Origin: Prevotella sp.
GTDB taxonomy: Bacteria > Bacteroidota > Bacteroidia > Bacteroidales > Bacteroidaceae
Length of the DNA: 64,000 nt
Direction: 5' to 3'
NCBI GenBank assembly: GCA_017548275.1
Contig: JAFZAH010000004.1
Location: forward strand, 1 to 64,000
Numbering within the stretch: position 1 is the stretch's first letter; every line of letters begins with the position of its first letter. A model generated the notes under the pieces. That model did not search any database and had not been told where the DNA came from. It saw only the letters and a program-made list of their open reading frames with translations. The position numbers and the translations under genes are program-made. Below, one piece after another: positions 1 through 64,000 of the stretch.

Positions 1-188
1 ACCCCTCCAGGGGGTCAGTTGTTCCTTATTACAACAAAGGTATACAACTTATCCCGTTTGTGGAAGTTTTTTACTGAGATTTCATTCATCAAGTGCTCTC
101 TAATCTTCCACGCCGCAAATTTAGAGCAGGGGTGGTTTGTATAACAACAACAAAATTACTAAAACACTTCATCCTCAATTAGTTACAA

Positions 189-223
189 ACCCCACCCCTG
201 ACCCCTCCCCTTGTAGGGAGGGG
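189..223. repeat. G/C-rich hairpin repeat, copy A
   Basis: An 8-bp perfect inverted repeat (CCCCTCCC at 202-209, GGGAGGGG at 216-223) with a 6-nt loop is preceded by a run of C4-A-C4-type blocks. The same layout recurs near 10528, 23815, 25167 and 54650, and a partial copy lies at 1-15. All sit beyond the 3' end of minus-strand genes, so they may be 3'-end structures or dispersed repeats. Confidence 0.6.
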
Positions 224-310
224 AACTGGCGGACGCCCTTGAGAAAGTTTGATGACCTTTCGGTCGCCATGCATTTTTTAAGAGTTGAGAATGGTTTCGC
301 GGGCGTCAAC

Positions 311-346
311 AAAAAAAGTCAGCGGCTCCAATTCGGAGCCGCTGAC
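311..346 (-). terminator. Rho-independent terminator of the SusC/D operon
   Basis: Perfect 12-bp stem (318-329 with 335-346, 5-nt loop) followed on the minus strand by seven T residues (complement of 311-317). It lies 27 bp beyond the stop codon of the secreted-protein gene and would end the operon that begins at the SusC gene. Confidence 0.92.
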
Positions 347-372
347 AATGTAAGGGTATGTATGAGAAATGA

Positions 373-2148
373 TTATTTCTGGATCATCTTCTTACCGTTG
401 CGGATAACAACACCGTGGTGGTGTTTGTTGACCTGAGCGCCGGTGAGGCTGTAGGTCTTGTTGCTGTTGGCGGTGTTGTCAGCCTTCACAGTGTTTATGC
501 CGGTGGGGTTCTCCAGTTCTGCCAGGACATCTTCTTTGGTGATGTCGCCCTGAAGCACGTAGATGGGTTTAGACACGATACCCTTACCCTCAATGACAAT
601 CTCTGCAAAACGGCCGGGTTTGCCGTTGACTGTTGAGCCTTCGGGTACATCACTTGTAGCGGTGAATGCCAAGCCCCAACCATAGGTGTATTCTGATCCG
701 TCAGAATATTGACCGGTGATGTGAAGAATCTGATTGTCGGTGGTCTCAAGCCAATCGGGCATTTCGAAATAATACTGCTCGTTGTCGTTGCTGTCGAACC
801 AAGGCATCACAGTCTTCACGGCAGCATAATTCACGCTGTTGTCGCCCATGTTGACAGATTTCTTGTCGTCGCCAATCTTCAGGTAGTTAAGGTCTGTAAA
901 TTCCTCAACAGTGCCGTCGGTATATTCGTATGTCTCCTTTTCAACCACTTTCGCACCGTCGAAGATACCTGAGAAACTGAGGAAGGTATTACAGCCTACC
1001 CATCCCCAAGTGTCTGCTATCAAATTACCATCTGGGTCAACTAGGCGCCATAATGTACGCTCAATCCAATCCTCGTCATAGGGTGTCTGATCTGAGGCAA
1101 ATAAGCAGACATCGACACCTTTATCAAAGAAACCGTCGATAATCACAGCGAAAGCATCTTCTACGACCACAGGCTCAATGCTGACACCGAAATCGTCTTC
1201 CACCTCATTCTTGAAGATAAGAGCATACCAATTACCGTCATTGGCGCTTGTCACCACCATATCCTCAGGTTTTGCTTCCAATTCAGCGATGACCTCATCC
1301 TCATCATATACAGCGTAACCTTTTTCGTTATACCCTGCCTTCACAATCTTCATCTTCAGGCTGGAACCTTCTGCAAGGGGAGTCTCAGAGTCGCTCTTTA
1401 CCAAAAGTGAAACCTGGTCGAACCAGAACGGAGAGATGGGTTTGTCATAGAATTGCCAAATGCCGTTCATCCTGTATGAGCCTGCCGGTTCACCAAGCAA
1501 GTCTGATACGTCTCTAGTGCCATAAGGATAACCGCTATTGATACTTCCATACAATTTGCACATTTCACCGCAAACCAAAGACATCCATTCCACGGTGTCG
1601 GCCACAGCGACGTAAGGTTCAACGACATAACCTCCGGTTAACTCCATACCTATATCATCAGCATCTTCAGCCCAGTAAAATTGGAACTTGCCGCCATCGG
1701 TCAAAATGGGCATATAGTACCATCCGCTGTCTTCGAAGCCTTCTTCTTTATCTTCCATGTAGAAGTTGTTGCCTTCATCAATGTAGTCAGGTTCTTCTTC
1801 ATTCATGTTCCTGCCGTTGATTTCCCAATAGGCTACTGTGGGGTCTTCGCAGGCATTGTAGAACTTCACAGGACCATTCACACCCACATACATCAAGGGG
1901 AAATAAGAATACCTGAAGTCTGGGCCGATTGTGTTATACAAAGCGCCCGGGGGACGTAAGTAGTAGAAACCATCCTCGACGGCACGTCTTTTCGCAACTT
2001 GTTTGTTGGTCGCGAAGGAGACGTTTTTAGCCTCTTTGATCATGTCCGTTGTCACTTGCTTCTTGGGCAGAATCACTTTCTGCTGCTGGGCAAATGCACC
2101 AGTAGAGAACGCCAAAATGGCTGCGGATAAAAGTAAAAATTTTTTCAT
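373..2148 (-). CDS. Secreted protein with type IX-secretion-like C-terminal tail
   Basis: A 591-residue exported protein that I do not recognise as a named family. It begins with a clear signal peptide (residues 1-20, ending in a cleavable AFA-Q site). The body is acidic, rich in aromatic residues and predicted beta-type. The last 45 residues follow the pattern seen in many Prevotella secreted proteins (YSLTGAQV, then GVVIRNGKK), which resembles a type IX secretion sorting tail. It is the last gene of the SusC-SusD-metallohydrolase-DUF4302 operon, 106 bp after the previous gene with no internal promoter seen, and is followed by a strong terminator. I infer that it is surface-exposed or secreted and works on the substrate taken up by the SusCD pair; the substrate is unknown. 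Confidence 0.85.
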   Translation of the reverse strand: MKKFLLLSAAILAFSTGAFAQQQKVILPKKQVTTDMIKEAKNVSFATNKQVAKRRAVEDGFYYLRPPGALYNTIGPDFRYSYFPLMYVGVNGPVKFYNACEDPTVAYWEINGRNMNEEEPDYIDEGNNFYMEDKEEGFEDSGWYYMPILTDGGKFQFYWAEDADDIGMELTGGYVVEPYVAVADTVEWMSLVCGEMCKLYGSINSGYPYGTRDVSDLLGEPAGSYRMNGIWQFYDKPISPFWFDQVSLLVKSDSETPLAEGSSLKMKIVKAGYNEKGYAVYDEDEVIAELEAKPEDMVVTSANDGNWYALIFKNEVEDDFGVSIEPVVVEDAFAVIIDGFFDKGVDVCLFASDQTPYDEDWIERTLWRLVDPDGNLIADTWGWVGCNTFLSFSGIFDGAKVVEKETYEYTDGTVEEFTDLNYLKIGDDKKSVNMGDNSVNYAAVKTVMPWFDSNDNEQYYFEMPDWLETTDNQILHITGQYSDGSEYTYGWGLAFTATSDVPEGSTVNGKPGRFAEIVIEGKGIVSKPIYVLQGDITKEDVLAELENPTGINTVKADNTANSNKTYSLTGAQVNKHHHGVVIRNGKKMIQK

Positions 2149-2254
2149 GTTGATAAAAGTTTAATGATTGTATTAATTTTTTTGTTTATTCTAAGTTTTC
2201 CTGTGGGGAGTAGGCCAGGATGTCTGGCCACTCCTCCACGTGGAAAGTATTATG

Positions 2255-3586
2255 TTACTTGACCATCTTCACGTCAATCCAATAGTCAGCGTCGCTGCCT
2301 GATGTCAGCCGGAGAGTCGACTGGTCGAATTTCGACAGTGCGGCCGTGACGTGATATTTACCGTTGAACGATTGCACATAACTTGCCAACTCCGGCATAG
2401 CGTCTAATGTGGCTTGTGCACCGTCGCCGTCCGGACCTTTGTAGGAGATGTTGACATCTTCACCGTCTAAAGCCAGACCATAAAGGAAGGCCACTTTTCT
2501 GTTGCTCTGCTTCTGGCGGAAATTGATTCGCATTGAAGTCTGGTTGTTCTCAAGACCGAAACTCATGTTGAGCAGGCTGTAACCCTTGTCTTTGAACGCG
2601 TTGAACACGTCGTCGTATGCTGCTTGCATCTTTTCAGACATGTCATTGTTGCGCTGCCACTGCCAGCGGGTGGTCTCGTTGATGGATCTGATGAAGAACT
2701 CAGCGGTTCCCTCGCCTTCAATCGAATAGTTCTCGTCGTCGGTGCAGACGAATTTGTCGAGCGTCTCGTCATAAACAAACTCGCGCACGACTTCTCCGTC
2801 GCCCATCGAAATCTGGTCGCGGAAACGGAGATAGTATTTACCGCTGCGCTGTGTGATGATGAAGGGATAGACCACTCCGTCCATCACCGGGTCGCCACCC
2901 TCGGGGTAAAGCATAGCGCGGTTGCTCGTCTCCAATTCAAATATGTATGACTTGGCGGAGATAGATTCATCGCCTTCACGTTTCATGTAAACGTAGTTGG
3001 GACGAGTCATAGGAAGATAGGTGTCCTGGAAATTGATGACTTCGGTAAAATAGGTCTCAAAGTCCGTGCCTTGCTCCAGCGGGGTGAGCAGGGTGTATGT
3101 GCCGCGTTTTTTGCCCTTGAGCATCATATAGGAGGCGTCTTCGGGCGCATCGACCACCACAAACTCATAGTCGCCGCCGATACCTGTGCCCGTGTCGCCG
3201 CCCCAAGTGTCAGAAGGGTCGGAGAAGATGTGGAACAGATCATTGTAGGTGTTGAACGACAAAACCGGTCCGTTGTCGGTGATGATGTCCCACACGGAGG
3301 TACATTCTTTATAAGCATTGTAGGTGAAAGCGTTGCGCATGGCCACTTTCACAGAATGGTCGGCATTGAAATCGGCCAAAATCAGGTATCCGTCCTCTTC
3401 GTCAGTGGGGTAGTACTGCATGGCCCATCCTGCAGGCTGCGCCTCCAAGCGTGCACAATAGATGTCGCGCATCTCATTCAGACGCTCGGCCGCACTCTTG
3501 TCAAACAGGTCGTCTTCCTCTCCGGCACAGGCGGTGAACAGCACCGAGGCGCCGAGTATCATGCACATGGATAATATCTTTTTCAT
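2255..3586 (-). CDS. DUF4302-family lipoprotein
   Basis: A 443-residue lipoprotein. The signal peptide ends in a lipobox with Cys20 (FTAC), followed by acidic residues (AGEEDD), a pattern associated with export of lipoproteins to the cell surface in Bacteroidota. The part after the anchor (MRDIYCARLEAQPAGWAMQYYP and the following lines on loading, intensity and beta strands) matches my memory of DUF4302, a family found beside SusC/SusD pairs and the zinc metallohydrolase lipoprotein encoded just upstream. No catalytic motif is visible. It lies 26 bp after the metallohydrolase gene, so the two are almost surely co-transcribed. A role in binding the imported ligand is inferred, not shown. Confidence 0.85.
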   Translation of the reverse strand: MKKILSMCMILGASVLFTACAGEEDDLFDKSAAERLNEMRDIYCARLEAQPAGWAMQYYPTDEEDGYLILADFNADHSVKVAMRNAFTYNAYKECTSVWDIITDNGPVLSFNTYNDLFHIFSDPSDTWGGDTGTGIGGDYEFVVVDAPEDASYMMLKGKKRGTYTLLTPLEQGTDFETYFTEVINFQDTYLPMTRPNYVYMKREGDESISAKSYIFELETSNRAMLYPEGGDPVMDGVVYPFIITQRSGKYYLRFRDQISMGDGEVVREFVYDETLDKFVCTDDENYSIEGEGTAEFFIRSINETTRWQWQRNNDMSEKMQAAYDDVFNAFKDKGYSLLNMSFGLENNQTSMRINFRQKQSNRKVAFLYGLALDGEDVNISYKGPDGDGAQATLDAMPELASYVQSFNGKYHVTAALSKFDQSTLRLTSGSDADYWIDVKMVK

Positions 3587-3612
3587 ATTCGTGAAGTCTT
3601 TAGGTCATGTTA

Positions 3613-5010
3613 TTACTGTAAGTTCTTAAATCGCAGTACTTCTTGAAGAAGGTCAGTGATGATGTTTGAACCGTCTTCTCTTATAAGCGTGAGGTTGTTG
3701 ACATATCGGCCATACTCGTCACGCCTGAATGTGCCGTCTGCGTTTCTGGCATATTGGCGGCTTTGTATCTCATAGCGCATGTCATCGATGTTGATATTGA
3801 AATATTCTTGCATCCATGTACGCACCAGGTCGAGTTTCTGCAGGATGACAGCGCGTCCGTCGATGCCGTCGCTGCCGCCAGCCTCCAAATTACCGAAGTC
3901 GAGATTGCCGTCTGCATCCAACACAGCCAGTCCGTTGGCGTTGCGCGCGATGCCTTTACGCACTACATGATAATCACCGTTCTTCTGTGGGAAGATATAG
4001 CCAATGCTGTCGATGTCGCATTCGCGGGAGGATATATAGCGCATGAAGACACTGCCTTGGTCAAGGTTGGAACTGGACGTGAACGTGAAGTCAGAACCGA
4101 AGAAGGTGCCGCCGGTCTTTTTCAACTGGGCAAGTTCATCACTGCTGATTTCTTCTCCTTCCTTGAGGAATACCACACCTTTACCTGAGAGCCAGGTGAT
4201 ATCTGACGGGTAGAAGTAGAAAGCCACATCCTTGAAATCAACATCTTCCCAGTCATAGTGGGCAGAGTTGAGCAGACGGTCCCATGTGTCGCCGTCGTTG
4301 GTGAGGTAGCAGGAGAGGGTTTCCACCCAGTCCTCACGGGCGGCCTCAGAGGCATACGGTGTGACAAATCCCCAACCGGCAGTCACGGAATCGTGTTTGT
4401 TCTGCCAGTCAAGCGGGTCGTAGTGACCATTTGAGATGATGTCGAACACGGTTGTGGGGCGTTGGTGTGTCTGGTCGAGGATGTGCGCGAACTCGTGGTG
4501 CATGACGTGGAAGAAGTATTCGTTCATCAAGTCGATGTTGTTCACGTCGAGCACATTTACCTTATACAGGGTGATTTTCAGTCCGCCCTCGGCCGTACCG
4601 AGCGTCTCGGTGCCTGATGTGGGGTTGTAGGCGGGCGAGCCTACGAGGTGGATGATACGCGGGCTGTTCTCTTTGAGGAATTGCTCACCGCCAAACATCT
4701 TGTACACGTCGAACCAAAGGTACTTGGAGAGCACCGCCAGTTGCATGCTCTTCTCGTATTCGGCCGGCACCAGGTTTTTCTGCAAGTCGCTGCCGATGTC
4801 CTCCATTTTATAGACATAGCGGAGGTTGTAGGGCTGCAGGAAATTGACCTTGAGGAATGTGTCGAGCGGGAAGGTGTAAGCCGTCCTGTCGAGCGGATAT
4901 TCGTTGGTGTCGAAAATCGTCGGGTCGAAATCGTCGTCGCTGCACGAGACGAATCCTCCTGCTATTGCTAATACTGCTCCGAAGAGCACTGTTTTCATTT
5001 TCTTAGTCAT
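3613..5010 (-). CDS. SusCD-associated zinc metallohydrolase lipoprotein
   Basis: A 465-residue lipoprotein with Cys23 in the lipobox (FVSC) and an HExxH zinc motif (HEFAH, residues 172-176). The layout fits the substrate import-associated zinc metallohydrolase family, lipoproteins encoded beside SusC/SusD genes. The two motif histidines and Glu173 would bind zinc and activate water; a third ligand downstream cannot be assigned by eye. The gene starts 19 bp after the SusD gene and is followed after 26 bp by the DUF4302 gene. It probably acts on the cell surface, trimming a peptide-containing substrate before uptake, but the true substrate is unknown. Confidence 0.88.
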   Translation of the reverse strand: MTKKMKTVLFGAVLAIAGGFVSCSDDDFDPTIFDTNEYPLDRTAYTFPLDTFLKVNFLQPYNLRYVYKMEDIGSDLQKNLVPAEYEKSMQLAVLSKYLWFDVYKMFGGEQFLKENSPRIIHLVGSPAYNPTSGTETLGTAEGGLKITLYKVNVLDVNNIDLMNEYFFHVMHHEFAHILDQTHQRPTTVFDIISNGHYDPLDWQNKHDSVTAGWGFVTPYASEAAREDWVETLSCYLTNDGDTWDRLLNSAHYDWEDVDFKDVAFYFYPSDITWLSGKGVVFLKEGEEISSDELAQLKKTGGTFFGSDFTFTSSSNLDQGSVFMRYISSRECDIDSIGYIFPQKNGDYHVVRKGIARNANGLAVLDADGNLDFGNLEAGGSDGIDGRAVILQKLDLVRTWMQEYFNINIDDMRYEIQSRQYARNADGTFRRDEYGRYVNNLTLIREDGSNIITDLLQEVLRFKNLQ

Positions 5011-5029
5011 ATCGTTGCTCCTCCTTCAA

Positions 5030-6796
5030 TTATTTGAAATAGATGTATTTGTCGGCTCGCGGTTGGGTGGTGGCGTGCTTTGACTCGTCATCACTTGTGG
5101 TGGTTGTGGGCTGCGAAGGCTGCATACCTGCTGCGATGGCATCCTGAGGCACCTCGATGGCGCGGCGCGGGTCGTTCCAAGTGAGTTTGATTTCGGTGTT
5201 CTGTGCACCATAGAAGTGTGAGTATTCCACACCCCAACGTTTTAGGTCGAAGAATCGCAGACCGTCCCAAGCCGTCTCAAAGCGACGGAAGTCATTCAGA
5301 CAGTTCATGTATGGTACGGCTTCTGAGGGTATCACGTAATCGGGACTCATGTTGGTCGTGAAGTTCCAGTCAGCAAAGCAGTTGGGGTTGGTCGCCTTGC
5401 TGAAGTAACTGCTCAGCACGTCAGCAGTGAGGGGTGCCATACCGCTGTTGCGACCCCAGAACACTTTGTTGGTCTCTGAGAACGACTGGTTGCTCTCCAG
5501 ATAGGCGGCCATGTCTGCCAAGGCTCCATCGTAGTCGCCAGTCATGATTTTCGCCTCGGCGCGCTCAAGCAGCAGTTCGTTGGTGGTGAACTCACGTTTG
5601 ATGGTGTGCACATAGCCGATACCGGCAATCTTGTCGGTGTATTCGAATTCCTCAGCCACCTTGCCCGAGCAATAACCATAGTCATGTCCGGTCCAGAAAG
5701 TCATACCCGACACATAAGCGGTGGGGTTGACCACCCAACTGCGCCACAACGGACAGTTGTGGTAGAAAATGTCTCTCACCACCGTACTATTCTGTCCGAA
5801 GCGGTTGCCCAAAGCGTGACGGAACTCGAGTGAGTGAGTGTCGATGAGCATCAGGTTGTTGGGGTTTTCGGGGTTCTGCCACTCTTTGGCATAGTCTGAC
5901 GAGTAGGTGCACTCGTCGAACTTGTCATACTTCATCAGTTTGCCCTGTATGGCGTTCATGTCAGTGCCCAACACATAGTCGGCGTGCTCGATGACCTTTG
6001 CCCAATCTCTCTTATACAGGTAGAAACGTGCTGCGAAAGCGTGTGCGGCATTGGTGTTGAAACGCCATTTCAGCAATTTGTAGTTGCGGTCGCTCACGTA
6101 TTGTAAGCCTTCCGTCAAATCCTTTTCAATCATGTTGTATGTGTCGGTCACCGTGCCGCGGCTGTAATTGTACAGCACTTTGTCTTCAGGCTCGGTTACA
6201 TAAGGCACACCGATGTCGTTGCGGCTGGCGCTCTCGTTCTTGTATGCCTGCGAGAACACGTTGACCAGAATAAAATGACAGTAGGCGCGGATGAGGAGCG
6301 CTTCGCCCTTTGAGGCTTTAAGCGTCTCGGTCATACCGTTGCCGTCAATTCCTAATTCACCGGCAGCCCTGTTACTGGCCGCTATCTCATCGATGGACTG
6401 CAGAGCCATGCTCGCCTGTTGGATGGCTGAATAGAATGTCTCCCAAAGGAAAGCGGGTGTGTCCTGGTTGGTCGATGACTTGGCCGGTTCGAAACGGAAC
6501 AACTCGTCGTCGGTACGGTCATAAGGCGACAGGTTGTAGTGTGTCACCGACTGTTCAGCGTTGGGGCTGGCAGGCAGGTGCGGTGAATTGTTGTCCATGA
6601 TGTTGTCGCTCGACAATTCACAAATCCATGCGTAACCGCCAGAAGGGTAGGATGTGATGAGCAGTTTTGCAACCTGGTCCTCATTGTCTATCTCGGTTCG
6701 CTCATCAGGCAGTTTGTCGAGGAAACTATCGCTGCACGAAGTGAGCGCGAATGCCGCCGTGGCTGCCATCATTGCGATATATTTGAATGTCTTCAT
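5030..6796 (-). CDS. RagB/SusD-family surface lipoprotein
   Basis: A 588-residue lipoprotein with the lipobox cysteine at residue 21 (LTSC) and the SusD-type start SDSFLDKLPDERTEI. The C-terminal part carries family hallmarks, including the FETAWDGLRFFDLKRWG stretch. SusD proteins are alpha-helical lids that bind ligand and sit on the SusC barrel. The gene follows the SusC gene by 66 bp, and the pair would form one outer-membrane uptake complex. The partner lipoproteins downstream (metallohydrolase, DUF4302) suggest a ligand that is not a simple polysaccharide, since no glycoside hydrolase lies nearby. Confidence 0.95.
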   Translation of the reverse strand: MKTFKYIAMMAATAAFALTSCSDSFLDKLPDERTEIDNEDQVAKLLITSYPSGGYAWICELSSDNIMDNNSPHLPASPNAEQSVTHYNLSPYDRTDDELFRFEPAKSSTNQDTPAFLWETFYSAIQQASMALQSIDEIAASNRAAGELGIDGNGMTETLKASKGEALLIRAYCHFILVNVFSQAYKNESASRNDIGVPYVTEPEDKVLYNYSRGTVTDTYNMIEKDLTEGLQYVSDRNYKLLKWRFNTNAAHAFAARFYLYKRDWAKVIEHADYVLGTDMNAIQGKLMKYDKFDECTYSSDYAKEWQNPENPNNLMLIDTHSLEFRHALGNRFGQNSTVVRDIFYHNCPLWRSWVVNPTAYVSGMTFWTGHDYGYCSGKVAEEFEYTDKIAGIGYVHTIKREFTTNELLLERAEAKIMTGDYDGALADMAAYLESNQSFSETNKVFWGRNSGMAPLTADVLSSYFSKATNPNCFADWNFTTNMSPDYVIPSEAVPYMNCLNDFRRFETAWDGLRFFDLKRWGVEYSHFYGAQNTEIKLTWNDPRRAIEVPQDAIAAGMQPSQPTTTTSDDESKHATTQPRADKYIYFK

Positions 6797-6862
6797 ATTG
6801 CTTTTTTCTTTATTCTAAGTTCTGATGTCTAAAACATTAAACCTTAACACTACACGAAACCT

Positions 6863-9800
6863 TTAGATTCCCAGTCTGATGGTGAATGTGTATTGTTTTG
6901 AGAGCGGGGAAGCCACACCTCCGGAGTTGACGAACTCGGGATCTTGTCCGTTGAGTTTCTTGTCAGCGTAGATGAGGAAGAGGTTGGTAGCGTCGAATTT
7001 CAGCGAAGCCGAGTTGAGCCCGATCTTGTTGATGAGCGTCGGCGAGAAGTCGTATGTGAGCGAGATGTCTTTCATACGGATGAATCCACCGTCGGCCACA
7101 CGGGCTGTAGAATAGTTGTATGCGTTGTAGGCATAGCCCAGATAAGTGTCGTTGTAGTACTGGCGTACGGAAGCGATGGCGGGGATGTCGGTCACTTTCT
7201 CATCGCCGGGGATGACCCAACGGTTTTTGAACTCCTTCGGCATAGCACTCTGGTCGGAGTATCCTGCCGCGAATACCTGGTCAAGACGGATTTTATTGCC
7301 GAATGAGTAGGTGATGAAGACGTTCAGACGCCAGTTCTTCCAGCGGAGCATGTTGTTCAGACCACCGGTGATGGTCGGCTCCGTCGGACCCTCATATTTC
7401 AGGAAGTCGAGTTTCTCATACTCCTGGAAGTTGATGTCGGTGGTGGTCACCTCTCCGAATTCGTTCATGACGGTGGGGATACCTTCATCGTTCAGACCCA
7501 TGAAGGGAATGGAGAACAATGAACGGTGAGGATAGCCTACGCGGGTGTAACCAGAGGGCTGCACAAGGTCGATGACACGTGCCTGTGAGAGCAGGTCGGT
7601 GATGGTTGTCTTGTTGTAGGCGAAAGTGAGGTCGGTGGTCCACTGCCAGTCTTGGGTATGGATGTTTTGCGAGGTGATGGTAGCCTCGATACCATGTGAG
7701 CGCATGGAAGCCACGTTAGCGTATTTCTGACCTGACACTTGGGTGTGTACATAACCCATCAGGTCGAAGTTGTCGCGCCAGTAGAAGTCGGCCACCAAAT
7801 TCAAACGGTTGCGGAGGAAACCTAATTCCGTACCGATGTTGAACTCATGTTTCTTCTCGTATGTCAACTCGGTGTTGGCAAACTGGTTCACCTGCAAACC
7901 TTGCTCCTGCTGGTCGCCGGTGGGACGCCAGATGTTGGTGGCAGTGATGATGGGACGGGCGTTCGAAGCGGCGGTCTGCTCACCTACGAGTGAGTAGGAG
8001 AGGCGGATTGATGCGTGCGACACCGCGTAGTCGATTTTCTCCATCCATTTCTGCATGAAGGGCTCTTCATGGGCGTTCCAACCGCCCGACACGTTCCATG
8101 TGGGCAGCCAACGTGAACTTCTGGACTTACCGAGACGGTTGCTGCCGTCGTAACGTCCAGTGACGTTCAACTGGTAACGTCCTTTATACGAGTAGTTGAG
8201 GTTGGCGAAGTAAGCCAAACGGCGGTTCCATGCCTTGGCGAAGGAAACGAGTTCGGTGCCTTCCTCTTTGGCTTGTTTGTAGAATGCGGGGGTGATGGTG
8301 ACCAGACGTGCGTTGTCGAAGTCAACACCATAGTCATTGTGCTCGTTCGCGTCATAGTCGGCGCGGTTGGCTTCCATACCTACCAAGGCGTTGAAGATAT
8401 GAGTGTCGTTCCATACCTTATTATAATTGGCGGTGGCACGGAAGTCGAGTTGCTTCACCTGGTTCTTGTTGGTGGTCAGGATACCTCCGGACTCCATGAC
8501 CGAAATGGGGAGTGAGTTGGGCACATCGGGGTCGGTGTAGAGGTATTTGTTGTTGTACATGATGTTGGGGTTGTCCACACCGGCACGGTAAGCCTCAGCC
8601 TGGTTTGAACTGTTGAGCACAAAGTGCTCGCGGCTTGACTGGTTGATACGGTATGCGCCTAAGAGGTTGATTTCAAGTCCGAAGATGGGCTTCCAGGAGA
8701 TTTCTCCCTGGAATTTCATATCCATCACATTGACGTCGATATAGTTGTTGTCCAACTCATGGAAGATGTTGAACGGAGCGTAGTTACGGGTGTAGGTCTG
8801 GTTGGGGTCAAGCGTACGTGAAGTGTTCAGGGCGAAACTGAACGGGTTGATATCGAAGTTACGGCTCACGTTACCGCTCACCACGTCGAGGCTCTGGTTC
8901 AGGGTACCCGGTGCTTTCTGGTCGCGGTATGAACCGTTGGTACGCATGGTCAGGGTCACGTTCTTCGACAGGTTGTACGATGCGTTGATATTGGCGGTGT
9001 AGCGCTGCACCTTGCTGTCGCGCGACCATCCCGGGTCAATCATGGCCGAGAGTGATGCGTACATGCTCGAGCGGTCGGTACCCGATGAGATGCTCACGGA
9101 GTGGTTCTGCATGATGTTGTTATTGAACAGCAGGTCAAACCAGTCGGTGTTACGGAACTCAGCCTGTTGCAGGTAGGCGTTCATGGCAGCCTCGGTGTAG
9201 GGCAGGCCGAACTGGCCCGTGGTGGCGTTGTACTTATCCATCTCGGAGTACATGCGTCCGTAAAGACCTGCGGAAGCGCTGTTGGCTACTTGCGAGAACT
9301 CCAGCCAACCTTTGGCTGCCATCTCCTTGTAAATACCCATCTGCTCCTGCGAGTTGCTGATGTTGTATTCGCGGTAAGAGGGCTTCTGACGGTAGGTGAA
9401 CTCACCTGTGTAGTTGATGTTGCTGTGTCCGGCGCGTCCTTTCTTGGTGGTGATGACGACCACACCCGACATGGCGCGTGCACCATAGATAGAAGTGGCT
9501 GAACCGTCTTTCAACACCTGGAAACTCTCGATATCGTCAGAGTTCAAACCTGCGATAGCATTGGAAATCAGGGTCTCGGCGTCACCTGATGACAGGTCGT
9601 CGGCCGACACGTTGACGGCGTCTTCCATAATCACACCATCGACCACCCACAGCGGTGACGAACTACCGTAGATGGAGGTGGCACCACGCACGCGGATTTT
9701 CGGGGCGGTACCGAAGGTGCTTGACACGTTCTGCACCGACATACCTGCGACACGGCCTTCCAGACTACGTGTCACGTCGGCCACACCGGCCAACTGTGTC

Positions 9801-10177
9801 TTGCTGGCGTCGACTTTAGTCGTCGCACCAGTCACCAGTCGCTTATCCAGTTTCTGGATACCCGTGACCACCACTTCATCGAGGACTTCGGTCTCTGATT
9901 TTAATGTGACTTTGATGTTCTGTCCACCTTTTACAGTCACGGTCTCCATGCCGATGTAACTGACTGTCAACGTCGGATTGGGCTGACTGTACTGGAAACT
10001 GAAATGACCATCAATGTCTGTTGCGGCACCTACTTTAGTGCCTTTCACGGTGACAGTGGCTCCAATGACGGGCTCATTGTCGTCCGCGGAAGTAACAGTT
10101 CCTGAGACTGTGTGTTGTGCCAAAGCAATTCCCATAGACAGGAAAAAGCCGGCCATCATCAAGATGAGTCTTTTCAT
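6863..10177 (-). CDS. SusC/RagA-family TonB-dependent outer-membrane transporter
   Basis: A 1104-residue outer-membrane protein. Order of parts: signal peptide (1-20), carboxypeptidase-regulatory-like beta domain (about 22-90, VSGTVTSADDNEPVIGATV), the family segment LDEVVVTGIQK near residue 100, a plug domain to about 240, then a long beta barrel ending in an aromatic-rich strand (YTFTIRLGI). It imports ligand using energy from TonB. It is the first gene of the five-gene operon and has a promoter at 10230-10260. No sigma/anti-sigma pair or hybrid two-component sensor is encoded beside it, so its regulation cannot be read from this window. Confidence 0.96.
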   Translation of the reverse strand: MKRLILMMAGFFLSMGIALAQHTVSGTVTSADDNEPVIGATVTVKGTKVGAATDIDGHFSFQYSQPNPTLTVSYIGMETVTVKGGQNIKVTLKSETEVLDEVVVTGIQKLDKRLVTGATTKVDASKTQLAGVADVTRSLEGRVAGMSVQNVSSTFGTAPKIRVRGATSIYGSSSPLWVVDGVIMEDAVNVSADDLSSGDAETLISNAIAGLNSDDIESFQVLKDGSATSIYGARAMSGVVVITTKKGRAGHSNINYTGEFTYRQKPSYREYNISNSQEQMGIYKEMAAKGWLEFSQVANSASAGLYGRMYSEMDKYNATTGQFGLPYTEAAMNAYLQQAEFRNTDWFDLLFNNNIMQNHSVSISSGTDRSSMYASLSAMIDPGWSRDSKVQRYTANINASYNLSKNVTLTMRTNGSYRDQKAPGTLNQSLDVVSGNVSRNFDINPFSFALNTSRTLDPNQTYTRNYAPFNIFHELDNNYIDVNVMDMKFQGEISWKPIFGLEINLLGAYRINQSSREHFVLNSSNQAEAYRAGVDNPNIMYNNKYLYTDPDVPNSLPISVMESGGILTTNKNQVKQLDFRATANYNKVWNDTHIFNALVGMEANRADYDANEHNDYGVDFDNARLVTITPAFYKQAKEEGTELVSFAKAWNRRLAYFANLNYSYKGRYQLNVTGRYDGSNRLGKSRSSRWLPTWNVSGGWNAHEEPFMQKWMEKIDYAVSHASIRLSYSLVGEQTAASNARPIITATNIWRPTGDQQEQGLQVNQFANTELTYEKKHEFNIGTELGFLRNRLNLVADFYWRDNFDLMGYVHTQVSGQKYANVASMRSHGIEATITSQNIHTQDWQWTTDLTFAYNKTTITDLLSQARVIDLVQPSGYTRVGYPHRSLFSIPFMGLNDEGIPTVMNEFGEVTTTDINFQEYEKLDFLKYEGPTEPTITGGLNNMLRWKNWRLNVFITYSFGNKIRLDQVFAAGYSDQSAMPKEFKNRWVIPGDEKVTDIPAIASVRQYYNDTYLGYAYNAYNYSTARVADGGFIRMKDISLTYDFSPTLINKIGLNSASLKFDATNLFLIYADKKLNGQDPEFVNSGGVASPLSKQYTFTIRLGI

Positions 10178-10229
10178 AAATCTCTGTTATTTTATAATAT
10201 TAATTAATTTCACAATGATTATAAGGTTG

Positions 10230-10260
10230 CAAAGATACCAATTTTTCCCGCATCATGCAA
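10230..10260 (-). promoter_or_regulatory. Promoter of the SusC/D operon
   Basis: On the minus strand a TATCTTTG box (10237-10230) matches the Bacteroidota TAnnTTTG consensus, with TTGC 19 bp upstream (10260-10257) as the -33 element. The leader to the SusC start codon is about 45 nt. Confidence 0.7.
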
Positions 10261-10527
10261 GAAAAATATAAACAAAGTGGATTTTTGGTATGTTAAAACG
10301 ATGATTTGAACAAAAAATCGGCACTTTTGTTAAAAAGTGCAAAGGATAAAAAAGTGTTTTCATTGTGTAAAATGGTTAAAAGAAGGTTATGTTTTTTTAA
10401 GGTTTTAAGGTTATGATGTCTTAAGGTCGCGTGGTAATTGTGTGGTGGTGCCTGATTGGGCGAATGGGCCTTGTTCGGCTGATTTGGCCATTTCTCCTGA
10501 TGGGGGCTCGGCCGATAGGGAAAGAAT
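10261..10527. other. Intergenic region upstream of the SusC operon
   Basis: A gene-free stretch between the SusC promoter and the hairpin after the Cbp1-like gene. It is A/T-rich near the promoter (a short inverted repeat around GCACTTTTG...AAAAGTGC at 10320-10341) and becomes G/C-rich towards 10500. No coding sequence or RNA gene is recognised. Confidence 0.5.
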
Positions 10528-10556
10528 CCCCCTCCCGAAGGAGGGGGTAGGGGATT
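10524..10556 (-). repeat. G/C-rich hairpin repeat, copy B (possible terminator)
   Basis: A perfect 8-bp stem (10528-10535 with 10540-10547, loop CGAA) flanked by further complementary arms (GAATCCCC against GGGGATTC). It directly abuts the stop codon of the Cbp1-like gene. No long T run follows on the minus strand, so termination is possible rather than certain. It belongs to the same hairpin family as copies A, C, D and E. Confidence 0.6.
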
Positions 10557-11426
10557 CTATTTCACCAGGATGACCAGATATTTGCTGGTGCTCCAGAACT
10601 GCTGCGGGTTGAGGATACGCAGTGAATACTGACCGTTAGCGTCGGCTGTTAATGAGTAGGAACCCACTGGGTGAGCGGTCATTAGGGTGGCTGACTTCGA
10701 GTAAAGTTTGATTTCTTTCTCTAAACGGATATCCTCGATTTTGGTGAAGTAATTCTTGTTGTAATTGCCTTTGAGCACCTCGCCTTTGGAGAGAATGCCT
10801 TGCTCTTTGAGTTCAGCCTTGGTGCCGAAAACGTAGTAGGCGGTGTTGAGTTGGCGGTCTTGCTCTTTGATGGTCTGCGATTTCTGTGTCGTCTCGTCTT
10901 TGAGGTTTTCCACATCGTTGTTGAGGGTGGTCACCTTCTCGTCGAGTTTGCTGATATGCTCGTTTTTCGCGTTCAACTCTGCCTGGTATTCCTCGCGCAT
11001 CTTCTGTATCTGCTTGTCTTTCTCTTCCAGTTGTTTCACCAGTCCATCAATGGTCTTTTTCAGTTCGTCGCCGTTGATGGTGCTCTCGCGCAGTTGCTGG
11101 CGCAGTTTCTCTATCAGTTCGCGGTTAGTTTTCATCTTGTCTTGGATGAAAGCCATGTTCTCGCGTATCTGCTCAGCGCGTTCGGCTCCTTCGCCGCTCT
11201 TGGCCAGTGTGATGCGGTCCTCGGCCTCGTTTATCTGACGGAATCCATCCAAAATCTCGTTTTGGATGGCCATCATATCCTCACGTTCGTTACGTTCCTG
11301 TTCGAGCACACGCTCCAGCGAGTCGGCTTTGACATTCACTTGGGGTTGCGCGTTCGTCTTTTTGTCGTCTTTACAACCCGCGATGACCAGCAGACACGCT
11401 GCCATCACAAAAATGATTTTTTTCAT
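10557..11426 (-). CDS. Cbp1-like coiled-coil lipoprotein
   Basis: A 289-residue lipoprotein (lipobox Cys18, VIAGC) with a long coiled coil of charged heptads from about residue 35 to 190 and a compact C-terminal domain from about 195 (YYVFGTKAELKEQGIL to PQQFWSTSKYLVILVK). I recognise the whole sequence as close to the Bacteroidota family annotated as Cbp1-type collagen-binding adhesin. The name comes from work in Bacteroides fragilis; whether this protein binds collagen is unknown. Its start codon overlaps the rsmI stop by 4 bp, so the two genes are translationally coupled and share the rsmI promoter. Confidence 0.85.
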   Translation of the reverse strand: MKKIIFVMAACLLVIAGCKDDKKTNAQPQVNVKADSLERVLEQERNEREDMMAIQNEILDGFRQINEAEDRITLAKSGEGAERAEQIRENMAFIQDKMKTNRELIEKLRQQLRESTINGDELKKTIDGLVKQLEEKDKQIQKMREEYQAELNAKNEHISKLDEKVTTLNNDVENLKDETTQKSQTIKEQDRQLNTAYYVFGTKAELKEQGILSKGEVLKGNYNKNYFTKIEDIRLEKEIKLYSKSATLMTAHPVGSYSLTADANGQYSLRILNPQQFWSTSKYLVILVK

Positions 11427-12124
11427 TTCTCCTCTTGTTTATTATGATGTTTGTCGTTTTTTCCTTCTACGATGACCACGATTTCGCCTTTCGGCTCCTG
11501 CGCGGTGAAATGGGCGATAACCTCGCCGATACTGCCCCTGACGCTCTCTTCATGCACCTTGGATATTTCCCGTGCCACGCTCACCAGCCGGTCAGGCCCG
11601 AACACCTCCGACAGTTGTTGCAGCATCTTGACCAGACGGTAAGGCGACTCGTAGAATATCATGGTGCGCGATTCGTCGGCGAGTGACTCTATACGTGTCT
11701 TGCGCCCTTTCTTCTGCGGCAGGAAACCCTCGAACACAAACCGGTCGCACGGCAGTCCGGAAGCCACCAATGCGGGGACGAATGCCGTGGCGCCGGGCAG
11801 ACAAACTACCTCGATGCCGGCAGCCACTGCCTCGCGCACCAGAAAGAAACCGGGGTCGCTGATGCCTGGTGTGCCCGCGTCGCTGATGAGCGCGATGGTC
11901 ATGCCTGCTTTCAACTTCTCCACCACGTTGGCAGCCGTGCCGTGCTCATTGAACTTATGGTGCGATGCCAGCCGGTTTTTGATGTCGAAATGCTTGAGCA
12001 GTATGCCCGAAGTGCGGGTGTCCTCGGCGAGCACCATATCCGCCTCTTTCAGAATGCGGACGGCGCGCATGGTCATGTCCTCGAGATTGCCGACAGGGGT
12101 CGGTACGATATACAATGTACCCAT
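11423..12124 (-). CDS. rsmI: 16S rRNA 2'-O-ribose C1402 methyltransferase RsmI
   Basis: RsmI methylates the 2'-OH of C1402 in 16S rRNA using S-adenosylmethionine. Visible family signatures are the N-terminal LYIVPTPVGNLEDMT, the AEDTRTSG segment, the glycine-rich SAM site LISDAGTPGISDPG and FYESPYR. The frame is open up to 12163, but the start is placed at 12124 (MGTLYIVPTP) because family members begin there and because a strong promoter (12133-12164) lies inside the longer frame, which makes upstream starts untranscribable. The protein is then 233 residues, the usual size. Its stop overlaps the start of the Cbp1-like gene. Confidence 0.96.
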   Translation of the reverse strand: MGTLYIVPTPVGNLEDMTMRAVRILKEADMVLAEDTRTSGILLKHFDIKNRLASHHKFNEHGTAANVVEKLKAGMTIALISDAGTPGISDPGFFLVREAVAAGIEVVCLPGATAFVPALVASGLPCDRFVFEGFLPQKKGRKTRIESLADESRTMIFYESPYRLVKMLQQLSEVFGPDRLVSVAREISKVHEESVRGSIGEVIAHFTAQEPKGEIVVIVEGKNDKHHNKQEEK

Positions 12125-12132
12125 ATCAGCCG

Positions 12133-12164
12133 CAAATTTACGTCTTTTTATTGTCATCCGCAAA
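12133..12164 (-). promoter_or_regulatory. rsmI promoter, near-leaderless
   Basis: On the minus strand TTTG (12164-12161), 20 bp, TAAATTTG (12140-12133) is an exact match to the Bacteroidota promoter. The box ends only 8 nt before the ATG at 12124, so the mRNA would have a leader of only a few nucleotides at most. Confidence 0.75.
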
Positions 12165-12180
12165 AATTCAAGTCAATTCT

Positions 12181-12211
12181 TTGCAATTATTAAAACATCT
12201 TTGTATTTTTG
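12181..12211 (+). promoter_or_regulatory. Thymidine kinase promoter
   Basis: TTGC at 12181-12184, 19 bp, TATTTTTG at 12204-12211 on the plus strand. It lies back to back with the rsmI promoter. The leader of about 155 nt contains a small hairpin (CCTAA and TTAGG arms at 12242-12256). Confidence 0.65.
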
Positions 12212-12371
12212 CATAAAATAAAGTGTTTCGTTAAGGTTGGTCCTAATATTCTTAGGAATGCCCGGAAAATCATAGAAAAACCTAAGAGAGACAAAGAAAG
12301 AACTCCCTATTCGCGAACTATTGTCTTCGCTCCTTCACTCCTCCACTCCTAAAACAACAAACAACCCAATA

Positions 12372-12992
12372 ATGACAGATTTTTTCACAGGTGAATCACA
12401 GCGCCCCGGTCGGATAGAAGTAGTGTGCGGATCGATGTTCTCGGGAAAGACCGAAGAACTGATACGCCGCATGAAACGTGCCCAGTTTGCTAAACAAAAA
12501 GTGGAAATTTTCAAGCCTGCCATCGACACCCGTTATTCCGACGAGGAGGTGGTGAGCCACGACCGGCACGCCATTCCCAGCACCCCCATCGACAGCAGTT
12601 CGTCGATTCTGCTGCTTTCATCCGACATCGACGTGGTGGGCATCGACGAGGCGCAGTTCCTTGACATGGGACTGGTTGATGTGTGTAACGAGTTGGCCAA
12701 TCGTGGCGTGCGTGTCATCATCGCAGGACTTGACATGGACTACAAGGGCATTCCCTTCGGTCCGATGCCCGCGTTGTGTGCCATCGCCGACGAGGTGACG
12801 AAGGTGCATGCCATCTGTGTGCGCTGTGGCAATCTGGCTTATGTGAGTCACCGCTTGGTGAAGAACGACAAACGCGTGTTGTTGGGCGAAGTGGGCGAAT
12901 ATGAACCGCTCTGCCGGGTTTGTTATCAGAAATGTATGGATGAGGAGGCGCGCGAAGAACAGAAAAATGAGTCGCTTTTTCCTGAAGAATAA
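12372..12992 (+). CDS. tdk: Thymidine kinase (type II)
   Basis: Phosphorylates thymidine to dTMP in the pyrimidine salvage pathway. The 206-residue protein has the P-loop GSMFSGKT (20-27), the Walker-B-like VVGIDEAQF segment, and a zinc-ribbon lobe with paired cysteines (CVRC and CRVCYQKC), all typical of the tetrameric bacterial type. The frame is open from 12321, but the start at 12372 ([10 protein letters not shown]) fits the family; the upstream extension is serine/threonine-rich and not conserved-looking. It is monocistronic, divergent from rsmI, and followed by the tRNA-Lys gene with its own promoter. Confidence 0.95.
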
Positions 12993-13063
12993 ACCGATAT
13001 AAGTGCATTGTGGCCCGTAAAAGCACAAAATAAGGCGCTGATTAGAAAAAAGTGCCGAAAAAG

Positions 13064-13095
13064 TTTGGCTGTTTCAAAAAGTCGCAGTACCTTTG
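13064..13095 (+). promoter_or_regulatory. tRNA-Lys promoter
   Basis: TTTG (13064-13067), 20 bp, TACCTTTG (13088-13095), a textbook Bacteroidota promoter placed about 30 nt before the mature 5' end of the tRNA. Confidence 0.75.
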
Positions 13096-13126
13096 CACCG
13101 CTTTTCGAAAGAGAAGTTTTTTCGGA

Positions 13127-13199
13127 GACTCGTTAGCTCAGTTGGTAGAGCACAACACTTTTAATGTTGGGGTCTTGGGTTCGAGCCCCAAACGAGTCA
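13127..13199 (+). tRNA. tRNA-Lys (anticodon UUU)
   Basis: A 73-nt cloverleaf with a perfect 7-bp acceptor stem (GACTCGT with ACGAGTC), discriminator A, D-arm TAGCTCAGTTGGTAGAGCA, anticodon stem CAACA/TGTTG around loop CTTTTAA (anticodon TTT), and the T-arm with GGTTCGAGCC. No CCA is encoded. It is transcribed alone from the promoter at 13064-13095 and ends at the terminator at 13201-13236. Confidence 0.98.
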
Positions 13200-13200
13200 C

Positions 13201-13236
13201 AAAAAGAGGATGTGCCACAAGGTACATCCTCTTTTT
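13201..13236 (+). terminator. Terminator after tRNA-Lys
   Basis: A 13-bp perfect stem (13201-13213 with 13224-13236) whose 3' arm ends in TTTTT. The A/T-rich base makes it a good Rho-independent terminator. Confidence 0.9.
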
Positions 13237-13342
13237 GTTATCAGGTAGCAAGGTGATGAGGTTCTTTGTTTCTTAGGCGTTCCCCGAATTGAGGTCAGGA
13301 TCGTTTTTTGTCGAACGATGTGGTTATGTCGGAAATAATCTG

Positions 13343-13350
13343 TACTTTTG
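13343..13350 (+). promoter_or_regulatory. Probable promoter box of the CotH gene
   Basis: TACTTTTG matches TAnnTTTG, 40 nt before the chosen start codon. No good -33 element stands 19-21 bp upstream, so the call is tentative. Confidence 0.45.
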
Positions 13351-13390
13351 CAGCAGTTTTTAGATGATGACCTGAAATTTGAAATTATTT

Positions 13391-15238
13391 ATGAAATCAA
13401 TATCACTATTCATTAGCATGTTGTGCGCCGCCACGGGCAGCGCCATGACACTCGACGACGGAAAATTGACTGGAAAGGTAATCGGCACCCAAGAAACGGT
13501 GGATTACAACACATGGCAGCAGTCAACGACGGTCAATACCTGTTTTGACGCGTTCGACGGTGACCTCAATACTTTTTTCGCCTCCTGGGAGCGCAGTTAT
13601 ACATGGGTGGGACTGGATTTAGGCTCGCCCCATGTCATCACGCGCGTTGGATGGTCGCCCCGCAATGACGTCCATGGTGAGGAACGGGTGCTGCTCGGCG
13701 TGTTCGAGGGAGCCAACGACCCCGATTTCATGGATGCGCTGCCGTTGTACGTCATCACTGAAAAAGGTACCATCGGCGTCATCTCCCATGCGGACGTCGA
13801 GTGCTCTAAAGGCTTTCAGTATGTCCGCTATATTGGACCCTCCGATGCCCGTTGCAATATCGCTGAGGTGGAGTTTTACGGACATGAGGGCGAGGGCGAC
13901 GAGTCGCACCTCTATCAGGTCACGAACCTGCCCACGGTGACGGTTCATACGCTCGACGGCGTGATACCTTTCGATAAGGAAACGCAAATCACCGCACAGT
14001 TGACCATCATCTCTGAAAACGGACTGCTCTCCGAGCCGGGTACCATTCGCGAACGCGGCAATGCCTCACGCTCATTCCCCAAAAAGCCTTATCGCATCAA
14101 ATTTGACAAAAAACAGAAAGTGTTGGATGCGCCCGCGAAAGCCAAGAAATGGACACTCATCAACAACTATGGCGACAAGACGCTCATGCGCAATCTGCTG
14201 GCCTTCGAACTGAGCCGCCGCTTAGGTATGCCTTATACCCCATACGGTACGGCCGTCGATGTGCTCCTCAACGGCGAATACAAAGGTTGCTATCAGTTGT
14301 GCGACCAGATACAAGTACACAAAAACCGTGTCAATATCGAGGAGATGACCGCTGAAGACAACAGCGGTACGGCTCTGACAGGCGGATACCTGATTGAAGT
14401 GGACGCTTACTCATACGAGGAAACTTCGCGCTTTACCTCAAACCAAGGTAATCCCGTCACCATCAAATCGCCCGATGAAGACATCATCACCACGGAACAG
14501 CATAATTACATCCGTCAGTATTTCAACACGATGGAGAGCAACTGGCGAACGTATCTGGACACGAACACGTTCTTGCGTCACTTCCTCGTGGGTGAGTTGT
14601 CGGGCAATACCGACACCTATTGGAGCGTGTATATGTATAAAGACCGCGACGACGACATGCTTTACACCGGACCGGTATGGGACTTTGACCTGGCTTTCGA
14701 GAATGACAACCGAACTTATCCTGTCAATAACAAATCCGATTACATCTACCGTACTTGCGGGAGTTGCGCTGGAAACATGAAGGCTTTTGTGGACAGAATA
14801 GTCGTACAAGACGAAAAGTCACGTGAAAGGCTGGTCGAAATCTGGGATGAGGCACGTCAGGGCGGACTGACCGAAGAGAACCTCACGGCCTTTATCGACA
14901 AGATGGAAAAAGACTTGAACCAGTCGCAACGACTCAATTTCCTCCGCTGGCCCATCATGAATTCTTATGTGCATCAAAACCCGCACATCTGGGGCAGTTA
15001 CCAGGCAGAGGTGGAGAATGTCAGACGGTTTATGATAGAGCGCATCGCCTGGATGGACAAGAAACTCAATTATGACTATGTGCCCAGCGGAATCACCTCA
15101 GTTGATGTCGATTTTGCTGCGCCTTATCAGGTCTATTCCTTGCAGGGGAGTGACTGCGGCCATGACCTCGACGGCCTGCCCGCCGGCGTTTACATCATCC
15201 GTCAAGGTGAGGCGGTGAAGAAGGTGGTCGTGAGGTAG
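13391..15238 (+). CDS. Secreted CotH-kinase family protein with discoidin-like N-terminus
   Basis: A protein of about 615 residues with a signal peptide (MKSISLFISMLCAATGSA). Residues about 35-165 look like an F5/8 type C (discoidin-like) carbohydrate-binding fold (CFDAFDGDLNTFFASWER, GWSPRND, FQYVRYIGP). Residues about 175-530 form the CotH kinase-like domain (RERGNASRSFPKKPYRIKF, KWTLINNYGDKTLMRN, GPVWDFDLAFEND). The C-terminus (YQVYSLQG then GVYIIRQGEAVKKVVV) is a type IX-secretion-like tail. CotH proteins are atypical protein kinases in Bacillus spores; activity of the Bacteroidota members is mostly unknown. The start at 13391 was preferred to 13379 because the signal peptide begins there. 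Confidence 0.88.
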   Translation: MKSISLFISMLCAATGSAMTLDDGKLTGKVIGTQETVDYNTWQQSTTVNTCFDAFDGDLNTFFASWERSYTWVGLDLGSPHVITRVGWSPRNDVHGEERVLLGVFEGANDPDFMDALPLYVITEKGTIGVISHADVECSKGFQYVRYIGPSDARCNIAEVEFYGHEGEGDESHLYQVTNLPTVTVHTLDGVIPFDKETQITAQLTIISENGLLSEPGTIRERGNASRSFPKKPYRIKFDKKQKVLDAPAKAKKWTLINNYGDKTLMRNLLAFELSRRLGMPYTPYGTAVDVLLNGEYKGCYQLCDQIQVHKNRVNIEEMTAEDNSGTALTGGYLIEVDAYSYEETSRFTSNQGNPVTIKSPDEDIITTEQHNYIRQYFNTMESNWRTYLDTNTFLRHFLVGELSGNTDTYWSVYMYKDRDDDMLYTGPVWDFDLAFENDNRTYPVNNKSDYIYRTCGSCAGNMKAFVDRIVVQDEKSRERLVEIWDEARQGGLTEENLTAFIDKMEKDLNQSQRLNFLRWPIMNSYVHQNPHIWGSYQAEVENVRRFMIERIAWMDKKLNYDYVPSGITSVDVDFAAPYQVYSLQGSDCGHDLDGLPAGVYIIRQGEAVKKVVVR

Positions 15239-15261
15239 GATAACAATGAACGACTATATGA

Positions 15262-15299
15262 CAATCGGGGTGTCACTTTCAGAAGTGGCACCCCGATTG
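15262..15299. terminator. Hairpin between convergent genes
   Basis: A long nearly perfect inverted repeat (CAATCGGGGTG with its complement CACCCCGATTG, inner CACTT/AAGTG) lies between the convergent CotH gene and the minus-strand 707-residue gene. No T run follows on either strand, so it is a probable bidirectional terminator or RNA-stability element. Confidence 0.7.
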
Positions 15300-15324
15300 C
15301 GGTAATGACAAGAATCAGGAATGA

Positions 15325-17448
15325 TTACATGTTCATATATGCTTTCAGCACGTCACATTTAGTTACATAATTGTCAACTTGAGCGCTATTTTGCAGATAG
15401 AACTGTTTGAGCGCGTTCATGTCGTTGGCGTTACGGTTATTGATGACCTCCGTCCAATCAAGAGTCTCACCCCAGAAGGACCCTTCGTCGACCAATTTGT
15501 TTGGAATGAACGCCAATGCGAAGAGACTTTCCTGTTTGACGGCGAAATCGCTTGACTGGCTGCTCTCGCGCAACAGTTTTCTGGCTGCTTCCACGAAATC
15601 CATCTCATTCTCCTGAGCCTCGTCGTAGACGCTATGGCTATAACGGCAGAGGTACCAGCAGTCGCCTTGGTATGACGCCTGATAATACAACCGTGCCATC
15701 TGCAGCGCCAATTGCTCGCGCTCACCGCCCTTGGCTTTGTTGTAACGCTTTTGCAGATTGACCATCTGTTCGCAGAAACGTAGTTTAGGGTTTTCTGTCA
15801 GTTTGCCGAGACGTGGGCCCTCGGTCGTCACTGTTTCGGCAAACATCTGTCGTCCGAACCACCTGGGCTGTGTGAAGTCGCGGTTCGCCAGGTAGAAACT
15901 GATGTTCTGTCCCTCCATGAATGTGAGCGACACTTTCTTCAACAGGGGTATGGCCTCACTGAACTTGCCCTCAGCCAGATAGTGCGTTCCCGCCATATCG
16001 TCGAAATAGGTCTGGTCGAAGATGATGTGCTCCTTGACAAATCGCTCCATCTCATTGGCTGGCTTTTTCTTGCACCATTTTGCGTATGACACCAACTCGT
16101 CGCCTGTCATCATATCCAGTTCCATGTTATAACCGTGCCATGATGAATAATTGGAGTTCCATGAGTCATCCTCGGGTATACCGTTAGGATAAGTCTGTTT
16201 TGTCTCGTAATCCTCGAGCAATGCGAAGAGTGCCGTTGACATGTCCTTATTGCCCGATGCCTTGTATTTGGGCACCAGTTCCAGATGTACGAGCCGCATC
16301 AGCACTTGGTGGTATTTGTTGTTGCAATTGTTGCACTCATTGTCTTCTGTTGACTGGTTGTACAGCCAGTTCATCTCACCACTCATCCATTGGTTGAAGT
16401 CCTTGTCGTTGAATCGGGCTCCGACAGCAGCCACCATGCGTATACAACGGGCGTTGTCAATCATCTTCTTCGAGCCTCTCATCGACATGGCCTCGGTCAG
16501 TGTCTGGTATGCGGTCTTGTAGTCGCCATAGAGATATTGCAGTTCTCCGATGGCTGCCTGCCAGAGGGCGGGGAAGGGCGTCTTGCCCTCTTTCACCACC
16601 TGTTGTGCAAAACGGATAAACGCGTCGCAATCATTTTTGGTTATCTTGCGGGCGTCAATCTCCTTCAGCCATTCTTCATTCACATCCATATTCTCATCGG
16701 TCTCGTCAATTGTCTCTTGGGCGTTGTTGACAAAGTCCTGCACCAAGAACATCAGCGACGGTGATGTGGGGTCTTCGGCATAGACGCTCTTGATGCCTTC
16801 TAAGTTGCGCTGTTTGCGCATGAGCCACCTGATGCTGTTGAGGTCGCCTTGTATGGCAAACAGGTTGATGGCCTCTTTGCGTTTGCCTGTATGCAGCAGT
16901 GCGCCGGCGTAGATGTTTTCCATCATCTCGCGATAAACGCTCTCGGGCAGTTTGCTGGCAGTGACCTTCCAGAAATTGACATTCGACTGGTGTTGCTTCA
17001 TGACCATGTTGGCACGCATATAAAGCAGAGCCCACTGGCTCTTCAGTCTCTGCCCTTGATAAGCGCTGGCTTTCTCTGCCATTTGGCGGAGTGTCTGCTG
17101 GCGTTCGGTCAATTGTTCCCTCGTGGGATATTCCCACGCCTCACCCAACTGCCGGCTGATGTCAAGGTATTTGTTGAGTTCGGTCAGATAATCGAGCATC
17201 TCGCGGTCGCCTTTTTTCCGTGCGATTTCTTCCACTCTATCTGCGCTCCACAAATACTCCGTGACTTCTCCGTCAGTGTATTTCTTCCAGAACTCATTGC
17301 AGCGTTCTGTGATTTGGCGGTCATGGCAGAAACTGCCGTCTAACACATCGAAGAGGTAATAATTGTAGGTGATTTCCCCTCCGCAGGCCAGAATGTCGTT
17401 ATGGCCGAGAATCAATGCCAGTAGAATGGCGGTTAAAAACTTTTTCAT
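15325..17448 (-). CDS. Uncharacterised exported helical (TPR-like) protein
   Basis: A 707-residue protein with a signal peptide that ends near ILACGG; the cysteine at about residue 22 could be a lipid anchor, though the lipobox (DILAC) is acceptable rather than ideal. The rest is almost wholly helical with repeated A/L/Y spacing typical of TPR or SEL1-type solenoids (for example WALLYMRANMVMKQHQ and YKTAYQTLTEAMSM). A CNNCNNKYH cluster near residue 360 could bind metal. I do not know the family. The gene starts inside the end of the preceding lipoprotein gene (50-bp overlap), so the two are made together and probably work together. Confidence 0.8.
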   Translation of the reverse strand: MKKFLTAILLALILGHNDILACGGEITYNYYLFDVLDGSFCHDRQITERCNEFWKKYTDGEVTEYLWSADRVEEIARKKGDREMLDYLTELNKYLDISRQLGEAWEYPTREQLTERQQTLRQMAEKASAYQGQRLKSQWALLYMRANMVMKQHQSNVNFWKVTASKLPESVYREMMENIYAGALLHTGKRKEAINLFAIQGDLNSIRWLMRKQRNLEGIKSVYAEDPTSPSLMFLVQDFVNNAQETIDETDENMDVNEEWLKEIDARKITKNDCDAFIRFAQQVVKEGKTPFPALWQAAIGELQYLYGDYKTAYQTLTEAMSMRGSKKMIDNARCIRMVAAVGARFNDKDFNQWMSGEMNWLYNQSTEDNECNNCNNKYHQVLMRLVHLELVPKYKASGNKDMSTALFALLEDYETKQTYPNGIPEDDSWNSNYSSWHGYNMELDMMTGDELVSYAKWCKKKPANEMERFVKEHIIFDQTYFDDMAGTHYLAEGKFSEAIPLLKKVSLTFMEGQNISFYLANRDFTQPRWFGRQMFAETVTTEGPRLGKLTENPKLRFCEQMVNLQKRYNKAKGGEREQLALQMARLYYQASYQGDCWYLCRYSHSVYDEAQENEMDFVEAARKLLRESSQSSDFAVKQESLFALAFIPNKLVDEGSFWGETLDWTEVINNRNANDMNALKQFYLQNSAQVDNYVTKCDVLKAYMNM

Positions 17449-18358
17449 AGTGGTTTGTATTGAATCGTTGAATATTTTGTTTACTCATGTCGTATATAAT
17501 CATCTCGTCGTTGGCTTCAGGCAACAGACTGTCAACGGCAATGATGGCCTGTCGCACCATGTCGGGTGTGGCTTGTCGCGTGACGATGGTGTCGCTGGGA
17601 AGTATGGGCAGGAATTCATCAGCATGGATGATGCCGATAAACTTATCGCCCCGGAACGCTACGCGCCACTCAAAGACGGGATAGGCTGCGGACAATGGCA
17701 AATCATATTTTTTCAGACGGGGAAGATAGGGCATCGCATCACGCATGTCGAGAATGGGGTCGGTCCCCTCGAACCGTGTCACGTCGCCTGTGTTGTACAG
17801 CATCAGCACACCGCGGTCTGCGGGCGGTGGCATTTCTGACAACTGATGGAGCCTGATGGTGGAAGAAACGGCGATGCCTTCTGCCTTTGCCCTTTTCCGC
17901 AGCCGTTCCAACAATTCGAAATAGTTCTGCCGGGTTTGTTTCGTCCAGTCACAATCGAGTTGTATCTCTTTGACGGGTCCTAGTTCGTGTGTCTCACTCA
18001 TCTGTATGATGCGTTTGAACAGCAGCGAGTCGAGAGCGGGCTGCGGGTGGTACAGACAATCGTTGACAATAAAGACGGTAGGCACAATCTCTACATCTTC
18101 CGGTTTGGGCGAGAGTATCTGCACAGTGGCGTTCGGCATGGGTTGTCCCTTGTCGAGCACCACATCGAAATAGCGCAGGTAGATGCGGTGTATCTGTTGC
18201 GACCGGATGAACTGATACTGCGATGAGTCGAGTTCAAACACTGTGCTCCAATAATAGGCGGACCGTGTCTGCTCATGTTGTTTCTGGCATGAGCAGACGC
18301 AAATCAACAGCCCTATAAGGATGCCGTTGCGCCAGAATGATGACGCGAAATGAGACAT
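17399..18358 (-). CDS. Uncharacterised lipoprotein, TIM-barrel-like
   Basis: A 319-residue lipoprotein (lipobox CVCSC near residue 24). Alternating strands and helices, with segments such as IYLRYFDVVLDKGQ, EIQLDCDWTKQTRQNYFELLERLRK and AAYPVFEWRVAF, suggest a (beta/alpha) barrel resembling glycoside-hydrolase-like folds; acidic residues (QLDCDW) sit where such enzymes often place catalytic groups. I cannot name the family. It starts 4 bp after the stop of the secreted nuclease gene, and its 3' end overlaps the start of the 707-residue gene by 50 bp. Confidence 0.8.
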   Translation of the reverse strand: MSHFASSFWRNGILIGLLICVCSCQKQHEQTRSAYYWSTVFELDSSQYQFIRSQQIHRIYLRYFDVVLDKGQPMPNATVQILSPKPEDVEIVPTVFIVNDCLYHPQPALDSLLFKRIIQMSETHELGPVKEIQLDCDWTKQTRQNYFELLERLRKRAKAEGIAVSSTIRLHQLSEMPPPADRGVLMLYNTGDVTRFEGTDPILDMRDAMPYLPRLKKYDLPLSAAYPVFEWRVAFRGDKFIGIIHADEFLPILPSDTIVTRQATPDMVRQAIIAVDSLLPEANDEMIIYDMSKQNIQRFNTNHYEKVFNRHSTGIDSRP

Positions 18359-18362
18359 GTGA

Positions 18363-21281
18363 TTATTTCACAATGTATTTTTTGCCTTCTCTGATATAAA
18401 CACCTTTCGGCAACTGGCGCTCGTTCATGCGCTGACCGCTCAAAGAATAGACGGAGGAGTCGCTTGTCTGGGCTTTGGTCTCGGGTGCGGTGATGCCTGT
18501 GACATTATTGAACTCAAATGCTCTCATGCCTTTGGCTGCGGTTGCCGGCACTGCCAGATAAGCGCGGTGTGCTTTAGAGATGAAGGGCGCCCCGTCTTCC
18601 GCTCCGTAATAGAAACCGACAGATGCCGGGTCTTTGGTCTCGTTATCCACCGCCAGCATATAGAACTTATATGCCGTTCCCTCCACGTCGCCTACTGTAG
18701 TGGCATTCTCGTCGAAACCTTTCAGCATGTTGAATTCAGGTGCAGTGCCAGTCTCCGTGGTCTCAGCGAAGGTATAAGTCTCGGTGGTTGACAGTCCGTC
18801 ATAGACGATGACAGCAGTGCCTGCCGGAATGATGTCGCCCTCAGCGTAAGTCTTCGACAACATGAGTTTCCCGTCGCTGACGGTATAGGTGGTGGCCTCC
18901 ACGCCTTCAGGCACAACAAGGTTCACTTCTCCGTAATACAACGAGGCATACCCAGTTGAACCAATGGTCAGCGTCACATTCTCCTCCGCTCTCATGATTT
19001 CTTTATAGAGCATGGGAGTTTGTTGGGTGCCTTTATAGCAACGGAACAATCCTGTGGTGTTGTATTGCAGATAATAGGAGTTTCGTGTCACATTGTTGAT
19101 AACGGCATCGCCTTCATCGAACGAGATGGTCCACTCTGTACCTGCATCTGTAGCATTGCTCTGTTGGTTCAGCGTGTTATTGTTAGATGTCAGGGCGAGG
19201 TATTTCCCGTCTTCTTTGATGAGCCAGTTATCGCCCGATTTCTCCAATATCAGTATGGCAGCATAGTTGCTGTCGCTGTTCATGTCTATCTGGTGATTAG
19301 TGATGGCCACAGCACCCGCTTCTCCTTTATCTTTATTGAACATCTTATAGGCGACATTGGCCGGCTCATAAACGAGCAGATAGTTCTTACCGCTTTCCAG
19401 GTCATTGACGGATGTGATCTTCTCATAGATGCCTGTCCCGTAAAGCGGTTGGCCGGAAAGACTGACCGTCAGTGTGTAAGTGGCATCCTCGGCAGCCATG
19501 TAGGTGTTGTCGCCTTCGAAGGAGGCGATGATGGTGGCGACACCTTCATTGTGAGGTGTCACTTCGCCTGTGGTGGCGTCAACGGTTGCCACTGTCTCGT
19601 TGTCACTGGCATAGGCTACTGTGATATTGGCATTGCTGGGCGTGACGGTCAGGGTCGGCTCAGTGAAGTCTTCTCCGATAGTGGCCGTGGCTTCATCAGC
19701 CGAGAATTCCAATGTGACAGGGATGAGGTCTGTGCTTTGCTTGTCGCCTGTCAGAATGAAATTGTCAACGCGGGTGTTGTCGTCCGTTGTTGTCTTGAAC
19801 GTCAAAACCAAAGAAGATGTCCCTTCGGGCACAGTGATGGTATATGCGTGGGCGAAATATTTATCTGTTGGCTTTGTGAATGTGTCAGCGCTGATGGAGA
19901 CGCCTGTGGTGGAAGAGGTCAGTTGGAGGTTATTGTTGTTGCTGTTAAATGTCAGATTCATCTCACCGCTTACTCCACCAAGATTGATGGTCGCGATAAA
20001 GGTGTTGATGGTGCGGCTTTTTTTGGGAATCAGCAGTTCAGGGGAATCTCCTCCAGCCATCGTGCCATCGAACAGTTTCTCGTATGTACCTCCGTCGCCT
20101 GTATAGGTGGCTGCGGCGTTATGCACATCTTCCACTTTCATTCCGGCGCTGCCGCTCGACCAGTCTTCAGCCCAAATGATGCCTTCGTCGGTCTGCCCGC
20201 CTTGGGTAAAGGTGAATGTGGCTGAGGTGACGGCGCTACTCTTATCGTTAAGCACGGCGATGGCTTTGACGGTGGTCGCCTCGCTGATGGTGAATGCGGC
20301 ATTATAGCGAGTGCTTGCCGTGGTGGGTGTGTTACCGTCGGTGGTGTAATAGATGACTGCGCCGGCAGTGCTGCATGTGATACTTACGTTCACAGGCTCT
20401 GTGTAGTTGCCCCCGGCAGGTGATATGACGGGGCGGGCCACAGTCTCCGACGATGAGCCGTTATAGTTGAGCGGGTCGAACGGGGTAGTCGTCTTGTCGC
20501 CCCAGATATACTCTTCCAGTCCCGGGAAATCGACAAACGGGTTACGGTTGTGTTGTATCTTATCCACGGCATTGTTGCGGTCTATCTCTTTCTGACTTAC
20601 AGGGTCTTCTTTCGCCCATCGCATCAGCATGGTCTTTGCCCAGTTGCTGAAACCGTTGGCTGTGAACATGCCGCCGCTCCACGTGTTCGTGCTTAAGTCG
20701 TCTTCATAACAAGTGACCATATAGAAATAGATTCGAGCGATGTCGCCCTTGTATTCATTGTTGGGCTCAAAGATGTCGCCGCTGTAACCTATACTGCTAT
20801 CGCATGGACCCCATTTGCTGAATCCGTTGTATGATGAACCGTCTGGGTTGCTGGTTTCACCATAGGGGAGATTGCCGCGCTTTGAGTTGACCCAACTGTC
20901 CGTAGGCAAAACGTGGAAGATATCGGAATACATGGGAGTTCTCTTATTGAACCAACTGCTCGGCACAGTGTGCTCTTTGTTGTATCCCACTCCTTCTAAA
21001 CCGGTATTGGTGTCATCCACCGTATATTTCTTCTTGACCGAATAGATGTCGATAAGGTATCCGTCATCATCGGTGTCGGTCGTGGCATAATGTCCGTTGA
21101 GCGATTTGTATCCCAAAGTGGTGTGTTGTGAGATGATTTCGCTCAACGCTGTTTTGAGTTCGCTGCCCGATTTGTTGGCAGCATCGGCATAATAGGTGTC
21201 AGGGTCGTGCAGCGTTTGCGCCCACACACCACAGTATGACAGGACCATAAAGGTCAACAATAGTAATCGTTTCATATTCAT
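18363..21281 (-). CDS. Large secreted endonuclease I-family nuclease
   Basis: A 972-residue secreted protein. Signal peptide 1-21; endonuclease I-type domain about 24-270 with the catalytic segment YNKEHTVPSSWF (His104) and the metal-binding HVLPTDSWVNSKRGNLPYGE; a chitobiase/FN3-type C-terminal domain about 285-360 (PVISPAGGNYTEPVNVSI, IYYTTDG); a lectin-like segment about 370-530 (IIWAEDWSSGSAG); a bacterial Ig-like segment about 540-610; and a type IX-secretion-like tail (VYSLSGQRMNERQLPKGVYIREGKK). It probably degrades extracellular DNA for nutrients or to escape DNA traps. It leads a three-gene minus-strand cluster with the two uncharacterised exported proteins. Confidence 0.92.
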   Translation of the reverse strand: MNMKRLLLLTFMVLSYCGVWAQTLHDPDTYYADAANKSGSELKTALSEIISQHTTLGYKSLNGHYATTDTDDDGYLIDIYSVKKKYTVDDTNTGLEGVGYNKEHTVPSSWFNKRTPMYSDIFHVLPTDSWVNSKRGNLPYGETSNPDGSSYNGFSKWGPCDSSIGYSGDIFEPNNEYKGDIARIYFYMVTCYEDDLSTNTWSGGMFTANGFSNWAKTMLMRWAKEDPVSQKEIDRNNAVDKIQHNRNPFVDFPGLEEYIWGDKTTTPFDPLNYNGSSSETVARPVISPAGGNYTEPVNVSITCSTAGAVIYYTTDGNTPTTASTRYNAAFTISEATTVKAIAVLNDKSSAVTSATFTFTQGGQTDEGIIWAEDWSSGSAGMKVEDVHNAAATYTGDGGTYEKLFDGTMAGGDSPELLIPKKSRTINTFIATINLGGVSGEMNLTFNSNNNNLQLTSSTTGVSISADTFTKPTDKYFAHAYTITVPEGTSSLVLTFKTTTDDNTRVDNFILTGDKQSTDLIPVTLEFSADEATATIGEDFTEPTLTVTPSNANITVAYASDNETVATVDATTGEVTPHNEGVATIIASFEGDNTYMAAEDATYTLTVSLSGQPLYGTGIYEKITSVNDLESGKNYLLVYEPANVAYKMFNKDKGEAGAVAITNHQIDMNSDSNYAAILILEKSGDNWLIKEDGKYLALTSNNNTLNQQSNATDAGTEWTISFDEGDAVINNVTRNSYYLQYNTTGLFRCYKGTQQTPMLYKEIMRAEENVTLTIGSTGYASLYYGEVNLVVPEGVEATTYTVSDGKLMLSKTYAEGDIIPAGTAVIVYDGLSTTETYTFAETTETGTAPEFNMLKGFDENATTVGDVEGTAYKFYMLAVDNETKDPASVGFYYGAEDGAPFISKAHRAYLAVPATAAKGMRAFEFNNVTGITAPETKAQTSDSSVYSLSGQRMNERQLPKGVYIREGKKYIVK

Positions 21282-21314
21282 AAGGCTGTTATGATTTAGG
21301 TTAATAGTTCGTGT

Positions 21315-21479
21315 TTAATCCCACACATTGACCACGGGTTTGCCTGATGGCTCTTCTGTGTCAAATGAGGTGTCGTTTCCCAATTGCTCGTCACCGAGTT
21401 TGTCATGCAGGCTAAGTGCTGCCATGAGCGGTTCTTCTATGGTTGCCAGTTTAATGGCTGGTCTGATGTATTTTTTCAT
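21315..21479 (-). CDS. 54-residue peptide of a small Bacteroidota family
   Basis: A short frame starting MKKYIRPAIKLATIEEPLMA and ending GKPVVNVWD. The N-terminal MKKYIxPxI pattern, the LMA segment in the middle and an acidic, serine/aspartate-rich end are features I associate with small conserved Bacteroidota proteins of unknown role. There is no signal peptide or membrane helix. It lies between the nucleotidyltransferase-family gene (21566) and the nuclease gene (21281), all on the minus strand, so it may be cotranscribed with either. The size and an adjacent NTP_transf_5 gene would also suit a modified-peptide precursor, but no other maturation enzyme is present. Confidence 0.7.
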   Translation of the reverse strand: MKKYIRPAIKLATIEEPLMAALSLHDKLGDEQLGNDTSFDTEEPSGKPVVNVWD

Positions 21480-21565
21480 TCTTTCTTTGTTGATAGTGAT
21501 TTTTTACTGTTGAATAACGATGATATAAGGGATATGTTGTGTTAAACTTGTGATTGTTTCCGATG

Positions 21566-22657
21566 TTATTGATGCTTCCTCCTCCAAAAGAAGTGATACC
21601 ATTTGAACCAAGGCTCCCATATACATTCGGCGGGGAAATAACTGACCAGACGCAGGTCACGCCAAAGGGTCTGAACATTCTTCTTGCGTTTCGACTCGGT
21701 CTCACCTCCGAGCAGACGGTCGTCGTACCGTCCGAAATTGCCTCCGGCCATGATTTCCCTCAACAGAAGTTTGCCACACCGCTCATGGGGCGGTATCACC
21801 ATCAACTGGCGGTCCATGCCCAACACCTCGGTGAGCACCCACATCAGTGCTCCTCCCATCTTGCGCATTCCTACGTGGCGCAGGTCTTTTTCTGCCTGTT
21901 CGCGCTCTTCGGCATTGGGTATGCCGTGTGTCGACAAGAGGTAATAATAATCAATGATTTGCCTTAGTCCGATGCCCTCGCGCAACACATGGTGGGCGAT
22001 ATGGGCCAGTTCATACACCACATTCATGCGCCAGGTGGGCACTGCTATCTGTCCTTCTGTTTCGGGCAGTGTGATCATGTTCTCGAACGATTCTTTTCCT
22101 GTTTCCTCGAAGAACCGTTGCAACCGTTTGTTATACCACGGACAACTCATCCAAGACGGGCGGTAATGAACCTCGATAGGTATTTTCTCCGTGGCCATGA
22201 AGTCGATGTGATGATAGAGCGCCTTTGCTTTAGGACGGATGGTGTGGATGTATTCGATGACCTTGTCGTCGCCGCCCTCCACATAGATGTCGATGTCGCC
22301 GCTATGACGGAGCAGCGGGTCGGGGTAGCGGATGGAGTTGCCCTGTCCTTTGAGCAGGCAGGAGCGGAATCCCTCTTTTTTGAAATTCCGATAAACCCAG
22401 ATGGAACGCTCGTTGGTCTTCCTGCTTTTCTTTGTGATTTGTGCGCAATATGCCATCCATTCCAGCACGTCATCGTCGGTGGGCTTGTTGGTGTCGATGT
22501 CACTGAGCCGTTGCATGCCATGCCAGCAAACGCCGGCTATGGTCTGTTGCTTGGCCCAGGACAACAGGTCGTGCCAGTCAATCTTGGCGACAGAAGCCGG
22601 CACTGTGGCGTTGTCGTTTAGGCTAAATCTCACAAATTCTAAAAACGGGGAGGTCAT
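21566..22657 (-). CDS. Nucleotidyltransferase-family protein (PF14907 type)
   Basis: A 363-residue protein of the uncharacterised NTP_transf_5 family. The minimal nucleotidyltransferase site is visible: LLKGQGNSIRYPDP (from residue 101), then HSGDIDIYVEG with Asp121 and Asp123, then the third-acid region IPIEVHYRP. Members occur in polysaccharide and peptide-modification loci and are thought to transfer a nucleotide or a phosphosugar group; no substrate is established here. It is the last gene of the glycan locus in the direction of transcription, 20 bp after the glycosyltransferase gene. Confidence 0.85.
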   Translation of the reverse strand: MTSPFLEFVRFSLNDNATVPASVAKIDWHDLLSWAKQQTIAGVCWHGMQRLSDIDTNKPTDDDVLEWMAYCAQITKKSRKTNERSIWVYRNFKKEGFRSCLLKGQGNSIRYPDPLLRHSGDIDIYVEGGDDKVIEYIHTIRPKAKALYHHIDFMATEKIPIEVHYRPSWMSCPWYNKRLQRFFEETGKESFENMITLPETEGQIAVPTWRMNVVYELAHIAHHVLREGIGLRQIIDYYYLLSTHGIPNAEEREQAEKDLRHVGMRKMGGALMWVLTEVLGMDRQLMVIPPHERCGKLLLREIMAGGNFGRYDDRLLGGETESKRKKNVQTLWRDLRLVSYFPAECIWEPWFKWYHFFWRRKHQ

Positions 22658-22677
22658 GTCAATGGTTGAAGGGCTGA

Positions 22678-23718
22678 TTATTTCCGGTTTTCCTGATTCT
22701 CCTGATTTGTCGGGGCATCCTGGTCCGTTGATGATAATTCTTTACAAACTATTGCCACAATACGGGCGTAATCGGTCTCCGTGCACTGCGTGGTGATGAA
22801 ATCATGGAACCGGTCGGCCTCGGCTTTCCGTTCATCTTCGTGTTGGAGATAGTAACGTATCTTGTCGCGCCACTGCTCGGGATCCTTCCCGCAGAGTTGG
22901 TAGGGCATGAAATATTCTTTCATCGCCTCGGTGTCGGATGTGAGCACCATGCGCCGGTTGGCGGCGGCCTGATACATCACCGTCAGGCCTGCGGGGGCAT
23001 TGATGCTCAACGGCAACACCACCAATGTGGATTGGCACAGACGGAACATAAATTCCTTATAGGGCATGTTACATCCGATTTTGACGTTTTTGGGCAGGTC
23101 ATCTCCGTGTTTCTTCATAAACGGGCGGAAGATGTGTTTGGGCATGACCATATAAAACTTCAATTCGGGCGTGATACGTATAATCTTTAGCATCAGTTCC
23201 CAATCGCGCCCGCTGGCTCCTCCGCAAAACACGATGTCTTTGTTCTTCCCCTCAGAGTAATGCGGTGTGCAATAATAATCATGATAGACATCGTGGAGGA
23301 GGGTGTATTCCACATCGATGCCGAGTTGCTTGTTGAGCCATTTGCCATAGGGCACAGACGTCACCGTGGCACGGAAATTCTTCGCTTGAAAGGCTTTTTT
23401 GCAAAGGTAACGATGCAACTGGTTTTTGAGCGTCCCGTCTTTTTTCAGCAAGATATTAAGACTAACGAACTTCCGTTTGCGGAAAGTCAATCGACAAATC
23501 CACCATGCCAACACCGCCTGCAGGTAGTGCCACGCCACGATGGTGTCCCCTTTGTCGGACGCGCGCACCGCTTTCAGACTGCCTCCGAAATGCCGCCAAT
23601 GGCGCATGTACCATTGTTGGTAGTCTCGCGAATAGATGGCCCGTACGTTATCCTCGCCCAATTCCTTGAGGAGGTATTTGTCGTCCCAACGTAAGTGATG
23701 AAAGAGGAAATAAATCAA
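22678..23718 (-). CDS. Glycosyltransferase of the surface-glycan locus
   Basis: A 346-residue cytosolic or membrane-associated enzyme with a GT-B-type layout: an N-terminal half with the WWICRLTFRKRKF helix, and a C-terminal nucleotide-sugar half with IVFCGGASGRDWELMLKII, LSINAPAGLTVMYQAAANRRMVLTS (the phosphate-binding loop with the typical glycine and helix) and a closing helix. It resembles GT4-type transferases in which the donor sugar cannot be told by eye. The gene sits between ugd and the NTP_transf_5 gene in one minus-strand run. Confidence 0.8.
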   Translation of the reverse strand: MIYFLFHHLRWDDKYLLKELGEDNVRAIYSRDYQQWYMRHWRHFGGSLKAVRASDKGDTIVAWHYLQAVLAWWICRLTFRKRKFVSLNILLKKDGTLKNQLHRYLCKKAFQAKNFRATVTSVPYGKWLNKQLGIDVEYTLLHDVYHDYYCTPHYSEGKNKDIVFCGGASGRDWELMLKIIRITPELKFYMVMPKHIFRPFMKKHGDDLPKNVKIGCNMPYKEFMFRLCQSTLVVLPLSINAPAGLTVMYQAAANRRMVLTSDTEAMKEYFMPYQLCGKDPEQWRDKIRYYLQHEDERKAEADRFHDFITTQCTETDYARIVAIVCKELSSTDQDAPTNQENQENRK

Positions 23719-23725
23719 TGTGGAA

Positions 23726-23795
23726 TGTTGAATGACGAATGTTGAATGGTCGTTCCGCGATGAAGAATGACGAATGAAGAATTGTCGCTCCGCGG
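23726..23795. repeat. Two tandem 35-bp repeats
   Basis: Copy 1 (23726-23760) and copy 2 (23761-23795) match at 29 of 35 positions, with the core GAATGACGAATG present in both. Each copy ends in a TCCGCG block. They fill most of the gap between ugd and the glycosyltransferase gene. Confidence 0.8.
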
Positions 23796-23811
23796 CATCT
23801 TGAAAACTACT

Positions 23812-23847
23812 CCCTCCACTCGGGGTGGGTTGGGGTGGGGGCTCCTA
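23812..23847. repeat. G/C-rich hairpin repeat, copy C
   Basis: C-rich block followed by runs of GGGGTGGG, GGGGTGGGGG, with a short imperfect stem. It lies 25 bp beyond the ugd stop codon and matches the arrangement of copies A, B, D and E. Confidence 0.45.
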
Positions 23848-23871
23848 AGTGGGTAAGGTGGAGGTTTCCTG

Positions 23872-25125
23872 TTAGTCTCGGTGGAAGAGGTCGCGGGTAT
23901 AGACCTTGTCCTGCACGTCGTCGAGTGCCGATTCGTAGCGGTTGGCGATGATGGCGTTGCTCTGACGTTTGAATTCCTCGAGGTCATTGACCACAAGACT
24001 GCCAAAGAATGTCGTGCCGTCTTGCAGGGTCGGCTCGTAGATGATGACAACCGCGCCTTTTGCTTTGATGCGTTTCATCACGCCCTGTATGCTGCTCTGG
24101 CGGAAGTTGTCGGAGTTGGTTTTCATCGTCAGACGATAAACTCCGATGACGCAGCGGCGCTCCTCTGTCGGAGAGAATCCTCCTCGCAGGCTATAGTCGT
24201 AATAACCCGCTTTGGCCAGCACCCGGTCGGCAATGAAGTCTTTGCGGGTGCGGTTGCTCTCCACGATAGCCTGAATCAGGTTCTCGGGCACATCCTCGTA
24301 GTTGGCCAACAATTGCTTGGTGTCTTTCGGCAGACAGTAGCCGCCATAGCCGAACGACGGGTTGTTGTAGTGGCTGCCGATACGCGGGTCAAGACCTACG
24401 CCATGGATAATATCTGCGGTGTTGAGGCCCTTCATCTCCGCGTATGTGTCTAACTCATTGAAGAAACTTACACGGAGTGCCAGATAGGTGTTGGCGAAAA
24501 GTTTCACGGCCTCAGCCTCGGTGAAACCCATAATCAGTGTCTCAACATCTTCCTTCAGTGCTCCCTCTTTGACCAGACGGGCGAAAGTCTCTGCCGCCTC
24601 TTTCATTCTCTCGTCGTAGAGGTCTGTTCCCACGATGATGCGACTGGGGTAGAGGTTGTCGTAGAGGGCACGGCTCTCACGCAGGAACTCAGGTGCGAAA
24701 ATGATATTCTGTGAACCTGTCTTCTTGCGGATATGCTCTGTGAATCCCACGGGGATGGTTGATTTGATGACCATGATAGCGTCGGGATTGCATCGCATCA
24801 CCAGATGGATGACCTGCTCCACGGCAGAGGTATCAAAATAGTTGCGTTTGCTGTCGTAGTTGGTGGGCGTCGCGATGATGACGAAGTCGGCCCCCTTATA
24901 CGCTTGCTCGGCATCGAGCGTGGCGGTCAGGTTCAACGGCTTGTTTTGCAGATATTCTTCTATCTCTTTGTCGGCGATGGGCGACTGCCTGCGGTTGAGC
25001 ATCTCCACCTTCTCGGGGATGATGTCCACCGCTGTCACCTGATTATGCTGTGCCAGCAATACGGCGAGTGACAGTCCCACGTAGCCAGTACCGGCCACTG
25101 TTATGTTGTATGATTCTTTTTGCAT
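23872..25125 (-). CDS. ugd: UDP-glucose 6-dehydrogenase
   Basis: Oxidises UDP-glucose to UDP-glucuronate with two NAD+. The 417-residue protein has the NAD-binding motif GTGYVGLS (12-19), the linker FAPEFLRE, the central [23 protein letters not shown] helix and the catalytic cysteine in GGYCLPKD (Cys264). The C-terminal UDP-sugar domain is intact. It is followed in the pathway by the UDP-glucuronate 4-epimerase encoded immediately upstream (25199-26236), and both supply acidic sugars to the locus glycan. Confidence 0.95.
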
Positions 25126-25165
25126 CAGTTAAATATGAATAAATTATGTGCTCAATGATTTGTTT

Positions 25166-25197
25166 GCCCTTCCCTCGGGGAGGGTAAGAGTGGAGGC
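25166..25197. repeat. G/C-rich hairpin repeat, copy D
   Basis: CCCTC-GGG-GAGGG stem-loop followed by GTAAGAGTGGAGGC, one base before the stop codon region of the epimerase gene. It belongs to the same dispersed hairpin family as copies A, B, C and E. Confidence 0.5.
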
Positions 25198-25198
25198 T

Positions 25199-26236
25199 TT
25201 ATCTCAATGGATTCTTGTCCGATTTATACCACTTGATGAAACGTACGATACCATCATGCAATGTCACATGGGGCTTGTAACCTATTTCTGTTTCCAGTTT
25301 TGTCGTGTCAGCGTTGGTCATATATACATCGCCCGGTTGCATGGGCATCATCACTTTCTCCGCTTTTTTGCCCAAGGCGGTTTCTATCTCCGTGATAAAG
25401 TCTATAAGTTTAACGGGGTGAGAGCAACCGATGTTATAAACACGGAACGGCACACTGTTAGCGCAATTCTCTGCTACAGGTGGCTGGTCCAGACATTGGA
25501 TGGAACCGAAAGCGATATCATCGATGTAAGTGAAGTCGCGTATCATGTCGCCGTGGTTGAACACCTTGATGGGCTCGCCTGCAGAAATGGCTTTGGCAAA
25601 CAGCATCGGCGCCATGTCGGGACGGCCCCACGGACCATATACCGTGAAATAGCGCAATCCCGTGGCGGGGATGCCGTAGAGTTTACTGTAACTGTGCGCC
25701 ATCAGTTCGTTGGCTTTCTTAGATGCGGCATACAGACTGACGGGAGCATCCACCTTGTCATCCTCTGAGAAAGGCGCCTTGGTGTTCATACCATAGACCG
25801 AACTCGATGAGGCGAATAGCAGATGCTTCACGGGGTTGTTTCTGCAAGCCTCAAGGATATTGAGGAAACCTGTCAGGTTGCTTGTCAGATAGGAGTATGG
25901 GTTGGTGATGGAATAACGCACGCCTGCCTGTGCCGCCAGATTGACCACCTTGTCGAAATGTTCTTCGGCAAACAGACGGTCGATGGTCTCCTTGTCTTCC
26001 AATGCCATACGCTGAAAACGCAGGGTGGGGTAGGTGGCACTTTGGTATGTGCTGCCGCTCTCGATGTCGGTCTTTCCGTCACCGATACCCAACTCCTCCA
26101 AACGGCCGAGTTTCAGGCGGATGTCGTAATAGTCATTGATGTTGTCGATGCCGACCACCTCATCGCCTCTCTCGGCGAGCAGTCCGGCTATCTTTGAGCC
26201 GATAAATCCTGCGGCTCCGGTCACTAATATTTTCAT
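25199..26236 (-). CDS. UDP-glucuronate 4-epimerase-type SDR
   Basis: A 345-residue extended short-chain dehydrogenase/reductase. The NAD motif GAAGFIGS (7-14), the Ser/Tyr/Lys triad (SSSSVYG and YAASKKANE), and the long loop with INDYYDIRLKLGRLEELG are typical of UDP-glucuronate 4-epimerases (CapI type), which make UDP-galacturonate. It directly precedes ugd in the transcript, completing the route UDP-glucose to UDP-glucuronate to UDP-galacturonate. Confidence 0.9.
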   Translation of the reverse strand: MKILVTGAAGFIGSKIAGLLAERGDEVVGIDNINDYYDIRLKLGRLEELGIGDGKTDIESGSTYQSATYPTLRFQRMALEDKETIDRLFAEEHFDKVVNLAAQAGVRYSITNPYSYLTSNLTGFLNILEACRNNPVKHLLFASSSSVYGMNTKAPFSEDDKVDAPVSLYAASKKANELMAHSYSKLYGIPATGLRYFTVYGPWGRPDMAPMLFAKAISAGEPIKVFNHGDMIRDFTYIDDIAFGSIQCLDQPPVAENCANSVPFRVYNIGCSHPVKLIDFITEIETALGKKAEKVMMPMQPGDVYMTNADTTKLETEIGYKPHVTLHDGIVRFIKWYKSDKNPLR

Positions 26237-26256
26237 GCAATGAATAGCGTTTAGGG

Positions 26257-27015
26257 CTATTTCTTATCAAATGGATTATGATAACAATGAAACAGTTGCT
26301 TGGTGTAATACCAGAAGAATTTCATGTCATCGACGAAATATCGCTTGAATAGGCGTTTGGGCTCTTTGAAGAAACGGTAGAGCCATTCCATGCCGATTTT
26401 GCGGTAGAAGGTCGGGGCGCGTTTCAACGTGCCAGCCTCGAAGTCGATGGTGGCACCGAGCGCCATCCACACATCCACGCCATGCATACGGTCTTTCCAT
26501 TTCATAATCCATTTCTCCTGTTTTGGAGCACCCACACCCACCAGAACCACATTGGCACCGCTCTCATTCACGATGCGTGTCAGTTGTTCGCATTCTTCTT
26601 CGTTCTTCTCAAAGCCAAACGACGGAGAGTGCGCTCCCACGATAATTTCACGGCCCATACGCTCGTTGATGCGCTCCATCGCTTTCTTTGCGATGCCTTC
26701 GCGTGCGCCCAAAAGAAAAATCTTACAATTAGGGTCATCCTTGTGGTATTCATAGTAAGCAGTAAAGAAACTGCTCCCGGGTATCGCCTCAGGGAATGAC
26801 TTCTTCAATAGTTTCGACAGGAAATACAGGATGCGGCTGTCGCACACCACCCATTCCGCCTTTTGGTAGCACTCGTAGAACTCTCGGTCTTTCTGAAGTT
26901 TAATCAGATGGTCCAAGTTGGGCGTAATCAGCACTCCCTTTTTCAATTGTTCCAACAATTCCGCCTGTGTGATGGCGAGAACGTCGACATTGAGTATTCT
27001 AATGGTGTCAGTCAT
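26257..27015 (-). CDS. WecG/TagA/CpsF-family glycosyltransferase
   Basis: A 252-residue peripheral membrane enzyme. The family core is clear: TPNLDHLIKLQKDREF, the catalytic-site region VVCDSRILYFLSK, the motif IFLLGAREGIAKKAMERI and VLVGVGAPKQEKWI. The C-terminal stretch with KRAPTFYRKIGMEWLYRFFKEPKRLFKRY carries basic and aromatic residues used for membrane attachment. WecG and TagA add ManNAc(A) to GlcNAc-PP-undecaprenyl, the linkage step for enterobacterial common antigen and wall teichoic acid. Here it probably adds the second sugar to a lipid-linked primer. Confidence 0.92.
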   Translation of the reverse strand: MTDTIRILNVDVLAITQAELLEQLKKGVLITPNLDHLIKLQKDREFYECYQKAEWVVCDSRILYFLSKLLKKSFPEAIPGSSFFTAYYEYHKDDPNCKIFLLGAREGIAKKAMERINERMGREIIVGAHSPSFGFEKNEEECEQLTRIVNESGANVVLVGVGAPKQEKWIMKWKDRMHGVDVWMALGATIDFEAGTLKRAPTFYRKIGMEWLYRFFKEPKRLFKRYFVDDMKFFWYYTKQLFHCYHNPFDKK

Positions 27016-27027
27016 AGTATTATGTTG

Positions 27028-27831
27028 TTATTCTTCTTGTTTTTTCACTCCCTCCACAAACATCGGTTTATCAGTGGTGACGATGACTCCCCTGCGGATG
27101 TAACTGTAGATAGCATCTTTGTCATTAACTGTCCAGACAATGGTTTTGAGCCCCAATGTTTTTGCTTCTTTTATCCATAGCGGGTGCTCATCGTAAATGC
27201 TATCTTTATAGTCTATTCCCCCATAACGGCTCTGTTTCACTTTGGTGGGTGACATGTTGCCGGTCAAGTAAAAAGTGATTCCGCCCAGCCCTTTCTTCCT
27301 TAATTGGTTACAAACACTTCTATGGGAACCAATGAATAACACTTTTTCTAAAACACCGTATTCTTGAACGAGAGCGACAAGTTCATTTATATTACAGTCT
27401 TTAATGTCTAACGCCAATTTGACACGGCTGTTAGCCATTTTCAGTTCCTGTAAAAAATGCTCTAATTGAGGTAATGGCTCTCCGTTCGATAACGTGTGAT
27501 CCCCCAATTCCATATATGGCGTTCTAGAGATGGATAAACCGTCAAAGTTGTCATCATGCGAAATGACAAACACCCCGTCTGAAGTCTGTCTCACATCACA
27601 TTCTGATGCATAGATGTTCAGCAAGAGTGCCTCTTTGAATGCTGCCAAAGAGTTTTGTGGGGTATTCTTGTCATGATGGTATCCACGATGGGCGATAATA
27701 GGCTGTTGACCATGTAATTCAATGTCGATAATGATAGGCTCCACATCATCTTCTTCTGTGCTACAACCATAGATTGTGCACATCATCAGTAATTTTATTA
27801 GCAGTGTCATCATCTGTGTCGAGTTTTTCAT
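27028..27831 (-). CDS. Glycerophosphodiester phosphodiesterase-like lipoprotein 1
   Basis: A 267-residue lipoprotein (Cys23, TIYGC). The GDPD active-site pattern is present: AHRG (His48, Arg49), ASECDV (Glu77, Asp79) and ISHDDNFDG (His92). Family members split glycerophosphodiesters into glycerol 3-phosphate and an alcohol; extracellular GlpQ enzymes of Bacillus and Staphylococcus also trim glycerol-phosphate teichoic acids. This copy follows a paralogue (27880-28713), and the pair lies next to a TagB/TagF-like gene, hence a possible trimming role. It is shorter than many relatives and starts just after the promoter-like box TAATTTTG on the minus strand (27844-27837). Confidence 0.88.
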   Translation of the reverse strand: MKNSTQMMTLLIKLLMMCTIYGCSTEEDDVEPIIIDIELHGQQPIIAHRGYHHDKNTPQNSLAAFKEALLLNIYASECDVRQTSDGVFVISHDDNFDGLSISRTPYMELGDHTLSNGEPLPQLEHFLQELKMANSRVKLALDIKDCNINELVALVQEYGVLEKVLFIGSHRSVCNQLRKKGLGGITFYLTGNMSPTKVKQSRYGGIDYKDSIYDEHPLWIKEAKTLGLKTIVWTVNDKDAIYSYIRRGVIVTTDKPMFVEGVKKQEE

Positions 27832-27879
27832 TTCGGCAAAATTACCATAGACGTTATGATGTCGAGGCGCTTGGCAGAG

Positions 27880-28713
27880 TTATTTCGCTTGTTCGTTCTC
27901 ACGCATGTCAATGGCCTGAACCAACGTGACAGGTTTATTTGAACTGAACAAACACCCTTGGTCGATGTATTTGGCCATTACCTGAGGATTAGTAACTGAG
28001 CCTAAAATGAGTTGCACGCCTAATTCTTTTGCCCGGTTAACCCAATCAACTTGACCTTCGTTAACCATGTCTTCCTCCACATAATAGAACCCCCCGATAC
28101 CATCATTTTTCACTTCTTCGGGTGTATGGCTGTGTCCTACGAAATAAGTGATGTTACCATATCCTTTTTTGGCGAAGGTTAGGCATTTGCTATAGGAATA
28201 TGTGATAAAAATAACTTTCTCGATGACTCCCCGTTGATTAACGGCATCCAGCACATCGTTGACTGAGGCGTTACTTTTCAGTTCAATTACCAGTTTAGTA
28301 TTGGTGGGGGAGTTGCCCACTTCGATGAGGAAATCGTCGAGCGTAGGTAGTTTCTCGCCGTTGGCTAAAGGAAATTGTGCCAATTGCTCGTAGGTCGATT
28401 TCGTGATGTTAAGACCATTATAAGTATTGTCGTGGCTGATGACTAATATACCGTCCTTTGTTTTCCAAACATCACATTCCGACCCGAATATATCCAATGC
28501 TAATGCTTCTTTCAGAGATGCTATCGAATTTTGAGGATGTCCGTTCTGATACCATGACCCGCGGTGCGCAATGATAGGATACTTTACTGGCGAAAGTACA
28601 GCGGGAATGAAAGAAGGAACACGCGGCTCCTGTATGCTGTTTATCGTCTCAGAGTTACACCCGTAAGAGATGAAGAGCATCAAAGCAGGAAGAATAAAGT
28701 GTAATTTTTTCAT
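27880..28713 (-). CDS. Glycerophosphodiester phosphodiesterase-like lipoprotein 2
   Basis: A 277-residue lipoprotein (Cys19, ISYGC), paralogous to the neighbour at 27028-27831. Active-site residues AHRG (His50, Arg51), SECDV (Glu79, Asp81) and ISHDNTYNG (His94) are conserved. Its start codon overlaps the stop of the TagB/TagF-like gene (28710-29900) by 4 bp, so the two are translationally coupled. That coupling supports a link between polyol-phosphate polymer synthesis and its removal. The natural substrate is not known. Confidence 0.9.
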   Translation of the reverse strand: MKKLHFILPALMLFISYGCNSETINSIQEPRVPSFIPAVLSPVKYPIIAHRGSWYQNGHPQNSIASLKEALALDIFGSECDVWKTKDGILVISHDNTYNGLNITKSTYEQLAQFPLANGEKLPTLDDFLIEVGNSPTNTKLVIELKSNASVNDVLDAVNQRGVIEKVIFITYSYSKCLTFAKKGYGNITYFVGHSHTPEEVKNDGIGGFYYVEEDMVNEGQVDWVNRAKELGVQLILGSVTNPQVMAKYIDQGCLFSSNKPVTLVQAIDMRENEQAK

Positions 28714-29900
28714 TTATTAAATTGGTTAATAATGGCCCGATAAACGTTTTCGGAATAGCAGGTGCCTTTGATGGAAGGGTCTTCATATAATTGGTTAATG
28801 GCATCTGTGGCCGCTAACGATTCGTGAGTCAACATATCGGCAAGGCTCTCGGGTGTGATGCATTCACATTTGCTGCAGATGTCATAAAACTCGTCGCATA
28901 CAGGTTCCGAATGGTTGACAAATTCTTCCTTATCGGGCAGGTAGAAAATGACAGGTCGGTCAAGCAATGCAAAATCAACACAGCAACTCGAGAAATCGGT
29001 GATGAGCACATCTCCGGCTGCTAACAATTCTTGATTTGACTCCACTTCTTGGTAGTGCATGACGCGGAAATTATCCCTGTCGGGTAATTCGACAGGTGGT
29101 GTCAGCGGATGTAATTTCGCAATGAACACACTGTTGGTTTTGTCAAGCGTTTCCTGCAATGTCTTGTTCTCATATAGACTTAGGACAATGTTTTTCATCG
29201 CGTCAAGCCCTAACGCGTTTCCCCTGTAGGTGGGGAGGTATAAGATGAGGCGTTTGTCGGGTTCTATGCCTAATCGGGAGAAGATATCCTCGCGAATACC
29301 TTTATTCTTGAGAATGTCATTTCTGGGTTGACCGGTGATGGCTACTGCCTTCCCGTCGCGCAGACTGGCATTCATCATTCGTTGGTGTTTGTTATATTCC
29401 GACGTGGCGATGGTCAAGTCTCTATGTATCCACGAGAACACCTTATCCATTGCCTTCTTGATGAAAAGAGCCTTGCCGGAGTACTTGGCATTATATGTTT
29501 TTTTAAACCCGACACCATGCCCAAGAAAGACAAGTTTAGCACCGCCCACTTTCGGCCATGGACCGAAATCATCCAACCCGTTGGTGAAAATGGCGACACC
29601 GGCGTGGCGGGCAACTTGCTTACCTTCTTTACTGTTAAACGTATACGCCTCGCCACCGGCTTTCTTTACCGTATCCACTACCTCTTCGTTTGCCGCTAAC
29701 CAAACGGAACGGATTTCTTGTCCGTGCTCACGGTTGACGTATTCAAACAGATAGCGGGCATTGTCGTCATATTTGGTCCCCTCATGGGTGCCATAGACCC
29801 ACAATTGAGAATCACGCTTATACCATAGCCTGCTGAAATTAAATAGCAGAGCATTGGCAGGTAATGACTTTTTCCGGTGGGAGGCGAAATTGATTTTCAC
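28710..29900 (-). CDS. TagB/TagF-like CDP-glycerol glycerophosphotransferase 1
   Basis: A 396-residue peripheral membrane enzyme of the CDP-glycerol:glycerophosphotransferase family. GT-B-like signatures are visible: VYGTHEGTKYDDNARYLFEYV near the N-terminus, LVFLGHGVGFKKTYNAKYSG, the QPRNDIL region, LYLPTYRGN, and the late DVLITDFSSCCVDFALLDRPVIFYLPD, which carries residues that bind the CDP moiety. Relatives add one or many glycerol-phosphate (or ribitol-phosphate) units to a lipid-linked acceptor. It is one of two members in the locus (the other is 36009-37178). Confidence 0.92.
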   Translation of the reverse strand: MKINFASHRKKSLPANALLFNFSRLWYKRDSQLWVYGTHEGTKYDDNARYLFEYVNREHGQEIRSVWLAANEEVVDTVKKAGGEAYTFNSKEGKQVARHAGVAIFTNGLDDFGPWPKVGGAKLVFLGHGVGFKKTYNAKYSGKALFIKKAMDKVFSWIHRDLTIATSEYNKHQRMMNASLRDGKAVAITGQPRNDILKNKGIREDIFSRLGIEPDKRLILYLPTYRGNALGLDAMKNIVLSLYENKTLQETLDKTNSVFIAKLHPLTPPVELPDRDNFRVMHYQEVESNQELLAAGDVLITDFSSCCVDFALLDRPVIFYLPDKEEFVNHSEPVCDEFYDICSKCECITPESLADMLTHESLAATDAINQLYEDPSIKGTCYSENVYRAIINQFNK

Positions 29901-29906
29901 GTTTGT

Positions 29907-30935
29907 TTATCCGCGTAAAGTACTTAATAACTTTTCTAACGTATCTTCAAAGGTATAGACGGGTTTCCATCCGAGGTTTTCCAGTTTGGAAGGATCCATC
30001 ACTGTGATGCCTTCTTTGCGGAAACCTAAAGCCTTGATGTCTTCGGCGATGTCAAACACCAATTCCACCTTGTCGCCGCCCAATGCGATCAGTTTCTTGG
30101 CGATGTCGCGCACGGAAATGGCATTGTCGCGGTTCGTCAGGTTATAAGCGTTGCAATTCTCACCGTTAACCAGGATATAAAGGAATGCGGAAGCGGCGTC
30201 GTCCACGTCGAGATAGTTGCGTACAGTGCCGCCCGTAGATTTCATCACAATATTGCGCCCTTCTACCACGCAACGGGCGAACTCGGCGAAAAATCTCGGG
30301 TCGTTGTATGCTACACCTGTGCCGAATGTGGATGTGAGGCGGCCGCTGTATACCTTAAACCCGTATTTGGCTGAATAGGCAGTGAGCATAGACTCGCACA
30401 CGCGTTTCACTTCGGCATAACTGTTGCGCAGCACCATCGGGTCGAGCAGACAGGGGTGGTTCTCGGCAACCAACTGTTCCTCGTTCACACCGCCATAAAT
30501 TTCATATGTAGAAACATATACAAACCCTTCACAATTGTGGGTGCTGGCGTAATCGAGCAGTTGTTTTGTGCCTCCGATACCCGTGTCGAAGATTTTGACA
30601 GGGTCCTTCAAATGCATTTTAGAACCACCCGAGATACCCGCGCAATGGATGATATAGTCGGCTTGGAGGTCAAAGGCGATGTCGGCGTCGGCTGTGAAAA
30701 GTTGGGGCTCCAAATCTGTGCGACCGCTCATCTTGTCATATACGCGGTCGTATTTCTCGCGATCGCGGTACAACGGGACAATCTTTATGTCAGCGTTCTG
30801 TCCGTCATTTAACGCCATCAGATAGCGCACGATGGCTGACCCGACCAGACCGGTGGCTCCACTTACCATAATGGTCTTACCTCGCAGACGTTCTGCGAGG
30901 TAAGACTGTTGTTCTTGTAAGAGTTGGTTGTTCAT
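29907..30935 (-). CDS. NAD-dependent epimerase/dehydratase-family protein
   Basis: A 342-residue extended SDR with NAD motif SGATGLVGSAIVRYLM (from about residue 25), the YVSTYEIYG segment, Tyr/Lys pair in NSYAEVKRVCE, and the YNLTNRDNAISV region of sugar-nucleotide epimerases. The reaction cannot be told from sequence alone. Its start overlaps the stop of the TarI-like gene by 4 bp, so a role in making or modifying a CDP- or NDP-linked precursor is plausible. It precedes the TagB/TagF-like gene by 6 bp. Confidence 0.88.
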   Translation of the reverse strand: MNNQLLQEQQSYLAERLRGKTIMVSGATGLVGSAIVRYLMALNDGQNADIKIVPLYRDREKYDRVYDKMSGRTDLEPQLFTADADIAFDLQADYIIHCAGISGGSKMHLKDPVKIFDTGIGGTKQLLDYASTHNCEGFVYVSTYEIYGGVNEEQLVAENHPCLLDPMVLRNSYAEVKRVCESMLTAYSAKYGFKVYSGRLTSTFGTGVAYNDPRFFAEFARCVVEGRNIVMKSTGGTVRNYLDVDDAASAFLYILVNGENCNAYNLTNRDNAISVRDIAKKLIALGGDKVELVFDIAEDIKALGFRKEGITVMDPSKLENLGWKPVYTFEDTLEKLLSTLRG

Positions 30936-31660
30936 CCTTCCTGCTCCTTCTCGGCTTGTTTTTTCTTCAACATATATTCGCTGAAGTCAATGTCTTCAAG
31001 CGTGGTAATCTTGAGGTTGCTCGGACGGCCCAGAGAGATGCGCACGTCGATGTTGCGGTTGACAAACAGTTGTGAGGTGCCTGTCAATGCAAGCAGTTCC
31101 TCTTGGGTATATGAACTGATTACTTCGTCGAGCAGGTCCATCGTGCATCCGTGCGGGGTCTGGGCATAGAACAGTTTCTTACGGTCGTAAGTGGAGGTCA
31201 GATATCCCTCGCGGCCTGAATAATAGGTTGTGTCGGCGCTGGGAATAGTTGCCATGGCTACACGGTGCAGTTTGGTCTCCTTGATGCAGTCCTCTAAAAT
31301 ATCTTCTGTGACAAACGGACGCACGGCATCGTGAGAGAATACCATGTCTTCTGCACGCACACCATGCTTCTCCTTAATGTCGTATATCACATTGAGGAAT
31401 GAGAGCATACGCTCCTTGCCGCCGCAAACAAAACGGAACATATCCTGTTTGTCGGGGAAATACTCCTTGATGAGTTCTTTTGTGTGATCCAACCACATCT
31501 CATTGACAGAGATATAAATGATGTCAAAAAGGTTAGAGCGTACAAATACGTCAACGGTCTGCACCAATATGGGCTTGCCGCCTAACTCTAAAAACTGTTT
31601 AGGTACATTCGAACCTACGCGGGTACCTTTACCGCCCGCCAAAATTGCTGCAAAAATCAT
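30932..31660 (-). CDS. IspD/TarI-like cytidylyltransferase
   Basis: A 242-residue nucleotidyltransferase of the IspD superfamily. The N-terminal LAGGKGTRVGSNVPKQFLELGGKPIL is the CTP-binding signature; FSHDAVRPFV and YAQTPHGC follow. A second, more IspD-like gene lies at 53855-54535, so this copy is not needed for isoprenoid synthesis. Paralogues in capsule and teichoic acid loci (TarI, Bcs1, LicC-type contexts) make CDP-ribitol or other CDP-polyols. It is coupled to the epimerase gene by a 4-bp overlap. Confidence 0.9.
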   Translation of the reverse strand: MIFAAILAGGKGTRVGSNVPKQFLELGGKPILVQTVDVFVRSNLFDIIYISVNEMWLDHTKELIKEYFPDKQDMFRFVCGGKERMLSFLNVIYDIKEKHGVRAEDMVFSHDAVRPFVTEDILEDCIKETKLHRVAMATIPSADTTYYSGREGYLTSTYDRKKLFYAQTPHGCTMDLLDEVISSYTQEELLALTGTSQLFVNRNIDVRISLGRPSNLKITTLEDIDFSEYMLKKKQAEKEQEG

Positions 31661-31775
31661 AATGTGTAATAGTTGAATTAGTAAAAAAAGAAATTATTGT
31701 TTAGTTGCAAATAATCGATAATCTCAATGTCTCGCCAAGTTATTTTTTTATCGAGATGATGCTTCCTGTTCTCGT

Positions 31776-32789
31776 TTATTTGGTTGATGTGCCCTGTTTC
31801 CCGACCAGATACGGGAAATACCTGTTGATGAACATTGTGCAAAGTGCAGAGAACAAACAAAGGATGATGAAACTGATAATATACATCAAGACGAGCGAGA
31901 TGCCTGAACCGTGGATGAGTTTCTTTATAAGTATTCCGGTCAGCATGCGGTGGACCAAAAAGATGGTGAGACTGTTTTTGCCGAACCAGATAAGCCATCG
32001 GTTATGCCCTAAAGTTGACACCAGTTGAGAAAACGCTAAAATTCCTAATGACGCTGCCACGGCTACGATATAATAAACATACCAGTTGCCCACATCGCCA
32101 GTGGCCATCTGCGGATAACCTTTTTGCGTCTGATAGAAATAACTGAACAGAGAAACAAAGATGAGTAGACTGATGAGGAAGAGTTGTGGTTTGGAACAAT
32201 TCCTAAGCCAATCTAAACCTTTATGACAAGTGAAGAAATATCCGGTTACAACGAAGGCAGTTCCCATCAACACAATGTCAATCGCAAACGGTAATCCCCA
32301 TTTTTGAAACAACTTCACACTACTGTCGTGGTATAGGTTGTTGAGCAGGAACCCGATAATAAGACTTGCCACAATGGCGATAATGGAAAATAAGTAATTC
32401 TTTTTTACCTTGCCTTTCATCAGATAACTGAACATCAATGCAAAAAACAGACAGGGTAAGAACCACAGCATGCCGTTGCTTTTTGAGAATAATAAAGACT
32501 GGTTTGTCGCATAAAGGATCGGTGGAATGTTTTTCAAAGCCAACATTCCGAACATCATGGCAAAGATGAGGTAAGGTGCAATTAGCGTGGAGGCGCGACG
32601 ACTAACATATTCCTTAAATGGTTTGTCCGGGATGAAAAAACCAGCCACAATGAAGAAAATAGGCATATGAAACGCATAAATAGCCTTCTTTAGTAAAAGG
32701 TCATGTGATAATAAATGACCTAATAATACAGTAAGGATGGCTATCCCTTTCGCTATATCAATAAAGTCTAAACGAGTTTTCTTTTCCAT
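31776..32789 (-). CDS. Acyltransferase-3 family membrane protein 1
   Basis: A 337-residue integral membrane protein with about ten hydrophobic segments. The start RLDFIDIAKGIAILTVLLGH is the family hallmark; the histidine at the end of the first helix, and an Arg pair later (SRRASTLIAPY), belong to the predicted active site. Such enzymes usually move acetyl or other acyl groups to glycan hydroxyls across the membrane. It lies upstream of the TarI-like gene with a 115-bp gap that has no clear promoter. A paralogue is at 37201-38205. Confidence 0.9.
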   Translation of the reverse strand: MEKKTRLDFIDIAKGIAILTVLLGHLLSHDLLLKKAIYAFHMPIFFIVAGFFIPDKPFKEYVSRRASTLIAPYLIFAMMFGMLALKNIPPILYATNQSLLFSKSNGMLWFLPCLFFALMFSYLMKGKVKKNYLFSIIAIVASLIIGFLLNNLYHDSSVKLFQKWGLPFAIDIVLMGTAFVVTGYFFTCHKGLDWLRNCSKPQLFLISLLIFVSLFSYFYQTQKGYPQMATGDVGNWYVYYIVAVAASLGILAFSQLVSTLGHNRWLIWFGKNSLTIFLVHRMLTGILIKKLIHGSGISLVLMYIISFIILCLFSALCTMFINRYFPYLVGKQGTSTK

Positions 32790-32818
32790 GATAGAACTAA
32801 CCGTTTGCGTAGTGAGGG

Positions 32819-33598
32819 TTATAGTCTATATGCTTCGCTGCAATGTATCTCGCGTTTGTTCTCAGGAGGCAGTTGCATGTAGTTCTTGTAGACATGGGTC
32901 AGATAGGCGTCGGCATCTACCGGTCCCATAAGACGGGTGTCTTCAAAGTCATATTCCGCCATATCGCCATAACACTCAGCAGGTATCATGCTTTGGGTGC
33001 GGCCAAGCAGGTTGCCGCGGTAGGGTCCGGGCTTCACTTCTAATAAAGCCTTCTTGCGTTTATCAAGAAACCATTTGTAACTCAACGGGCATAGGCTTCT
33101 CATGACGGATTTACCCAATTTCTTGTACCATTCGCCAGATGTGGAGTTGACAAAGATGATACGGTGCCACCGTGAGTATTTCGTCAGTTTTTTGATGGCG
33201 GGGTCACCTTTGTCGCAGAGAGACAAGGGGAAAATATCAATGTTGACACCTATTTGTTTCTCAAAAGGAATAGAAAGACATATATCTTTGATGCGTGTAT
33301 GTGTGTTTTGCAGTTTTGCAAAAACAGTGTGTACTCCTTCGCATTGGTCATAGGTGCTGCACTCGTATCCTTCCGGTAAATCACGGCGCATGGCTTGCAG
33401 CATCTCGTCATAATGCTCTGTCGGGACCCCAAAGTCCATGTCGTCATCCCAGGGGATAAACCCTTTGTGACGGATGGCGCCTAACAGCGTACCACCTACC
33501 ATACAATAGGGTATGTTGTTCTTTCGGCATACTGCGTCAAACTGTTTAGCCAAATCCAATAGTATGGCATGCATCTGATGAATATCTAATCTTTCCAT
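32819..33598 (-). CDS. LicD-family phosphotransferase
   Basis: A 259-residue cytosolic protein with the LicD/fukutin-type nucleotidyltransferase site: YCMVGGTLLGAIRHKG (GGTLLGA at 35-41) and IPWDDDMDFG (acidic triad in 50-55). LicD transfers phosphocholine from CDP-choline to glycans; the related human fukutin and FKRP transfer ribitol 5-phosphate from CDP-ribitol. With a CDP-polyol-making enzyme in the same locus and no choline kinase visible, a polyol-phosphate donor is the more likely one here. It is 2 bp after the glycosyltransferase stop and 29 bp before the acyltransferase start. Confidence 0.92.
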   Translation of the reverse strand: MERLDIHQMHAILLDLAKQFDAVCRKNNIPYCMVGGTLLGAIRHKGFIPWDDDMDFGVPTEHYDEMLQAMRRDLPEGYECSTYDQCEGVHTVFAKLQNTHTRIKDICLSIPFEKQIGVNIDIFPLSLCDKGDPAIKKLTKYSRWHRIIFVNSTSGEWYKKLGKSVMRSLCPLSYKWFLDKRKKALLEVKPGPYRGNLLGRTQSMIPAECYGDMAEYDFEDTRLMGPVDADAYLTHVYKNYMQLPPENKREIHCSEAYRL

Positions 33599-33600
33599 TA

Positions 33601-34713
33601 TTATAGTTTTTTTATTTCGTTACAAACATCACCGTTGACCTTGGAGAACGAGTAATTGTCTTTCACCCTTCGCCACATTTTCTCTGAAAGTTCCTGCATT
33701 CTCCCGCCTTTCAGCACTTGGTCTATGCAGTCGGCATAATCCTCAGGTTCATATCCCTTTACGACCAGATGCTCATCGCCAATGATGGTCTTGTTAAAAT
33801 GATAATCACTGGCTATTGGAATGAGTCCTTGGCTCATCGCCTCATTTAGGGCGTTACTATGTCCTTCTGCTTTTTCCTTGGTGGGGAACAGATAGAAATG
33901 CTGCTTTTGCATCATTTCAATCAGATATTCAAATGGCGAGTTCTCTTTTCTGGTGATATGGTCTTTATAAGGCGATTGTAAAATGAGCGTGTTTAATTCG
34001 TTAACGTAATCGGGGTGGATGACATCGCTTCCTACAAGTGTGAGATGGATGTTCATGTCAGGATGGCGTTCACAGAGCAGTTCAAAAACTTTAAGCGATA
34101 CAATCGGGTTTTTCACTGGCGACATCCTGCCGAAATAGCAGAGGTTTAACTCATCAGCAGGTTTCGCAGGCACGCTCTCCGGTATCACTTCATCCACAAC
34201 GTATGAAGGGAAATACATCAGATGAGAACTTGACACTTGTTGGGTGAGTAACAGTGCGTCATATCCTTCAAACAATACGAGCGACTGCTTGTTCATCGTA
34301 TGTTTAAACAGCCATTTGTGCAACTTGCCTCCTTTGGGATAGGTGTCCATTACCAGACCTCCCTGAAGATACAGCATGTTTTTGTATCCCATCAGACGGG
34401 CTGTTGTGGCTAATATATACTCGTAGGGAACCAGTGCGCCGGCGAAAGTCATTTGCATGAAGACCGAATTCTTTCTCTTGCGGAAAAGCATCTTGCTTAT
34501 CATCTTCACCAAATCGTGGACGGCGAAATAGCCCACTTCCAGACGATGCCCCCATTTTGAGGCAATCTCTGCTCTATGGCGTCGTATAGGTATAATGTCG
34601 ATGCCTTCGGAGCGGAAGCCCTTCATCACGCGACGGGCAGATGACTGACCGCCACTTTTTGGCAATTGGTCCATATGCCCGATATTGCCGAAAACAAAAA
34701 CCCTATCTGCCAT
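33601..34713 (-). CDS. GT4-family glycosyltransferase
   Basis: A 370-residue GT-B-fold retaining glycosyltransferase. The C-terminal half has NLCYFGRMSPVKNP, LTLVGSDV and the Ex7E-type donor site EGHSNALNEAMSQGLIPIAS. The N-terminal half begins with a glycine-rich nucleotide-fold loop (SGGQSSARRVMKGF). The donor is not identifiable. Its start overlaps the end of the Wzy gene by 11 bp. Confidence 0.9.
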   Translation of the reverse strand: MADRVFVFGNIGHMDQLPKSGGQSSARRVMKGFRSEGIDIIPIRRHRAEIASKWGHRLEVGYFAVHDLVKMISKMLFRKRKNSVFMQMTFAGALVPYEYILATTARLMGYKNMLYLQGGLVMDTYPKGGKLHKWLFKHTMNKQSLVLFEGYDALLLTQQVSSSHLMYFPSYVVDEVIPESVPAKPADELNLCYFGRMSPVKNPIVSLKVFELLCERHPDMNIHLTLVGSDVIHPDYVNELNTLILQSPYKDHITRKENSPFEYLIEMMQKQHFYLFPTKEKAEGHSNALNEAMSQGLIPIASDYHFNKTIIGDEHLVVKGYEPEDYADCIDQVLKGGRMQELSEKMWRRVKDNYSFSKVNGDVCNEIKKL

Positions 34714-36007
34714 ATTCTTGGTTTATTAATTCTTTTCGGAATTGATTGTAGTTGAACTTCTGATATTGACTGATATAACGTCCCAACAAAAATGCACAAA
34801 GGAGTCCGCAGTATCCCATAGATGCAAAACCGCCATAGATAGTCACAGAGAACATCATGGTGACAAGAGGAATAACAAGGAGGAATAAAAAGAAGTCAGT
34901 GTATTCATATCTGTCGCGCCTCATTCGGAAATACATCTTAATCAGATAACAATAATAGGTGAAAAACACAAATGCGCCGGCTATTCCATAATTATACAAA
35001 ATTTCCAACCAAGTGTTGTGCGCATTACCGGGCATGCCACGGGGGACAAGCCAACTGACAACTCCGATGGTGCCGTGACCAAATATCTTTTCTGTAAAAG
35101 AGGAACGGTAAAAACCGTCCATGGTTACTTTCCAGATGTGGTCTCGTCCAGACAAGTAAAACGAGGTGGTATCATCGACATTCCAGTGTCTGGCGGGGTT
35201 AAGGCGATATTCCAGCGTTGTGAAAATGGAGTCGTCAATCAGCGTAAAATATAAGAGGAACATCAAAACGGCATAACCCGCATATACAATATATCGTCTT
35301 TTGTGACGGAAAGAAAACAAGAAAACGACCAATGCCGCGATGGCAAGGGAGAGCAGAGGCCCTTTCTTTCCAACAAGTAGGATATTGGCAACACAAAGTA
35401 TAGTAAGATAAACATTGAATTTGTTCTTTCGAAGGAACAAGAACGGGATCAAAACTGCAAATTTATATGGAAACGAATTCTTGTATGCATTCAGCATGAC
35501 GCCTAAACTATCGCCTTCTCCCCGTCGCACCATTCCCCATAACTCAACCAACGAACCATATTTGAGTCGGATGCGGATAGACAAGACTGTCATGACGAAA
35601 ATAGAGATAACCGCAAACCACCATAATAACTTGATGACTTTCTTGTTTTCTTCTGGTTTGTTGGCTAAATAATAACCGATATATAAGAACAATGCGTTAT
35701 CAGCCAAAACAAACAGTGTAGGGAATGGTACTGATATTGAAGTCGATCTATTCGTCCATAAGTAGGTGAAAAGGATGTTGATAATCAGGTATCCAGAAAC
35801 AAACACATTGAATCGATAGTAGTATGATCTTCTCAATATTTCAGGATAATTAGTCTTAAGGACATTCCATGCCACATAAAAATAGATAAATATTCGCAAG
35901 ACATAAGAAATCATATTGAACGTGCCCACACTTCTTGATATGTTTAGAGACGTGGCATTCAGGAAGAGGAGCACTGCTAATATGAAGATGATTTTTTTCT
36001 GACTCAT
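34703..36007 (-). CDS. O-antigen/capsule polymerase (Wzy-like)
   Basis: A 434-residue integral membrane protein with about twelve hydrophobic segments and a long periplasmic loop (about residues 255-320, ending in TWLEILYNYGIAGAFVFF) as in O-antigen ligase/polymerase proteins. The sequence GNAHNTWLEILYNYG is a family landmark. It would join lipid-linked repeat units in the periplasm after Wzx flips them. The partner Wzx is at 48029-49522. Confidence 0.88.
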   Translation of the reverse strand: MSQKKIIFILAVLLFLNATSLNISRSVGTFNMISYVLRIFIYFYVAWNVLKTNYPEILRRSYYYRFNVFVSGYLIINILFTYLWTNRSTSISVPFPTLFVLADNALFLYIGYYLANKPEENKKVIKLLWWFAVISIFVMTVLSIRIRLKYGSLVELWGMVRRGEGDSLGVMLNAYKNSFPYKFAVLIPFLFLRKNKFNVYLTILCVANILLVGKKGPLLSLAIAALVVFLFSFRHKRRYIVYAGYAVLMFLLYFTLIDDSIFTTLEYRLNPARHWNVDDTTSFYLSGRDHIWKVTMDGFYRSSFTEKIFGHGTIGVVSWLVPRGMPGNAHNTWLEILYNYGIAGAFVFFTYYCYLIKMYFRMRRDRYEYTDFFLFLLVIPLVTMMFSVTIYGGFASMGYCGLLCAFLLGRYISQYQKFNYNQFRKELINQEYGR

Positions 36008-36008
36008 G

Positions 36009-37178
36009 TTATCTTAAATTGTTTATCGCTTTCACCAGTTCATCGGTGCCGCGGTGAATTGAATCTGCCCAAATCAAAGCCCTCTCTGCTGTGTAGTCTT
36101 GACGTTCATCGGAAGAGATGGCTTTCAACAACTCATGGAAGTTCATGGCGGTGATGCCATGGTATGTTTCGTCAAAATCTTCCCATAAGTCGCGGGAATT
36201 GTTTTTATAGTCTTCTTTGTCTGGTATATATAATATAATTTGTTTGTCGTCCATCAAAATATAATCGACATATACTGAAGAGTAATCGGTTATCAGTGTG
36301 TCGGTAAAAGGCAAAATGGGGTAGAGGTCTAAATTCTTGTCCATTTCGACGATATTGGAAAGCCCGTTGAAATCAAGATCATGTTTCATGTGGGGGTGAA
36401 GTTTCACAATCAGTAAAGCGTCTTTATGTTTTAAGGTGTCGTTCAGCGCGTCGATATCCCATTTCTGCTGTTCAAGAAAATGTGGGTTCTTCTCACGATA
36501 GGTGGGCATGTAGAGCAGCACTTTCTTGTATTTCTTCATTGTTGCGATAAAGTCGAGCACCTCTTGTCCTTCCCATTTCTTAATATATTCAAGAATCTCT
36601 TTCTTTGACTGGCGCAGATGAACGCATCTGGGCGACAAAATATCAACGCAGCGGTCGATGTCAGTACGGAATGTCGTGGCGTAAATCCGGTCAATCATTT
36701 CAGAGGCACCCAACACGATGTCGGGCTCCACATAGAAGGCGGGACGCTTGACAAAACCTGTGAAACGGCCGTTTTTGTTCATACTGGAATGAATATTTGC
36801 CCAAAGACACTTCTTCGGGCCGAAACCATGCCACAATTGTACCTGTTTGGCACCACCGCTGGTGTAAAAGTTGATGTCTGCCAGCGACCCCGTCACGATA
36901 TATGTTCCAGCGCGCAGGGAATAAAAAATACCTTTCAGACCATACGAATAATAGGCTTCGATGCCTTTCTTCCGTAAGGGTTCCACTTCATCTTTGCGTT
37001 GTGTAATCCATAAACCGCGTATTTCGGGTTGATGGTCTATGATATATTGGAGCAGATATTTGCTGTGACCGTCGTAACCCGTACCCGAACCGAATGCCCA
37101 GATGCTTCTCTTCCTTGGGAACAGGAACGATAAGTAATAGACAGCCAGTCCTAGAAATTTTAATATAAAAGTTATCAT
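36009..37178 (-). CDS. TagB/TagF-like CDP-glycerol glycerophosphotransferase 2
   Basis: A 389-residue member of the same family as 28710-29900. Features: hydrophobic N-terminal anchor, WAFGSGTGYDGHSKYLLQYI, VQLWHGFGPKKCLW, LLYMPTYREKNPHF and the donor-site region FTDTLITDYSSVYVDYILMDDKQIILYIPD. Two such enzymes in one locus recall TagB (adds the first glycerol phosphate) and TagF (extends the chain). Which is primase and which is polymerase cannot be told. The gene ends 1 bp before the Wzy gene. Confidence 0.93.
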   Translation of the reverse strand: MITFILKFLGLAVYYLSFLFPRKRSIWAFGSGTGYDGHSKYLLQYIIDHQPEIRGLWITQRKDEVEPLRKKGIEAYYSYGLKGIFYSLRAGTYIVTGSLADINFYTSGGAKQVQLWHGFGPKKCLWANIHSSMNKNGRFTGFVKRPAFYVEPDIVLGASEMIDRIYATTFRTDIDRCVDILSPRCVHLRQSKKEILEYIKKWEGQEVLDFIATMKKYKKVLLYMPTYREKNPHFLEQQKWDIDALNDTLKHKDALLIVKLHPHMKHDLDFNGLSNIVEMDKNLDLYPILPFTDTLITDYSSVYVDYILMDDKQIILYIPDKEDYKNNSRDLWEDFDETYHGITAMNFHELLKAISSDERQDYTAERALIWADSIHRGTDELVKAINNLR

Positions 37179-37200
37179 TGTTGGATGCGGTAATGCCTCT

Positions 37201-38205
37201 TCAAAACTTACCCAATGTGAATTTTAGGAATTTCGTGTTGACGATTTTTGTTATGACAGTCAAGATGATGAGTGTGAGTATCATCACTGCTACAAACAGC
37301 AGTATGCACATCAGATGGCTTGTCATATATTTAGATAACAATTTTACAGATATGTTGAGCGCAAACGTGTTCAGCATATAATACACCAGAGAATTTTCCC
37401 CGATGAATTGAACAGGTTTGCATTTACCTATAATCTTACAAAGATAGATGATAACGATAGACCCGCAGACAGACAGAATGAAGAAGAAGGGCAGTGACAG
37501 CCATTCTAACTGTATCCTGTTAGTGATAAAAGGCACCTTTGCCCCAAACTTGGGGAGCAACAAGAAAGCGCCGAAATAAAGGATGAGCAGGGCGAGAATG
37601 ACGTGCCACTTTAATAAACCGTCCTTGTTTTTTTTCAGCATTTGTCCTATCCATAAGAAAAATGTCAGCATGAGGGCATGCTCGATACTGCCAAAGTCTT
37701 TTCGGAAATGGAGAAATAGCGCTAAACCGACTGCGAACAAAACCAGGCATGCGACCAGTGAGGTCACGTTGTTCTTGAAGATTTTCCCGATACCCCAATA
37801 CAACAGTTTGGAGATGAACAGGGCATCCAAAAACCATAAGCCGCTGTTGAACCAGCAAAGTGCTACATGGCGGGTGATGCCAGAGGCGGACAATGCGTGA
37901 TGGCTCGTCATGGTGACAATTGCCAAGAACGTGCCGAATATCATGGCGGGTATCTTCAGCGTCTTGAAATTCTGCCATAAGAATGTCAAGAAGGGTTTGT
38001 TGAAATTGCTGCAAAAACCTGTGATGACGAAAAATGCGGGCATATAGTAAGACGACCAAAGATACATGCGGGTCTGCTGGAATCCGTTAATGAAAGTGTC
38101 GTTGACACCTTCGTTTTTGATAAACAACAAAGCATGACCCATCAACAAAAACAAGATGAGCACACCTTTAGCGATGTCGATATATGCTAAACGTTCTTTT
38201 GCCAT
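37201..38205 (-). CDS. Acyltransferase-3 family membrane protein 2
   Basis: A 334-residue multi-spanning protein with the family start RLAYIDIAKGVLILFLLMGHA and the YYMPAFFVITGFCSNF helix. It should O-acylate the glycan or its precursors, as proposed for the paralogue at 31776-32789. It sits 22 bp after the TagB/TagF-like start and 3 bp after the SDR stop, within one transcript. Confidence 0.9.
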   Translation of the reverse strand: MAKERLAYIDIAKGVLILFLLMGHALLFIKNEGVNDTFINGFQQTRMYLWSSYYMPAFFVITGFCSNFNKPFLTFLWQNFKTLKIPAMIFGTFLAIVTMTSHHALSASGITRHVALCWFNSGLWFLDALFISKLLYWGIGKIFKNNVTSLVACLVLFAVGLALFLHFRKDFGSIEHALMLTFFLWIGQMLKKNKDGLLKWHVILALLILYFGAFLLLPKFGAKVPFITNRIQLEWLSLPFFFILSVCGSIVIIYLCKIIGKCKPVQFIGENSLVYYMLNTFALNISVKLLSKYMTSHLMCILLFVAVMILTLIILTVITKIVNTKFLKFTLGKF

Positions 38206-38207
38206 GT

Positions 38208-38945
38208 TTATGATTTCATCCTCCCGCTTTGCAGTTTGTAGTCATAACTGTGTCGTCCCTCGGCGCGGAAATCTGTGTGATAGCGCTTCAACACCTCGTG
38301 GAACACTTCATCGTAGCGGGGAATAAACAAATCGTCCTTAGCCTCGATGTGGCTGATGATATCGGCCGCCAACTGTTCCGTCTCGCTCAGGTCGGTGGCA
38401 CCGCCATTGAAACTGGTGCCCTTGATAGAGCCGGGCGACACATTGAGGATGCGGTTTTCGCTGCCGCCTTTTTCCAACTCCACGTTCACGCTCTCGATGA
38501 AGATTTTCAGTGCGGCTTTCGTGGCTCCGTAAAGCGAGAAGAAGGGTGATGACATGAATCCGGCAATGCTGACCATCACGCCGCAGTAGAAGTCATCTGC
38601 AGAAGCCAAACGGTCATAGAAATGATGGATGATGCGGATTACCGGAATGGTGTTGACATGAAAATAGGTGTTAATCATCGCCTCAGACACATCTTTGAAC
38701 AGCGCCAGCCGTCCGAAACCAGCAGTGATGATGAGTCCGTCGATATCGGTGAAGCGGTCAAACATACTGTAATCCTCAGCGGTCAGGTCGAACTGAACGC
38801 TTTCGATTTTCTCGTCACGATATTCCTCGGCCAAAGGCGCCTTGTCTACTATATATACTTTTTCTGTGGATGGGCGTTTCACAAGGTTCATCGCCATGGC
38901 CAGTCCGATGCCGTTGGCTCCGCCAACAATGAGTATTCTTTTCAT
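38208..38945 (-). CDS. Short-chain dehydrogenase/reductase
   Basis: A 245-residue classical SDR with NAD(P) motif GGANGIGLAMAM (8-19), LIITAGFG, the catalytic serine region VSIAGFMSSPFFSLYGATKAALK (Tyr/Lys pair) and a C-terminal substrate loop. In Haemophilus influenzae Bcs1-type systems an SDR reduces ribulose 5-phosphate for CDP-ribitol synthesis, and this one could do the same with the TarI-like enzyme. The link is inferred from context, since SDR substrates cannot be read by eye. It follows the TagD fusion by 11 bp. Confidence 0.9.
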   Translation of the reverse strand: MKRILIVGGANGIGLAMAMNLVKRPSTEKVYIVDKAPLAEEYRDEKIESVQFDLTAEDYSMFDRFTDIDGLIITAGFGRLALFKDVSEAMINTYFHVNTIPVIRIIHHFYDRLASADDFYCGVMVSIAGFMSSPFFSLYGATKAALKIFIESVNVELEKGGSENRILNVSPGSIKGTSFNGGATDLSETEQLAADIISHIEAKDDLFIPRYDEVFHEVLKRYHTDFRAEGRHSYDYKLQSGRMKS

Positions 38946-38956
38946 GAGTTGAAAGG

Positions 38957-40321
38957 CTATATTTCCATGAAATTGGTTCTCTCCGCAAACTGTTCCATCA
39001 CTCTAGCCATGGCGATACTTTCGTCGCGACGCAGGCGGGCGGAGTTCAGTCGGTGGTTGTAGATACACGAGATAAATTCCTGCACCTCGTAACGCAGACC
39101 TTCGCCGTCCCAAGAATAGAAGAATTTCTTGTTCTTGTTTTGGTCCTCATAGCGGAGTTCGAAATAATCGGTCTTCCACCACGGCGCCGGCACGTATGCA
39201 TAACCTTTTGTGCCCGAAATAACCAAGTTGCCTTCGGTCTTCACGCCCAAACCTACCTTGAACGAGCACACGGCTTTATCATAGCGCAACACGCCTTTTG
39301 TATAGATATCCACACCGTTCTCCATGCGTGAGTAGATGTTGAGGTTCTGGTACCCCGTACCCATCAGTTTCATAATCGGCAGCAACGGATATGACCCTAA
39401 TTCGTAGAATGATCCGCCAGCCTGATTGGGGTCGAGTTCGCGTAGGGTGGGATCGCCCCACACCTTCGACTCCGAAGCCTCGATATCGACCACTTCGCCG
39501 ATAAGTCCGCTCTTAATCATCGTGATAAGGTGGTTAAATGCGGGACAGTAGGCCGTCTTGTTGGCCTCGAGCAGCACCAAACCCTTCTCTTCGGCTATCT
39601 GATAGAGTTCGCGCGCCTGGTCTTCACGCAGTACAAGCGGCGTCTCGCAGAGCACATGCTTGCCTTGTTGCAGAGCATACTTGGCCTGCTTATAGTGTTC
39701 GAGGTGGGGTGTGGCGATATAAACGGCATCAACTTGGTTGACCAACTCCTCGAAGGATTCGGAACGGCGGACTTTGAACATCGGGCACTCCTCTTCTGTT
39801 TGTCGGATGAAATGGTCAGCCTTGTCTGTGTCGGTGTCATAAACCGAGCACACGTTGACGGCATTCACCACCGACACCTCTTTTGGGAAACGGCGGGCGA
39901 TACGTCCTGCGCCCGAGATGCCGATTTTCACCTCGTTGTCCTGCTCAGCCCGGAGCATGGTCGAAGATATCCCTTCGGTGCGAGGCAGATAGACGACTTG
40001 GCAAAACTCGTTCAGATAGTCGAACTTCCCTTCCCAGTCGCTTCCGATGGCAAAGATATCTACGTCATATTTTTGTATGTCGTCGATTTTCTGGCCGACA
40101 TAATCTTCGATGATAATCTGGTCTGCATAGCCCGTGGCACGCACCGCTTCCACGCGTTCCAACACGTTGTTTTTTACGTTGAGTTTGCCGCGCTCGCGGT
40201 CGAAATTGTCATTGGTCACGCCCACTATCAGGTAGTCGCCCAATGCTTTCGCTCTGCGCAACAGGTTGATATGCCCCTGATGCAGCAGGTCGTATGTACC
40301 GTATGTGATGACTTTTTTCAT
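38957..40321 (-). CDS. Fused TagD-like cytidylyltransferase and Gfo/Idh/MocA oxidoreductase
   Basis: A 454-residue two-domain protein. Residues 1-128 are a glycerol-3-phosphate cytidylyltransferase domain with the HxGH nucleotide site (LLHQGHINLL, His14-His17) and RTEGISST (114-121). Residues 130-454 are a Gfo/Idh/MocA oxidoreductase: NAD motif GISGAGRIA (134-142), then YIATPHLEHYKQAKYAL and the GGKHVL/CETP-type sugar-site segment (QGKHVLCETPL). The linker is only a few residues, so this is a true fusion and not two genes. It suggests that the oxidoreductase makes (or uses) the polyol phosphate which the first domain activates with CTP. The exact substrate is unknown. Confidence 0.93.
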   Translation of the reverse strand: MKKVITYGTYDLLHQGHINLLRRAKALGDYLIVGVTNDNFDRERGKLNVKNNVLERVEAVRATGYADQIIIEDYVGQKIDDIQKYDVDIFAIGSDWEGKFDYLNEFCQVVYLPRTEGISSTMLRAEQDNEVKIGISGAGRIARRFPKEVSVVNAVNVCSVYDTDTDKADHFIRQTEEECPMFKVRRSESFEELVNQVDAVYIATPHLEHYKQAKYALQQGKHVLCETPLVLREDQARELYQIAEEKGLVLLEANKTAYCPAFNHLITMIKSGLIGEVVDIEASESKVWGDPTLRELDPNQAGGSFYELGSYPLLPIMKLMGTGYQNLNIYSRMENGVDIYTKGVLRYDKAVCSFKVGLGVKTEGNLVISGTKGYAYVPAPWWKTDYFELRYEDQNKNKKFFYSWDGEGLRYEVQEFISCIYNHRLNSARLRRDESIAMARVMEQFAERTNFMEI

Positions 40322-40330
40322 GGTGATGTG

Positions 40331-41539
40331 TTATTTCAGTATTTTTCTCAGAAGTCTCCAGACGGGCAAAATCAAGTCCTTCTTGGCAAACTCCCGGTAG
40401 GGTCCCATGTCACCTTCGTATTTCAGTGAAAGTATATCTGCACTGTTTAAGGCTTTCTTGTACTCCTTGAAAGACAACTCTCCTGCATAATACCTTTCTC
40501 TTACCACCTTTTCACTGGCGAAACTCTTTTCCGGAAAATCTTTATTTGAAAGAGATGACTTTTCGAGTGTTCCAAGCAGATGATTGATGAAGAGTTCAGG
40601 CAGATTCTGTATGTCGTTTATAAGTGCGAAACCGCTGGCTCCAATGCGAGTGTTGAGTTCGTTAAAGTATACATTCCCGTTACTCTCATATAAGTCTATG
40701 TCAAAAACTCCTGTCAATCGGGTCTTCCGCATGAAAGCCTCAAGGTGTTCTTGTAGATTCGGTATACGCGATATCGGATAAATAATACCTGTGGCAGTTT
40801 GTCCAAGTCGTTTGCTTGTCATTTCGATAACCGCAGGAATGACAGATGTGTCGTCAAGCGAAAGTCCTAATACGGCATATTCTTTTTCTATATGGATGTA
40901 TTGCTCTATTAATATGGGCCGTTGGTATATTTTGCCGATAGCGTCAAGATGACTTCTCAATTCGCTCTCGTTCTCACATCTTATCATGTATTGTTTCAAT
41001 TGGCCCATGTAACTGTCTTGGGGCTTGGTGAAACAAGGATAAGTGACACCTTCGGGAATAGAATACCGGCCATCTTCATAATTGCTTATCCATCCTTTAG
41101 CCGTATGCATGCCTACCTCGGAAGCCAATTCTTTCTGATAATTCTTATCCATTATCTGCAGCATGGCTCCTTGTGTATGATTAACGTGTGGCATGAGGAA
41201 ATACGGACTTAACAAATCCATGTTGGTGTCGACGGTGCTCGCCACATAGTCATCTGTGGGTAACAACACCTTCTGTCTGACTTCGTCTTTATAGTTAAGA
41301 AGCAGTTTTATCAGTTCTTCCTTATGTGGTTCCGGGCAATAGTGGCACTCTCTGATAAAATGGCTCTTGCGGTCGATTTTCAAGTCACCGGTGGCTTTGC
41401 GGTTGGTTTGTATGAGTATCACATCGCAACCAGACACACCAGCGGCACGAATCATGCAAAGCCGCGCCGCATAATTACGGCCCATAACAATAGCCAGAGG
41501 CTTGTTCGTCGCACTGTTCGCGGCTTGTTTTATATCCAT
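40331..41539 (-). CDS. ATP-grasp ligase, type A copy 1
   Basis: A 402-residue carbamoyl-phosphate-synthetase-like ATP-grasp protein. It has a Rossmann-like start (VMGRNYAARLCMIRAAG), the ATP-binding loop TKPQDSYMGQ and the Mg-binding end FDIDLYESNGNVYFNELNTRIG with Asp, Glu and Asn in the expected order. Such enzymes form amide or ester bonds through acyl-phosphate intermediates. It is paralogous to the copy at 42615-43823. Here it may couple an amino acid or opine to the glycan or to a soluble donor; the reaction is inferred. Confidence 0.88.
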   Translation of the reverse strand: MDIKQAANSATNKPLAIVMGRNYAARLCMIRAAGVSGCDVILIQTNRKATGDLKIDRKSHFIRECHYCPEPHKEELIKLLLNYKDEVRQKVLLPTDDYVASTVDTNMDLLSPYFLMPHVNHTQGAMLQIMDKNYQKELASEVGMHTAKGWISNYEDGRYSIPEGVTYPCFTKPQDSYMGQLKQYMIRCENESELRSHLDAIGKIYQRPILIEQYIHIEKEYAVLGLSLDDTSVIPAVIEMTSKRLGQTATGIIYPISRIPNLQEHLEAFMRKTRLTGVFDIDLYESNGNVYFNELNTRIGASGFALINDIQNLPELFINHLLGTLEKSSLSNKDFPEKSFASEKVVRERYYAGELSFKEYKKALNSADILSLKYEGDMGPYREFAKKDLILPVWRLLRKILK

Positions 41540-41612
41540 ATATTATATAAATCAGTGGTTAAATGATAGTTCTGCAAAGACTCTTATTCTATTCTCCTGC
41601 CTGTCACTAAGA

Positions 41613-42587
41613 TTAACGGTCGTAGGTGGAAATGCCGTAGGGATTGCCGACGGCAAACAGGGCACATTGTTTGCATAATGTGTAATCCTTTTCAGAACCT
41701 TGAATAACGCCTCCGTGGCGTCCGGGGACTCTTATAGTAGATACGATTTGTTGGGTGATTTGAAAACCGCTCTTTTGAACGGAAGCGTTAATTGTGAAAA
41801 TGTCGAAAAAACATTGAGTGGCAGTGAAAGCCTCTATCATACAAGGTATGCCTTCTTGCAGATGTACACCTTCGTAGGAGAGATGACCAAAGTTGCCGAG
41901 ATCATCCAAATAGGTGTGCCGGGCGTTTTGAATGGCCGTTCCACAGGGAATAATATAGTCCACATCTTGATTTTCTTCCAAACTCTGGGTGGCACTTGCG
42001 AACATGCTCCAAACTTCATCGCTGGAATAATCTCCTAAAGTAGAGTTGCCTTCGGGTTGGGCAGGTACCATGACATAAGCAATCTTCGTATTGGGATGGA
42101 TGGACTTGATATATGACGAAACCGTTTGAATGTTATTGCAGAAACGCTCATATTGCCTGCAAATGACGTTTCCTTCTTGCAGAATGACCAAATCCCATTC
42201 CTTGGAGCGTATCAACTCATCCCCAGAAATACCGATAGTGGTATCCCATCTGTACTCTGACTGGGAGAAGGTGTCCAGTTCATGGTCTGTTTTGCCTTGT
42301 TTGATAGAATTCCAATGCGATGACAGACCCACTCCGCTTTTATAATAGATGTTGAAGTCTATAGTGATGTTAGGACACAAATCAATGATGACTGACGGAA
42401 CATAACTGAACGCGTCACGACTCAAGGAGTTGCCGATAATCAACACATGGTATTCTCCAAACTCGTCAAGGGTTTGATAATTGACGGGAGTCTTTTGGAT
42501 GGGTACTTCCAAGTCATCTTCGGCCGTACACGATACCGTGAACGCAAGCAAGATGAATAGAATGAAAGAATATTTAGTTAGTGACAT
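41613..42587 (-). CDS. DUF4886-type SGNH-like lipoprotein
   Basis: A 324-residue lipoprotein (lipobox Cys20, TVSC, then AEDDLEVP). The N-terminal block LIIGNSLSRDAFSYVP matches the SGNH hydrolase block I (serine in GNS), and LSYEGVHLQEG supplies a C-terminal His, so it looks like an esterase or lipase of the DUF4886 group. It is exported, unlike the cytosolic ATP-grasp proteins on either side, and might remove O-acyl groups from the finished glycan. The gene is 73 bp after the first ATP-grasp copy. Confidence 0.85.
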   Translation of the reverse strand: MSLTKYSFILFILLAFTVSCTAEDDLEVPIQKTPVNYQTLDEFGEYHVLIIGNSLSRDAFSYVPSVIIDLCPNITIDFNIYYKSGVGLSSHWNSIKQGKTDHELDTFSQSEYRWDTTIGISGDELIRSKEWDLVILQEGNVICRQYERFCNNIQTVSSYIKSIHPNTKIAYVMVPAQPEGNSTLGDYSSDEVWSMFASATQSLEENQDVDYIIPCGTAIQNARHTYLDDLGNFGHLSYEGVHLQEGIPCMIEAFTATQCFFDIFTINASVQKSGFQITQQIVSTIRVPGRHGGVIQGSEKDYTLCKQCALFAVGNPYGISTYDR

Positions 42588-42614
42588 ATTATAATTGGCT
42601 TAAAAGATTTGTTA

Positions 42615-43823
42615 TTATTTGTGCAGAAGCGCGTTCAGGCTTTTCTGGATTTTTTTATAAAAGAAATACCTTTTAAATGCTTTTTCGGGCGCACGGTCTT
42701 CCTCATCGCTAATGAACCCGAAATCAGAGGACTTCAACATCTTCTTGAATTCCCGTGTAGAGAAAAATCCGGCATACCAGTTTTCCAGACTAATACGTTC
42801 GTTTATGTATGTTGCAGTCTCCTTAATCTCTTTTTCCATGCCGTCGATAGACTCGCCCAACATGGTCTTGACAAACATAAGCGGGAGATTCACACCCATC
42901 CGTTGCACAGCATAGCCGGAACCGCCGATGCGGAGATTGATTTCGCCAAAGTAATATTCACCGCCGCTCTTGTAGAAATCGATGTCGAAGATGCCTGTAA
43001 AACCGGTTTCCGACATCACTTTCTTGAATTTCTCCACCAAGTCCTCAAACCCTTTTACAGACATGATTTTACCTTGGCATGCCACCCCCTTGTCGGCTCC
43101 TTGTGCCATCTTCGTTATCTCGATGACTCCGGGAATAACCACCTCCTTTTCACAAGAAAATCCGACCACGGCATACTCGGTCTCTATCTCCTTGTAGTCT
43201 TCCACCATGATGGTGATATTCTGGAACGTATCCTTGAAATCGTCCATCACTTTGCGCAATTCTTTTTCGTCTGCACACCGATGGAGAGTGTGCTTGTATC
43301 TCGAAATGTATTCCCGGGTCTTGGTGAAGCAGGGAAAAGTGATACTGTCGGGTAAATGGTATTCTCCGTCTTTTATCTCTACGCTACAAGAGTTCACCAC
43401 ATTCAGACCGACAGATTTAGCCACCGCCTTCTGCTTCTCTTTATTCATCCATTCAGTGATGGCTCCTTGCCGCATGTGGATGTGGGGGAAGAGAAAATGG
43501 TCTTTCAGTTGGTCGATGTTCTGGTCTATAGCTGATGCGGAAAAATCATTGACCGGTATCAGAATGGTTTTTTGGTCCTTGTCTATGCAGTTGTTCAGAA
43601 GACACTCTGTCAGGTTTTTCGGATTATTCCCCCTGCAGCAAAATTCTTCTTTGACGTATTTGCTTGAACAGTCGATGGGCTTGTGTTTTTCTTTCCAGAC
43701 AACGCTGATGTCAGCATTTGCAGGGGCTAAAGCACGTATAACCCCTAATTTAGAAGTGAAACCGTGGCCAATAACGACTACTCTCGGATGCATGGAATGT
43801 GTTGTTTTATTCAAGTTTCGCAT
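42615..43823 (-). CDS. ATP-grasp ligase, type A copy 2
   Basis: A 402-residue paralogue of the ligase at 40331-41539. Visible parts are the N-terminal loop VVVIGHGFTSKLGVIRAL, the ATP site FTKTREYISRYKH, and the Mg-binding end IFDIDFYKSGGEYYFGEINLRIGGSG. The two copies keep the same length and layout but share little exact sequence, so they probably use different substrates. The start at 43823 may really be 43793 (MHPRVVVIGHG), ten residues further in; both are possible. An inverted-repeat element separates it from the GNAT gene. Confidence 0.88.
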   Translation of the reverse strand: MRNLNKTTHSMHPRVVVIGHGFTSKLGVIRALAPANADISVVWKEKHKPIDCSSKYVKEEFCCRGNNPKNLTECLLNNCIDKDQKTILIPVNDFSASAIDQNIDQLKDHFLFPHIHMRQGAITEWMNKEKQKAVAKSVGLNVVNSCSVEIKDGEYHLPDSITFPCFTKTREYISRYKHTLHRCADEKELRKVMDDFKDTFQNITIMVEDYKEIETEYAVVGFSCEKEVVIPGVIEITKMAQGADKGVACQGKIMSVKGFEDLVEKFKKVMSETGFTGIFDIDFYKSGGEYYFGEINLRIGGSGYAVQRMGVNLPLMFVKTMLGESIDGMEKEIKETATYINERISLENWYAGFFSTREFKKMLKSSDFGFISDEEDRAPEKAFKRYFFYKKIQKSLNALLHK

Positions 43824-43838
43824 TCGCTCAACGTCTTT

Positions 43839-43935
43839 GTAGTTAAGATGTTGTGTAGTTATCGCTTCGCTCGTCCTTCGGACAGTAGTTAAACCATTAC
43901 CAGGCTTTTTGTGCGAAACTTATCTGCTTAACTAC
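43839..43935. repeat. Small inverted-repeat element (MITE/REP-like)
   Basis: Outer arms GTAGTTAAG (43839-43847) and CTTAACTAC (43927-43935) form a 9-bp perfect inverted repeat enclosing an 79-bp core that contains a GTCC-TTC-GGAC hairpin and two further GTAGTTA words. No gene is present in it. It lies between the ATP-grasp gene and the GNAT gene. Confidence 0.4.
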
Positions 43936-43949
43936 TTCAGAAAATTGAA

Positions 43950-44534
43950 TTATTTAATCAATCGTTTAATAAACGCTTTTGTTTTTAGTTTAATAGCCCG
44001 TATGGTGAATTCAAACTTCAAACGAAAAACTGAATGTGGGCATCCGTCAAACCATTTAACAAACACTATGTTGTAATGGTCTCCGTATTTTCTCAAGGCA
44101 ACGGGTTTGAAACCGTTTTTTTTCACCACCTCAATCTCCCTCAAATTGTCTTTATTGGTGTCCAAAGCCACTTTGTTCATTCCGTAAGACTTTGCTGTTT
44201 CCTCACGAAGTTGATTCATCTTTTTGTAGATACCCATTCCTTGGTGTGTCGGCAATACGGCATCAAAACAAAAGTAGGCATATTCTTCAGCACCACACCA
44301 TAACTTCATTCTTTTTTTTATGATGGCCGCTGTGCCGATTAGTTGATGGTCATCCAAAGCGACAACCATTATTCCCTTTCCTTCGACTTTCTTGCGTATT
44401 TCCTCTCCGGGAAGAGACGGATTGCCCATAAACACTCCGTTCTCTCGGTTTTTGGCATGAGCGTTCCAGATGACTTCATGTATCTCATCCCATGACACTT
44501 CGTCCGGCTTCTCGACAATTTTAATTTCAGACAT
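43950..44534 (-). CDS. GNAT-family acyltransferase
   Basis: A 194-residue protein of the GNAT fold. The cofactor-binding motif region THQGMGIYKKMNQLREETAKSYG and the following strand KVALDTNKDNLREIEVVKKNGFKPV are typical; it also has a Lys-rich C-terminal tail (KLKTKAFIKRLIK) that may touch the membrane. It could acetylate an amino sugar or amino acid, or act as an aminoacyl transferase; GNAT genes next to ATP-grasp genes are known from comparative genomics as parts of amide-forming surface-modification systems. Confidence 0.85.
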   Translation of the reverse strand: MSEIKIVEKPDEVSWDEIHEVIWNAHAKNRENGVFMGNPSLPGEEIRKKVEGKGIMVVALDDHQLIGTAAIIKKRMKLWCGAEEYAYFCFDAVLPTHQGMGIYKKMNQLREETAKSYGMNKVALDTNKDNLREIEVVKKNGFKPVALRKYGDHYNIVFVKWFDGCPHSVFRLKFEFTIRAIKLKTKAFIKRLIK

Positions 44535-44567
44535 CTTTCTTCTTTATTCCAACATGTGGCACATTGA

Positions 44568-45650
44568 TTAACTCGGAAACCATGTGTTCGGTCTTGGCCA
44601 TAACTCCCTGATAATCCTCTCGGTATAGTCGCCCATTCCTGATTTGAAAGCAGATTGACTCAAACCGGGATTGGAGTTGAACTCTATCAGAATGGGTGAA
44701 CCATCTTCCTCTATGGCAACATCCCAACCCACAATGTTGAATTGTGGCAATTGTAAGTGCAGGCGCTTTACCATTTCAATGGCCTTGTCATAGGATGGTA
44801 TCTGGTAATTCTCCAAAACAACTCCGGAATCTGTTTTCGTGATGTCGTCCTCTGAATAACCACCGAAAGCGGTTTTACCTAATTTGCCGTCTTTAGAAAT
44901 CGTCGTGCTGATACCGCCTGCGCACTGATTGTCTATTACCTGCCCGCTTCGGCCTATACGTACTACGGAATAGATGATCAACACTTCCATGCCCGACCGG
45001 TACGAAAGAATACGCAGTGTGTTTAGTGAAGTCGGGTTCAGAGCCGCCATATCCTTATGCTGACGTACACATTTTTGTATCAGGAAATTCTTCTTGTATT
45101 GCTTAAATAATTGTTCGATGGACATCCCGTTCAGACTTGTCACCCCGTCTTTTACTTGGAAGATTTGTACACCATGCCCTTTCGATTCTTTTGAAGGTTT
45201 GATGATGACCTTCTCCAAGTTCTGACATGCAGCGATTGCCTCCTCTTCGGAAACAGGTTTGCCCTCAAAATAATAATAACCGTTGATGTTTTTCAAAATG
45301 GAATGGGCAATGTTCTCGTTCGGGAACAATAGACTGCACATGTTCTTATCGCCCAAGATCCCACCGGCAGAGTGAATGTTCGCTCTTGGTACCAACTCAC
45401 AATGATAGAAATTGGCCGGAACATACTCTTTGGTGAAGTGTCCTGTCCTTGAATAGAAATACTCGTGGCAATGAAGGGGAACTTTTCTCCCAATCATGCT
45501 TTTATAAAAGTCCTGTATTTCTTTCTTTTGTTCCCGTGTAAGTTTCTTACGTTCTTTTAGGTCCTTGAAATTTCTGGTGATTTTCAATTTCCGGCGGCGC
45601 ATCTCTATTGACTTGCGCGTCTTGACTATCAAACGATTAATAAAATTCAT
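44568..45650 (-). CDS. Sugar-transfer-associated ATP-grasp (PF14397 type), copy 1
   Basis: A 360-residue protein of the sugar-transfer-associated ATP-grasp family. Shared marks with the two paralogues are EFYSRTG-type segments (CHEYFYSRTGHFTKEYVP), VIIKPSKESKGHGVQ (ATP-binding loop), LNPTSLNTLRI and ILIEFNSNPG (Mg-binding end). The frame is open from a GTG at 45701 that overlaps the preceding gene; the ATG at 45650 (MNFINRLIVK) avoids that overlap and gives a 23-nt gap, so it is preferred. Predicted to ligate an amino acid or other carboxylate to a glycan or its precursor. Confidence 0.88.
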   Translation of the reverse strand: MNFINRLIVKTRKSIEMRRRKLKITRNFKDLKERKKLTREQKKEIQDFYKSMIGRKVPLHCHEYFYSRTGHFTKEYVPANFYHCELVPRANIHSAGGILGDKNMCSLLFPNENIAHSILKNINGYYYFEGKPVSEEEAIAACQNLEKVIIKPSKESKGHGVQIFQVKDGVTSLNGMSIEQLFKQYKKNFLIQKCVRQHKDMAALNPTSLNTLRILSYRSGMEVLIIYSVVRIGRSGQVIDNQCAGGISTTISKDGKLGKTAFGGYSEDDITKTDSGVVLENYQIPSYDKAIEMVKRLHLQLPQFNIVGWDVAIEEDGSPILIEFNSNPGLSQSAFKSGMGDYTERIIRELWPRPNTWFPS

Positions 45651-45673
45651 GTTGATATATCTTGTTGACTTGA

Positions 45674-46759
45674 CTAATATTTTGTATTGGGTCTTGGCCA
45701 CAATTCCCGGATGATTCTTTCTGTGTATTTACCCATACCAGATTTGAAAGCGGATTGGCTAAGCCCGGGGTTGGTGTTATATTCTATCAGGACTGGCTCA
45801 CCGTCTTCTTGGATTGCGATATCCCAACCTATCAGGTTCGTAAATGGCAACTTCATGTGCAGCCTTTTGACCATATCCATGGCTTTATGATACGAGGGAA
45901 CCTCATATCCTTCCAAGACGATGCCAGTGTCTGTTTCCAAAATGTTGTCTTTGTTGTATCCGCCAAAACCATACTTGCCGAGTTTGCCGTCTTCGGAGAT
46001 GGTCGTGCTGATTCCGCCCGCACTTTGGTTGTCAATGACTTGTCCTTTCCTTCCGATGCGGATAACGGCATAAATAATCAGCACTTCCATGCCGGAACGG
46101 TATGAAAGCACTCTTATTGTGTTGACGGAGGTCGGGTTTAGGGCAGCCATCCTCTCATGTTGCTTGATACACGATTGGATGATAAAATTCTTAGAGTATT
46201 GTTTGAACAATTGGCCGATGGTCAATCCGTCAATGTTTGTCACACCGTCTTTTACGGTGATAGCCTGCACACCATGTCCCTTTGATTGTAAGGTGGGTTT
46301 GATAATCGCCCGCTCAATATTACTGCAAGACGCAATAGCCTCTTCTTCCGAAACAGGTTTGCCTTCATAGTAGTAATAACCGTTCATGTTTTTGAGAATG
46401 ACATGTACTGTGTTCTCTTTTTCCAACATGATGTCTTGCATGTTTTTGTCGGATAATGCGTGCACATATGGAAAACAGTTTGCTTTCCTTACCAGTTCGC
46501 AATGATACAAATTCGTCGGAACATATTCTTTGTTAAAGAAACCTGTTCTGGAATAGAAATACTCATGACTATATAGTGGAACTCTACGTCCTATTAAATT
46601 CTGGTAAAACTCCTGAATTTCCTTTTTCTGTTCTTTCGTCAACTTCCTGTGTTGTTCCAGTTTCTTGTTGCTGCTCGTGATAACTCGCTTCCAATTCCTG
46701 GAATCGATATGGTATTCAATCCTTTTGAACAACCGTTTAAGAGTTTTTTTTAACGTCAT
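45674..46759 (-). CDS. Sugar-transfer-associated ATP-grasp, copy 2
   Basis: A 361-residue close paralogue of the protein at 44568-45650; the two share runs such as LTKEQKKEIQEFYQ, HEYFYSRTG, LNGYYYxEGKPVSEEEAIA and the end GLSQSAFKSGMGxYTERIIRELWPRPNT. This identity over the full length indicates a recent tandem duplication. ATP-grasp landmarks are ATIIKPTLQSKGHGVQ and VLIEYNTNPGLS. Function inferred as for the paralogue, perhaps with another substrate. Confidence 0.9.
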   Translation of the reverse strand: MTLKKTLKRLFKRIEYHIDSRNWKRVITSSNKKLEQHRKLTKEQKKEIQEFYQNLIGRRVPLYSHEYFYSRTGFFNKEYVPTNLYHCELVRKANCFPYVHALSDKNMQDIMLEKENTVHVILKNMNGYYYYEGKPVSEEEAIASCSNIERAIIKPTLQSKGHGVQAITVKDGVTNIDGLTIGQLFKQYSKNFIIQSCIKQHERMAALNPTSVNTIRVLSYRSGMEVLIIYAVIRIGRKGQVIDNQSAGGISTTISEDGKLGKYGFGGYNKDNILETDTGIVLEGYEVPSYHKAMDMVKRLHMKLPFTNLIGWDIAIQEDGEPVLIEYNTNPGLSQSAFKSGMGKYTERIIRELWPRPNTKY

Positions 46760-46851
46760 TTTTAATTGTTGTTATTCTTTATCAATTCAACATACCCCAG
46801 AACTAATGGTTTTACGACGGCTTGTGATAGCCGATAGATAAAAGTAAATGA

Positions 46852-48036
46852 TTAGAAAAAAGCGGAGTTCTGTTTTTTATCGGAGAAAGTGGCTTCAATC
46901 TTTGAAACATATTTTAGTTTACCCTTCTTTATAATATGTTCCATGATTTCATCTAAGTCTTCTTTGGAGAACATTGGACCATGGGCTAGTTGTCCCGTGC
47001 CAAGACCAGGGGCGAAATTGTATTCTATTACCAAAGGATGTCCGTCGGGGGTTACTGTCATGTCCCAGCCGATAATCCCAAACTGAGGAAAACGGGTGTG
47101 CAAAAACTTAACGGCTGCCACCACTTTGTCATAACAGGGGATAATGCCTGGAACACTCTCGTCTAAAGGTGTTGTTTGTAAGTTGCGGTAGCGATGAACC
47201 TCTCTCTTAACTGTTCCGTCGGGTTGAATGGGGCAGAATCCACCGCTTCCCTTCGGATCGTCAGCGTTGTCATATACTTTCCCTTTCCCTCCAAATCTTT
47301 GTGAGGCATAGAGCACTTTCACGTTCCCGTTGAAATCTTGGTAGGTTGTAATTCTGATGGTGTTGACAGAAGTGGGATTAAATGCGGCCAGATAGGGGTG
47401 TTGAATGATTACTTTTTGAACGGTAAAGTTGTTGCCGTATTTCTTGAACAATTCTTCTAGGTGTTCTCTTGTGAGTTCATTGGCCGATACTTTGACGACT
47501 CCACGTCCATGCCAAGAGTCAATCGTCGGTTTGATTATCACGTCTTCTTTTAATTGTAAAATCGACTCGATGGATTCTTCTCTTGTGCAAAGACTATCTT
47601 CAGGGAGGTAATATCTTCCGTTGTCACAATAAGTTACATATTCTGGTATCCTGATGTCAATGTGTTCCTGTGCCTCTTTGATGTTAAAAAGGCGAGGAAA
47701 CATATTCTTGTCACAATATGCGACACGCCACTGAGCAGGGTTAAGATAAGGATATATCAACTTCTCGTATAACGCAATTGGCAGGTATAGGTCAGATTTA
47801 ACACCTGTACAAGCGGCATAATATTCACTTTCCAAAGACGAGAACTTATAGCCAAATTGTTTGAAATACGGATTGATTTCCTTTGCATATTTTTCCCATT
47901 CAAATTCCGGGTCCATCATTTTTTTGCGGAAACGTTGCATGCTTTCTTTGTATAGTTTCTGCTCGATAGAAGGTTTCAATCCTTTACAAATCTTCCACGA
48001 CAATGATGACGCTTTTTTTCTTAATTTGTTAATCAT
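46852..48036 (-). CDS. Sugar-transfer-associated ATP-grasp, copy 3
   Basis: A 394-residue more distant member of the same family. The ATP-binding part VIIKPTIDSWHGRGVVK, LAAFNPTSVNTIRI and the Mg-binding end HPLVIEYNFAPGLGTGQ are conserved, while the first 110 residues differ from copies 1 and 2. The gene overlaps the Wzx start by 8 bp (48029-48036), meaning that the ATP-grasp proteins are expressed together with the flippase. It is therefore a regular member of the glycan pathway. Confidence 0.88.
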   Translation of the reverse strand: MINKLRKKASSLSWKICKGLKPSIEQKLYKESMQRFRKKMMDPEFEWEKYAKEINPYFKQFGYKFSSLESEYYAACTGVKSDLYLPIALYEKLIYPYLNPAQWRVAYCDKNMFPRLFNIKEAQEHIDIRIPEYVTYCDNGRYYLPEDSLCTREESIESILQLKEDVIIKPTIDSWHGRGVVKVSANELTREHLEELFKKYGNNFTVQKVIIQHPYLAAFNPTSVNTIRITTYQDFNGNVKVLYASQRFGGKGKVYDNADDPKGSGGFCPIQPDGTVKREVHRYRNLQTTPLDESVPGIIPCYDKVVAAVKFLHTRFPQFGIIGWDMTVTPDGHPLVIEYNFAPGLGTGQLAHGPMFSKEDLDEIMEHIIKKGKLKYVSKIEATFSDKKQNSAFF

Positions 48037-49522
48037 TTTTTTGTATGTTTTTTTGTTTCTTTCTTTCCCAAAACTTGAACTTTGAAGGAATAATTGTCAA
48101 TAAATACAACGCTGAGTCTGGTTTAACGATAAATGTATAACCTAAATATAAAGACACAAAAATGACGAATTTCAAGATGCCGTCGACATAAACACTCAGA
48201 TGCAACCATGAAACGCTAAAATAGGTGATAGCGGCAAATAAGGCAGATGTGATAAGCATCGGGGACAAGTCCAACAATTGTTGTGTCCATTTGTAACCGA
48301 TGTGCTTTGACACCAGTCCGATATTTACAAAATAACAAAACCAGTTGTACATGACCACACCGGCCAACAGTCCCCACATGCCAAACAAATAAAGGCCTCC
48401 AATAACGAATGTCAGACCGAACGAGCGCTTTATCAGCGTCCAGTAAAACATGGTCTTACTTTTACCGATAGCGGCGATAGACTGTGTGTTGACAGATTGC
48501 AGACAGTTTGCCAGACCGACCAGACACAACACTTGAAAAAAAGGCACGCTCTCAAGCCACCTGTCGGAATAGAGCAGCAAAAATACGGGTTTGGCTATCA
48601 ACATCATCAAACACATGAGCGGAAAAGTAATATATGCAATCGATGTGGTGAGTCGCTTAATCATATTCGCCAGTCTCTTTTTGTCATCTTGTACTTCTGC
48701 GTATAAAGGGTAAGTGATAGATGTCAAGACCGAGGAGAGGGTATTAGAGGCCAAATTCTCTGTCCTCATGGCTTTTGAGTAATACCCCAGTATCTGTGGA
48801 GAATAAATTTTCCCGATGAGCAGTGCATTCAGTTTAGAGCAAAAACTATTAACCAAATGGGTTAGGAACATAAAGAAACCAAAATTGAACAGTTCCTTAA
48901 ATGATTTCCACGAAAAGACCCATGACGGTCGCCATTTGAGGTAGAACCAAAAAACAATAGCAGGTACGATGCCTCCGAGAAGATATTGCGCTACCAACGC
49001 CCAGACACCAAACCCCATAAAGGCCATGGTAACTGTTATGACTAGAGCAACGAGGGACGTGATAATCCTGACAATGGCAAGAATCTTAAACTTTAGTTGT
49101 TTCTTCAGTTGGTTGCGCTGAATCAGGTTGAGTGCATAGATAAACAAGATGAGACCTTGTACACGCAGCACGTCACGCAGAATGGGGATGTCGTAGAATC
49201 TCGCAATGGCAGGGGCTGAGAAAAATAAGATGGCATACATGACAAACGACAAGGCCAAATTCCACCAGAAAATGGTGGAGTAGTCGGTTTGTGTAGGCCG
49301 CTTTTTCTGAATCAAGGCAGAACCAAAACCTCCGTCTATGAATGCCTCGGCCACTACCATAAAAATGGTCAGCATACCTATGCAACCATAGTCAAATGGT
49401 GTGAGCAGACGGGCCAGGATTATGCCCAAGATGAACTGAATGCCCATCTTTGAGAATTTTTGGATTGAAGTCCAAACCATTCCCGAAGCCGCCTTCTGCT
49501 TGAGACTTTTCTGTTTAGCCAT
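48029..49522 (-). CDS. Wzx-type lipid-linked oligosaccharide flippase
   Basis: A 497-residue integral membrane protein of the MOP (MATE-like) superfamily with about fourteen hydrophobic segments. The start KQKAASGMVWTSIQKFSKMGIQFILGIILARLL and GGFGSALIQKK are typical of lipopolysaccharide-type exporters. It moves lipid-linked units to the periplasmic face for the Wzy polymerase at 34703-36007. Wzx and Wzy genes in one run show that the locus makes a Wzx/Wzy-dependent surface polymer; no ABC exporter is seen. Confidence 0.93.
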   Translation of the reverse strand: MAKQKSLKQKAASGMVWTSIQKFSKMGIQFILGIILARLLTPFDYGCIGMLTIFMVVAEAFIDGGFGSALIQKKRPTQTDYSTIFWWNLALSFVMYAILFFSAPAIARFYDIPILRDVLRVQGLILFIYALNLIQRNQLKKQLKFKILAIVRIITSLVALVITVTMAFMGFGVWALVAQYLLGGIVPAIVFWFYLKWRPSWVFSWKSFKELFNFGFFMFLTHLVNSFCSKLNALLIGKIYSPQILGYYSKAMRTENLASNTLSSVLTSITYPLYAEVQDDKKRLANMIKRLTTSIAYITFPLMCLMMLIAKPVFLLLYSDRWLESVPFFQVLCLVGLANCLQSVNTQSIAAIGKSKTMFYWTLIKRSFGLTFVIGGLYLFGMWGLLAGVVMYNWFCYFVNIGLVSKHIGYKWTQQLLDLSPMLITSALFAAITYFSVSWLHLSVYVDGILKFVIFVSLYLGYTFIVKPDSALYLLTIIPSKFKFWERKKQKNIQKND

Positions 49523-49530
49523 TTAAAATA

Positions 49531-49580
49531 TCAACTTAGGTTGAGTCAAGCGTGGTTGATGTTTTTGATGTTTTCTATTT
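49531..49580. repeat. Direct repeat flanking the ATPase gene, left copy
   Basis: Bases 49531-49580 match 50719-50768 almost fully (for example GTGGTTGATGTTTTTGATG in both). This copy contains the 3' end of the ATPase gene, including its stop codon. Confidence 0.85.
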
Positions 49581-50706
49581 GGTCGTTTTCGCGTTTGAGC
49601 CAGAGTTCAAACACCGGATCTACAAATGTGTAACCATTATTTGACTTCTCTATGAAATCTTTTTCAATGAGCGTTTTTTTATTGCGTGCTATCGTCTGGC
49701 TGCCACCTAACTCATATCGTGAGATGGTGGCCTTGGCGTTAAGACGTTGCTCTCCATGAATCAATGCTCTCAGCATAGCTCGTTGAGAGGGGGCTAATGC
49801 TTCAACTTCACTTTCAAACACAGGAGAATTGGTGTCTATCAGCGTCTCGGTCTGCTGGGCTATGATTTCGTCTGTTACGGTGTCTTTTGTGGCACTCCAG
49901 ACAAAGAAACTCAGTTGTTGAACATACCAAGAATGGCATTTCACAACATCACAGATGCGCTTGGCTTGGGCTACACTGATGGTTTTTCCGTAGTCAGAAA
50001 ACCCCTTTTGGATATATGGAATCCAATGCTGTTCAGATATTTTGGTGATGTACATAATCTGGCCAAAACGATAGAACGGATGGTGCGAATTCTCAAAAAT
50101 GTCCAGCATCATGTGGCGCTTACTTCCGTAAAGGCAGTAATTGACAGCCTGATGCTGTTGCCAGACGGAACGCAACATCCCTTCTATGTGAGGCCATCCA
50201 GGTAATTTAGCCAATTGTTGAAATTCATCAATGCAAATGATAACATGAAGTCCGCGCTGTTGGGCTATTCTCTCTGGTAAGTGCAGTATCTCTTCTGCAC
50301 TTTTCTTCAGTGGTTGATAACTCAAATCCAATTCCAAAGCATTTAAAGGGTCGCTCTTAAGGGTGATACTCGGTGTAAATGCCTGAAGGTATTTTTTCAC
50401 CCATTCGATGCTTTTCTTCAGTGAAGAGGACAAACCATTGACTATAGAGGTAGCGTATGTGTTATAGAAATCGGTCTCGCTATGGATGCGGAATGCGTCT
50501 ATATAACATACACGGACCGTGTCATCTTCCTCACATAATTCGTTCATAGCAGCCTTTACCAATGAAGATTTTCCCCAACGTCGTGGTGAAATGAGCATCA
50601 CGTTGATTCCGTGTGAAAGGAAATTGATCAGTTGACTGCGCTCTTCTGCGCGGTCAATAAAATTATCCCGTTCAGCCAAATATCCATATACAAACGGTCT
50701 GTCCAT
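49546..50706 (-). CDS. AAA-family ATPase with C-terminal winged-helix domain
   Basis: A 386-residue cytosolic protein of the archaeal-type ATPase family (PF01637). P-loop SPRRWGKSS (40-48), Walker B with HVIICIDEFQQ (about 155), and an arginine-rich lid; the C-terminal part (about 305-375, PSQRAMLRALIHGEQ, NKKTLIEKDFIEKSNNGYTFVDPVFELWLKR) is a winged-helix-like domain. Such proteins are common accessory genes in Bacteroidota with unknown function. It sits inside the glycan transcript between Wzx and the opine-dehydrogenase gene, and is flanked by direct repeats, so it looks inserted rather than part of the pathway. Confidence 0.88.
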   Translation of the reverse strand: MDRPFVYGYLAERDNFIDRAEERSQLINFLSHGINVMLISPRRWGKSSLVKAAMNELCEEDDTVRVCYIDAFRIHSETDFYNTYATSIVNGLSSSLKKSIEWVKKYLQAFTPSITLKSDPLNALELDLSYQPLKKSAEEILHLPERIAQQRGLHVIICIDEFQQLAKLPGWPHIEGMLRSVWQQHQAVNYCLYGSKRHMMLDIFENSHHPFYRFGQIMYITKISEQHWIPYIQKGFSDYGKTISVAQAKRICDVVKCHSWYVQQLSFFVWSATKDTVTDEIIAQQTETLIDTNSPVFESEVEALAPSQRAMLRALIHGEQRLNAKATISRYELGGSQTIARNKKTLIEKDFIEKSNNGYTFVDPVFELWLKRENDQIENIKNINHA

Positions 50707-50718
50707 TGTTTAAAAAGT

Positions 50719-50768
50719 CAACTTGGGTTGAGTCAAGTGTGGTTGATGTTTTTGATGCTTACTATCTG
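50719..50768 (-). pseudogene. Relic 3' end of a second ATPase copy (right direct repeat)
   Basis: Read on the minus strand in frame, it encodes SIKNINHT and a stop, nearly the same as the ATPase C-terminus NIKNINHA. The rest of that gene is absent. This is best explained as the remains of a tandem ATPase duplication shortened by deletion, leaving the tail as a direct repeat of 49531-49580. Confidence 0.6.
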
Positions 50769-50832
50769 AGTGGTTCCTAGGATTACCTAAGTTTCACTAT
50801 GGATTTCTAGACGATCCTTTGTTCTCTGGCAT

Positions 50833-51918
50833 TTATTCCGTGATGGCTTTCACGATGTCTTCTTTGGTCACGTTGTCTTTGCCCAAAAGATATTGGATGG
50901 TGCGTGACTTGGATTTCAAGTCTTTGTTGAGCAATGCCGATGCCAAAGCCATGATGGCTTCCTGAATAGAGGTGTCTACGCCCAAAACCTTACCGATGGA
51001 GATATACAATCCCAGTCCCATGGGCACATCCTCGTTGATGTAGCGGTGGTCGATAAACGAAGGACCTTTGTTAGATGACTCGGCAAACGAGTGGAACACA
51101 TCCATAGCGGGGATGCTCAGGTCATCTGTGTTGCGCCATTTGGCAGCCTCGAAATAATCGAGTGAGTCGCAGCCGAAGGCATTCAGTATCTCGTTCTTTT
51201 TCACGTCAAACGCCTTAATCACGTTGATGACAGAAGGCGTAAATGCCTCACGGTACATCCAGAATTCACCCTTGCTATACTCAATGCGCGATGCGGAGAA
51301 GAGGAGGCCGATGGGGTGGACTATCATGTTAGGATTGTGCAGCGCCGACTCCAAGATGTTTTTACGGAGGTATTTCGTGTTGTCAAAACACTGCGACAGC
51401 AGACCAATGACATAGTCGCCCTTGCTCACTGGCAGCACGCTGACCGCATTGCGTGGGTTGTAGAAGGTGATGCGCACGAACTTGCCGTCAACGATACGTC
51501 CGTTGTATGCCGTTGTTTCGCACTCTCCATAAATCACGTCTTTGTGAATGTATTTCTTGAAGATAAGACTTCCCATGTAACCCGGCACAAGCACGATAAT
51601 CTGTCCGTCGCGGACATACGGCGCAATCAACTGCGCCACATCCTCATGTTGGCTGGTAGTGGTCATTACAAACATGATGTCGGCAAATTCTACCGCCTTT
51701 TTCACGTCGCGTGTGATAAACGACATCTTGGCGGTATATTCTTTGCCGCCATTGGTCAAATCGACCACGTCGTACTCGTTCTTTTCGGCTATTTTGTTGA
51801 AAAACGACATGTTACCGTAGTCGGAGGTCTTTAATACTCCCACTTCGATTCCTTTCTCAAATAACTTGGCGGCATGGATAAGTCCTGAGTTGCCGCTGCC
51901 AATGACTGTAATTTTCAT
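50833..51918 (-). CDS. Octopine/nopaline dehydrogenase-family protein
   Basis: A 361-residue NAD(P)-dependent enzyme. The N-terminal motif VIGSGNSGLIHAAKLFEKG (7-25) binds the nucleotide; the middle has LVPGYMGSLIF and GECETTAYNGRIV; the C-terminal half with PIGLLFSASRIEYSKGEFWMYREAFTPSVINVI, MDVFHSF and the HRYINEDVPMGL segment matches octopine dehydrogenase-type opine enzymes, which condense an amino acid with a 2-oxo acid. It is the first gene of the run that ends with the glycan genes and precedes the ATPase by 126 bp. It could make an opine that an ATP-grasp ligase then attaches; this is inference. Confidence 0.85.
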   Translation of the reverse strand: MKITVIGSGNSGLIHAAKLFEKGIEVGVLKTSDYGNMSFFNKIAEKNEYDVVDLTNGGKEYTAKMSFITRDVKKAVEFADIMFVMTTTSQHEDVAQLIAPYVRDGQIIVLVPGYMGSLIFKKYIHKDVIYGECETTAYNGRIVDGKFVRITFYNPRNAVSVLPVSKGDYVIGLLSQCFDNTKYLRKNILESALHNPNMIVHPIGLLFSASRIEYSKGEFWMYREAFTPSVINVIKAFDVKKNEILNAFGCDSLDYFEAAKWRNTDDLSIPAMDVFHSFAESSNKGPSFIDHRYINEDVPMGLGLYISIGKVLGVDTSIQEAIMALASALLNKDLKSKSRTIQYLLGKDNVTKEDIVKAITE

Positions 51919-51972
51919 TTTACTTTTTTATCCTGTTATTGATGATTTCTGTTTCTTTTTTCTTAGGATTTT

Positions 51973-52027
51973 TCTAGACGCTCTAGATAATCTAGGTGAA
52001 TCTAGAAAATCTAGATAAACTAGAAAA
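51973..52027. repeat. 9-bp CTAG tandem repeat
   Basis: Six CTAG words at 51974, 51983, 51992, 52002, 52011 and 52020 are spaced 9, 9, 10, 9 and 9 bp apart; most copies extend to TCTAGA followed by three variable bases. The array sits about 55 to 110 bp upstream of the opine-dehydrogenase start, inside the probable 5' leader. Confidence 0.85.
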
Positions 52028-52480
52028 ACCTGTTCAGACCTAAAGTCTTGTTCTACAGTGTGGTAAGAAATAGAGAGCAGGGTAGGGGGAACTTCGCCCA
52101 TGCACATACCTTTTCCCTGCCCTATCCCGTGAAAAAAAGGACAGAGTGGCGCGGAAAAGATAAGATGCACCCGATTTTCTCGTACTATCCGCCTTGGAAC
52201 ATGGCAACAACCCAGACAGTTTCGAGGATCGTGTCCTCAACTGCATCATAGCCCTCTTTCTCGGCCGTTTTCTCGGTCTTTTCAGCCCAGGATGCCGGTC
52301 CAATCACCTTTCATTTCACACAAAACATTTGCTGCACACAAATTTTGCTCCTTTTCCCTCTGTCTCAGAGTTCAAACATGGAGTCCGCTTTTGTGCGCAC
52401 CATATGTCTTTGCATGCCGTATTCAGGTGTTGTTTTGTTGCTCATATTCGCAGAAACACTGCAAAACCTAAAATGCGGTG

Positions 52481-52488
52481 CAAAGGTA
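52481..52488 (-). promoter_or_regulatory. Probable promoter box of the glycan transcript
   Basis: TACCTTTG on the minus strand is a strong TAnnTTTG match, about 560 nt before the opine-dehydrogenase gene. The -33 position is weak (no TTTG 19-21 bp upstream). If it is the real start, the leader is unusually long. Confidence 0.5.
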
Positions 52489-52518
52489 ATTCATTTTTTT
52501 GATAAACGGCCTAAAAAA

Positions 52519-52538
52519 CTAAAAAAGTTTGCTTTTTT
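52519..52538 (-). terminator. A/T-rich terminator after glf
   Basis: Stem AAAAAAG (52521-52527) with CTTTTTT (52532-52538), loop TTTG, followed on the minus strand by a second T run. It would separate the glf transcript from the glycan transcript. Confidence 0.6.
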
Positions 52539-52583
52539 CTACTTTTCGTCGATGTGCTCGTAGATGTGTTTTTCGGTGTCAGG

Positions 52584-53714
52584 TTACAGACTCTCGTCAT
52601 TGTCAAACATTTGCAGCACTTTCTCGATGATCGGGGCCATATCGTAATAGCGATATTCGGCCAGACGACCGCCGAAAATGACACGTTTCTCCTGTGCTGC
52701 GAGGGCGGCATATTGGGCATAAAGGTCACCATTGCGCTGGTCGTTGACGGGGTAGTAGGGCTCCATGCCTTCGAGCCATTCGGTGGAGTATTCGCGCGAG
52801 ATGACGGTCTTGGGGCAGTCATAGACCTGCTGGCCGAACATCTCAAAGTGCTTGTGCTCGATGATGCGGGTCCACGCCACGGTGTCGTCGGTGTAATTGA
52901 CCACAGCGTTGCCTTGGTAGTTGGGCGTGTCGATTACCTCTTGCTCAAACGATACGGTGCGGTAGTTGAGTTGTCCGAAACGGTAGCCGTAAAACTCGTC
53001 GATTTTTCCGGTAAAGACGATTTTCTCGGCCACGCTCTCCCAATGCTCACGGTCGGCGAAAAAGTCAGTGTTGACCATTGTGTCGCAACCTTCTAACAGT
53101 TTGTCAATCAACCGGTTGTATCCTCCTTCGGGTATGCCTTGATGGCGGTCGCTGAAGTAGTTATTGTCATACACCAGACGCACTGGCAACCGCTTGATGA
53201 TGAAGGCGGGCAACTCCGTGCACTTGCGCCCCCATTGCTTCTCTGTGTAGCAGCGGATGAGCCGTTCGAAAATGTCGCGGCCGACGAGCATCAGCGCCTG
53301 CTCCTCCAGGTTTGCCGGTTCACGGCCGTTCAGGGCGGCTTTGGCCTCGGCTTTCTGCTCTTCAATCTTCGCTGCAGCCTCGTCGGGAGTCTTTACACCC
53401 CACATCTGGTAGAACGTGTTCATGTTGAACGGCAGGTTGTACAACTGTCCGTGATAGTTGGCTACGGGTGAATTGGTGAAGCGGTTGAACGGCACGAGGC
53501 TGTTGACAAACTGCCACACGCGGTCGCTGTTGGTGTGGAAAATGTGGGCACCGTATTTATGCACGTGGATGCCCTCTATCTCTTCACAATAGAGGTTGCC
53601 GCCCAACTGCGGACGTTTGTCTATCACGAGGCAGCGTTTGCCGCGCCGGGTGGCGAGATGTGCAAAGGTGGCACCGAAAAGGCCTGAGCCTACTATCAGA
53701 TAATCGTATCTCAT
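52584..53714 (-). CDS. glf: UDP-galactopyranose mutase
   Basis: Flavoenzyme that converts UDP-galactopyranose to UDP-galactofuranose. The 376-residue protein has the FAD motif VGSGLFGATFA (8-18), the HKYGAHIFHT loop of the active site, LPFNMNTFYQ, the sugar-binding end (NDQRNGDLYAQY, FGGRLAEYRYYDM) and normal length. The frame stays open for 14 more codons after its TAA (to 52539). It would provide galactofuranose for the surface glycan; it sits next to ispD but outside the main glycan run. Confidence 0.96.
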   Translation of the reverse strand: MRYDYLIVGSGLFGATFAHLATRRGKRCLVIDKRPQLGGNLYCEEIEGIHVHKYGAHIFHTNSDRVWQFVNSLVPFNRFTNSPVANYHGQLYNLPFNMNTFYQMWGVKTPDEAAAKIEEQKAEAKAALNGREPANLEEQALMLVGRDIFERLIRCYTEKQWGRKCTELPAFIIKRLPVRLVYDNNYFSDRHQGIPEGGYNRLIDKLLEGCDTMVNTDFFADREHWESVAEKIVFTGKIDEFYGYRFGQLNYRTVSFEQEVIDTPNYQGNAVVNYTDDTVAWTRIIEHKHFEMFGQQVYDCPKTVISREYSTEWLEGMEPYYPVNDQRNGDLYAQYAALAAQEKRVIFGGRLAEYRYYDMAPIIEKVLQMFDNDESL

Positions 53715-53798
53715 CGGTTTAGTGTTGAGTGTTTAGAGTTGAGTGTCCTTTGGTATTTCGTGAACAGTTTAGGGCTTAATGGCTCGCTTTTGGTGAGT

Positions 53799-53818
53799 AG
53801 GACAGGCGCGCCCGTCCT
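53799..53818. repeat. 20-bp G/C-rich palindrome
   Basis: A nearly perfect inverted repeat around GGCGCGCC with one mismatched pair, placed between glf and ispD. It may be a hairpin in the transcript or a protein-binding site; there is no T run. Confidence 0.5.
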
Positions 53819-53842
53819 TACTTTGCATAAGCGGGTAGTCAT

Positions 53843-53879
53843 AATGTTCAACGTTCAACGTTCCATGTTCCACGTTCTC
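53843..53879. repeat. GTTCCA/GTTCAA-type repeat overlapping the ispD end
   Basis: Units of TTCAACG and TTCCATG/TTCCACG resemble the 14-bp unit at 59386-59511. The stop codon of ispD and its last five codons lie in this repeat, so the gene end was shaped by the repeat. Confidence 0.5.
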
Positions 53880-54535
53880 AGGTCTTCAGGGTAGGTGATT
53901 TTGATGTTGGTCACCTCGCCGCGGACCACATAAATGGGCGTATCGGGCAGGTAATGATGCACAACGCCGCAATCGTCGGTGGTGATGAACGCCGGGTCGC
54001 GCAGTCCGATGTCGTAGGCACGGTTGATGGTGCCCCGGCGGAACCCTTGTGGGGTCTGCACATTGCGCAGCATGGCGCGAGGGGGTGTCTCCACAATGCA
54101 GTCGTGCTCATCCACACGGATGATGGTGTCGGTAGCAGGTATGGCGACATCCACCGCCTCAAAATGGTCGAGAGCACGGATGCAGTCGCTGATGATGCGA
54201 TGGCTGACCAGTGGTCGTACAGCATCGTGAATCAACAGTCGTACGCTGTCGTCGGTATAGGCGTTAATGGCGGCCAGACTGGAGTGGTAACGCTCCCGAC
54301 CGCCGATGAGAAAGCGGCGTACTTTCTGGTATCCGCCCTCTGTCACAATCCTTTGTGTCTCCTCCAACGAGTCGGCGCGGGTCACGATGGCTATCTCGTC
54401 TATCAGCGGATGACTCTCAAACACGTCTATCGTATGGGCGAGGATGCTCTTCCCCGCCACGCAGAGGAACTGTTTCGGGCATTCGCCGCCGAAGCGTGAC
54501 CCGCTGCCTCCCGCCAATAATACTGCTACGGTCAT
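53855..54535 (-). CDS. ispD: 2-C-methyl-D-erythritol 4-phosphate cytidylyltransferase
   Basis: Third step of the non-mevalonate isoprenoid pathway: CTP plus methylerythritol 4-phosphate gives CDP-methylerythritol. Motifs: LLAGGSGSRFGGECPKQFL (CTP site), HDAVRPLVS, TPQGFRRG and TNIKITYPEDL, closer to IspD than the locus paralogue at 30932-31660. The frame is open from 54598, but the start at 54535 (MTVAVLLAGG) fits all family members and gives a 226-residue protein; the upstream extension is not conserved-looking. The last residues lie in a repeat. Confidence 0.92.
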   Translation of the reverse strand: MTVAVLLAGGSGSRFGGECPKQFLCVAGKSILAHTIDVFESHPLIDEIAIVTRADSLEETQRIVTEGGYQKVRRFLIGGRERYHSSLAAINAYTDDSVRLLIHDAVRPLVSHRIISDCIRALDHFEAVDVAIPATDTIIRVDEHDCIVETPPRAMLRNVQTPQGFRRGTINRAYDIGLRDPAFITTDDCGVVHHYLPDTPIYVVRGEVTNIKITYPEDLRTWNMER

Positions 54536-54647
54536 ACGGTTGAGTGTTTTGTGATGAGTGTTGAAGGCTTTGTGTCCTATCCCGTTTTGTGTACACAAAT
54601 AATGCCCCTCAGTTCCCCATTGGGAGCGCGATTACTTGAGTAACTAC

Positions 54648-54677
54648 ACTCTCCCCAGGGAAGGGTGGGGTGGGGAC
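54648..54677. repeat. G/C-rich hairpin repeat, copy E
   Basis: CTCCCC-AGGGAAGG imperfect stem followed by GTGGGGTGGGG, one base from the stop codon of the TrpB-like gene. Same dispersed hairpin family as copies A to D. Confidence 0.5.
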
Positions 54678-56036
54678 TTAAATCTCCAGTGTCCCTTCGA
54701 GGTTGCTTTGTATCTCCTCGTCGGTGATACGATAGTTGGTCAGGTCACCGCTCAGGTAATTGTCGTATGCAGTCATGTCAATCAGTCCGTGGCCGCTCAG
54801 GTTGAAGAGAATCACTTTCTCCTCGCCCGTCTCAATGCATTTCTTCGCCTCGCGGATGGTGGCTGCGATGGCATGGCAACTCTCCGGCGCGGGGATGATA
54901 CCCTCGGTGCGGGCGAAGAGGATGCCGGCATCGAACGACTCCAATTGAGGAATATCCACACCATGCATCAAGCCGTCTTTAATCAATTGCGACACAATGA
55001 CTCCGGCTCCGTGATAGCGCAGGCCGCCGGCATGGATGTTGGCGGGGCGGAAGTTATGGCCCAGCGTGTACATGGGCAACAGTGGGGTATAGCCGGCCTC
55101 ATCGCCGAAGTCATAGCGGAATTCACCGCGGGTGAGTTTCGGGCAACTATTCGGCTCTGCGGCGATGAATTCAGTGGTCTTGCCGTCGAGGATATTGTGG
55201 CGCATAAAGGGGAACGCGATGCCGCCGAAGTTACTGCCGCCGCCGAAGCAGGCAATCACCATGTCGGGATATTCTCCTGCCATGGCCATCTGCTTCTCTG
55301 CCTCCAGACCGATGATGGTCTGGTGCAATCCCACATGGTTGAGTACCGAACCCAGTGTGTATTTGCAATTGGGGGTGGTGGTGGCCAGTTCTACTGCCTC
55401 GGAGATGGCTGTGCCGAGTGAACCCTGATGGTTGGGGTCGGCGGTGATGATATCCTTGCCGGCACGTGTTGACATCGATGGTGAACCTTCGACCGTGGCG
55501 CCGAAAGTGCGCATGATGCTGCTGCGGTAAGGTTTCTGCCTCATACTGATTTTTACCTGATAAACAGCGGCTTCCAACCCATAAACTTTGGCTGCGTAAC
55601 TCAGAGCAGCACCCCACTGACCGGCACCGGTCTCGGTGGTCACGTTGGTTGTGCCTTCCTGCTTGGCATAGTAGCACTGGGGCAGGGCGGAGTTGATTTT
55701 ATGAGAGCCGAGGGGGTTGACGCTCTCGTTCTTGAAATAGATATGTGCCGGGGTGCCGAGAGCCTCCTCCAAAGCGTAGGCGCGCACCAACGGGGTGGCA
55801 CGGTAGTATTTATATTTTTCCAGCACGTCTTCGGGGATATCAATCCATGCGTGCTCGGTGTCTAATTCTTGTTTGCAGCACTCCAACGGGAAGATGTGAG
55901 CCAGGTCTTCCACCTTCAGCGGCTCGTGGGTGGCGGGGTGGATAGGCGGCATGGGTTTGGTCTTCATGTCGGCCTGGATGTTATACCACTGTGTAGGAAT
56001 CTCACTCTCTTGTAGAATGTACTTTTTTTGTTTCAT
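54678..56036 (-). CDS. TrpB2-type tryptophan synthase beta-like enzyme
   Basis: A 452-residue PLP enzyme of the TrpB2 (TrpB-related) group, longer than the usual TrpB1 (about 400). The PLP lysine is in GSHKINSA (Lys113); further marks are TETGAGQWGAALS, FGGGSNFGG phosphate loop and SGHGLID at the C-terminus. It would make tryptophan from serine and indole; TrpB2 often acts without a tightly bound TrpA. No trpA or other trp gene is in the window, so a salvage role for indole is possible. A TACTTTTG box lies at 56089-56096 upstream. Confidence 0.93.
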   Translation of the reverse strand: MKQKKYILQESEIPTQWYNIQADMKTKPMPPIHPATHEPLKVEDLAHIFPLECCKQELDTEHAWIDIPEDVLEKYKYYRATPLVRAYALEEALGTPAHIYFKNESVNPLGSHKINSALPQCYYAKQEGTTNVTTETGAGQWGAALSYAAKVYGLEAAVYQVKISMRQKPYRSSIMRTFGATVEGSPSMSTRAGKDIITADPNHQGSLGTAISEAVELATTTPNCKYTLGSVLNHVGLHQTIIGLEAEKQMAMAGEYPDMVIACFGGGSNFGGIAFPFMRHNILDGKTTEFIAAEPNSCPKLTRGEFRYDFGDEAGYTPLLPMYTLGHNFRPANIHAGGLRYHGAGVIVSQLIKDGLMHGVDIPQLESFDAGILFARTEGIIPAPESCHAIAATIREAKKCIETGEEKVILFNLSGHGLIDMTAYDNYLSGDLTNYRITDEEIQSNLEGTLEI

Positions 56037-56088
56037 GTTTCTTGGATGATTTTATTGCGTTTTGTAATACTTACATCAATATGAGTTG

Positions 56089-56096
56089 CAAAAGTA
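56089..56096 (-). promoter_or_regulatory. Promoter box of the TrpB2-type gene
   Basis: TACTTTTG on the minus strand, 52 bp upstream of the start codon; the -33 element is only a T-rich block. It could also drive ispD and glf downstream, as no promoter was seen before them. Confidence 0.55.
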
Positions 56097-56128
56097 TGCA
56101 AAAATATCGGAATAAAAAAATTTTGGTG

Positions 56129-56136
56129 TAATTTTG
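56129..56136 (+). promoter_or_regulatory. Promoter box of the symporter gene
   Basis: TAATTTTG on the plus strand, only 8 nt before the ATG, the same spacing as in the rsmI promoter, so the message is nearly leaderless. No clear -33 element. Confidence 0.5.
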
Positions 56137-56144
56137 CACTCATT

Positions 56145-57578
56145 ATGTTGATACTTGTCACAATTCTTGCATATTTTTGCATTTTATTGTTATTGAGCCG
56201 TTTCACGTCACGACGCACAGACAATGACACTTTCTACCGGGGCAACCGCCGTTCGCCGTGGTATCTTGTGGCCTTTGGCATGATTGGGGCCTCTATTTCG
56301 GGTGTCACGTTCATCAGTGTGCCGGGGTGGGTCATGGGTACTGGAATGACCTATATGCAGACTTGTATCGGCTTTATTTTCGGCTATCTCGCGGTGGCGT
56401 TCATCCTGCTGCCGGTATATTATAAGTTCAAACTGACCACGATCTATTCGTATCTCAAAGACCGTCTGGGGCAACGCTCTTACCGCACGGGTGCCTCATT
56501 CTTCCTCTTGTCAAAGATGACGGGTGCGGCGGCGCGATTCTATGTGGTTTGCATGATTATGCAACGTTTTGTGCTCGACGGCCTCGGTGTGCCTTTCCCG
56601 TTCACGGTTGTGGTCATGGTGCTGCTCATCTGGCTCTATACGCGTCGCAGCGGCATCCGCACGCTCGTATGGACCGACACCCTACAGACGCTTTGCATGT
56701 TTGCCGCGCTCATCCTGATTATCATACAAGTGGCCGATGCCCTCGATATGAGTATCGGTGATGCGGTACGTGCTGTCGCTGCTGATGAGCACAGCCGTAT
56801 GTTTGTGTTCGATGATTGGGTGTCGAAACAAAATTTCTGGAAACAGTTCTTCAGTGGTGTATTCATTGTCATCGTGATGACAGGGCTTGATCAGGACATG
56901 ATGCAGAAGAACTTGACCTGCCGCTCTTTGCGTGATGCGCAGAAGGATATGTGCTCGTATGGCCTGGCCTTCGTGCCGGCCAATCTGCTGTTTCTCGGAC
57001 TCGGTGTGTTGTTGGTGATTCTCGCACAACGGCAAGGCATCGCGCTTCCGGAGGCGGGCGATGACCTCCTTCCGATGTTTGCTGCCACAGGGCAGTTGGG
57101 GAAGTCGGTTGTCGTGCTCTTTACCCTGGGCATCGTGGCTGCGGCATTCTCATCGGCCGATTCCGCCCTTACGTCGCTTACCACGTCGTACTGCGTGGAT
57201 ATACAGCAAAAACCCGACGACGAAGGTCTTCGCCGCCGGGCACATCTCTGGATGTCGGTCGTCTTTGTGTTGTTTGTGTTGCTCTTCCGCTTGGTTAATT
57301 CGTCTAGCATCATCGATGCCATCTATGTCATGTGTGGCTATACATACGGACCGCTGCTCGGAATGTTCGCTTATTCGCTGCTCACCCGCCGCACTGTCAA
57401 CGACCGTATCGTGCCTTACATCGCAGTGGCTTCGCCCTTGCTCTGCTTCGCAATTGACACCCTTACGGCCTCCCTTACTGGCTACCGCTTCGGCTATGAG
57501 TTGCTGATGCTCAACGGCTTACTTACCTTCGCAGGTTTGTGGTTGAGCGGGATGAAGAATCAACAACAATTAAAATAG
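56145..57578 (+). CDS. Sodium:solute symporter
   Basis: A 477-residue integral membrane protein of the SSS family with about thirteen hydrophobic segments. Landmarks are RRTDNDTFYRGNRRSPWYLVAFGMIGASISGVTFISVPG (sodium-site region), MTGLDQDMMQKNLTCRSL and AFSSADSALTSLTTSY. Substrates in this family range from sugars to amino acids and sialic acid; this one cannot be assigned. It is divergent from the TrpB2-type gene. Confidence 0.92.
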   Translation: MLILVTILAYFCILLLLSRFTSRRTDNDTFYRGNRRSPWYLVAFGMIGASISGVTFISVPGWVMGTGMTYMQTCIGFIFGYLAVAFILLPVYYKFKLTTIYSYLKDRLGQRSYRTGASFFLLSKMTGAAARFYVVCMIMQRFVLDGLGVPFPFTVVVMVLLIWLYTRRSGIRTLVWTDTLQTLCMFAALILIIIQVADALDMSIGDAVRAVAADEHSRMFVFDDWVSKQNFWKQFFSGVFIVIVMTGLDQDMMQKNLTCRSLRDAQKDMCSYGLAFVPANLLFLGLGVLLVILAQRQGIALPEAGDDLLPMFAATGQLGKSVVVLFTLGIVAAAFSSADSALTSLTTSYCVDIQQKPDDEGLRRRAHLWMSVVFVLFVLLFRLVNSSSIIDAIYVMCGYTYGPLLGMFAYSLLTRRTVNDRIVPYIAVASPLLCFAIDTLTASLTGYRFGYELLMLNGLLTFAGLWLSGMKNQQQLK

Positions 57579-57802
57579 TCGTAACCTTCTTCATTGATTT
57601 CCTCCAGAGATTGCTCTTCTCTTTTTGTAAAGAATAACAATTTGAAAAGGATTATCGGGCCACATAAGAGAAGGAATGTCAAACTTAAAAAGTTTTCACC
57701 ACTCTTTGAGCCCTTGGGAAACAAAAAGCGACCCAAAAGCGCAAATGGCGTTATCAACGCGATGATGATGTAATCAAACATATTGCCTATTTTCTCTCTC
57801 AT
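57560..57802 (-). CDS. Small two-helix membrane protein
   Basis: An 80-residue protein with two hydrophobic helices (about 9-27 and 40-58) and an acidic C-terminus. It overlaps the symporter 3' end by 19 bp on the opposite strand. No family is recognised. It is probably real because the frame is clean, begins with a typical start, and has membrane-protein composition; it lies next to rpoD on the same strand. Confidence 0.6.
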   Translation of the reverse strand: MREKIGNMFDYIIIALITPFALLGRFLFPKGSKSGENFLSLTFLLLCGPIILFKLLFFTKREEQSLEEINEEGYDYFNCC

Positions 57803-57935
57803 TTTATGATGATTTTAATGTGATACTCTAATTCCTTGCAAAACTCATTGGACTGTTCTACGGCATTTGTTTGAGGCGGGTCAAGACGCTCAGGGCAGGG
57901 CTATGATAAAGCCGGTATCATGCTCTCGTCCGGCC

Positions 57936-58799
57936 TTAATTCAAGTACTTCCTCAAGACCTCGGTGCCGTATGCGCGGCGAATCTTGCCGAGGCTGTTTT
58001 CCTTGATCTGTCGTACCCTTTCGCGAGTGAGACCCAATTGGCTGCCGATTTCCTCGTAACTCTTTTCTTTTCCGTTGATACCGAAGCAATCGCAAAGAAT
58101 GATAATCTCACGTTCGTTCAACACGCTCTTCAGTATGTTGTTCAAATCGGTGCGCAATGACTCGATTTCGAGTTGCTGGTCTGTCTTGTCTTCACCTGCC
58201 ATGACATCTCCGATAGTCATGTCGTCATCGTCCTTCAAAGGCGAGTCGATAGATGTCTGATACATGTCCGACGACATCAGCAACTGTATTTGGTCCTCGT
58301 CCATATTTGTCGCCTCAGCCAATTCAGAATTGGAAGGCTTACGATGCACCTGTTCGAATTTGTTGATTTCTTTCTTAATCTTATGCAGATTGCCAGACTG
58401 GTTCTGTGGCAAACGTACGATACGGCTCTGCTCAGCGATGGCCTGTTGAATCCTTTGACGAATCCACCACACCGCGTATGAAATGAATTTGAACCCGCGC
58501 GTCTCGTCGTATGAATCCGCTGCGCGAATCATGCCGATGTTGCCTTCGTCAATCAGGTCTGTCAGCATCATCCCCTGATTCTGATATTGTTTTGCGACCG
58601 AGACCACGAAGCGAAGGTTAGATGTGATGAGTTTGTTTTTCGCCCGTTCGCCTTCTTCTCCGCCTTTCCTGATTAGTTGTGCCAGCTCTATCTCTTCATC
58701 TATAGAGATAAGCGGCTCATGGTTAATTTCTGACAAATACTTCTCTAAGGCTTCGTTTTTACGGTTAGTAATACTTTGCTGAATCTTTAATTGTCTCAT
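57936..58799 (-). CDS. rpoD: Primary RNA polymerase sigma factor RpoD
   Basis: A 287-residue group 1 sigma factor of the short Bacteroidota type, lacking the long N-terminal acidic region of enteric RpoD. Region 1.2 (YLSEINHEPLIS), region 2 (AKNKLITSNLRFVVSVAKQYQ, GLLDLIDEGNIGMIRA-type, RGFKFISYAVWWIRQ), region 3 and region 4.2 (SYEEIGSQLGLTRERVRQI) are all present. It recognises the TTTG/TAnnTTTG promoters used throughout this window. Its own promoter (58977-59008) matches the same consensus. Confidence 0.97.
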   Translation of the reverse strand: MRQLKIQQSITNRKNEALEKYLSEINHEPLISIDEEIELAQLIRKGGEEGERAKNKLITSNLRFVVSVAKQYQNQGMMLTDLIDEGNIGMIRAADSYDETRGFKFISYAVWWIRQRIQQAIAEQSRIVRLPQNQSGNLHKIKKEINKFEQVHRKPSNSELAEATNMDEDQIQLLMSSDMYQTSIDSPLKDDDDMTIGDVMAGEDKTDQQLEIESLRTDLNNILKSVLNEREIIILCDCFGINGKEKSYEEIGSQLGLTRERVRQIKENSLGKIRRAYGTEVLRKYLN

Positions 58800-59081
58800 C
58801 TGTTGTTTTTTGTTGATTTTTTTTGTTGCTTTTCTTAGACTGATATCAAATAGAATGGTTTAATATAGACAAAAATTAATTTTATTTCAACATATAATGC
58901 TTTTTATTGTTAGTCGTGAATAAATCCGTCATGATCGAAGATTGGCACAATGGTATGTGGCGCCTCCTTCTACATGCAAAGGTATAGTATCATGGAGGCG
59001 ATACCAAACTTTTTCGTCTCTCATGTATGAACCATAGGGCTTATTGTACGAACCATCGATGTTTTCGTGTCGTAGAGGCCA
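58800..59081. other. rpoD upstream region
   Basis: A gene-free region with the rpoD promoter at 58977-59008 and a leader of about 170 nt that is A/T-rich near the start codon. No riboswitch or other structured RNA is recognised. Confidence 0.5.
58977..59008 (-). promoter_or_regulatory. rpoD promoter
   Basis: TTTG (59008-59005), 20 bp, TACCTTTG (58984-58977) on the minus strand, an exact match to the Bacteroidota consensus. Confidence 0.8.
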
Positions 59082-59285
59082 TTAACCGAACAATTTGCCG
59101 AACAACCAGAGGACCGCCATAATGGTCAGGCCAAATATAAATATTCTGACCAACACTTGCAGACATCCCATGCCGACCACAAATGCTCCGCCTAATGCGC
59201 CGGCGCCGCGCTCACCCTCATCTGAACTGGCAAACCCGATGATGGCGCCGATAATGATAGCAATGATTAATACTGTCAACCACAT
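59082..59285 (-). CDS. Small hydrophobic membrane protein
   Basis: A 67-residue protein with two hydrophobic helices (about 3-18 and 30-58) separated by an acidic, glycine-rich stretch (SSDEGERGAGALGG). Highly hydrophobic and glycine-rich; no family is recognised. It is preceded by a run of A/T-rich sequence and followed on the same strand by rpoD. Confidence 0.75.
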   Translation of the reverse strand: MWLTVLIIAIIIGAIIGFASSDEGERGAGALGGAFVVGMGCLQVLVRIFIFGLTIMAVLWLFGKLFG

Positions 59286-59599
59286 GTTTTCAAAATGTGA
59301 ATAAAAAATGAAAATCTATATACAATCGCCCCTCAGTTCCTGTCCTTCTTAGAAGCGCCGATTTCTCAACCTTCAACCTTCCACGTTCCACGTTCAATGT
59401 TCCACGTTCAATGTTCCACGTTCAATGTTCCACGTTCAATGTTCCACGTTCAATGTTCCACGTTCAATGTTCCACGTTCAATGTTCCACGTTCAATGTTC
59501 CACGTTCAATGTTCCACGTTCCACGTCCTAGAATCTCACCCCCGGAGAGGCATCGTGTATGCAGTGCGATACCCCCGGGATGTGAGCAAGTAATCTAAC
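59286..59599. other. Intergenic region with tandem repeat
   Basis: Contains the 14-bp array (59386-59511) and, near 59540-59585, a C/G-rich pair of blocks (CCCCCGGAGAGG and CCCCCGGG) that may pair as a hairpin after the vWA gene. No gene or RNA is recognised. Confidence 0.5.
59386..59511. repeat. 14-bp tandem repeat, nine perfect units
   Basis: Nine perfect copies of TTCCACGTTCAATG (59386 to 59511), flanked by partial copies of TTCCACG on both sides. No spacer sequences lie between units, so it is a minisatellite and not a CRISPR array. Copy number is likely to vary between strains. Confidence 0.95.
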
Positions 59600-60937
59600 C
59601 TATAAATTCATTGTTATTCCTAATACTTTCCAGAAGTCTATGGGCAATGCCACATTCTCCAGTTTAATGCAGTTCTCGAACAGCGGGGCTATCTCTGTGA
59701 CGGAGTGACCTGCTACGCCGCAACCGATGCGTGTGACGAGGAAACGCATTTCGGGATGAGACTCCGCGAAGGCAATGAACCGATTCACGGCTGCCTTTAT
59801 CTCCTCCATTGTTCCCATTGTGGGGATGGCATAACTCTGTCCCTGCAGACCTTCACCCTGACCCATGACCGCGCCGAAACGCTCCACGGCTACACGTGCC
59901 GCACCGCCTGTGTGATTACCTTGGGCATTGCTGCCGAAGACGAAAATCTCGTTCATACCTAACCGGTCTACTCGATACGGTGTCACTCTGTCGCCATAAT
60001 ACTCCTCTGCAAATTTGCGTTTACGGGCCATCTTCTCGTCATGGCTCATTCTGCCACTTCTGCGTTCTTCTCTTTCCATTAAGGCCATTTTCCTATAGTA
60101 TGACATCTTTGAACCACGCTCGCGTTTCCATGTGTTGGCGCTGCCCATAATACTGTGGTCGAACTCCATCACATTGTCGATGTTGAGCAGGTCGGTCACT
60201 TCCTTCACGTTATGAGCCGAACCCATATACGAGAATGACCAGCCCATTTCCTTGTATTTCTCAATCAATAGTCTTACCGAACGGGCATTCCATTCTTTTG
60301 ATGAGTTTTCCAGACCGTCGGTGAGCACTGTCACCAAGGCTGTGGCATTAGGCCGTTTGGCAATGTGCGCTGCCAATCTGGTGATAGAGTCCCCCATGGC
60401 GTCATACAGCGGGGTACAACCGTTGGGGCAGTAATCCTTGAAATCTTTCACCTCTGCAATGGGTGCGCGGTCAATGATGGTGCGCACGTCGGGCCGCATG
60501 TTTCCGCTGTCGAAGGTCACCAATGTCAGGTAATGCTCCTGTGTGTCGGCGTATTGCTTCTGTGCCTCGCGGATGGTGTTGATGGTCTCGTTAATGCCCG
60601 AGAGTGTGGACTCTCGCAAATGCGACATCGAACCGCTCTCATCCACGATAATCAGATTGTAGATTTCTGATTTCTCGAATTTCTCTTCCTTCTTGCCGTC
60701 TTTGTCCTCTCCCGTCGCATTTGTTGCAACGGATTTATCCACGGACTTAGCGGCTTCTTGAGCCTTTCCGTCACCGGTATTGGTCTCTTTTGCGTGGTCG
60801 GCTTCGTCAGTTGTCGGTTGTGATGCCTGATTGCCGTTTACAGTGTTGTTGTCTGTGATGTTTAGGTTCTCATCGGAACGGGTGTTTTCCGTGGAATTAG
60901 AATTGAACAGTCGGTTTACTTTTCTCCAGATACTCAT
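59600..60937 (-). CDS. vWA domain fused to macro-like A1S_2505 domain
   Basis: A 445-residue cytosolic protein in three parts: a low-complexity acidic N-terminus (1-90), a von Willebrand A domain (about 92-290) with a complete MIDAS (DESGSMS at 99-105, NGCTPLYDAM, TDGLENS), and a C-terminal domain (about 325-445) with IFVFGSNAQGNHTGGAA, GQGEGLQGQSYAIPTMG and VTRIGCGVAGHS that matches the A1S_2505 phage-type family, related in fold to macro domains. Macro domains bind ADP-ribose. The promoter at 61121-61152 has two operators. Its fusion to a metal-ion-dependent adhesion domain is unusual; a role in ADP-ribose or NAD biology is inferred from the PARG-like gene nearby. Confidence 0.92.
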   Translation of the reverse strand: MSIWRKVNRLFNSNSTENTRSDENLNITDNNTVNGNQASQPTTDEADHAKETNTGDGKAQEAAKSVDKSVATNATGEDKDGKKEEKFEKSEIYNLIIVDESGSMSHLRESTLSGINETINTIREAQKQYADTQEHYLTLVTFDSGNMRPDVRTIIDRAPIAEVKDFKDYCPNGCTPLYDAMGDSITRLAAHIAKRPNATALVTVLTDGLENSSKEWNARSVRLLIEKYKEMGWSFSYMGSAHNVKEVTDLLNIDNVMEFDHSIMGSANTWKRERGSKMSYYRKMALMEREERRSGRMSHDEKMARKRKFAEEYYGDRVTPYRVDRLGMNEIFVFGSNAQGNHTGGAARVAVERFGAVMGQGEGLQGQSYAIPTMGTMEEIKAAVNRFIAFAESHPEMRFLVTRIGCGVAGHSVTEIAPLFENCIKLENVALPIDFWKVLGITMNL

Positions 60938-61102
60938 AGTCGTTTGGGTTTTTGATTCTTTTTTCGTTTATTATGTCACTTTATGTTATTTTTATACCAT
61001 TTCCATTCCCTTCAGTATTGTCCTTTTTCTTTTCTTCATTTAGAGTCTTTTTCTGAATAAAAATGAAGCAGATGCAGCAATTTTATTCTTAAAAATTCTA
61101 CA

Positions 61103-61120
61103 TGTGTAAAATTTACGCAA
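61103..61120. promoter_or_regulatory. Operator 1 (palindrome downstream of the promoter)
   Basis: Palindrome TGTGTAA-AAT-TTACGCA lies directly after the -7 box, over the expected transcription start. It is the inverted near-copy of operator 2 (two differences in the A/T core). Confidence 0.75.
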
Positions 61121-61152
61121 CAAAAGTAGTGTGAATTTTCTGTTCTTGCAAA
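61121..61152 (-). promoter_or_regulatory. Promoter of the vWA-macro-like gene
   Basis: Minus-strand TTTG (61152-61149), 20 bp, TACTTTTG (61128-61121). It lies between the two operators and gives a leader of about 175 nt to the start at 60937. Confidence 0.75.
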
Positions 61153-61157
61153 TTTTC

Positions 61158-61176
61158 TTGCGTAAAAATTACACAA
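61158..61176. promoter_or_regulatory. Operator 2 (palindrome upstream of the promoter)
   Basis: Palindrome TTGCGTAA-AAA-TTACACAA, centre 56 bp from the centre of operator 1, about 5.3 helical turns, and just upstream of the -33 box. Two sites on either side of the promoter are the usual design for repression, possibly with DNA looping. Confidence 0.75.
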
Positions 61177-61370
61177 ATAACAATATTTAACAGGTTTGGC
61201 CGGTTTGATGACCGATTTGGATTAAACGAATCGTCGATTTCATGGTTTTAGTGATTTGTCCTACACTATATATTATGTCATTTTTCAGCAAAAGGTAAAC
61301 ACTTAATCCGATTTATTTAAAATTTGTTGTCACCATGTCATAGGGTAATAGCGGGTGCAAAGATAATACT

Positions 61371-61397
61371 CCACTGTGCAGCCTATTTGCGCAGTGG
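61371..61397 (-). terminator. Hairpin after the DUF5715 gene
   Basis: Stem CCACTGTGC (61371-61379) with GCGCAGTGG (61389-61397), one G-U-type mismatch, 49 bp past the stop codon at 61446. No T run follows, so it is a possible terminator only. Confidence 0.5.
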
Positions 61398-61445
61398 GGA
61401 AATAATTTGTAAAAGGATGATTTTGAGGTGGATTTGTCTGGTTCT

Positions 61446-62141
61446 TTATTCTCGTGTCGTGATATGGTAGCAATGTTGTCGCATTTCATACTTCACATAG
61501 CAGCGGCCTGCATCGCGTAGTTCCTTCAGGGTGGCACCAAGTTCATTTGCTAGTTGCCTTGTGCCGATGTCCCTGCCGTTGCCTGAAGATTGGAAAAAAC
61601 GGGTGTAGGTGATGTCAAATGTGGTGCCGTAACAGTGGGCGGACTGCTTGGCGGCGTTGGGATTGCTCTTGCTCAGTTTCACCTGGTCTTCTATGGAGCG
61701 CAGTGCAGAGGTGACAATGATGCGGTGTTGATTGAATCCCCCTTCTTTCAATCGTTCCTGAAAACCCTTTCCAATGTCAAGCAACAACTGTTCCGCTCCG
61801 GGAGTCAGGTATGGCATGGAGTAGTCCAGATGGTCTATCTTATAATAATTGTTGTCTGAGATTTTTACCAAATATCCTATTTTCTTTTTCAGTTCGTCGC
61901 GCGTTTCAGCAGGACTGATGCCTAACTGCTTTGCAGAGGCTAATTGCTTGGGATTTAGATCATTAAACTGGAAGGCGCCTTCGGCCGTGGTTGTCGCGTC
62001 TGACACCATTCTGCCGCTCATGCATTCCCTCCAACAGAACACCACCGCTACAATCATCGCCCCCGCTGCGGCGTATAACCACCATTGCCGCAGCAAATGC
62101 TTTTTCTTGCCCTTCCTTTTTTTCTTTTTCTTTTTTGTCAT
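61446..62141 (-). CDS. DUF5715-family, M15 peptidase-like protein
   Basis: A 231-residue protein with a strongly basic N-terminus (lysine-rich 2-15), one membrane helix (about 21-40) and an extracytoplasmic domain. The segments RIIVTSALRSIEDQVKLS, SAHCYGTTFDITY and QHCYHITTRE resemble the zinc-binding His/Asp/His pattern of VanY/M15 D,D-carboxypeptidases (Ser-X-His-X-X-Gly-X-X-X-Asp then His near the end). It is likely membrane-anchored and works on peptidoglycan or another D-amino acid-containing peptide. It lies 35 bp after the PARG-like gene and 508 bp before the vWA gene. Confidence 0.85.
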   Translation of the reverse strand: MTKKKKKKRKGKKKHLLRQWWLYAAAGAMIVAVVFCWRECMSGRMVSDATTTAEGAFQFNDLNPKQLASAKQLGISPAETRDELKKKIGYLVKISDNNYYKIDHLDYSMPYLTPGAEQLLLDIGKGFQERLKEGGFNQHRIIVTSALRSIEDQVKLSKSNPNAAKQSAHCYGTTFDITYTRFFQSSGNGRDIGTRQLANELGATLKELRDAGRCYVKYEMRQHCYHITTRE

Positions 62142-62176
62142 CTTACTTTTACCCCTTTTGCGACTAAATATACGCC

Positions 62177-62986
62177 TCAGCCTTGTAAAGCACGCGCAAA
62201 TGCAGAAGAACTTACGTCATTTTTGGTTGCCAACGCGAATTCTACTACCTCGAAATCGTATTTTTTGACAAGTTCTACAAAGGTCTTCGCCACAATCTCG
62301 ATAGGATTCTTGAACGCACCGCATCCCCATGCCCCAAGGATGACGACGTCGTTGCCTTCCATGGCTGCCACATCGAGTATCTTCTTGATACGAGCACGAA
62401 TAGCATCTTCATAACCATCGGGTAGGGTGGAGATACCCATCAATTGTGGTGCTGCACATGTGATGACATTCACTTTGTACCATTCGTCGCGACTCATCAT
62501 TTGAGGAAAAACTGGGTCGGTTCGCTCGTCTGTCTTGAACACAATGACGTCTGGGGTGTAAATCAAGTCGTCATTGCCCATGAAATCCATTTGGCGGTTT
62601 CTGTACAATTGGCGATGCTTTTCGTAGAAAGGACCATCCATCGCTTGAAGACACGGAAGAAGAGTGGAACACCTGCAAAGCGACTCCTCTTGTGCTCCCG
62701 CACTGTAAGGTGCCCCGCCGATGTGATGGTTGTTGGCGTAGTTCAGTACGGCGACTTTTTTGCCTTTGTAGGTTTTGGCTGCCTCAAAACTGCGTTTTCC
62801 CGAAACGATGTATAGTGCGCGGGGCGTTTCTACCAATGGCTGGTCTATGCTCTCATCTTCCGATACCATCTTCTGGTTCGCAATGGAGTAGTCAATGGCT
62901 GTTATGAGTTCAGGAATTGTCTGACACCATTGTGCGGTGTCCGACATCACGTTGTAATTGATTTGTCTGTAATTGTAGGTATTCAT
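62177..62986 (-). CDS. Microbial PARG-like protein (TIGR02452 family)
   Basis: A 269-residue cytosolic protein of the microbial-type poly(ADP-ribose) glycohydrolase family. The signature loop GGAPYSAGAQEESLCR (from residue 90) contains the catalytic glutamates (QEE at 99-101), and LGAWGCGAF near the C-terminus completes the ADP-ribose pocket. Such enzymes can hydrolyse ADP-ribose links on proteins or other acceptors. A macro-like fusion protein is encoded downstream in the same direction, so both may deal with ADP-ribosylated targets; this is inferred from gene order only. Confidence 0.92.
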   Translation of the reverse strand: MNTYNYRQINYNVMSDTAQWCQTIPELITAIDYSIANQKMVSEDESIDQPLVETPRALYIVSGKRSFEAAKTYKGKKVAVLNYANNHHIGGAPYSAGAQEESLCRCSTLLPCLQAMDGPFYEKHRQLYRNRQMDFMGNDDLIYTPDVIVFKTDERTDPVFPQMMSRDEWYKVNVITCAAPQLMGISTLPDGYEDAIRARIKKILDVAAMEGNDVVILGAWGCGAFKNPIEIVAKTFVELVKKYDFEVVEFALATKNDVSSSAFARALQG

Positions 62987-63149
62987 GTGTTGATAGATTG
63001 AAAGTATGTCTTTTCTCCGGCTAAGGTATTATTTTTTTCCAAACAAACAAGTGTTTTTATATGTATAAATCAATCAAGGCGCAAATGTTATGCCCAAAAA
63101 TGTTAATGGCTTATAATCCGGTTGTTTTTTCTCTAAACTGGTTGGATGT
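62987..63149. other. Intergenic region before the PARG-like gene
   Basis: No gene or strong promoter is seen. The stretch is A/T-rich and would hold the leader of the PARG-like gene and the end of the neighbouring aminopeptidase gene. Confidence 0.4.
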
Positions 63150-64000
63150 TTAAAAATCCACTTTCCTCATAGCCTTGCGGAGCGACTTCGGCAGCGCGTG
63201 GCGGTTGAGGAACAGGTAAGTGGTGTTAAGGGCCATGTAGTCGCGCGACATATACCATATACCCTTATAATCGCCTGCGTTACCCCATGAGTTCTTTACC
63301 ATATAGTATTGATTGCCTTTCTCGTCGAGCGCCTTGCCGTATATCAGCATCACATGGTCATACGTGAAACGCCAGTCATCCCACTGCTCCTGCCGCAACT
63401 GTTGCGTGGGTTGTACACCTTCAGACAACACGGCCAACCCCGTGCGTGTGAAGTCGCCCGACACGTCACCTCCCCAAGCCACTGTGAATCCGGCGTCTAA
63501 CGCTTTGTCAAGCACCTCCATCAACTGTTCGATAGGAATGTTGTAACTGGGCTTCAGTCGCCATTTGTAGGGCGCCTCGATGATGAACCATTTGTTGAAC
63601 GGATGATGCGTGTAACTTGTCAGACTCACATAGTCGCCAAAGTTAAGGCCGAGATGCTCCGCAAACGACAGCGGGGTATAGGTATTGCCTTCATAGACAA
63701 AACTGTCTGGGCAACGGCCTATATATCGCTCTATCAGTGTCTGCACGCTGTCCTGCCAATGTGGCTGTGGCTCTTCAGCGTCTTTTGTGACGATGCCGCT
63801 CACCTTTTGCTCCAATTCCGGAAAAAACACCTTGAAGTTGGCCAAAGGGTCGCCTGTCAGTGAACCGGGGGCGGGCATGGCATCCTCAGGACAGATGCCG
63901 TGGGTACGTATCACCTCCAACACGTCGTCGCAGGAACCGCCTTCAGATATCTGGCTGTAGCCGTGCATGCGCACGTAATGCGTGGCGCAGTCCATATAGT
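63150..64000 (-). CDS. C1-family aminopeptidase (PepC/bleomycin hydrolase type), 5' end cut
   Basis: The C-terminal 283 or so residues of a papain-like peptidase; the frame stays open through the window edge (the residue before MDCATHYVRM is Tyr), so the true start lies outside. Visible are the catalytic His region (TYDHVMLIYGKALDEKGN) and the catalytic Asn region (YYMVKNSWGNAGDYKGIW). The catalytic Cys is in the missing part. It would remove N-terminal residues from peptides in the cytosol or periplasm; whether the missing N-terminus has a signal peptide is unknown. Confidence 0.9.
   Translation of the reverse strand, partial: YMDCATHYVRMHGYSQISEGGSCDDVLEVIRTHGICPEDAMPAPGSLTGDPLANFKVFFPELEQKVSGIVTKDAEEPQPHWQDSVQTLIERYIGRCPDSFVYEGNTYTPLSFAEHLGLNFGDYVSLTSYTHHPFNKWFIIEAPYKWRLKPSYNIPIEQLMEVLDKALDAGFTVAWGGDVSGDFTRTGLAVLSEGVQPTQQLRQEQWDDWRFTYDHVMLIYGKALDEKGNQYYMVKNSWGNAGDYKGIWYMSRDYMALNTTYLFLNRHALPKSLRKAMRKVDF

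Follow-up and report, generated by a model that had tools for sequence, protein, structure and literature searches.

Gene content of the locus

Positions 21566 to 51918 of the window (the whole 64,000-nucleotide stretch of Prevotella sp. DNA that was analyzed) hold 28 genes, all on the minus strand, which cover 97% of that stretch with intergenic gaps of -28 to +153 bp. All 28 frames are open, and the proteins checked for family motifs (the two TagF-like proteins, LicD, the two GDPDs, and the two cytidylyltransferases) all keep them. Domains were called by Pfam and NCBIfam profile searches of the 28 proteins. The earlier note had described a run with Wzx, Wzy, a WecG/TagA-type transferase, two TagB/TagF-like proteins, TarI- and TagD-like cytidylyltransferases, LicD, and two GDPD lipoproteins; all of these families were recovered on this strand and in this interval, each above its Pfam cut-off. 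Absent from that note were the fusion of the TagD-like domain to a Gfo/Idh/MocA oxidoreductase, the 4-bp overlap of the TarI-like gene with an extended SDR gene, five ATP-grasp proteins, an opine dehydrogenase, two acyltransferases, a classical SDR, and an AAA ATPase.

From the low-coordinate end, the run begins with an uncharacterized nucleotidyltransferase, NTP_transf_5 (21566-22657; PF14907, 2e-26), a glycosyltransferase-like protein (22678-23718; PF13524, 4e-7), a UDP-glucose/GDP-mannose dehydrogenase family member (23872-25125; PF03721, 2e-33), an NAD-dependent epimerase (25199-26236; PF01370, 3e-54), and the WecG/TagA/CpsF glycosyltransferase (26257-27015; PF03808, 8e-54). Two GDPD phosphodiesterases follow, both putative lipoproteins with the HRG and E.DV..T.DG..V..HD motifs; in the first (27028-27831; PF03009, 2e-15) a cysteine ends a signal-like stretch, and in the second (27880-28713; PF03009, 8e-11) the lipobox is weak by eye and the simple lipobox pattern was not matched. 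The two membrane acyltransferases lie at 31776-32789 (PF01757, 1e-30) and 37201-38205 (PF01757, 8e-22), and a GNAT acetyltransferase at 43950-44534 (PF00583, 9e-10). Two of the ATP-grasp proteins are ligases (40331-41539; PF02222, 4e-7, and 42615-43823; PF15632, 8e-7, barely above the cut-off) that flank a DUF4886 putative lipoprotein (41613-42587; PF16227, 1e-23), and the other three are sugar-transfer-associated (44568-45701, 45674-46759, and 46852-48036; PF14397, 6e-43, 2e-41, and 6e-27, respectively). The high-coordinate end carries the Wzx flippase (48029-49522), the AAA ATPase (ATPase_2, 49546-50706; PF01637, 3e-9), which has an 81% relative in relative locus L055, and the opine dehydrogenase (50833-51918; PF02317, 2e-31; 1bg6, 1e-26), a gene that lies next to Wzx in relative loci L194 and L195.

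Two cytidylyltransferases and their reductase partners

The two cytidylyltransferases are of different families and each has its own reductase, which we count in favor of alditol phosphate being made here. The first, the TarI/IspD-like protein (30932-31660), scores 193.6 bits against NF001183, "D-ribitol-5-phosphate cytidylyltransferase" (cut-off 166); a second IspD, at 53855-54598, is above the ispD cut-off. In the tree, the locus protein groups with TarI-type enzymes, in a cluster (98/91) with TarI-like proteins from Clostridia, of which three carry a fused HMGL-like domain. The wider group around it (94/97) includes proteins with a zinc alcohol dehydrogenase gene of the TarJ type next to them; a zinc alcohol dehydrogenase was the identity of 7/9 tested neighbors, all nine chosen for an adjoining ORF of about 340 aa.

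The overlapping SDR, a predicted HS5.17-like reductase (29907-30935; PF01370, 4e-38), is nearest among solved structures to 8v4g/8v4h, HS5.17 of Campylobacter jejuni (5e-36), and then to 2b69 (7e-18). HS5.17 converts CDP-6-fructose to CDP-glucitol. A PF01128 cytidylyltransferase likewise adjoins a PF01370 reductase in C. jejuni HS:5 (HS5.18/HS5.17) and S. pneumoniae 35A (Mnp1/Mnp2), and the locus cytidylyltransferase falls outside the branches of the other SDR-partnered IspD-like proteins in a tree built without the HS5.18 and Mnp1 sequences. Over 18 HS5.17 residues given as ligand contacts or compared in PMC10918830, an alignment read by eye found 10 identical in the locus SDR (Arg56, Lys60, Ser100, Glu140, Arg164, Tyr167, Lys171, Thr195, Arg208, and Arg233), four conservatively replaced (Thr98 by Ser, Asp212 by Glu, Thr227 by Ser, and Tyr295 by Phe), and four different (Asn34 to Thr, Met139 to Tyr, Gln196 to Ser, and Phe226 to Lys).

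It is possible, although we lean against it, that CDP-ribitol is formed by this pair along the usual route, with an SDR standing in for TarJ; this would concern one alditol only and is compatible with the reading we prefer below. The NF001183 score, the grouping with Clostridia TarI-like proteins, and the zinc dehydrogenases of the wider group all fit. Against it, the best solved relative of the SDR is HS5.17, a CDP-ketose reductase, with a lead of 18 orders of magnitude in E-value, a zinc-dehydrogenase neighbor was confirmed in none of the locus protein's close branch, and CDP-glucitol or CDP-mannitol is predicted for the PF01128+PF01370 pairing in PMC10918830. The disagreement between the TarI-like protein and its SDR partner, whose nearest relatives belong to different known pathways, is counted against the alditol-phosphate reading. 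The earlier choice of glycerol or ribitol is at best tentative: the TarI-like protein does group with TarI-type enzymes, but the best solved relative of its partner is a CDP-glucitol-forming enzyme.

The second cytidylyltransferase comprises residues 4-126 of the fusion protein (38957-40321; PF01467, 8e-19; PF01408, 1e-19). It scores 124.4 bits against TIGR01518, under the cut-off of 165.4, a shortfall that we count against the alditol-phosphate reading, and among solved structures matches TarD, 2b7l, at 4e-38; its HxGH and RTxGIS motifs are present in 76/76 rows (this locus and 75 relative loci). The AlphaFold model of the fusion has a pLDDT of 89 and 3e9m as its nearest fold, in agreement with the Gfo/Idh/MocA family; the Gfo half contains the Rossmann glycine motif GISGAGRIA. 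The lysine of EKP is Thr here and is kept in 5/76 rows, which counts against the alditol-phosphate reading.

Relatives of the fusion (80 loci fetched, 76 scored) occur in Bacteroidales, Fibrobacter, and Clostridia; by their titles the fetched loci are largely from herbivore-gut MAGs, and the closest relatives, at 81-85%, are from Prevotellaceae MAGs, which points to a Bacteroidota host. A classical SDR lies near the fusion in 41/76 loci, a class-V aminotransferase in 21/76, and both in 3/76. In 35/76 relative loci an SDR directly follows the fusion, with a median overlap of 4 bp (exactly 4 bp in 23 of the 35); the classical SDR of this locus (38208-38945; PF00106, 3e-21) is spaced from the fusion by 11 bp. 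The SDR label is loose, with 21/50 SDR-cluster proteins matching the locus SDR (blastp, 1e-8), a further point counted against the reading. With flanks of up to 10 kb, some ending at contig ends, a LicD or TagF-like gene was found near the fusion in 59/76 loci, which favors the reading, and neither in 17/76, which does not. Also in its favor, a Prevotellaceae MAG locus, L057, has a similar cassette in the order ATP-grasp, GNAT, PGA_cap protein, DUF4886, two ATP-grasps, GDPD, fusion, SDR, TagF, one further gene, acyltransferase, and WecG; its SDR is not among the locus-SDR matches at 1e-6.

Because an SDR or an aminotransferase, and rarely both, accompanies the fusion, these gene neighborhoods suggest that reduction or amination acts on a carbonyl intermediate, the independent contrasts being too few for a test. 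With an oxidoreductase joined to the TagD domain, the end product may also be something other than plain CDP-glycerol, which bears against glycerol, one of the two polyols first proposed. The fusion enzyme is uncharacterized, and its partner gene varies among related bacteria. A more speculative reading, which we hold to be less likely than not, puts it at the center of a new donor pathway via a CDP- or phosphate-linked three-carbon ketone (e.g., CDP-dihydroxyacetone), from which the SDR would give CDP-glycerol of other stereochemistry and the aminotransferase CDP-aminoglycerol (serinol); LicD or TagF-like enzymes would then build these units into the surface glycans made by Bacteroidales, Fibrobacter, and some Clostridia. 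No assay of such a pathway was found in the literature searched.

Transferases, initiation, and export

Relatives of LicD transfer phosphocholine, and the sole NCBIfam match of the predicted LicD phosphotransferase (32819-33598; PF04991, 8e-36; DDDMDF) is to a cholinephosphotransferase model, whose cut-off of 225 bits is far above the score of 69. The use by LicD relatives of donors other than CDP-alditols is counted against the alditol-phosphate reading. Taken with the aminotransferases in some fusion loci, it would fit phosphates that are aminoalcohol or choline phosphates added by LicD, with the TagF-like proteins acting on other donors and the phosphodiesters free of alditol. We consider this unlikely: neither choline/ethanolamine kinase nor PEP mutase was matched among the 28 proteins (Pfam, E 0.001), the locus encodes two cytidylyltransferases of alditol type together with reductases, and the fusion partner here is an SDR, not an aminotransferase.

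Both TagF-like proteins, predicted polyol-phosphate transferases A (28710-29900; PF04464, 1e-45) and B (36009-37178; PF04464, 3e-44), have the HG.G.KK, KLHP, and ITD.SS motifs (HGVGFKK, KLHP, and ITDFSS in A; HGFGPKK, KLHP, and ITDYSS in B), and the histidine motifs of the Glyphos_transf domain have a catalytic role. The best solved relatives of A are TarL (8va1) and TagF (3l7i), with Cps3D also matched; that of B is Bcs3 of H. influenzae type b (residues 26-356 against Bcs3 4-335, E 1e-12), with TarL and Cps3D also matched. These matches to solved CDP-polyol enzymes speak for the alditol-phosphate reading, whereas the remoteness of both proteins from characterized enzymes counts against it. 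Gram-negative capsule polymerases of the Bcs3/Cps3D type are multi-domain proteins of 1149-1173 residues, whereas the locus proteins, at 389 and 396 aa, each have a single Pfam domain, lack that architecture, and are accompanied by Wzx and Wzy.

Wzx (PF13440, 1e-97) and a Wzy-type polymerase (34703-36007; PF04932, 7e-12) are both encoded within the locus, and no ABC transporter (TagGH-type exporter) was matched among its 28 genes (Pfam); the earlier proposal of Wzx/Wzy rather than TagGH export is supported by these gene families. So is the placing of the initiating phosphoglycosyltransferase elsewhere: neither Bac_transf nor Glycos_transf_4 was matched among the 28 proteins (Pfam), and a genome profile search found three Bac_transf and two Glycos_transf_4 genes in the rest of the genome. 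One Glycos_transf_4 gene, on contig 22, is probably MraY because the N-termini of its neighbors resemble ftsZ, murG, and ftsW by eye; thus, four plausible initiators remain. Poly_export/SLBB and Wzz follow one Bac_transf gene and a Wzc-like protein lies near another, so that initiators and outer-membrane export parts available genome-wide are plausible candidates for serving the locus, a point in favor of the alditol-phosphate reading.

The wall teichoic acid pathway (TagO/A/B/D/F/GH) likewise brings TagA, TagB/F, and TagD families together; this locus differs from it in the fusion of TagD to an oxidoreductase. A true polymer of that kind, for which the TagB/TagF-like pair would prime and polymerize poly(glycerol-P) or poly(ribitol-P) on a linkage unit built by WecG, would suit the presence in one gene run of a WecG/TagA family protein, two Glyphos_transf proteins, and a TarI-like protein above its ribitol-5-P subfamily cut-off. 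It is nevertheless very improbable, as the locus has Wzx and Wzy of its own and no ABC transporter match among its 28 genes, the numerous decorating genes suit a heteropolymer repeat unit, and the NCBIfam equivalog cut-offs are missed by far: the TagF-like pair reached 65 and 67 bits for TarF (cut-off 550), 39 and 46 for TarB (500), and 52 and 56 for TarL (1000), and the WecG/TagA protein, above the superfamily cut-off of TIGR00696, 95 bits for TarA (350). Membership of a Tag/Tar system, as the earlier names implied, is thus not borne out. Least credible is a mosaic locus with several genes no longer functional, which the mixed ancestry of the TarI-like/SDR pair and the AAA ATPase within the run would fit but the open frames and kept motifs do not; the GC content of the pair (0.49; locus, 0.45; rest of window, 0.50) says little on such an origin because it matches the rest of the window.

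Predicted pathway and its wider occurrence

Judged from its gene families, the locus probably directs Wzx/Wzy-dependent synthesis of a surface polysaccharide with an alditol (or amino-alditol) phosphate in its repeat unit, and a CDP-polyol-dependent glycan exported by Wzx/Wzy, the core of the earlier proposal, is in line with this evidence. A lipid-linked sugar would be started by a phosphoglycosyltransferase encoded outside the locus and extended by WecG/TagA and the GT4 glycosyltransferase (33601-34713; PF00534, 3e-19). One CDP-alditol donor would come from the TarI-like cytidylyltransferase and HS5.17-like reductase and another from the TagD-Gfo fusion and SDR; the two TagF-like enzymes and LicD would each add one alditol-phosphate, or a short chain, to the unit. 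Amide and acyl groups would be supplied by the ATP-grasp ligases, GNAT, opine dehydrogenase, and acyltransferases. Wzx would then flip the unit, Wzy would join units, and the GDPD proteins would cut phosphodiesters at the surface.

Pneumococcal alditol-phosphate capsules are assembled by Wzx/Wzy with LicD/TagF-like transferases, and C. jejuni capsule is exported by another route than Wzx/Wzy. The pneumococcal capsules likewise use CDP-alditol donors (CDP-arabinitol and CDP-mannitol), through abpA/abp1 (PMC10118250) and Mnp1/Mnp2 (PMC10918830), respectively. This locus differs from them in its Gram-negative host, its fusion enzyme, and its ATP-grasp and opine dehydrogenase genes. The transferases of the dystroglycan ribitol-phosphate pathway are of LicD-like type. 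There too, an IspD-type cytidylyltransferase and transferases form a donor-transferase set (ISPD, FKTN, and FKRP; PMC4873967), but that pathway is eukaryotic, its glycan is protein-linked, and TagF is absent.

Overall, these gene families indicate that a Gram-negative gut-type bacterium probably builds a surface sugar chain bearing alcohol-phosphate groups, of a kind familiar chiefly from the cell walls of Gram-positive bacteria. If so, many Bacteroidales and Fibrobacter would wear phosphate-charged, possibly amino-alditol-bearing surface glycans, "teichoic-like" chemistry would reach wider, the recurring fusion gene would gain a role, and enzymes for new CDP-alditols would be on offer. The rarity in Gram-negatives implied by the earlier note did not stand: Glyphos_transf (TagF-like) genes occur in 51/295 sampled genomes of the same order, about a sixth, making the finding as first stated less surprising, and TagF-like capsule polymerases of Gram-negatives have been published (PMC8262930 and PMC10299916).

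Gene content, transferases and candidate starter enzymes

The 28 genes at 21566-51918 all lie on the minus strand, with intergenic gaps of -28 to +153 bp and 97% of the stretch coding. Every family that the earlier note had named from the sequence was recovered by hmmscan, run with Pfam on 28 of 28 locus proteins and with NCBIfam on 19 of the 28. The two Glyphos_transf (TagB/TagF family) proteins each score about 150 bits versus a cut-off of 22, and both contain the HG.G.KK, KLHP, and ITD.SS motifs, which hold the catalytic histidines. The main inference of that note, a Wzx/Wzy-exported surface glycan containing polyol-phosphate, is likely right in outline; glycerol or ribitol as the alditol is not established. 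By the tests run, the locus is outside the Tag/Tar system; its working would resemble that of pneumococcal-type Wzy capsules with alditol phosphates. Immediately downstream of the locus (18363-21281), Endonuclease_1, chitobiase C-terminal, and Big_2 domains occur together in one large protein, and beyond the locus (62177-62986) is a protein with a microbial PARG catalytic domain.

Transferase A (28710-29900) is closest, remotely, to TarL and TagF. The nearest relative of transferase B (36009-37178), again a remote one, is H. influenzae type b Bcs3 in its N-terminal region. Because both are short and single-domain, they are read as adding alditol-phosphate to the repeat unit and not as capsule polymerases; LicD (32819-33598) is a third transferase. 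TagF-like capsule polymerases of Gram-negatives and the Hib capsule machine have already been published (PMC8262930, PMC10299916, in the portions available), CDP-glycerol occurs 47 times in the available text of an article about the HS:1 capsule of C. jejuni (PMC11924219), and the available text of a review from 2025 on surface polysaccharides in the gut names glycerol phosphate only in its Lactobacillaceae section (PMC12413058). Among the listed titles and abstract openings from an open-access subset of the literature, none describes a locus or a fusion of this kind in Bacteroidota. The Glyphos_transf family is itself not rare in the order, since it is present in 51 of 295 genomes, 50 of them over the cut-off.

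That the locus has no initiating phosphoglycosyltransferase, as had been claimed, was borne out by Pfam, which found no such family among the 28 proteins. Elsewhere in the same genome, which is 87% complete, Bac_transf is encoded on contigs 2, 6, and 40, and Glycos_transf_4 on contigs 2 and 22. These five are probably not all initiators: the contig-22 gene is probably MraY because it sits among genes whose N-termini resemble, by eye, those of ftsZ, murG, and ftsW. On contig 2, genes for Wza-like (Poly_export/SLBB) and Wzz proteins come after the Bac_transf gene, and a WecA-like gene lies about 12 kb beyond them; on contig 40, the Bac_transf gene is near one for a Wzc-like protein. WecG-type enzymes usually act after WecA-type ones, and our first guess at the starter enzyme is therefore the contig-2 WecA-like gene.

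The TagD-Gfo fusion and its partner genes

Most worth pursuing in the locus are the TagD-Gfo fusion (38957-40321) and its exchangeable partner gene. The TagD-like domain occupies residues 1-126 and has TarD as a solved relative (2b7l, E 4e-38); the other half is a Gfo/Idh/MocA oxidoreductase, and the folds nearest to the fusion model (pLDDT 89) are 3e9m and dihydrodiol dehydrogenase, with the nucleotide-sugar ketoreductase KijD10 ranking seventh. Six of 295 genomes from the order, counting the window's own, have a full-length relative (at least 48%), and a scan of 84,980 species, with one genome per species, gave at least 580 relatives, which need not all be fusions, among the 590 pattern matches listed. 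The best 80 of these (L055-L134) are from Bacteroidales, Fibrobacter, and Clostridia by record titles. One of them, L084 from Xylanibacter muris PMUR, has a fusion 70% identical to the window's and also carries a LicD gene. Four loci without a full-length fusion ORF (L059, L069, L110, and L113) were excluded from the neighbor counts, leaving 76, and L085, whose ORF was mis-assigned, was retained there but omitted from the motif counts and the tree, in which the window and 75 loci make up 76 rows.

In those rows, from the best 80 of at least 580 relatives, the HxGH and RTxG[IV]SS motifs are kept in 76/76, and the lysine of the Gfo E-K-P motif in only five, threonine replacing it in 56 and isoleucine in 11; the window fusion has threonine, also by alignment to 3e9m. 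The missing lysine is no proof of lost redox function, because KijD10 mutants at this position, for which solved structures exist by their titles, reportedly retain some activity. Nor is the Gfo half dead everywhere, as the window fusion and the relatives inspected, the mis-assigned L085 aside, retain the GxGxxA/G motif, though one of its glycines is lost in L013 and L014, both of which carry a HisC-like aminotransferase.

Several loci end at contig ends, and absences of neighbors in the 76 loci (again from the best 80 of at least 580) are lower bounds. Within flanks of up to 10 kb, 42 loci have LicD and 34 a TagF-like gene; at least one of the two is present in 59, and neither in 17. A classical SDR, in the window the gene at 38208-38945, is near the fusion in 44/76 and a class-V aminotransferase in 24/76, the SDR only in 41, the aminotransferase only in 21, both in three, and neither in 11. 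The SDRs form a loose class, in which 21 of the first 50 members match the window SDR at 1e-8; PF00266 was found in all five aminotransferases given to Pfam, and in the four tested, the NCBIfam scores were far below the cut-offs for PhnW or BhcA, and both identities were dropped. Within the same sample of the best 80 of at least 580, the SDR is the immediately next gene in 35/76 loci and the aminotransferase adjoins the fusion in 19/76 (12 upstream, 7 downstream), the median overlap being 4 bp in either case. In an 8-row clade that contains Fibrobacter and lies within the SDR-type fusions, the aminotransferase is downstream; in a separate Bacteroidales clade of 19 rows it is mostly upstream, except in L115 and L122, where it is downstream. 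L044 and L046 have instead a HisC-like class-I aminotransferase scoring below the hisC cut-off (17423-18481 and 18507-19568, respectively); a Rossmann-motif glycine of the Gfo half is lost, and the nearby fusions keep a C-terminal PAPWWKTDYFE despite the decayed Rossmann motif.

A plain Fisher test of SDR versus aminotransferase exclusivity gives 5e-8, but no more than 3 to 4 pairs are phylogenetically independent (sign test, median p 1, not significant), and exclusivity was not considered proven because so few contrasts cannot reach significance. On the tree, the aminotransferase-only label requires seven changes, four of them forced by starred branches, or four if both-gene loci are counted as aminotransferase. 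As the partner of the fusion is an SDR or an aminotransferase, the natural reading of these gene neighborhoods is a pathway with a carbonyl intermediate at its branch point. The carbonyl could arise before the cytidylyl step, with DHAP feeding the TagD domain, or after it, with the Gfo domain oxidizing CDP-glycerol.

The TarI-like/SDR pair

The TarI-like gene (30932-31660) and that of an extended SDR (29907-30935) overlap by 4 bp. The TarI-like protein is over the NCBIfam cut-off for the subfamily D-ribitol-5-phosphate cytidylyltransferase and is not the housekeeping IspD: a separate IspD just beyond the locus (53855-54598) passes the ispD cut-off (TIGR00453), and the tree, of 51 sequences, splits the two.

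The reading of this as a plain HS5.18/HS5.17 pair was dropped. The nearest solved structures to the SDR are 8v4g and 8v4h (E 5e-36), followed by 2b69 (E 7e-18); the former two are C. jejuni HS5.17, which reduces CDP-6-D-fructose to CDP-6-D-glucitol, and of the 18 ligand-contact or active-site residues named in the available text of PMC10918830, 10 are identical, four conservative, and four different in the window SDR by eye. The same text predicts that PF01128+PF01370 pairs make CDP-glucitol or CDP-mannitol (PMC10918830). The tree gives no support for the cytidylyltransferase part: the window protein groups with TarI-like proteins of Clostridia (98/91), of which three carry a fused HMGL-like domain, and apart from the IspD-like proteins whose partners in other genomes are SDRs of this kind. 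In the wider tree group (94/97), zinc alcohol dehydrogenases are downstream of some members. Among nine neighbor genes chosen by size (about 340 aa), seven are zinc alcohol dehydrogenases, although one of these seven flanks a row that the wider group does not include; the tree group labeled MDR wrongly includes L174 and L166, where the neighbors are a 2-hydroxyacid dehydrogenase and a glycosyltransferase, respectively, and L176, a long row, falls outside the wider group. A zinc alcohol dehydrogenase after a cytidylyltransferase is the TarI-TarJ arrangement. Because the tree does not back an HS5.18-type label, ribitol, arabinitol, glucitol, and mannitol are all kept as candidate alditols.

The TarI-like gene may be of foreign origin, since in the 13 other genomes of the order with a match (E 1e-25, 295 genomes searched) identity does not exceed 34%; its GC content does not point either way. 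The HMGL-like (DRE-TIM) fusions, the closest relatives in the sampled Clostridia, are L152:469-2208, L153:1501-3240, and L154:481-2211, the domain having been identified by Pfam in L152 and by sequence likeness in the others. Contig 11 of the window's genome (L052) has another IspD-like gene (8692-9411) and a weak Glyphos_transf protein (11457-12812) with one listed ORF between them, which may mark a further phosphate-bearing glycan locus.

Decoration genes

Ahead of the fusion in reading order are genes for five ATP-grasp proteins, a GNAT, and a DUF4886 protein; the ATPgrasp_ST protein at 45674-46759, the one searched against the PDB, has no relative there at E 0.1. A similar run occurs in L057 (Prevotellaceae MAG RUG812), namely ATPgrasp_ST, GNAT, PGA_cap, DUF4886, two ATP-grasps, GDPD, and the fusion, then SDR, TagF, one more gene, acyltransferase, and WecG. 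The PGA_cap protein, of poly-glutamate capsule type, is at L057:4527-5666 within the ATP-grasp cassette. Such genes are rare among the other fusion loci, with ATP-grasp genes of either kind near the fusion in at most 5/76, GDPD in 5/76, and WecG in 4/76 (best 80 of at least 580). The family and the signal-like N-termini of the GDPD proteins point to a possible surface role, in trimming or recycling phosphodiesters.

The opine dehydrogenase, whose nearest solved relative is 1bg6, is not part of the fusion cassette, being found in the flanks of 0/76 fusion loci (best 80 of at least 580). In two other genomes, both from one genus, it directly adjoins Wzx (63-65% identity); in the window, an AAA gene stands between the two. 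This points to an N-(carboxyalkyl) amino acid as part of the repeat unit. Distant opine dehydrogenases of other genomes of the order lie near ATP-grasp-like genes, by profile match at L189:3439-4056 and by sequence look only at L188:2553-3794 and L190:2553-3800, hinting at opine-amide building beyond this locus. An AAA/ATPase_2 protein (49546-50706) within the polysaccharide run has an 81% relative in L055, likewise a capsule-type locus.
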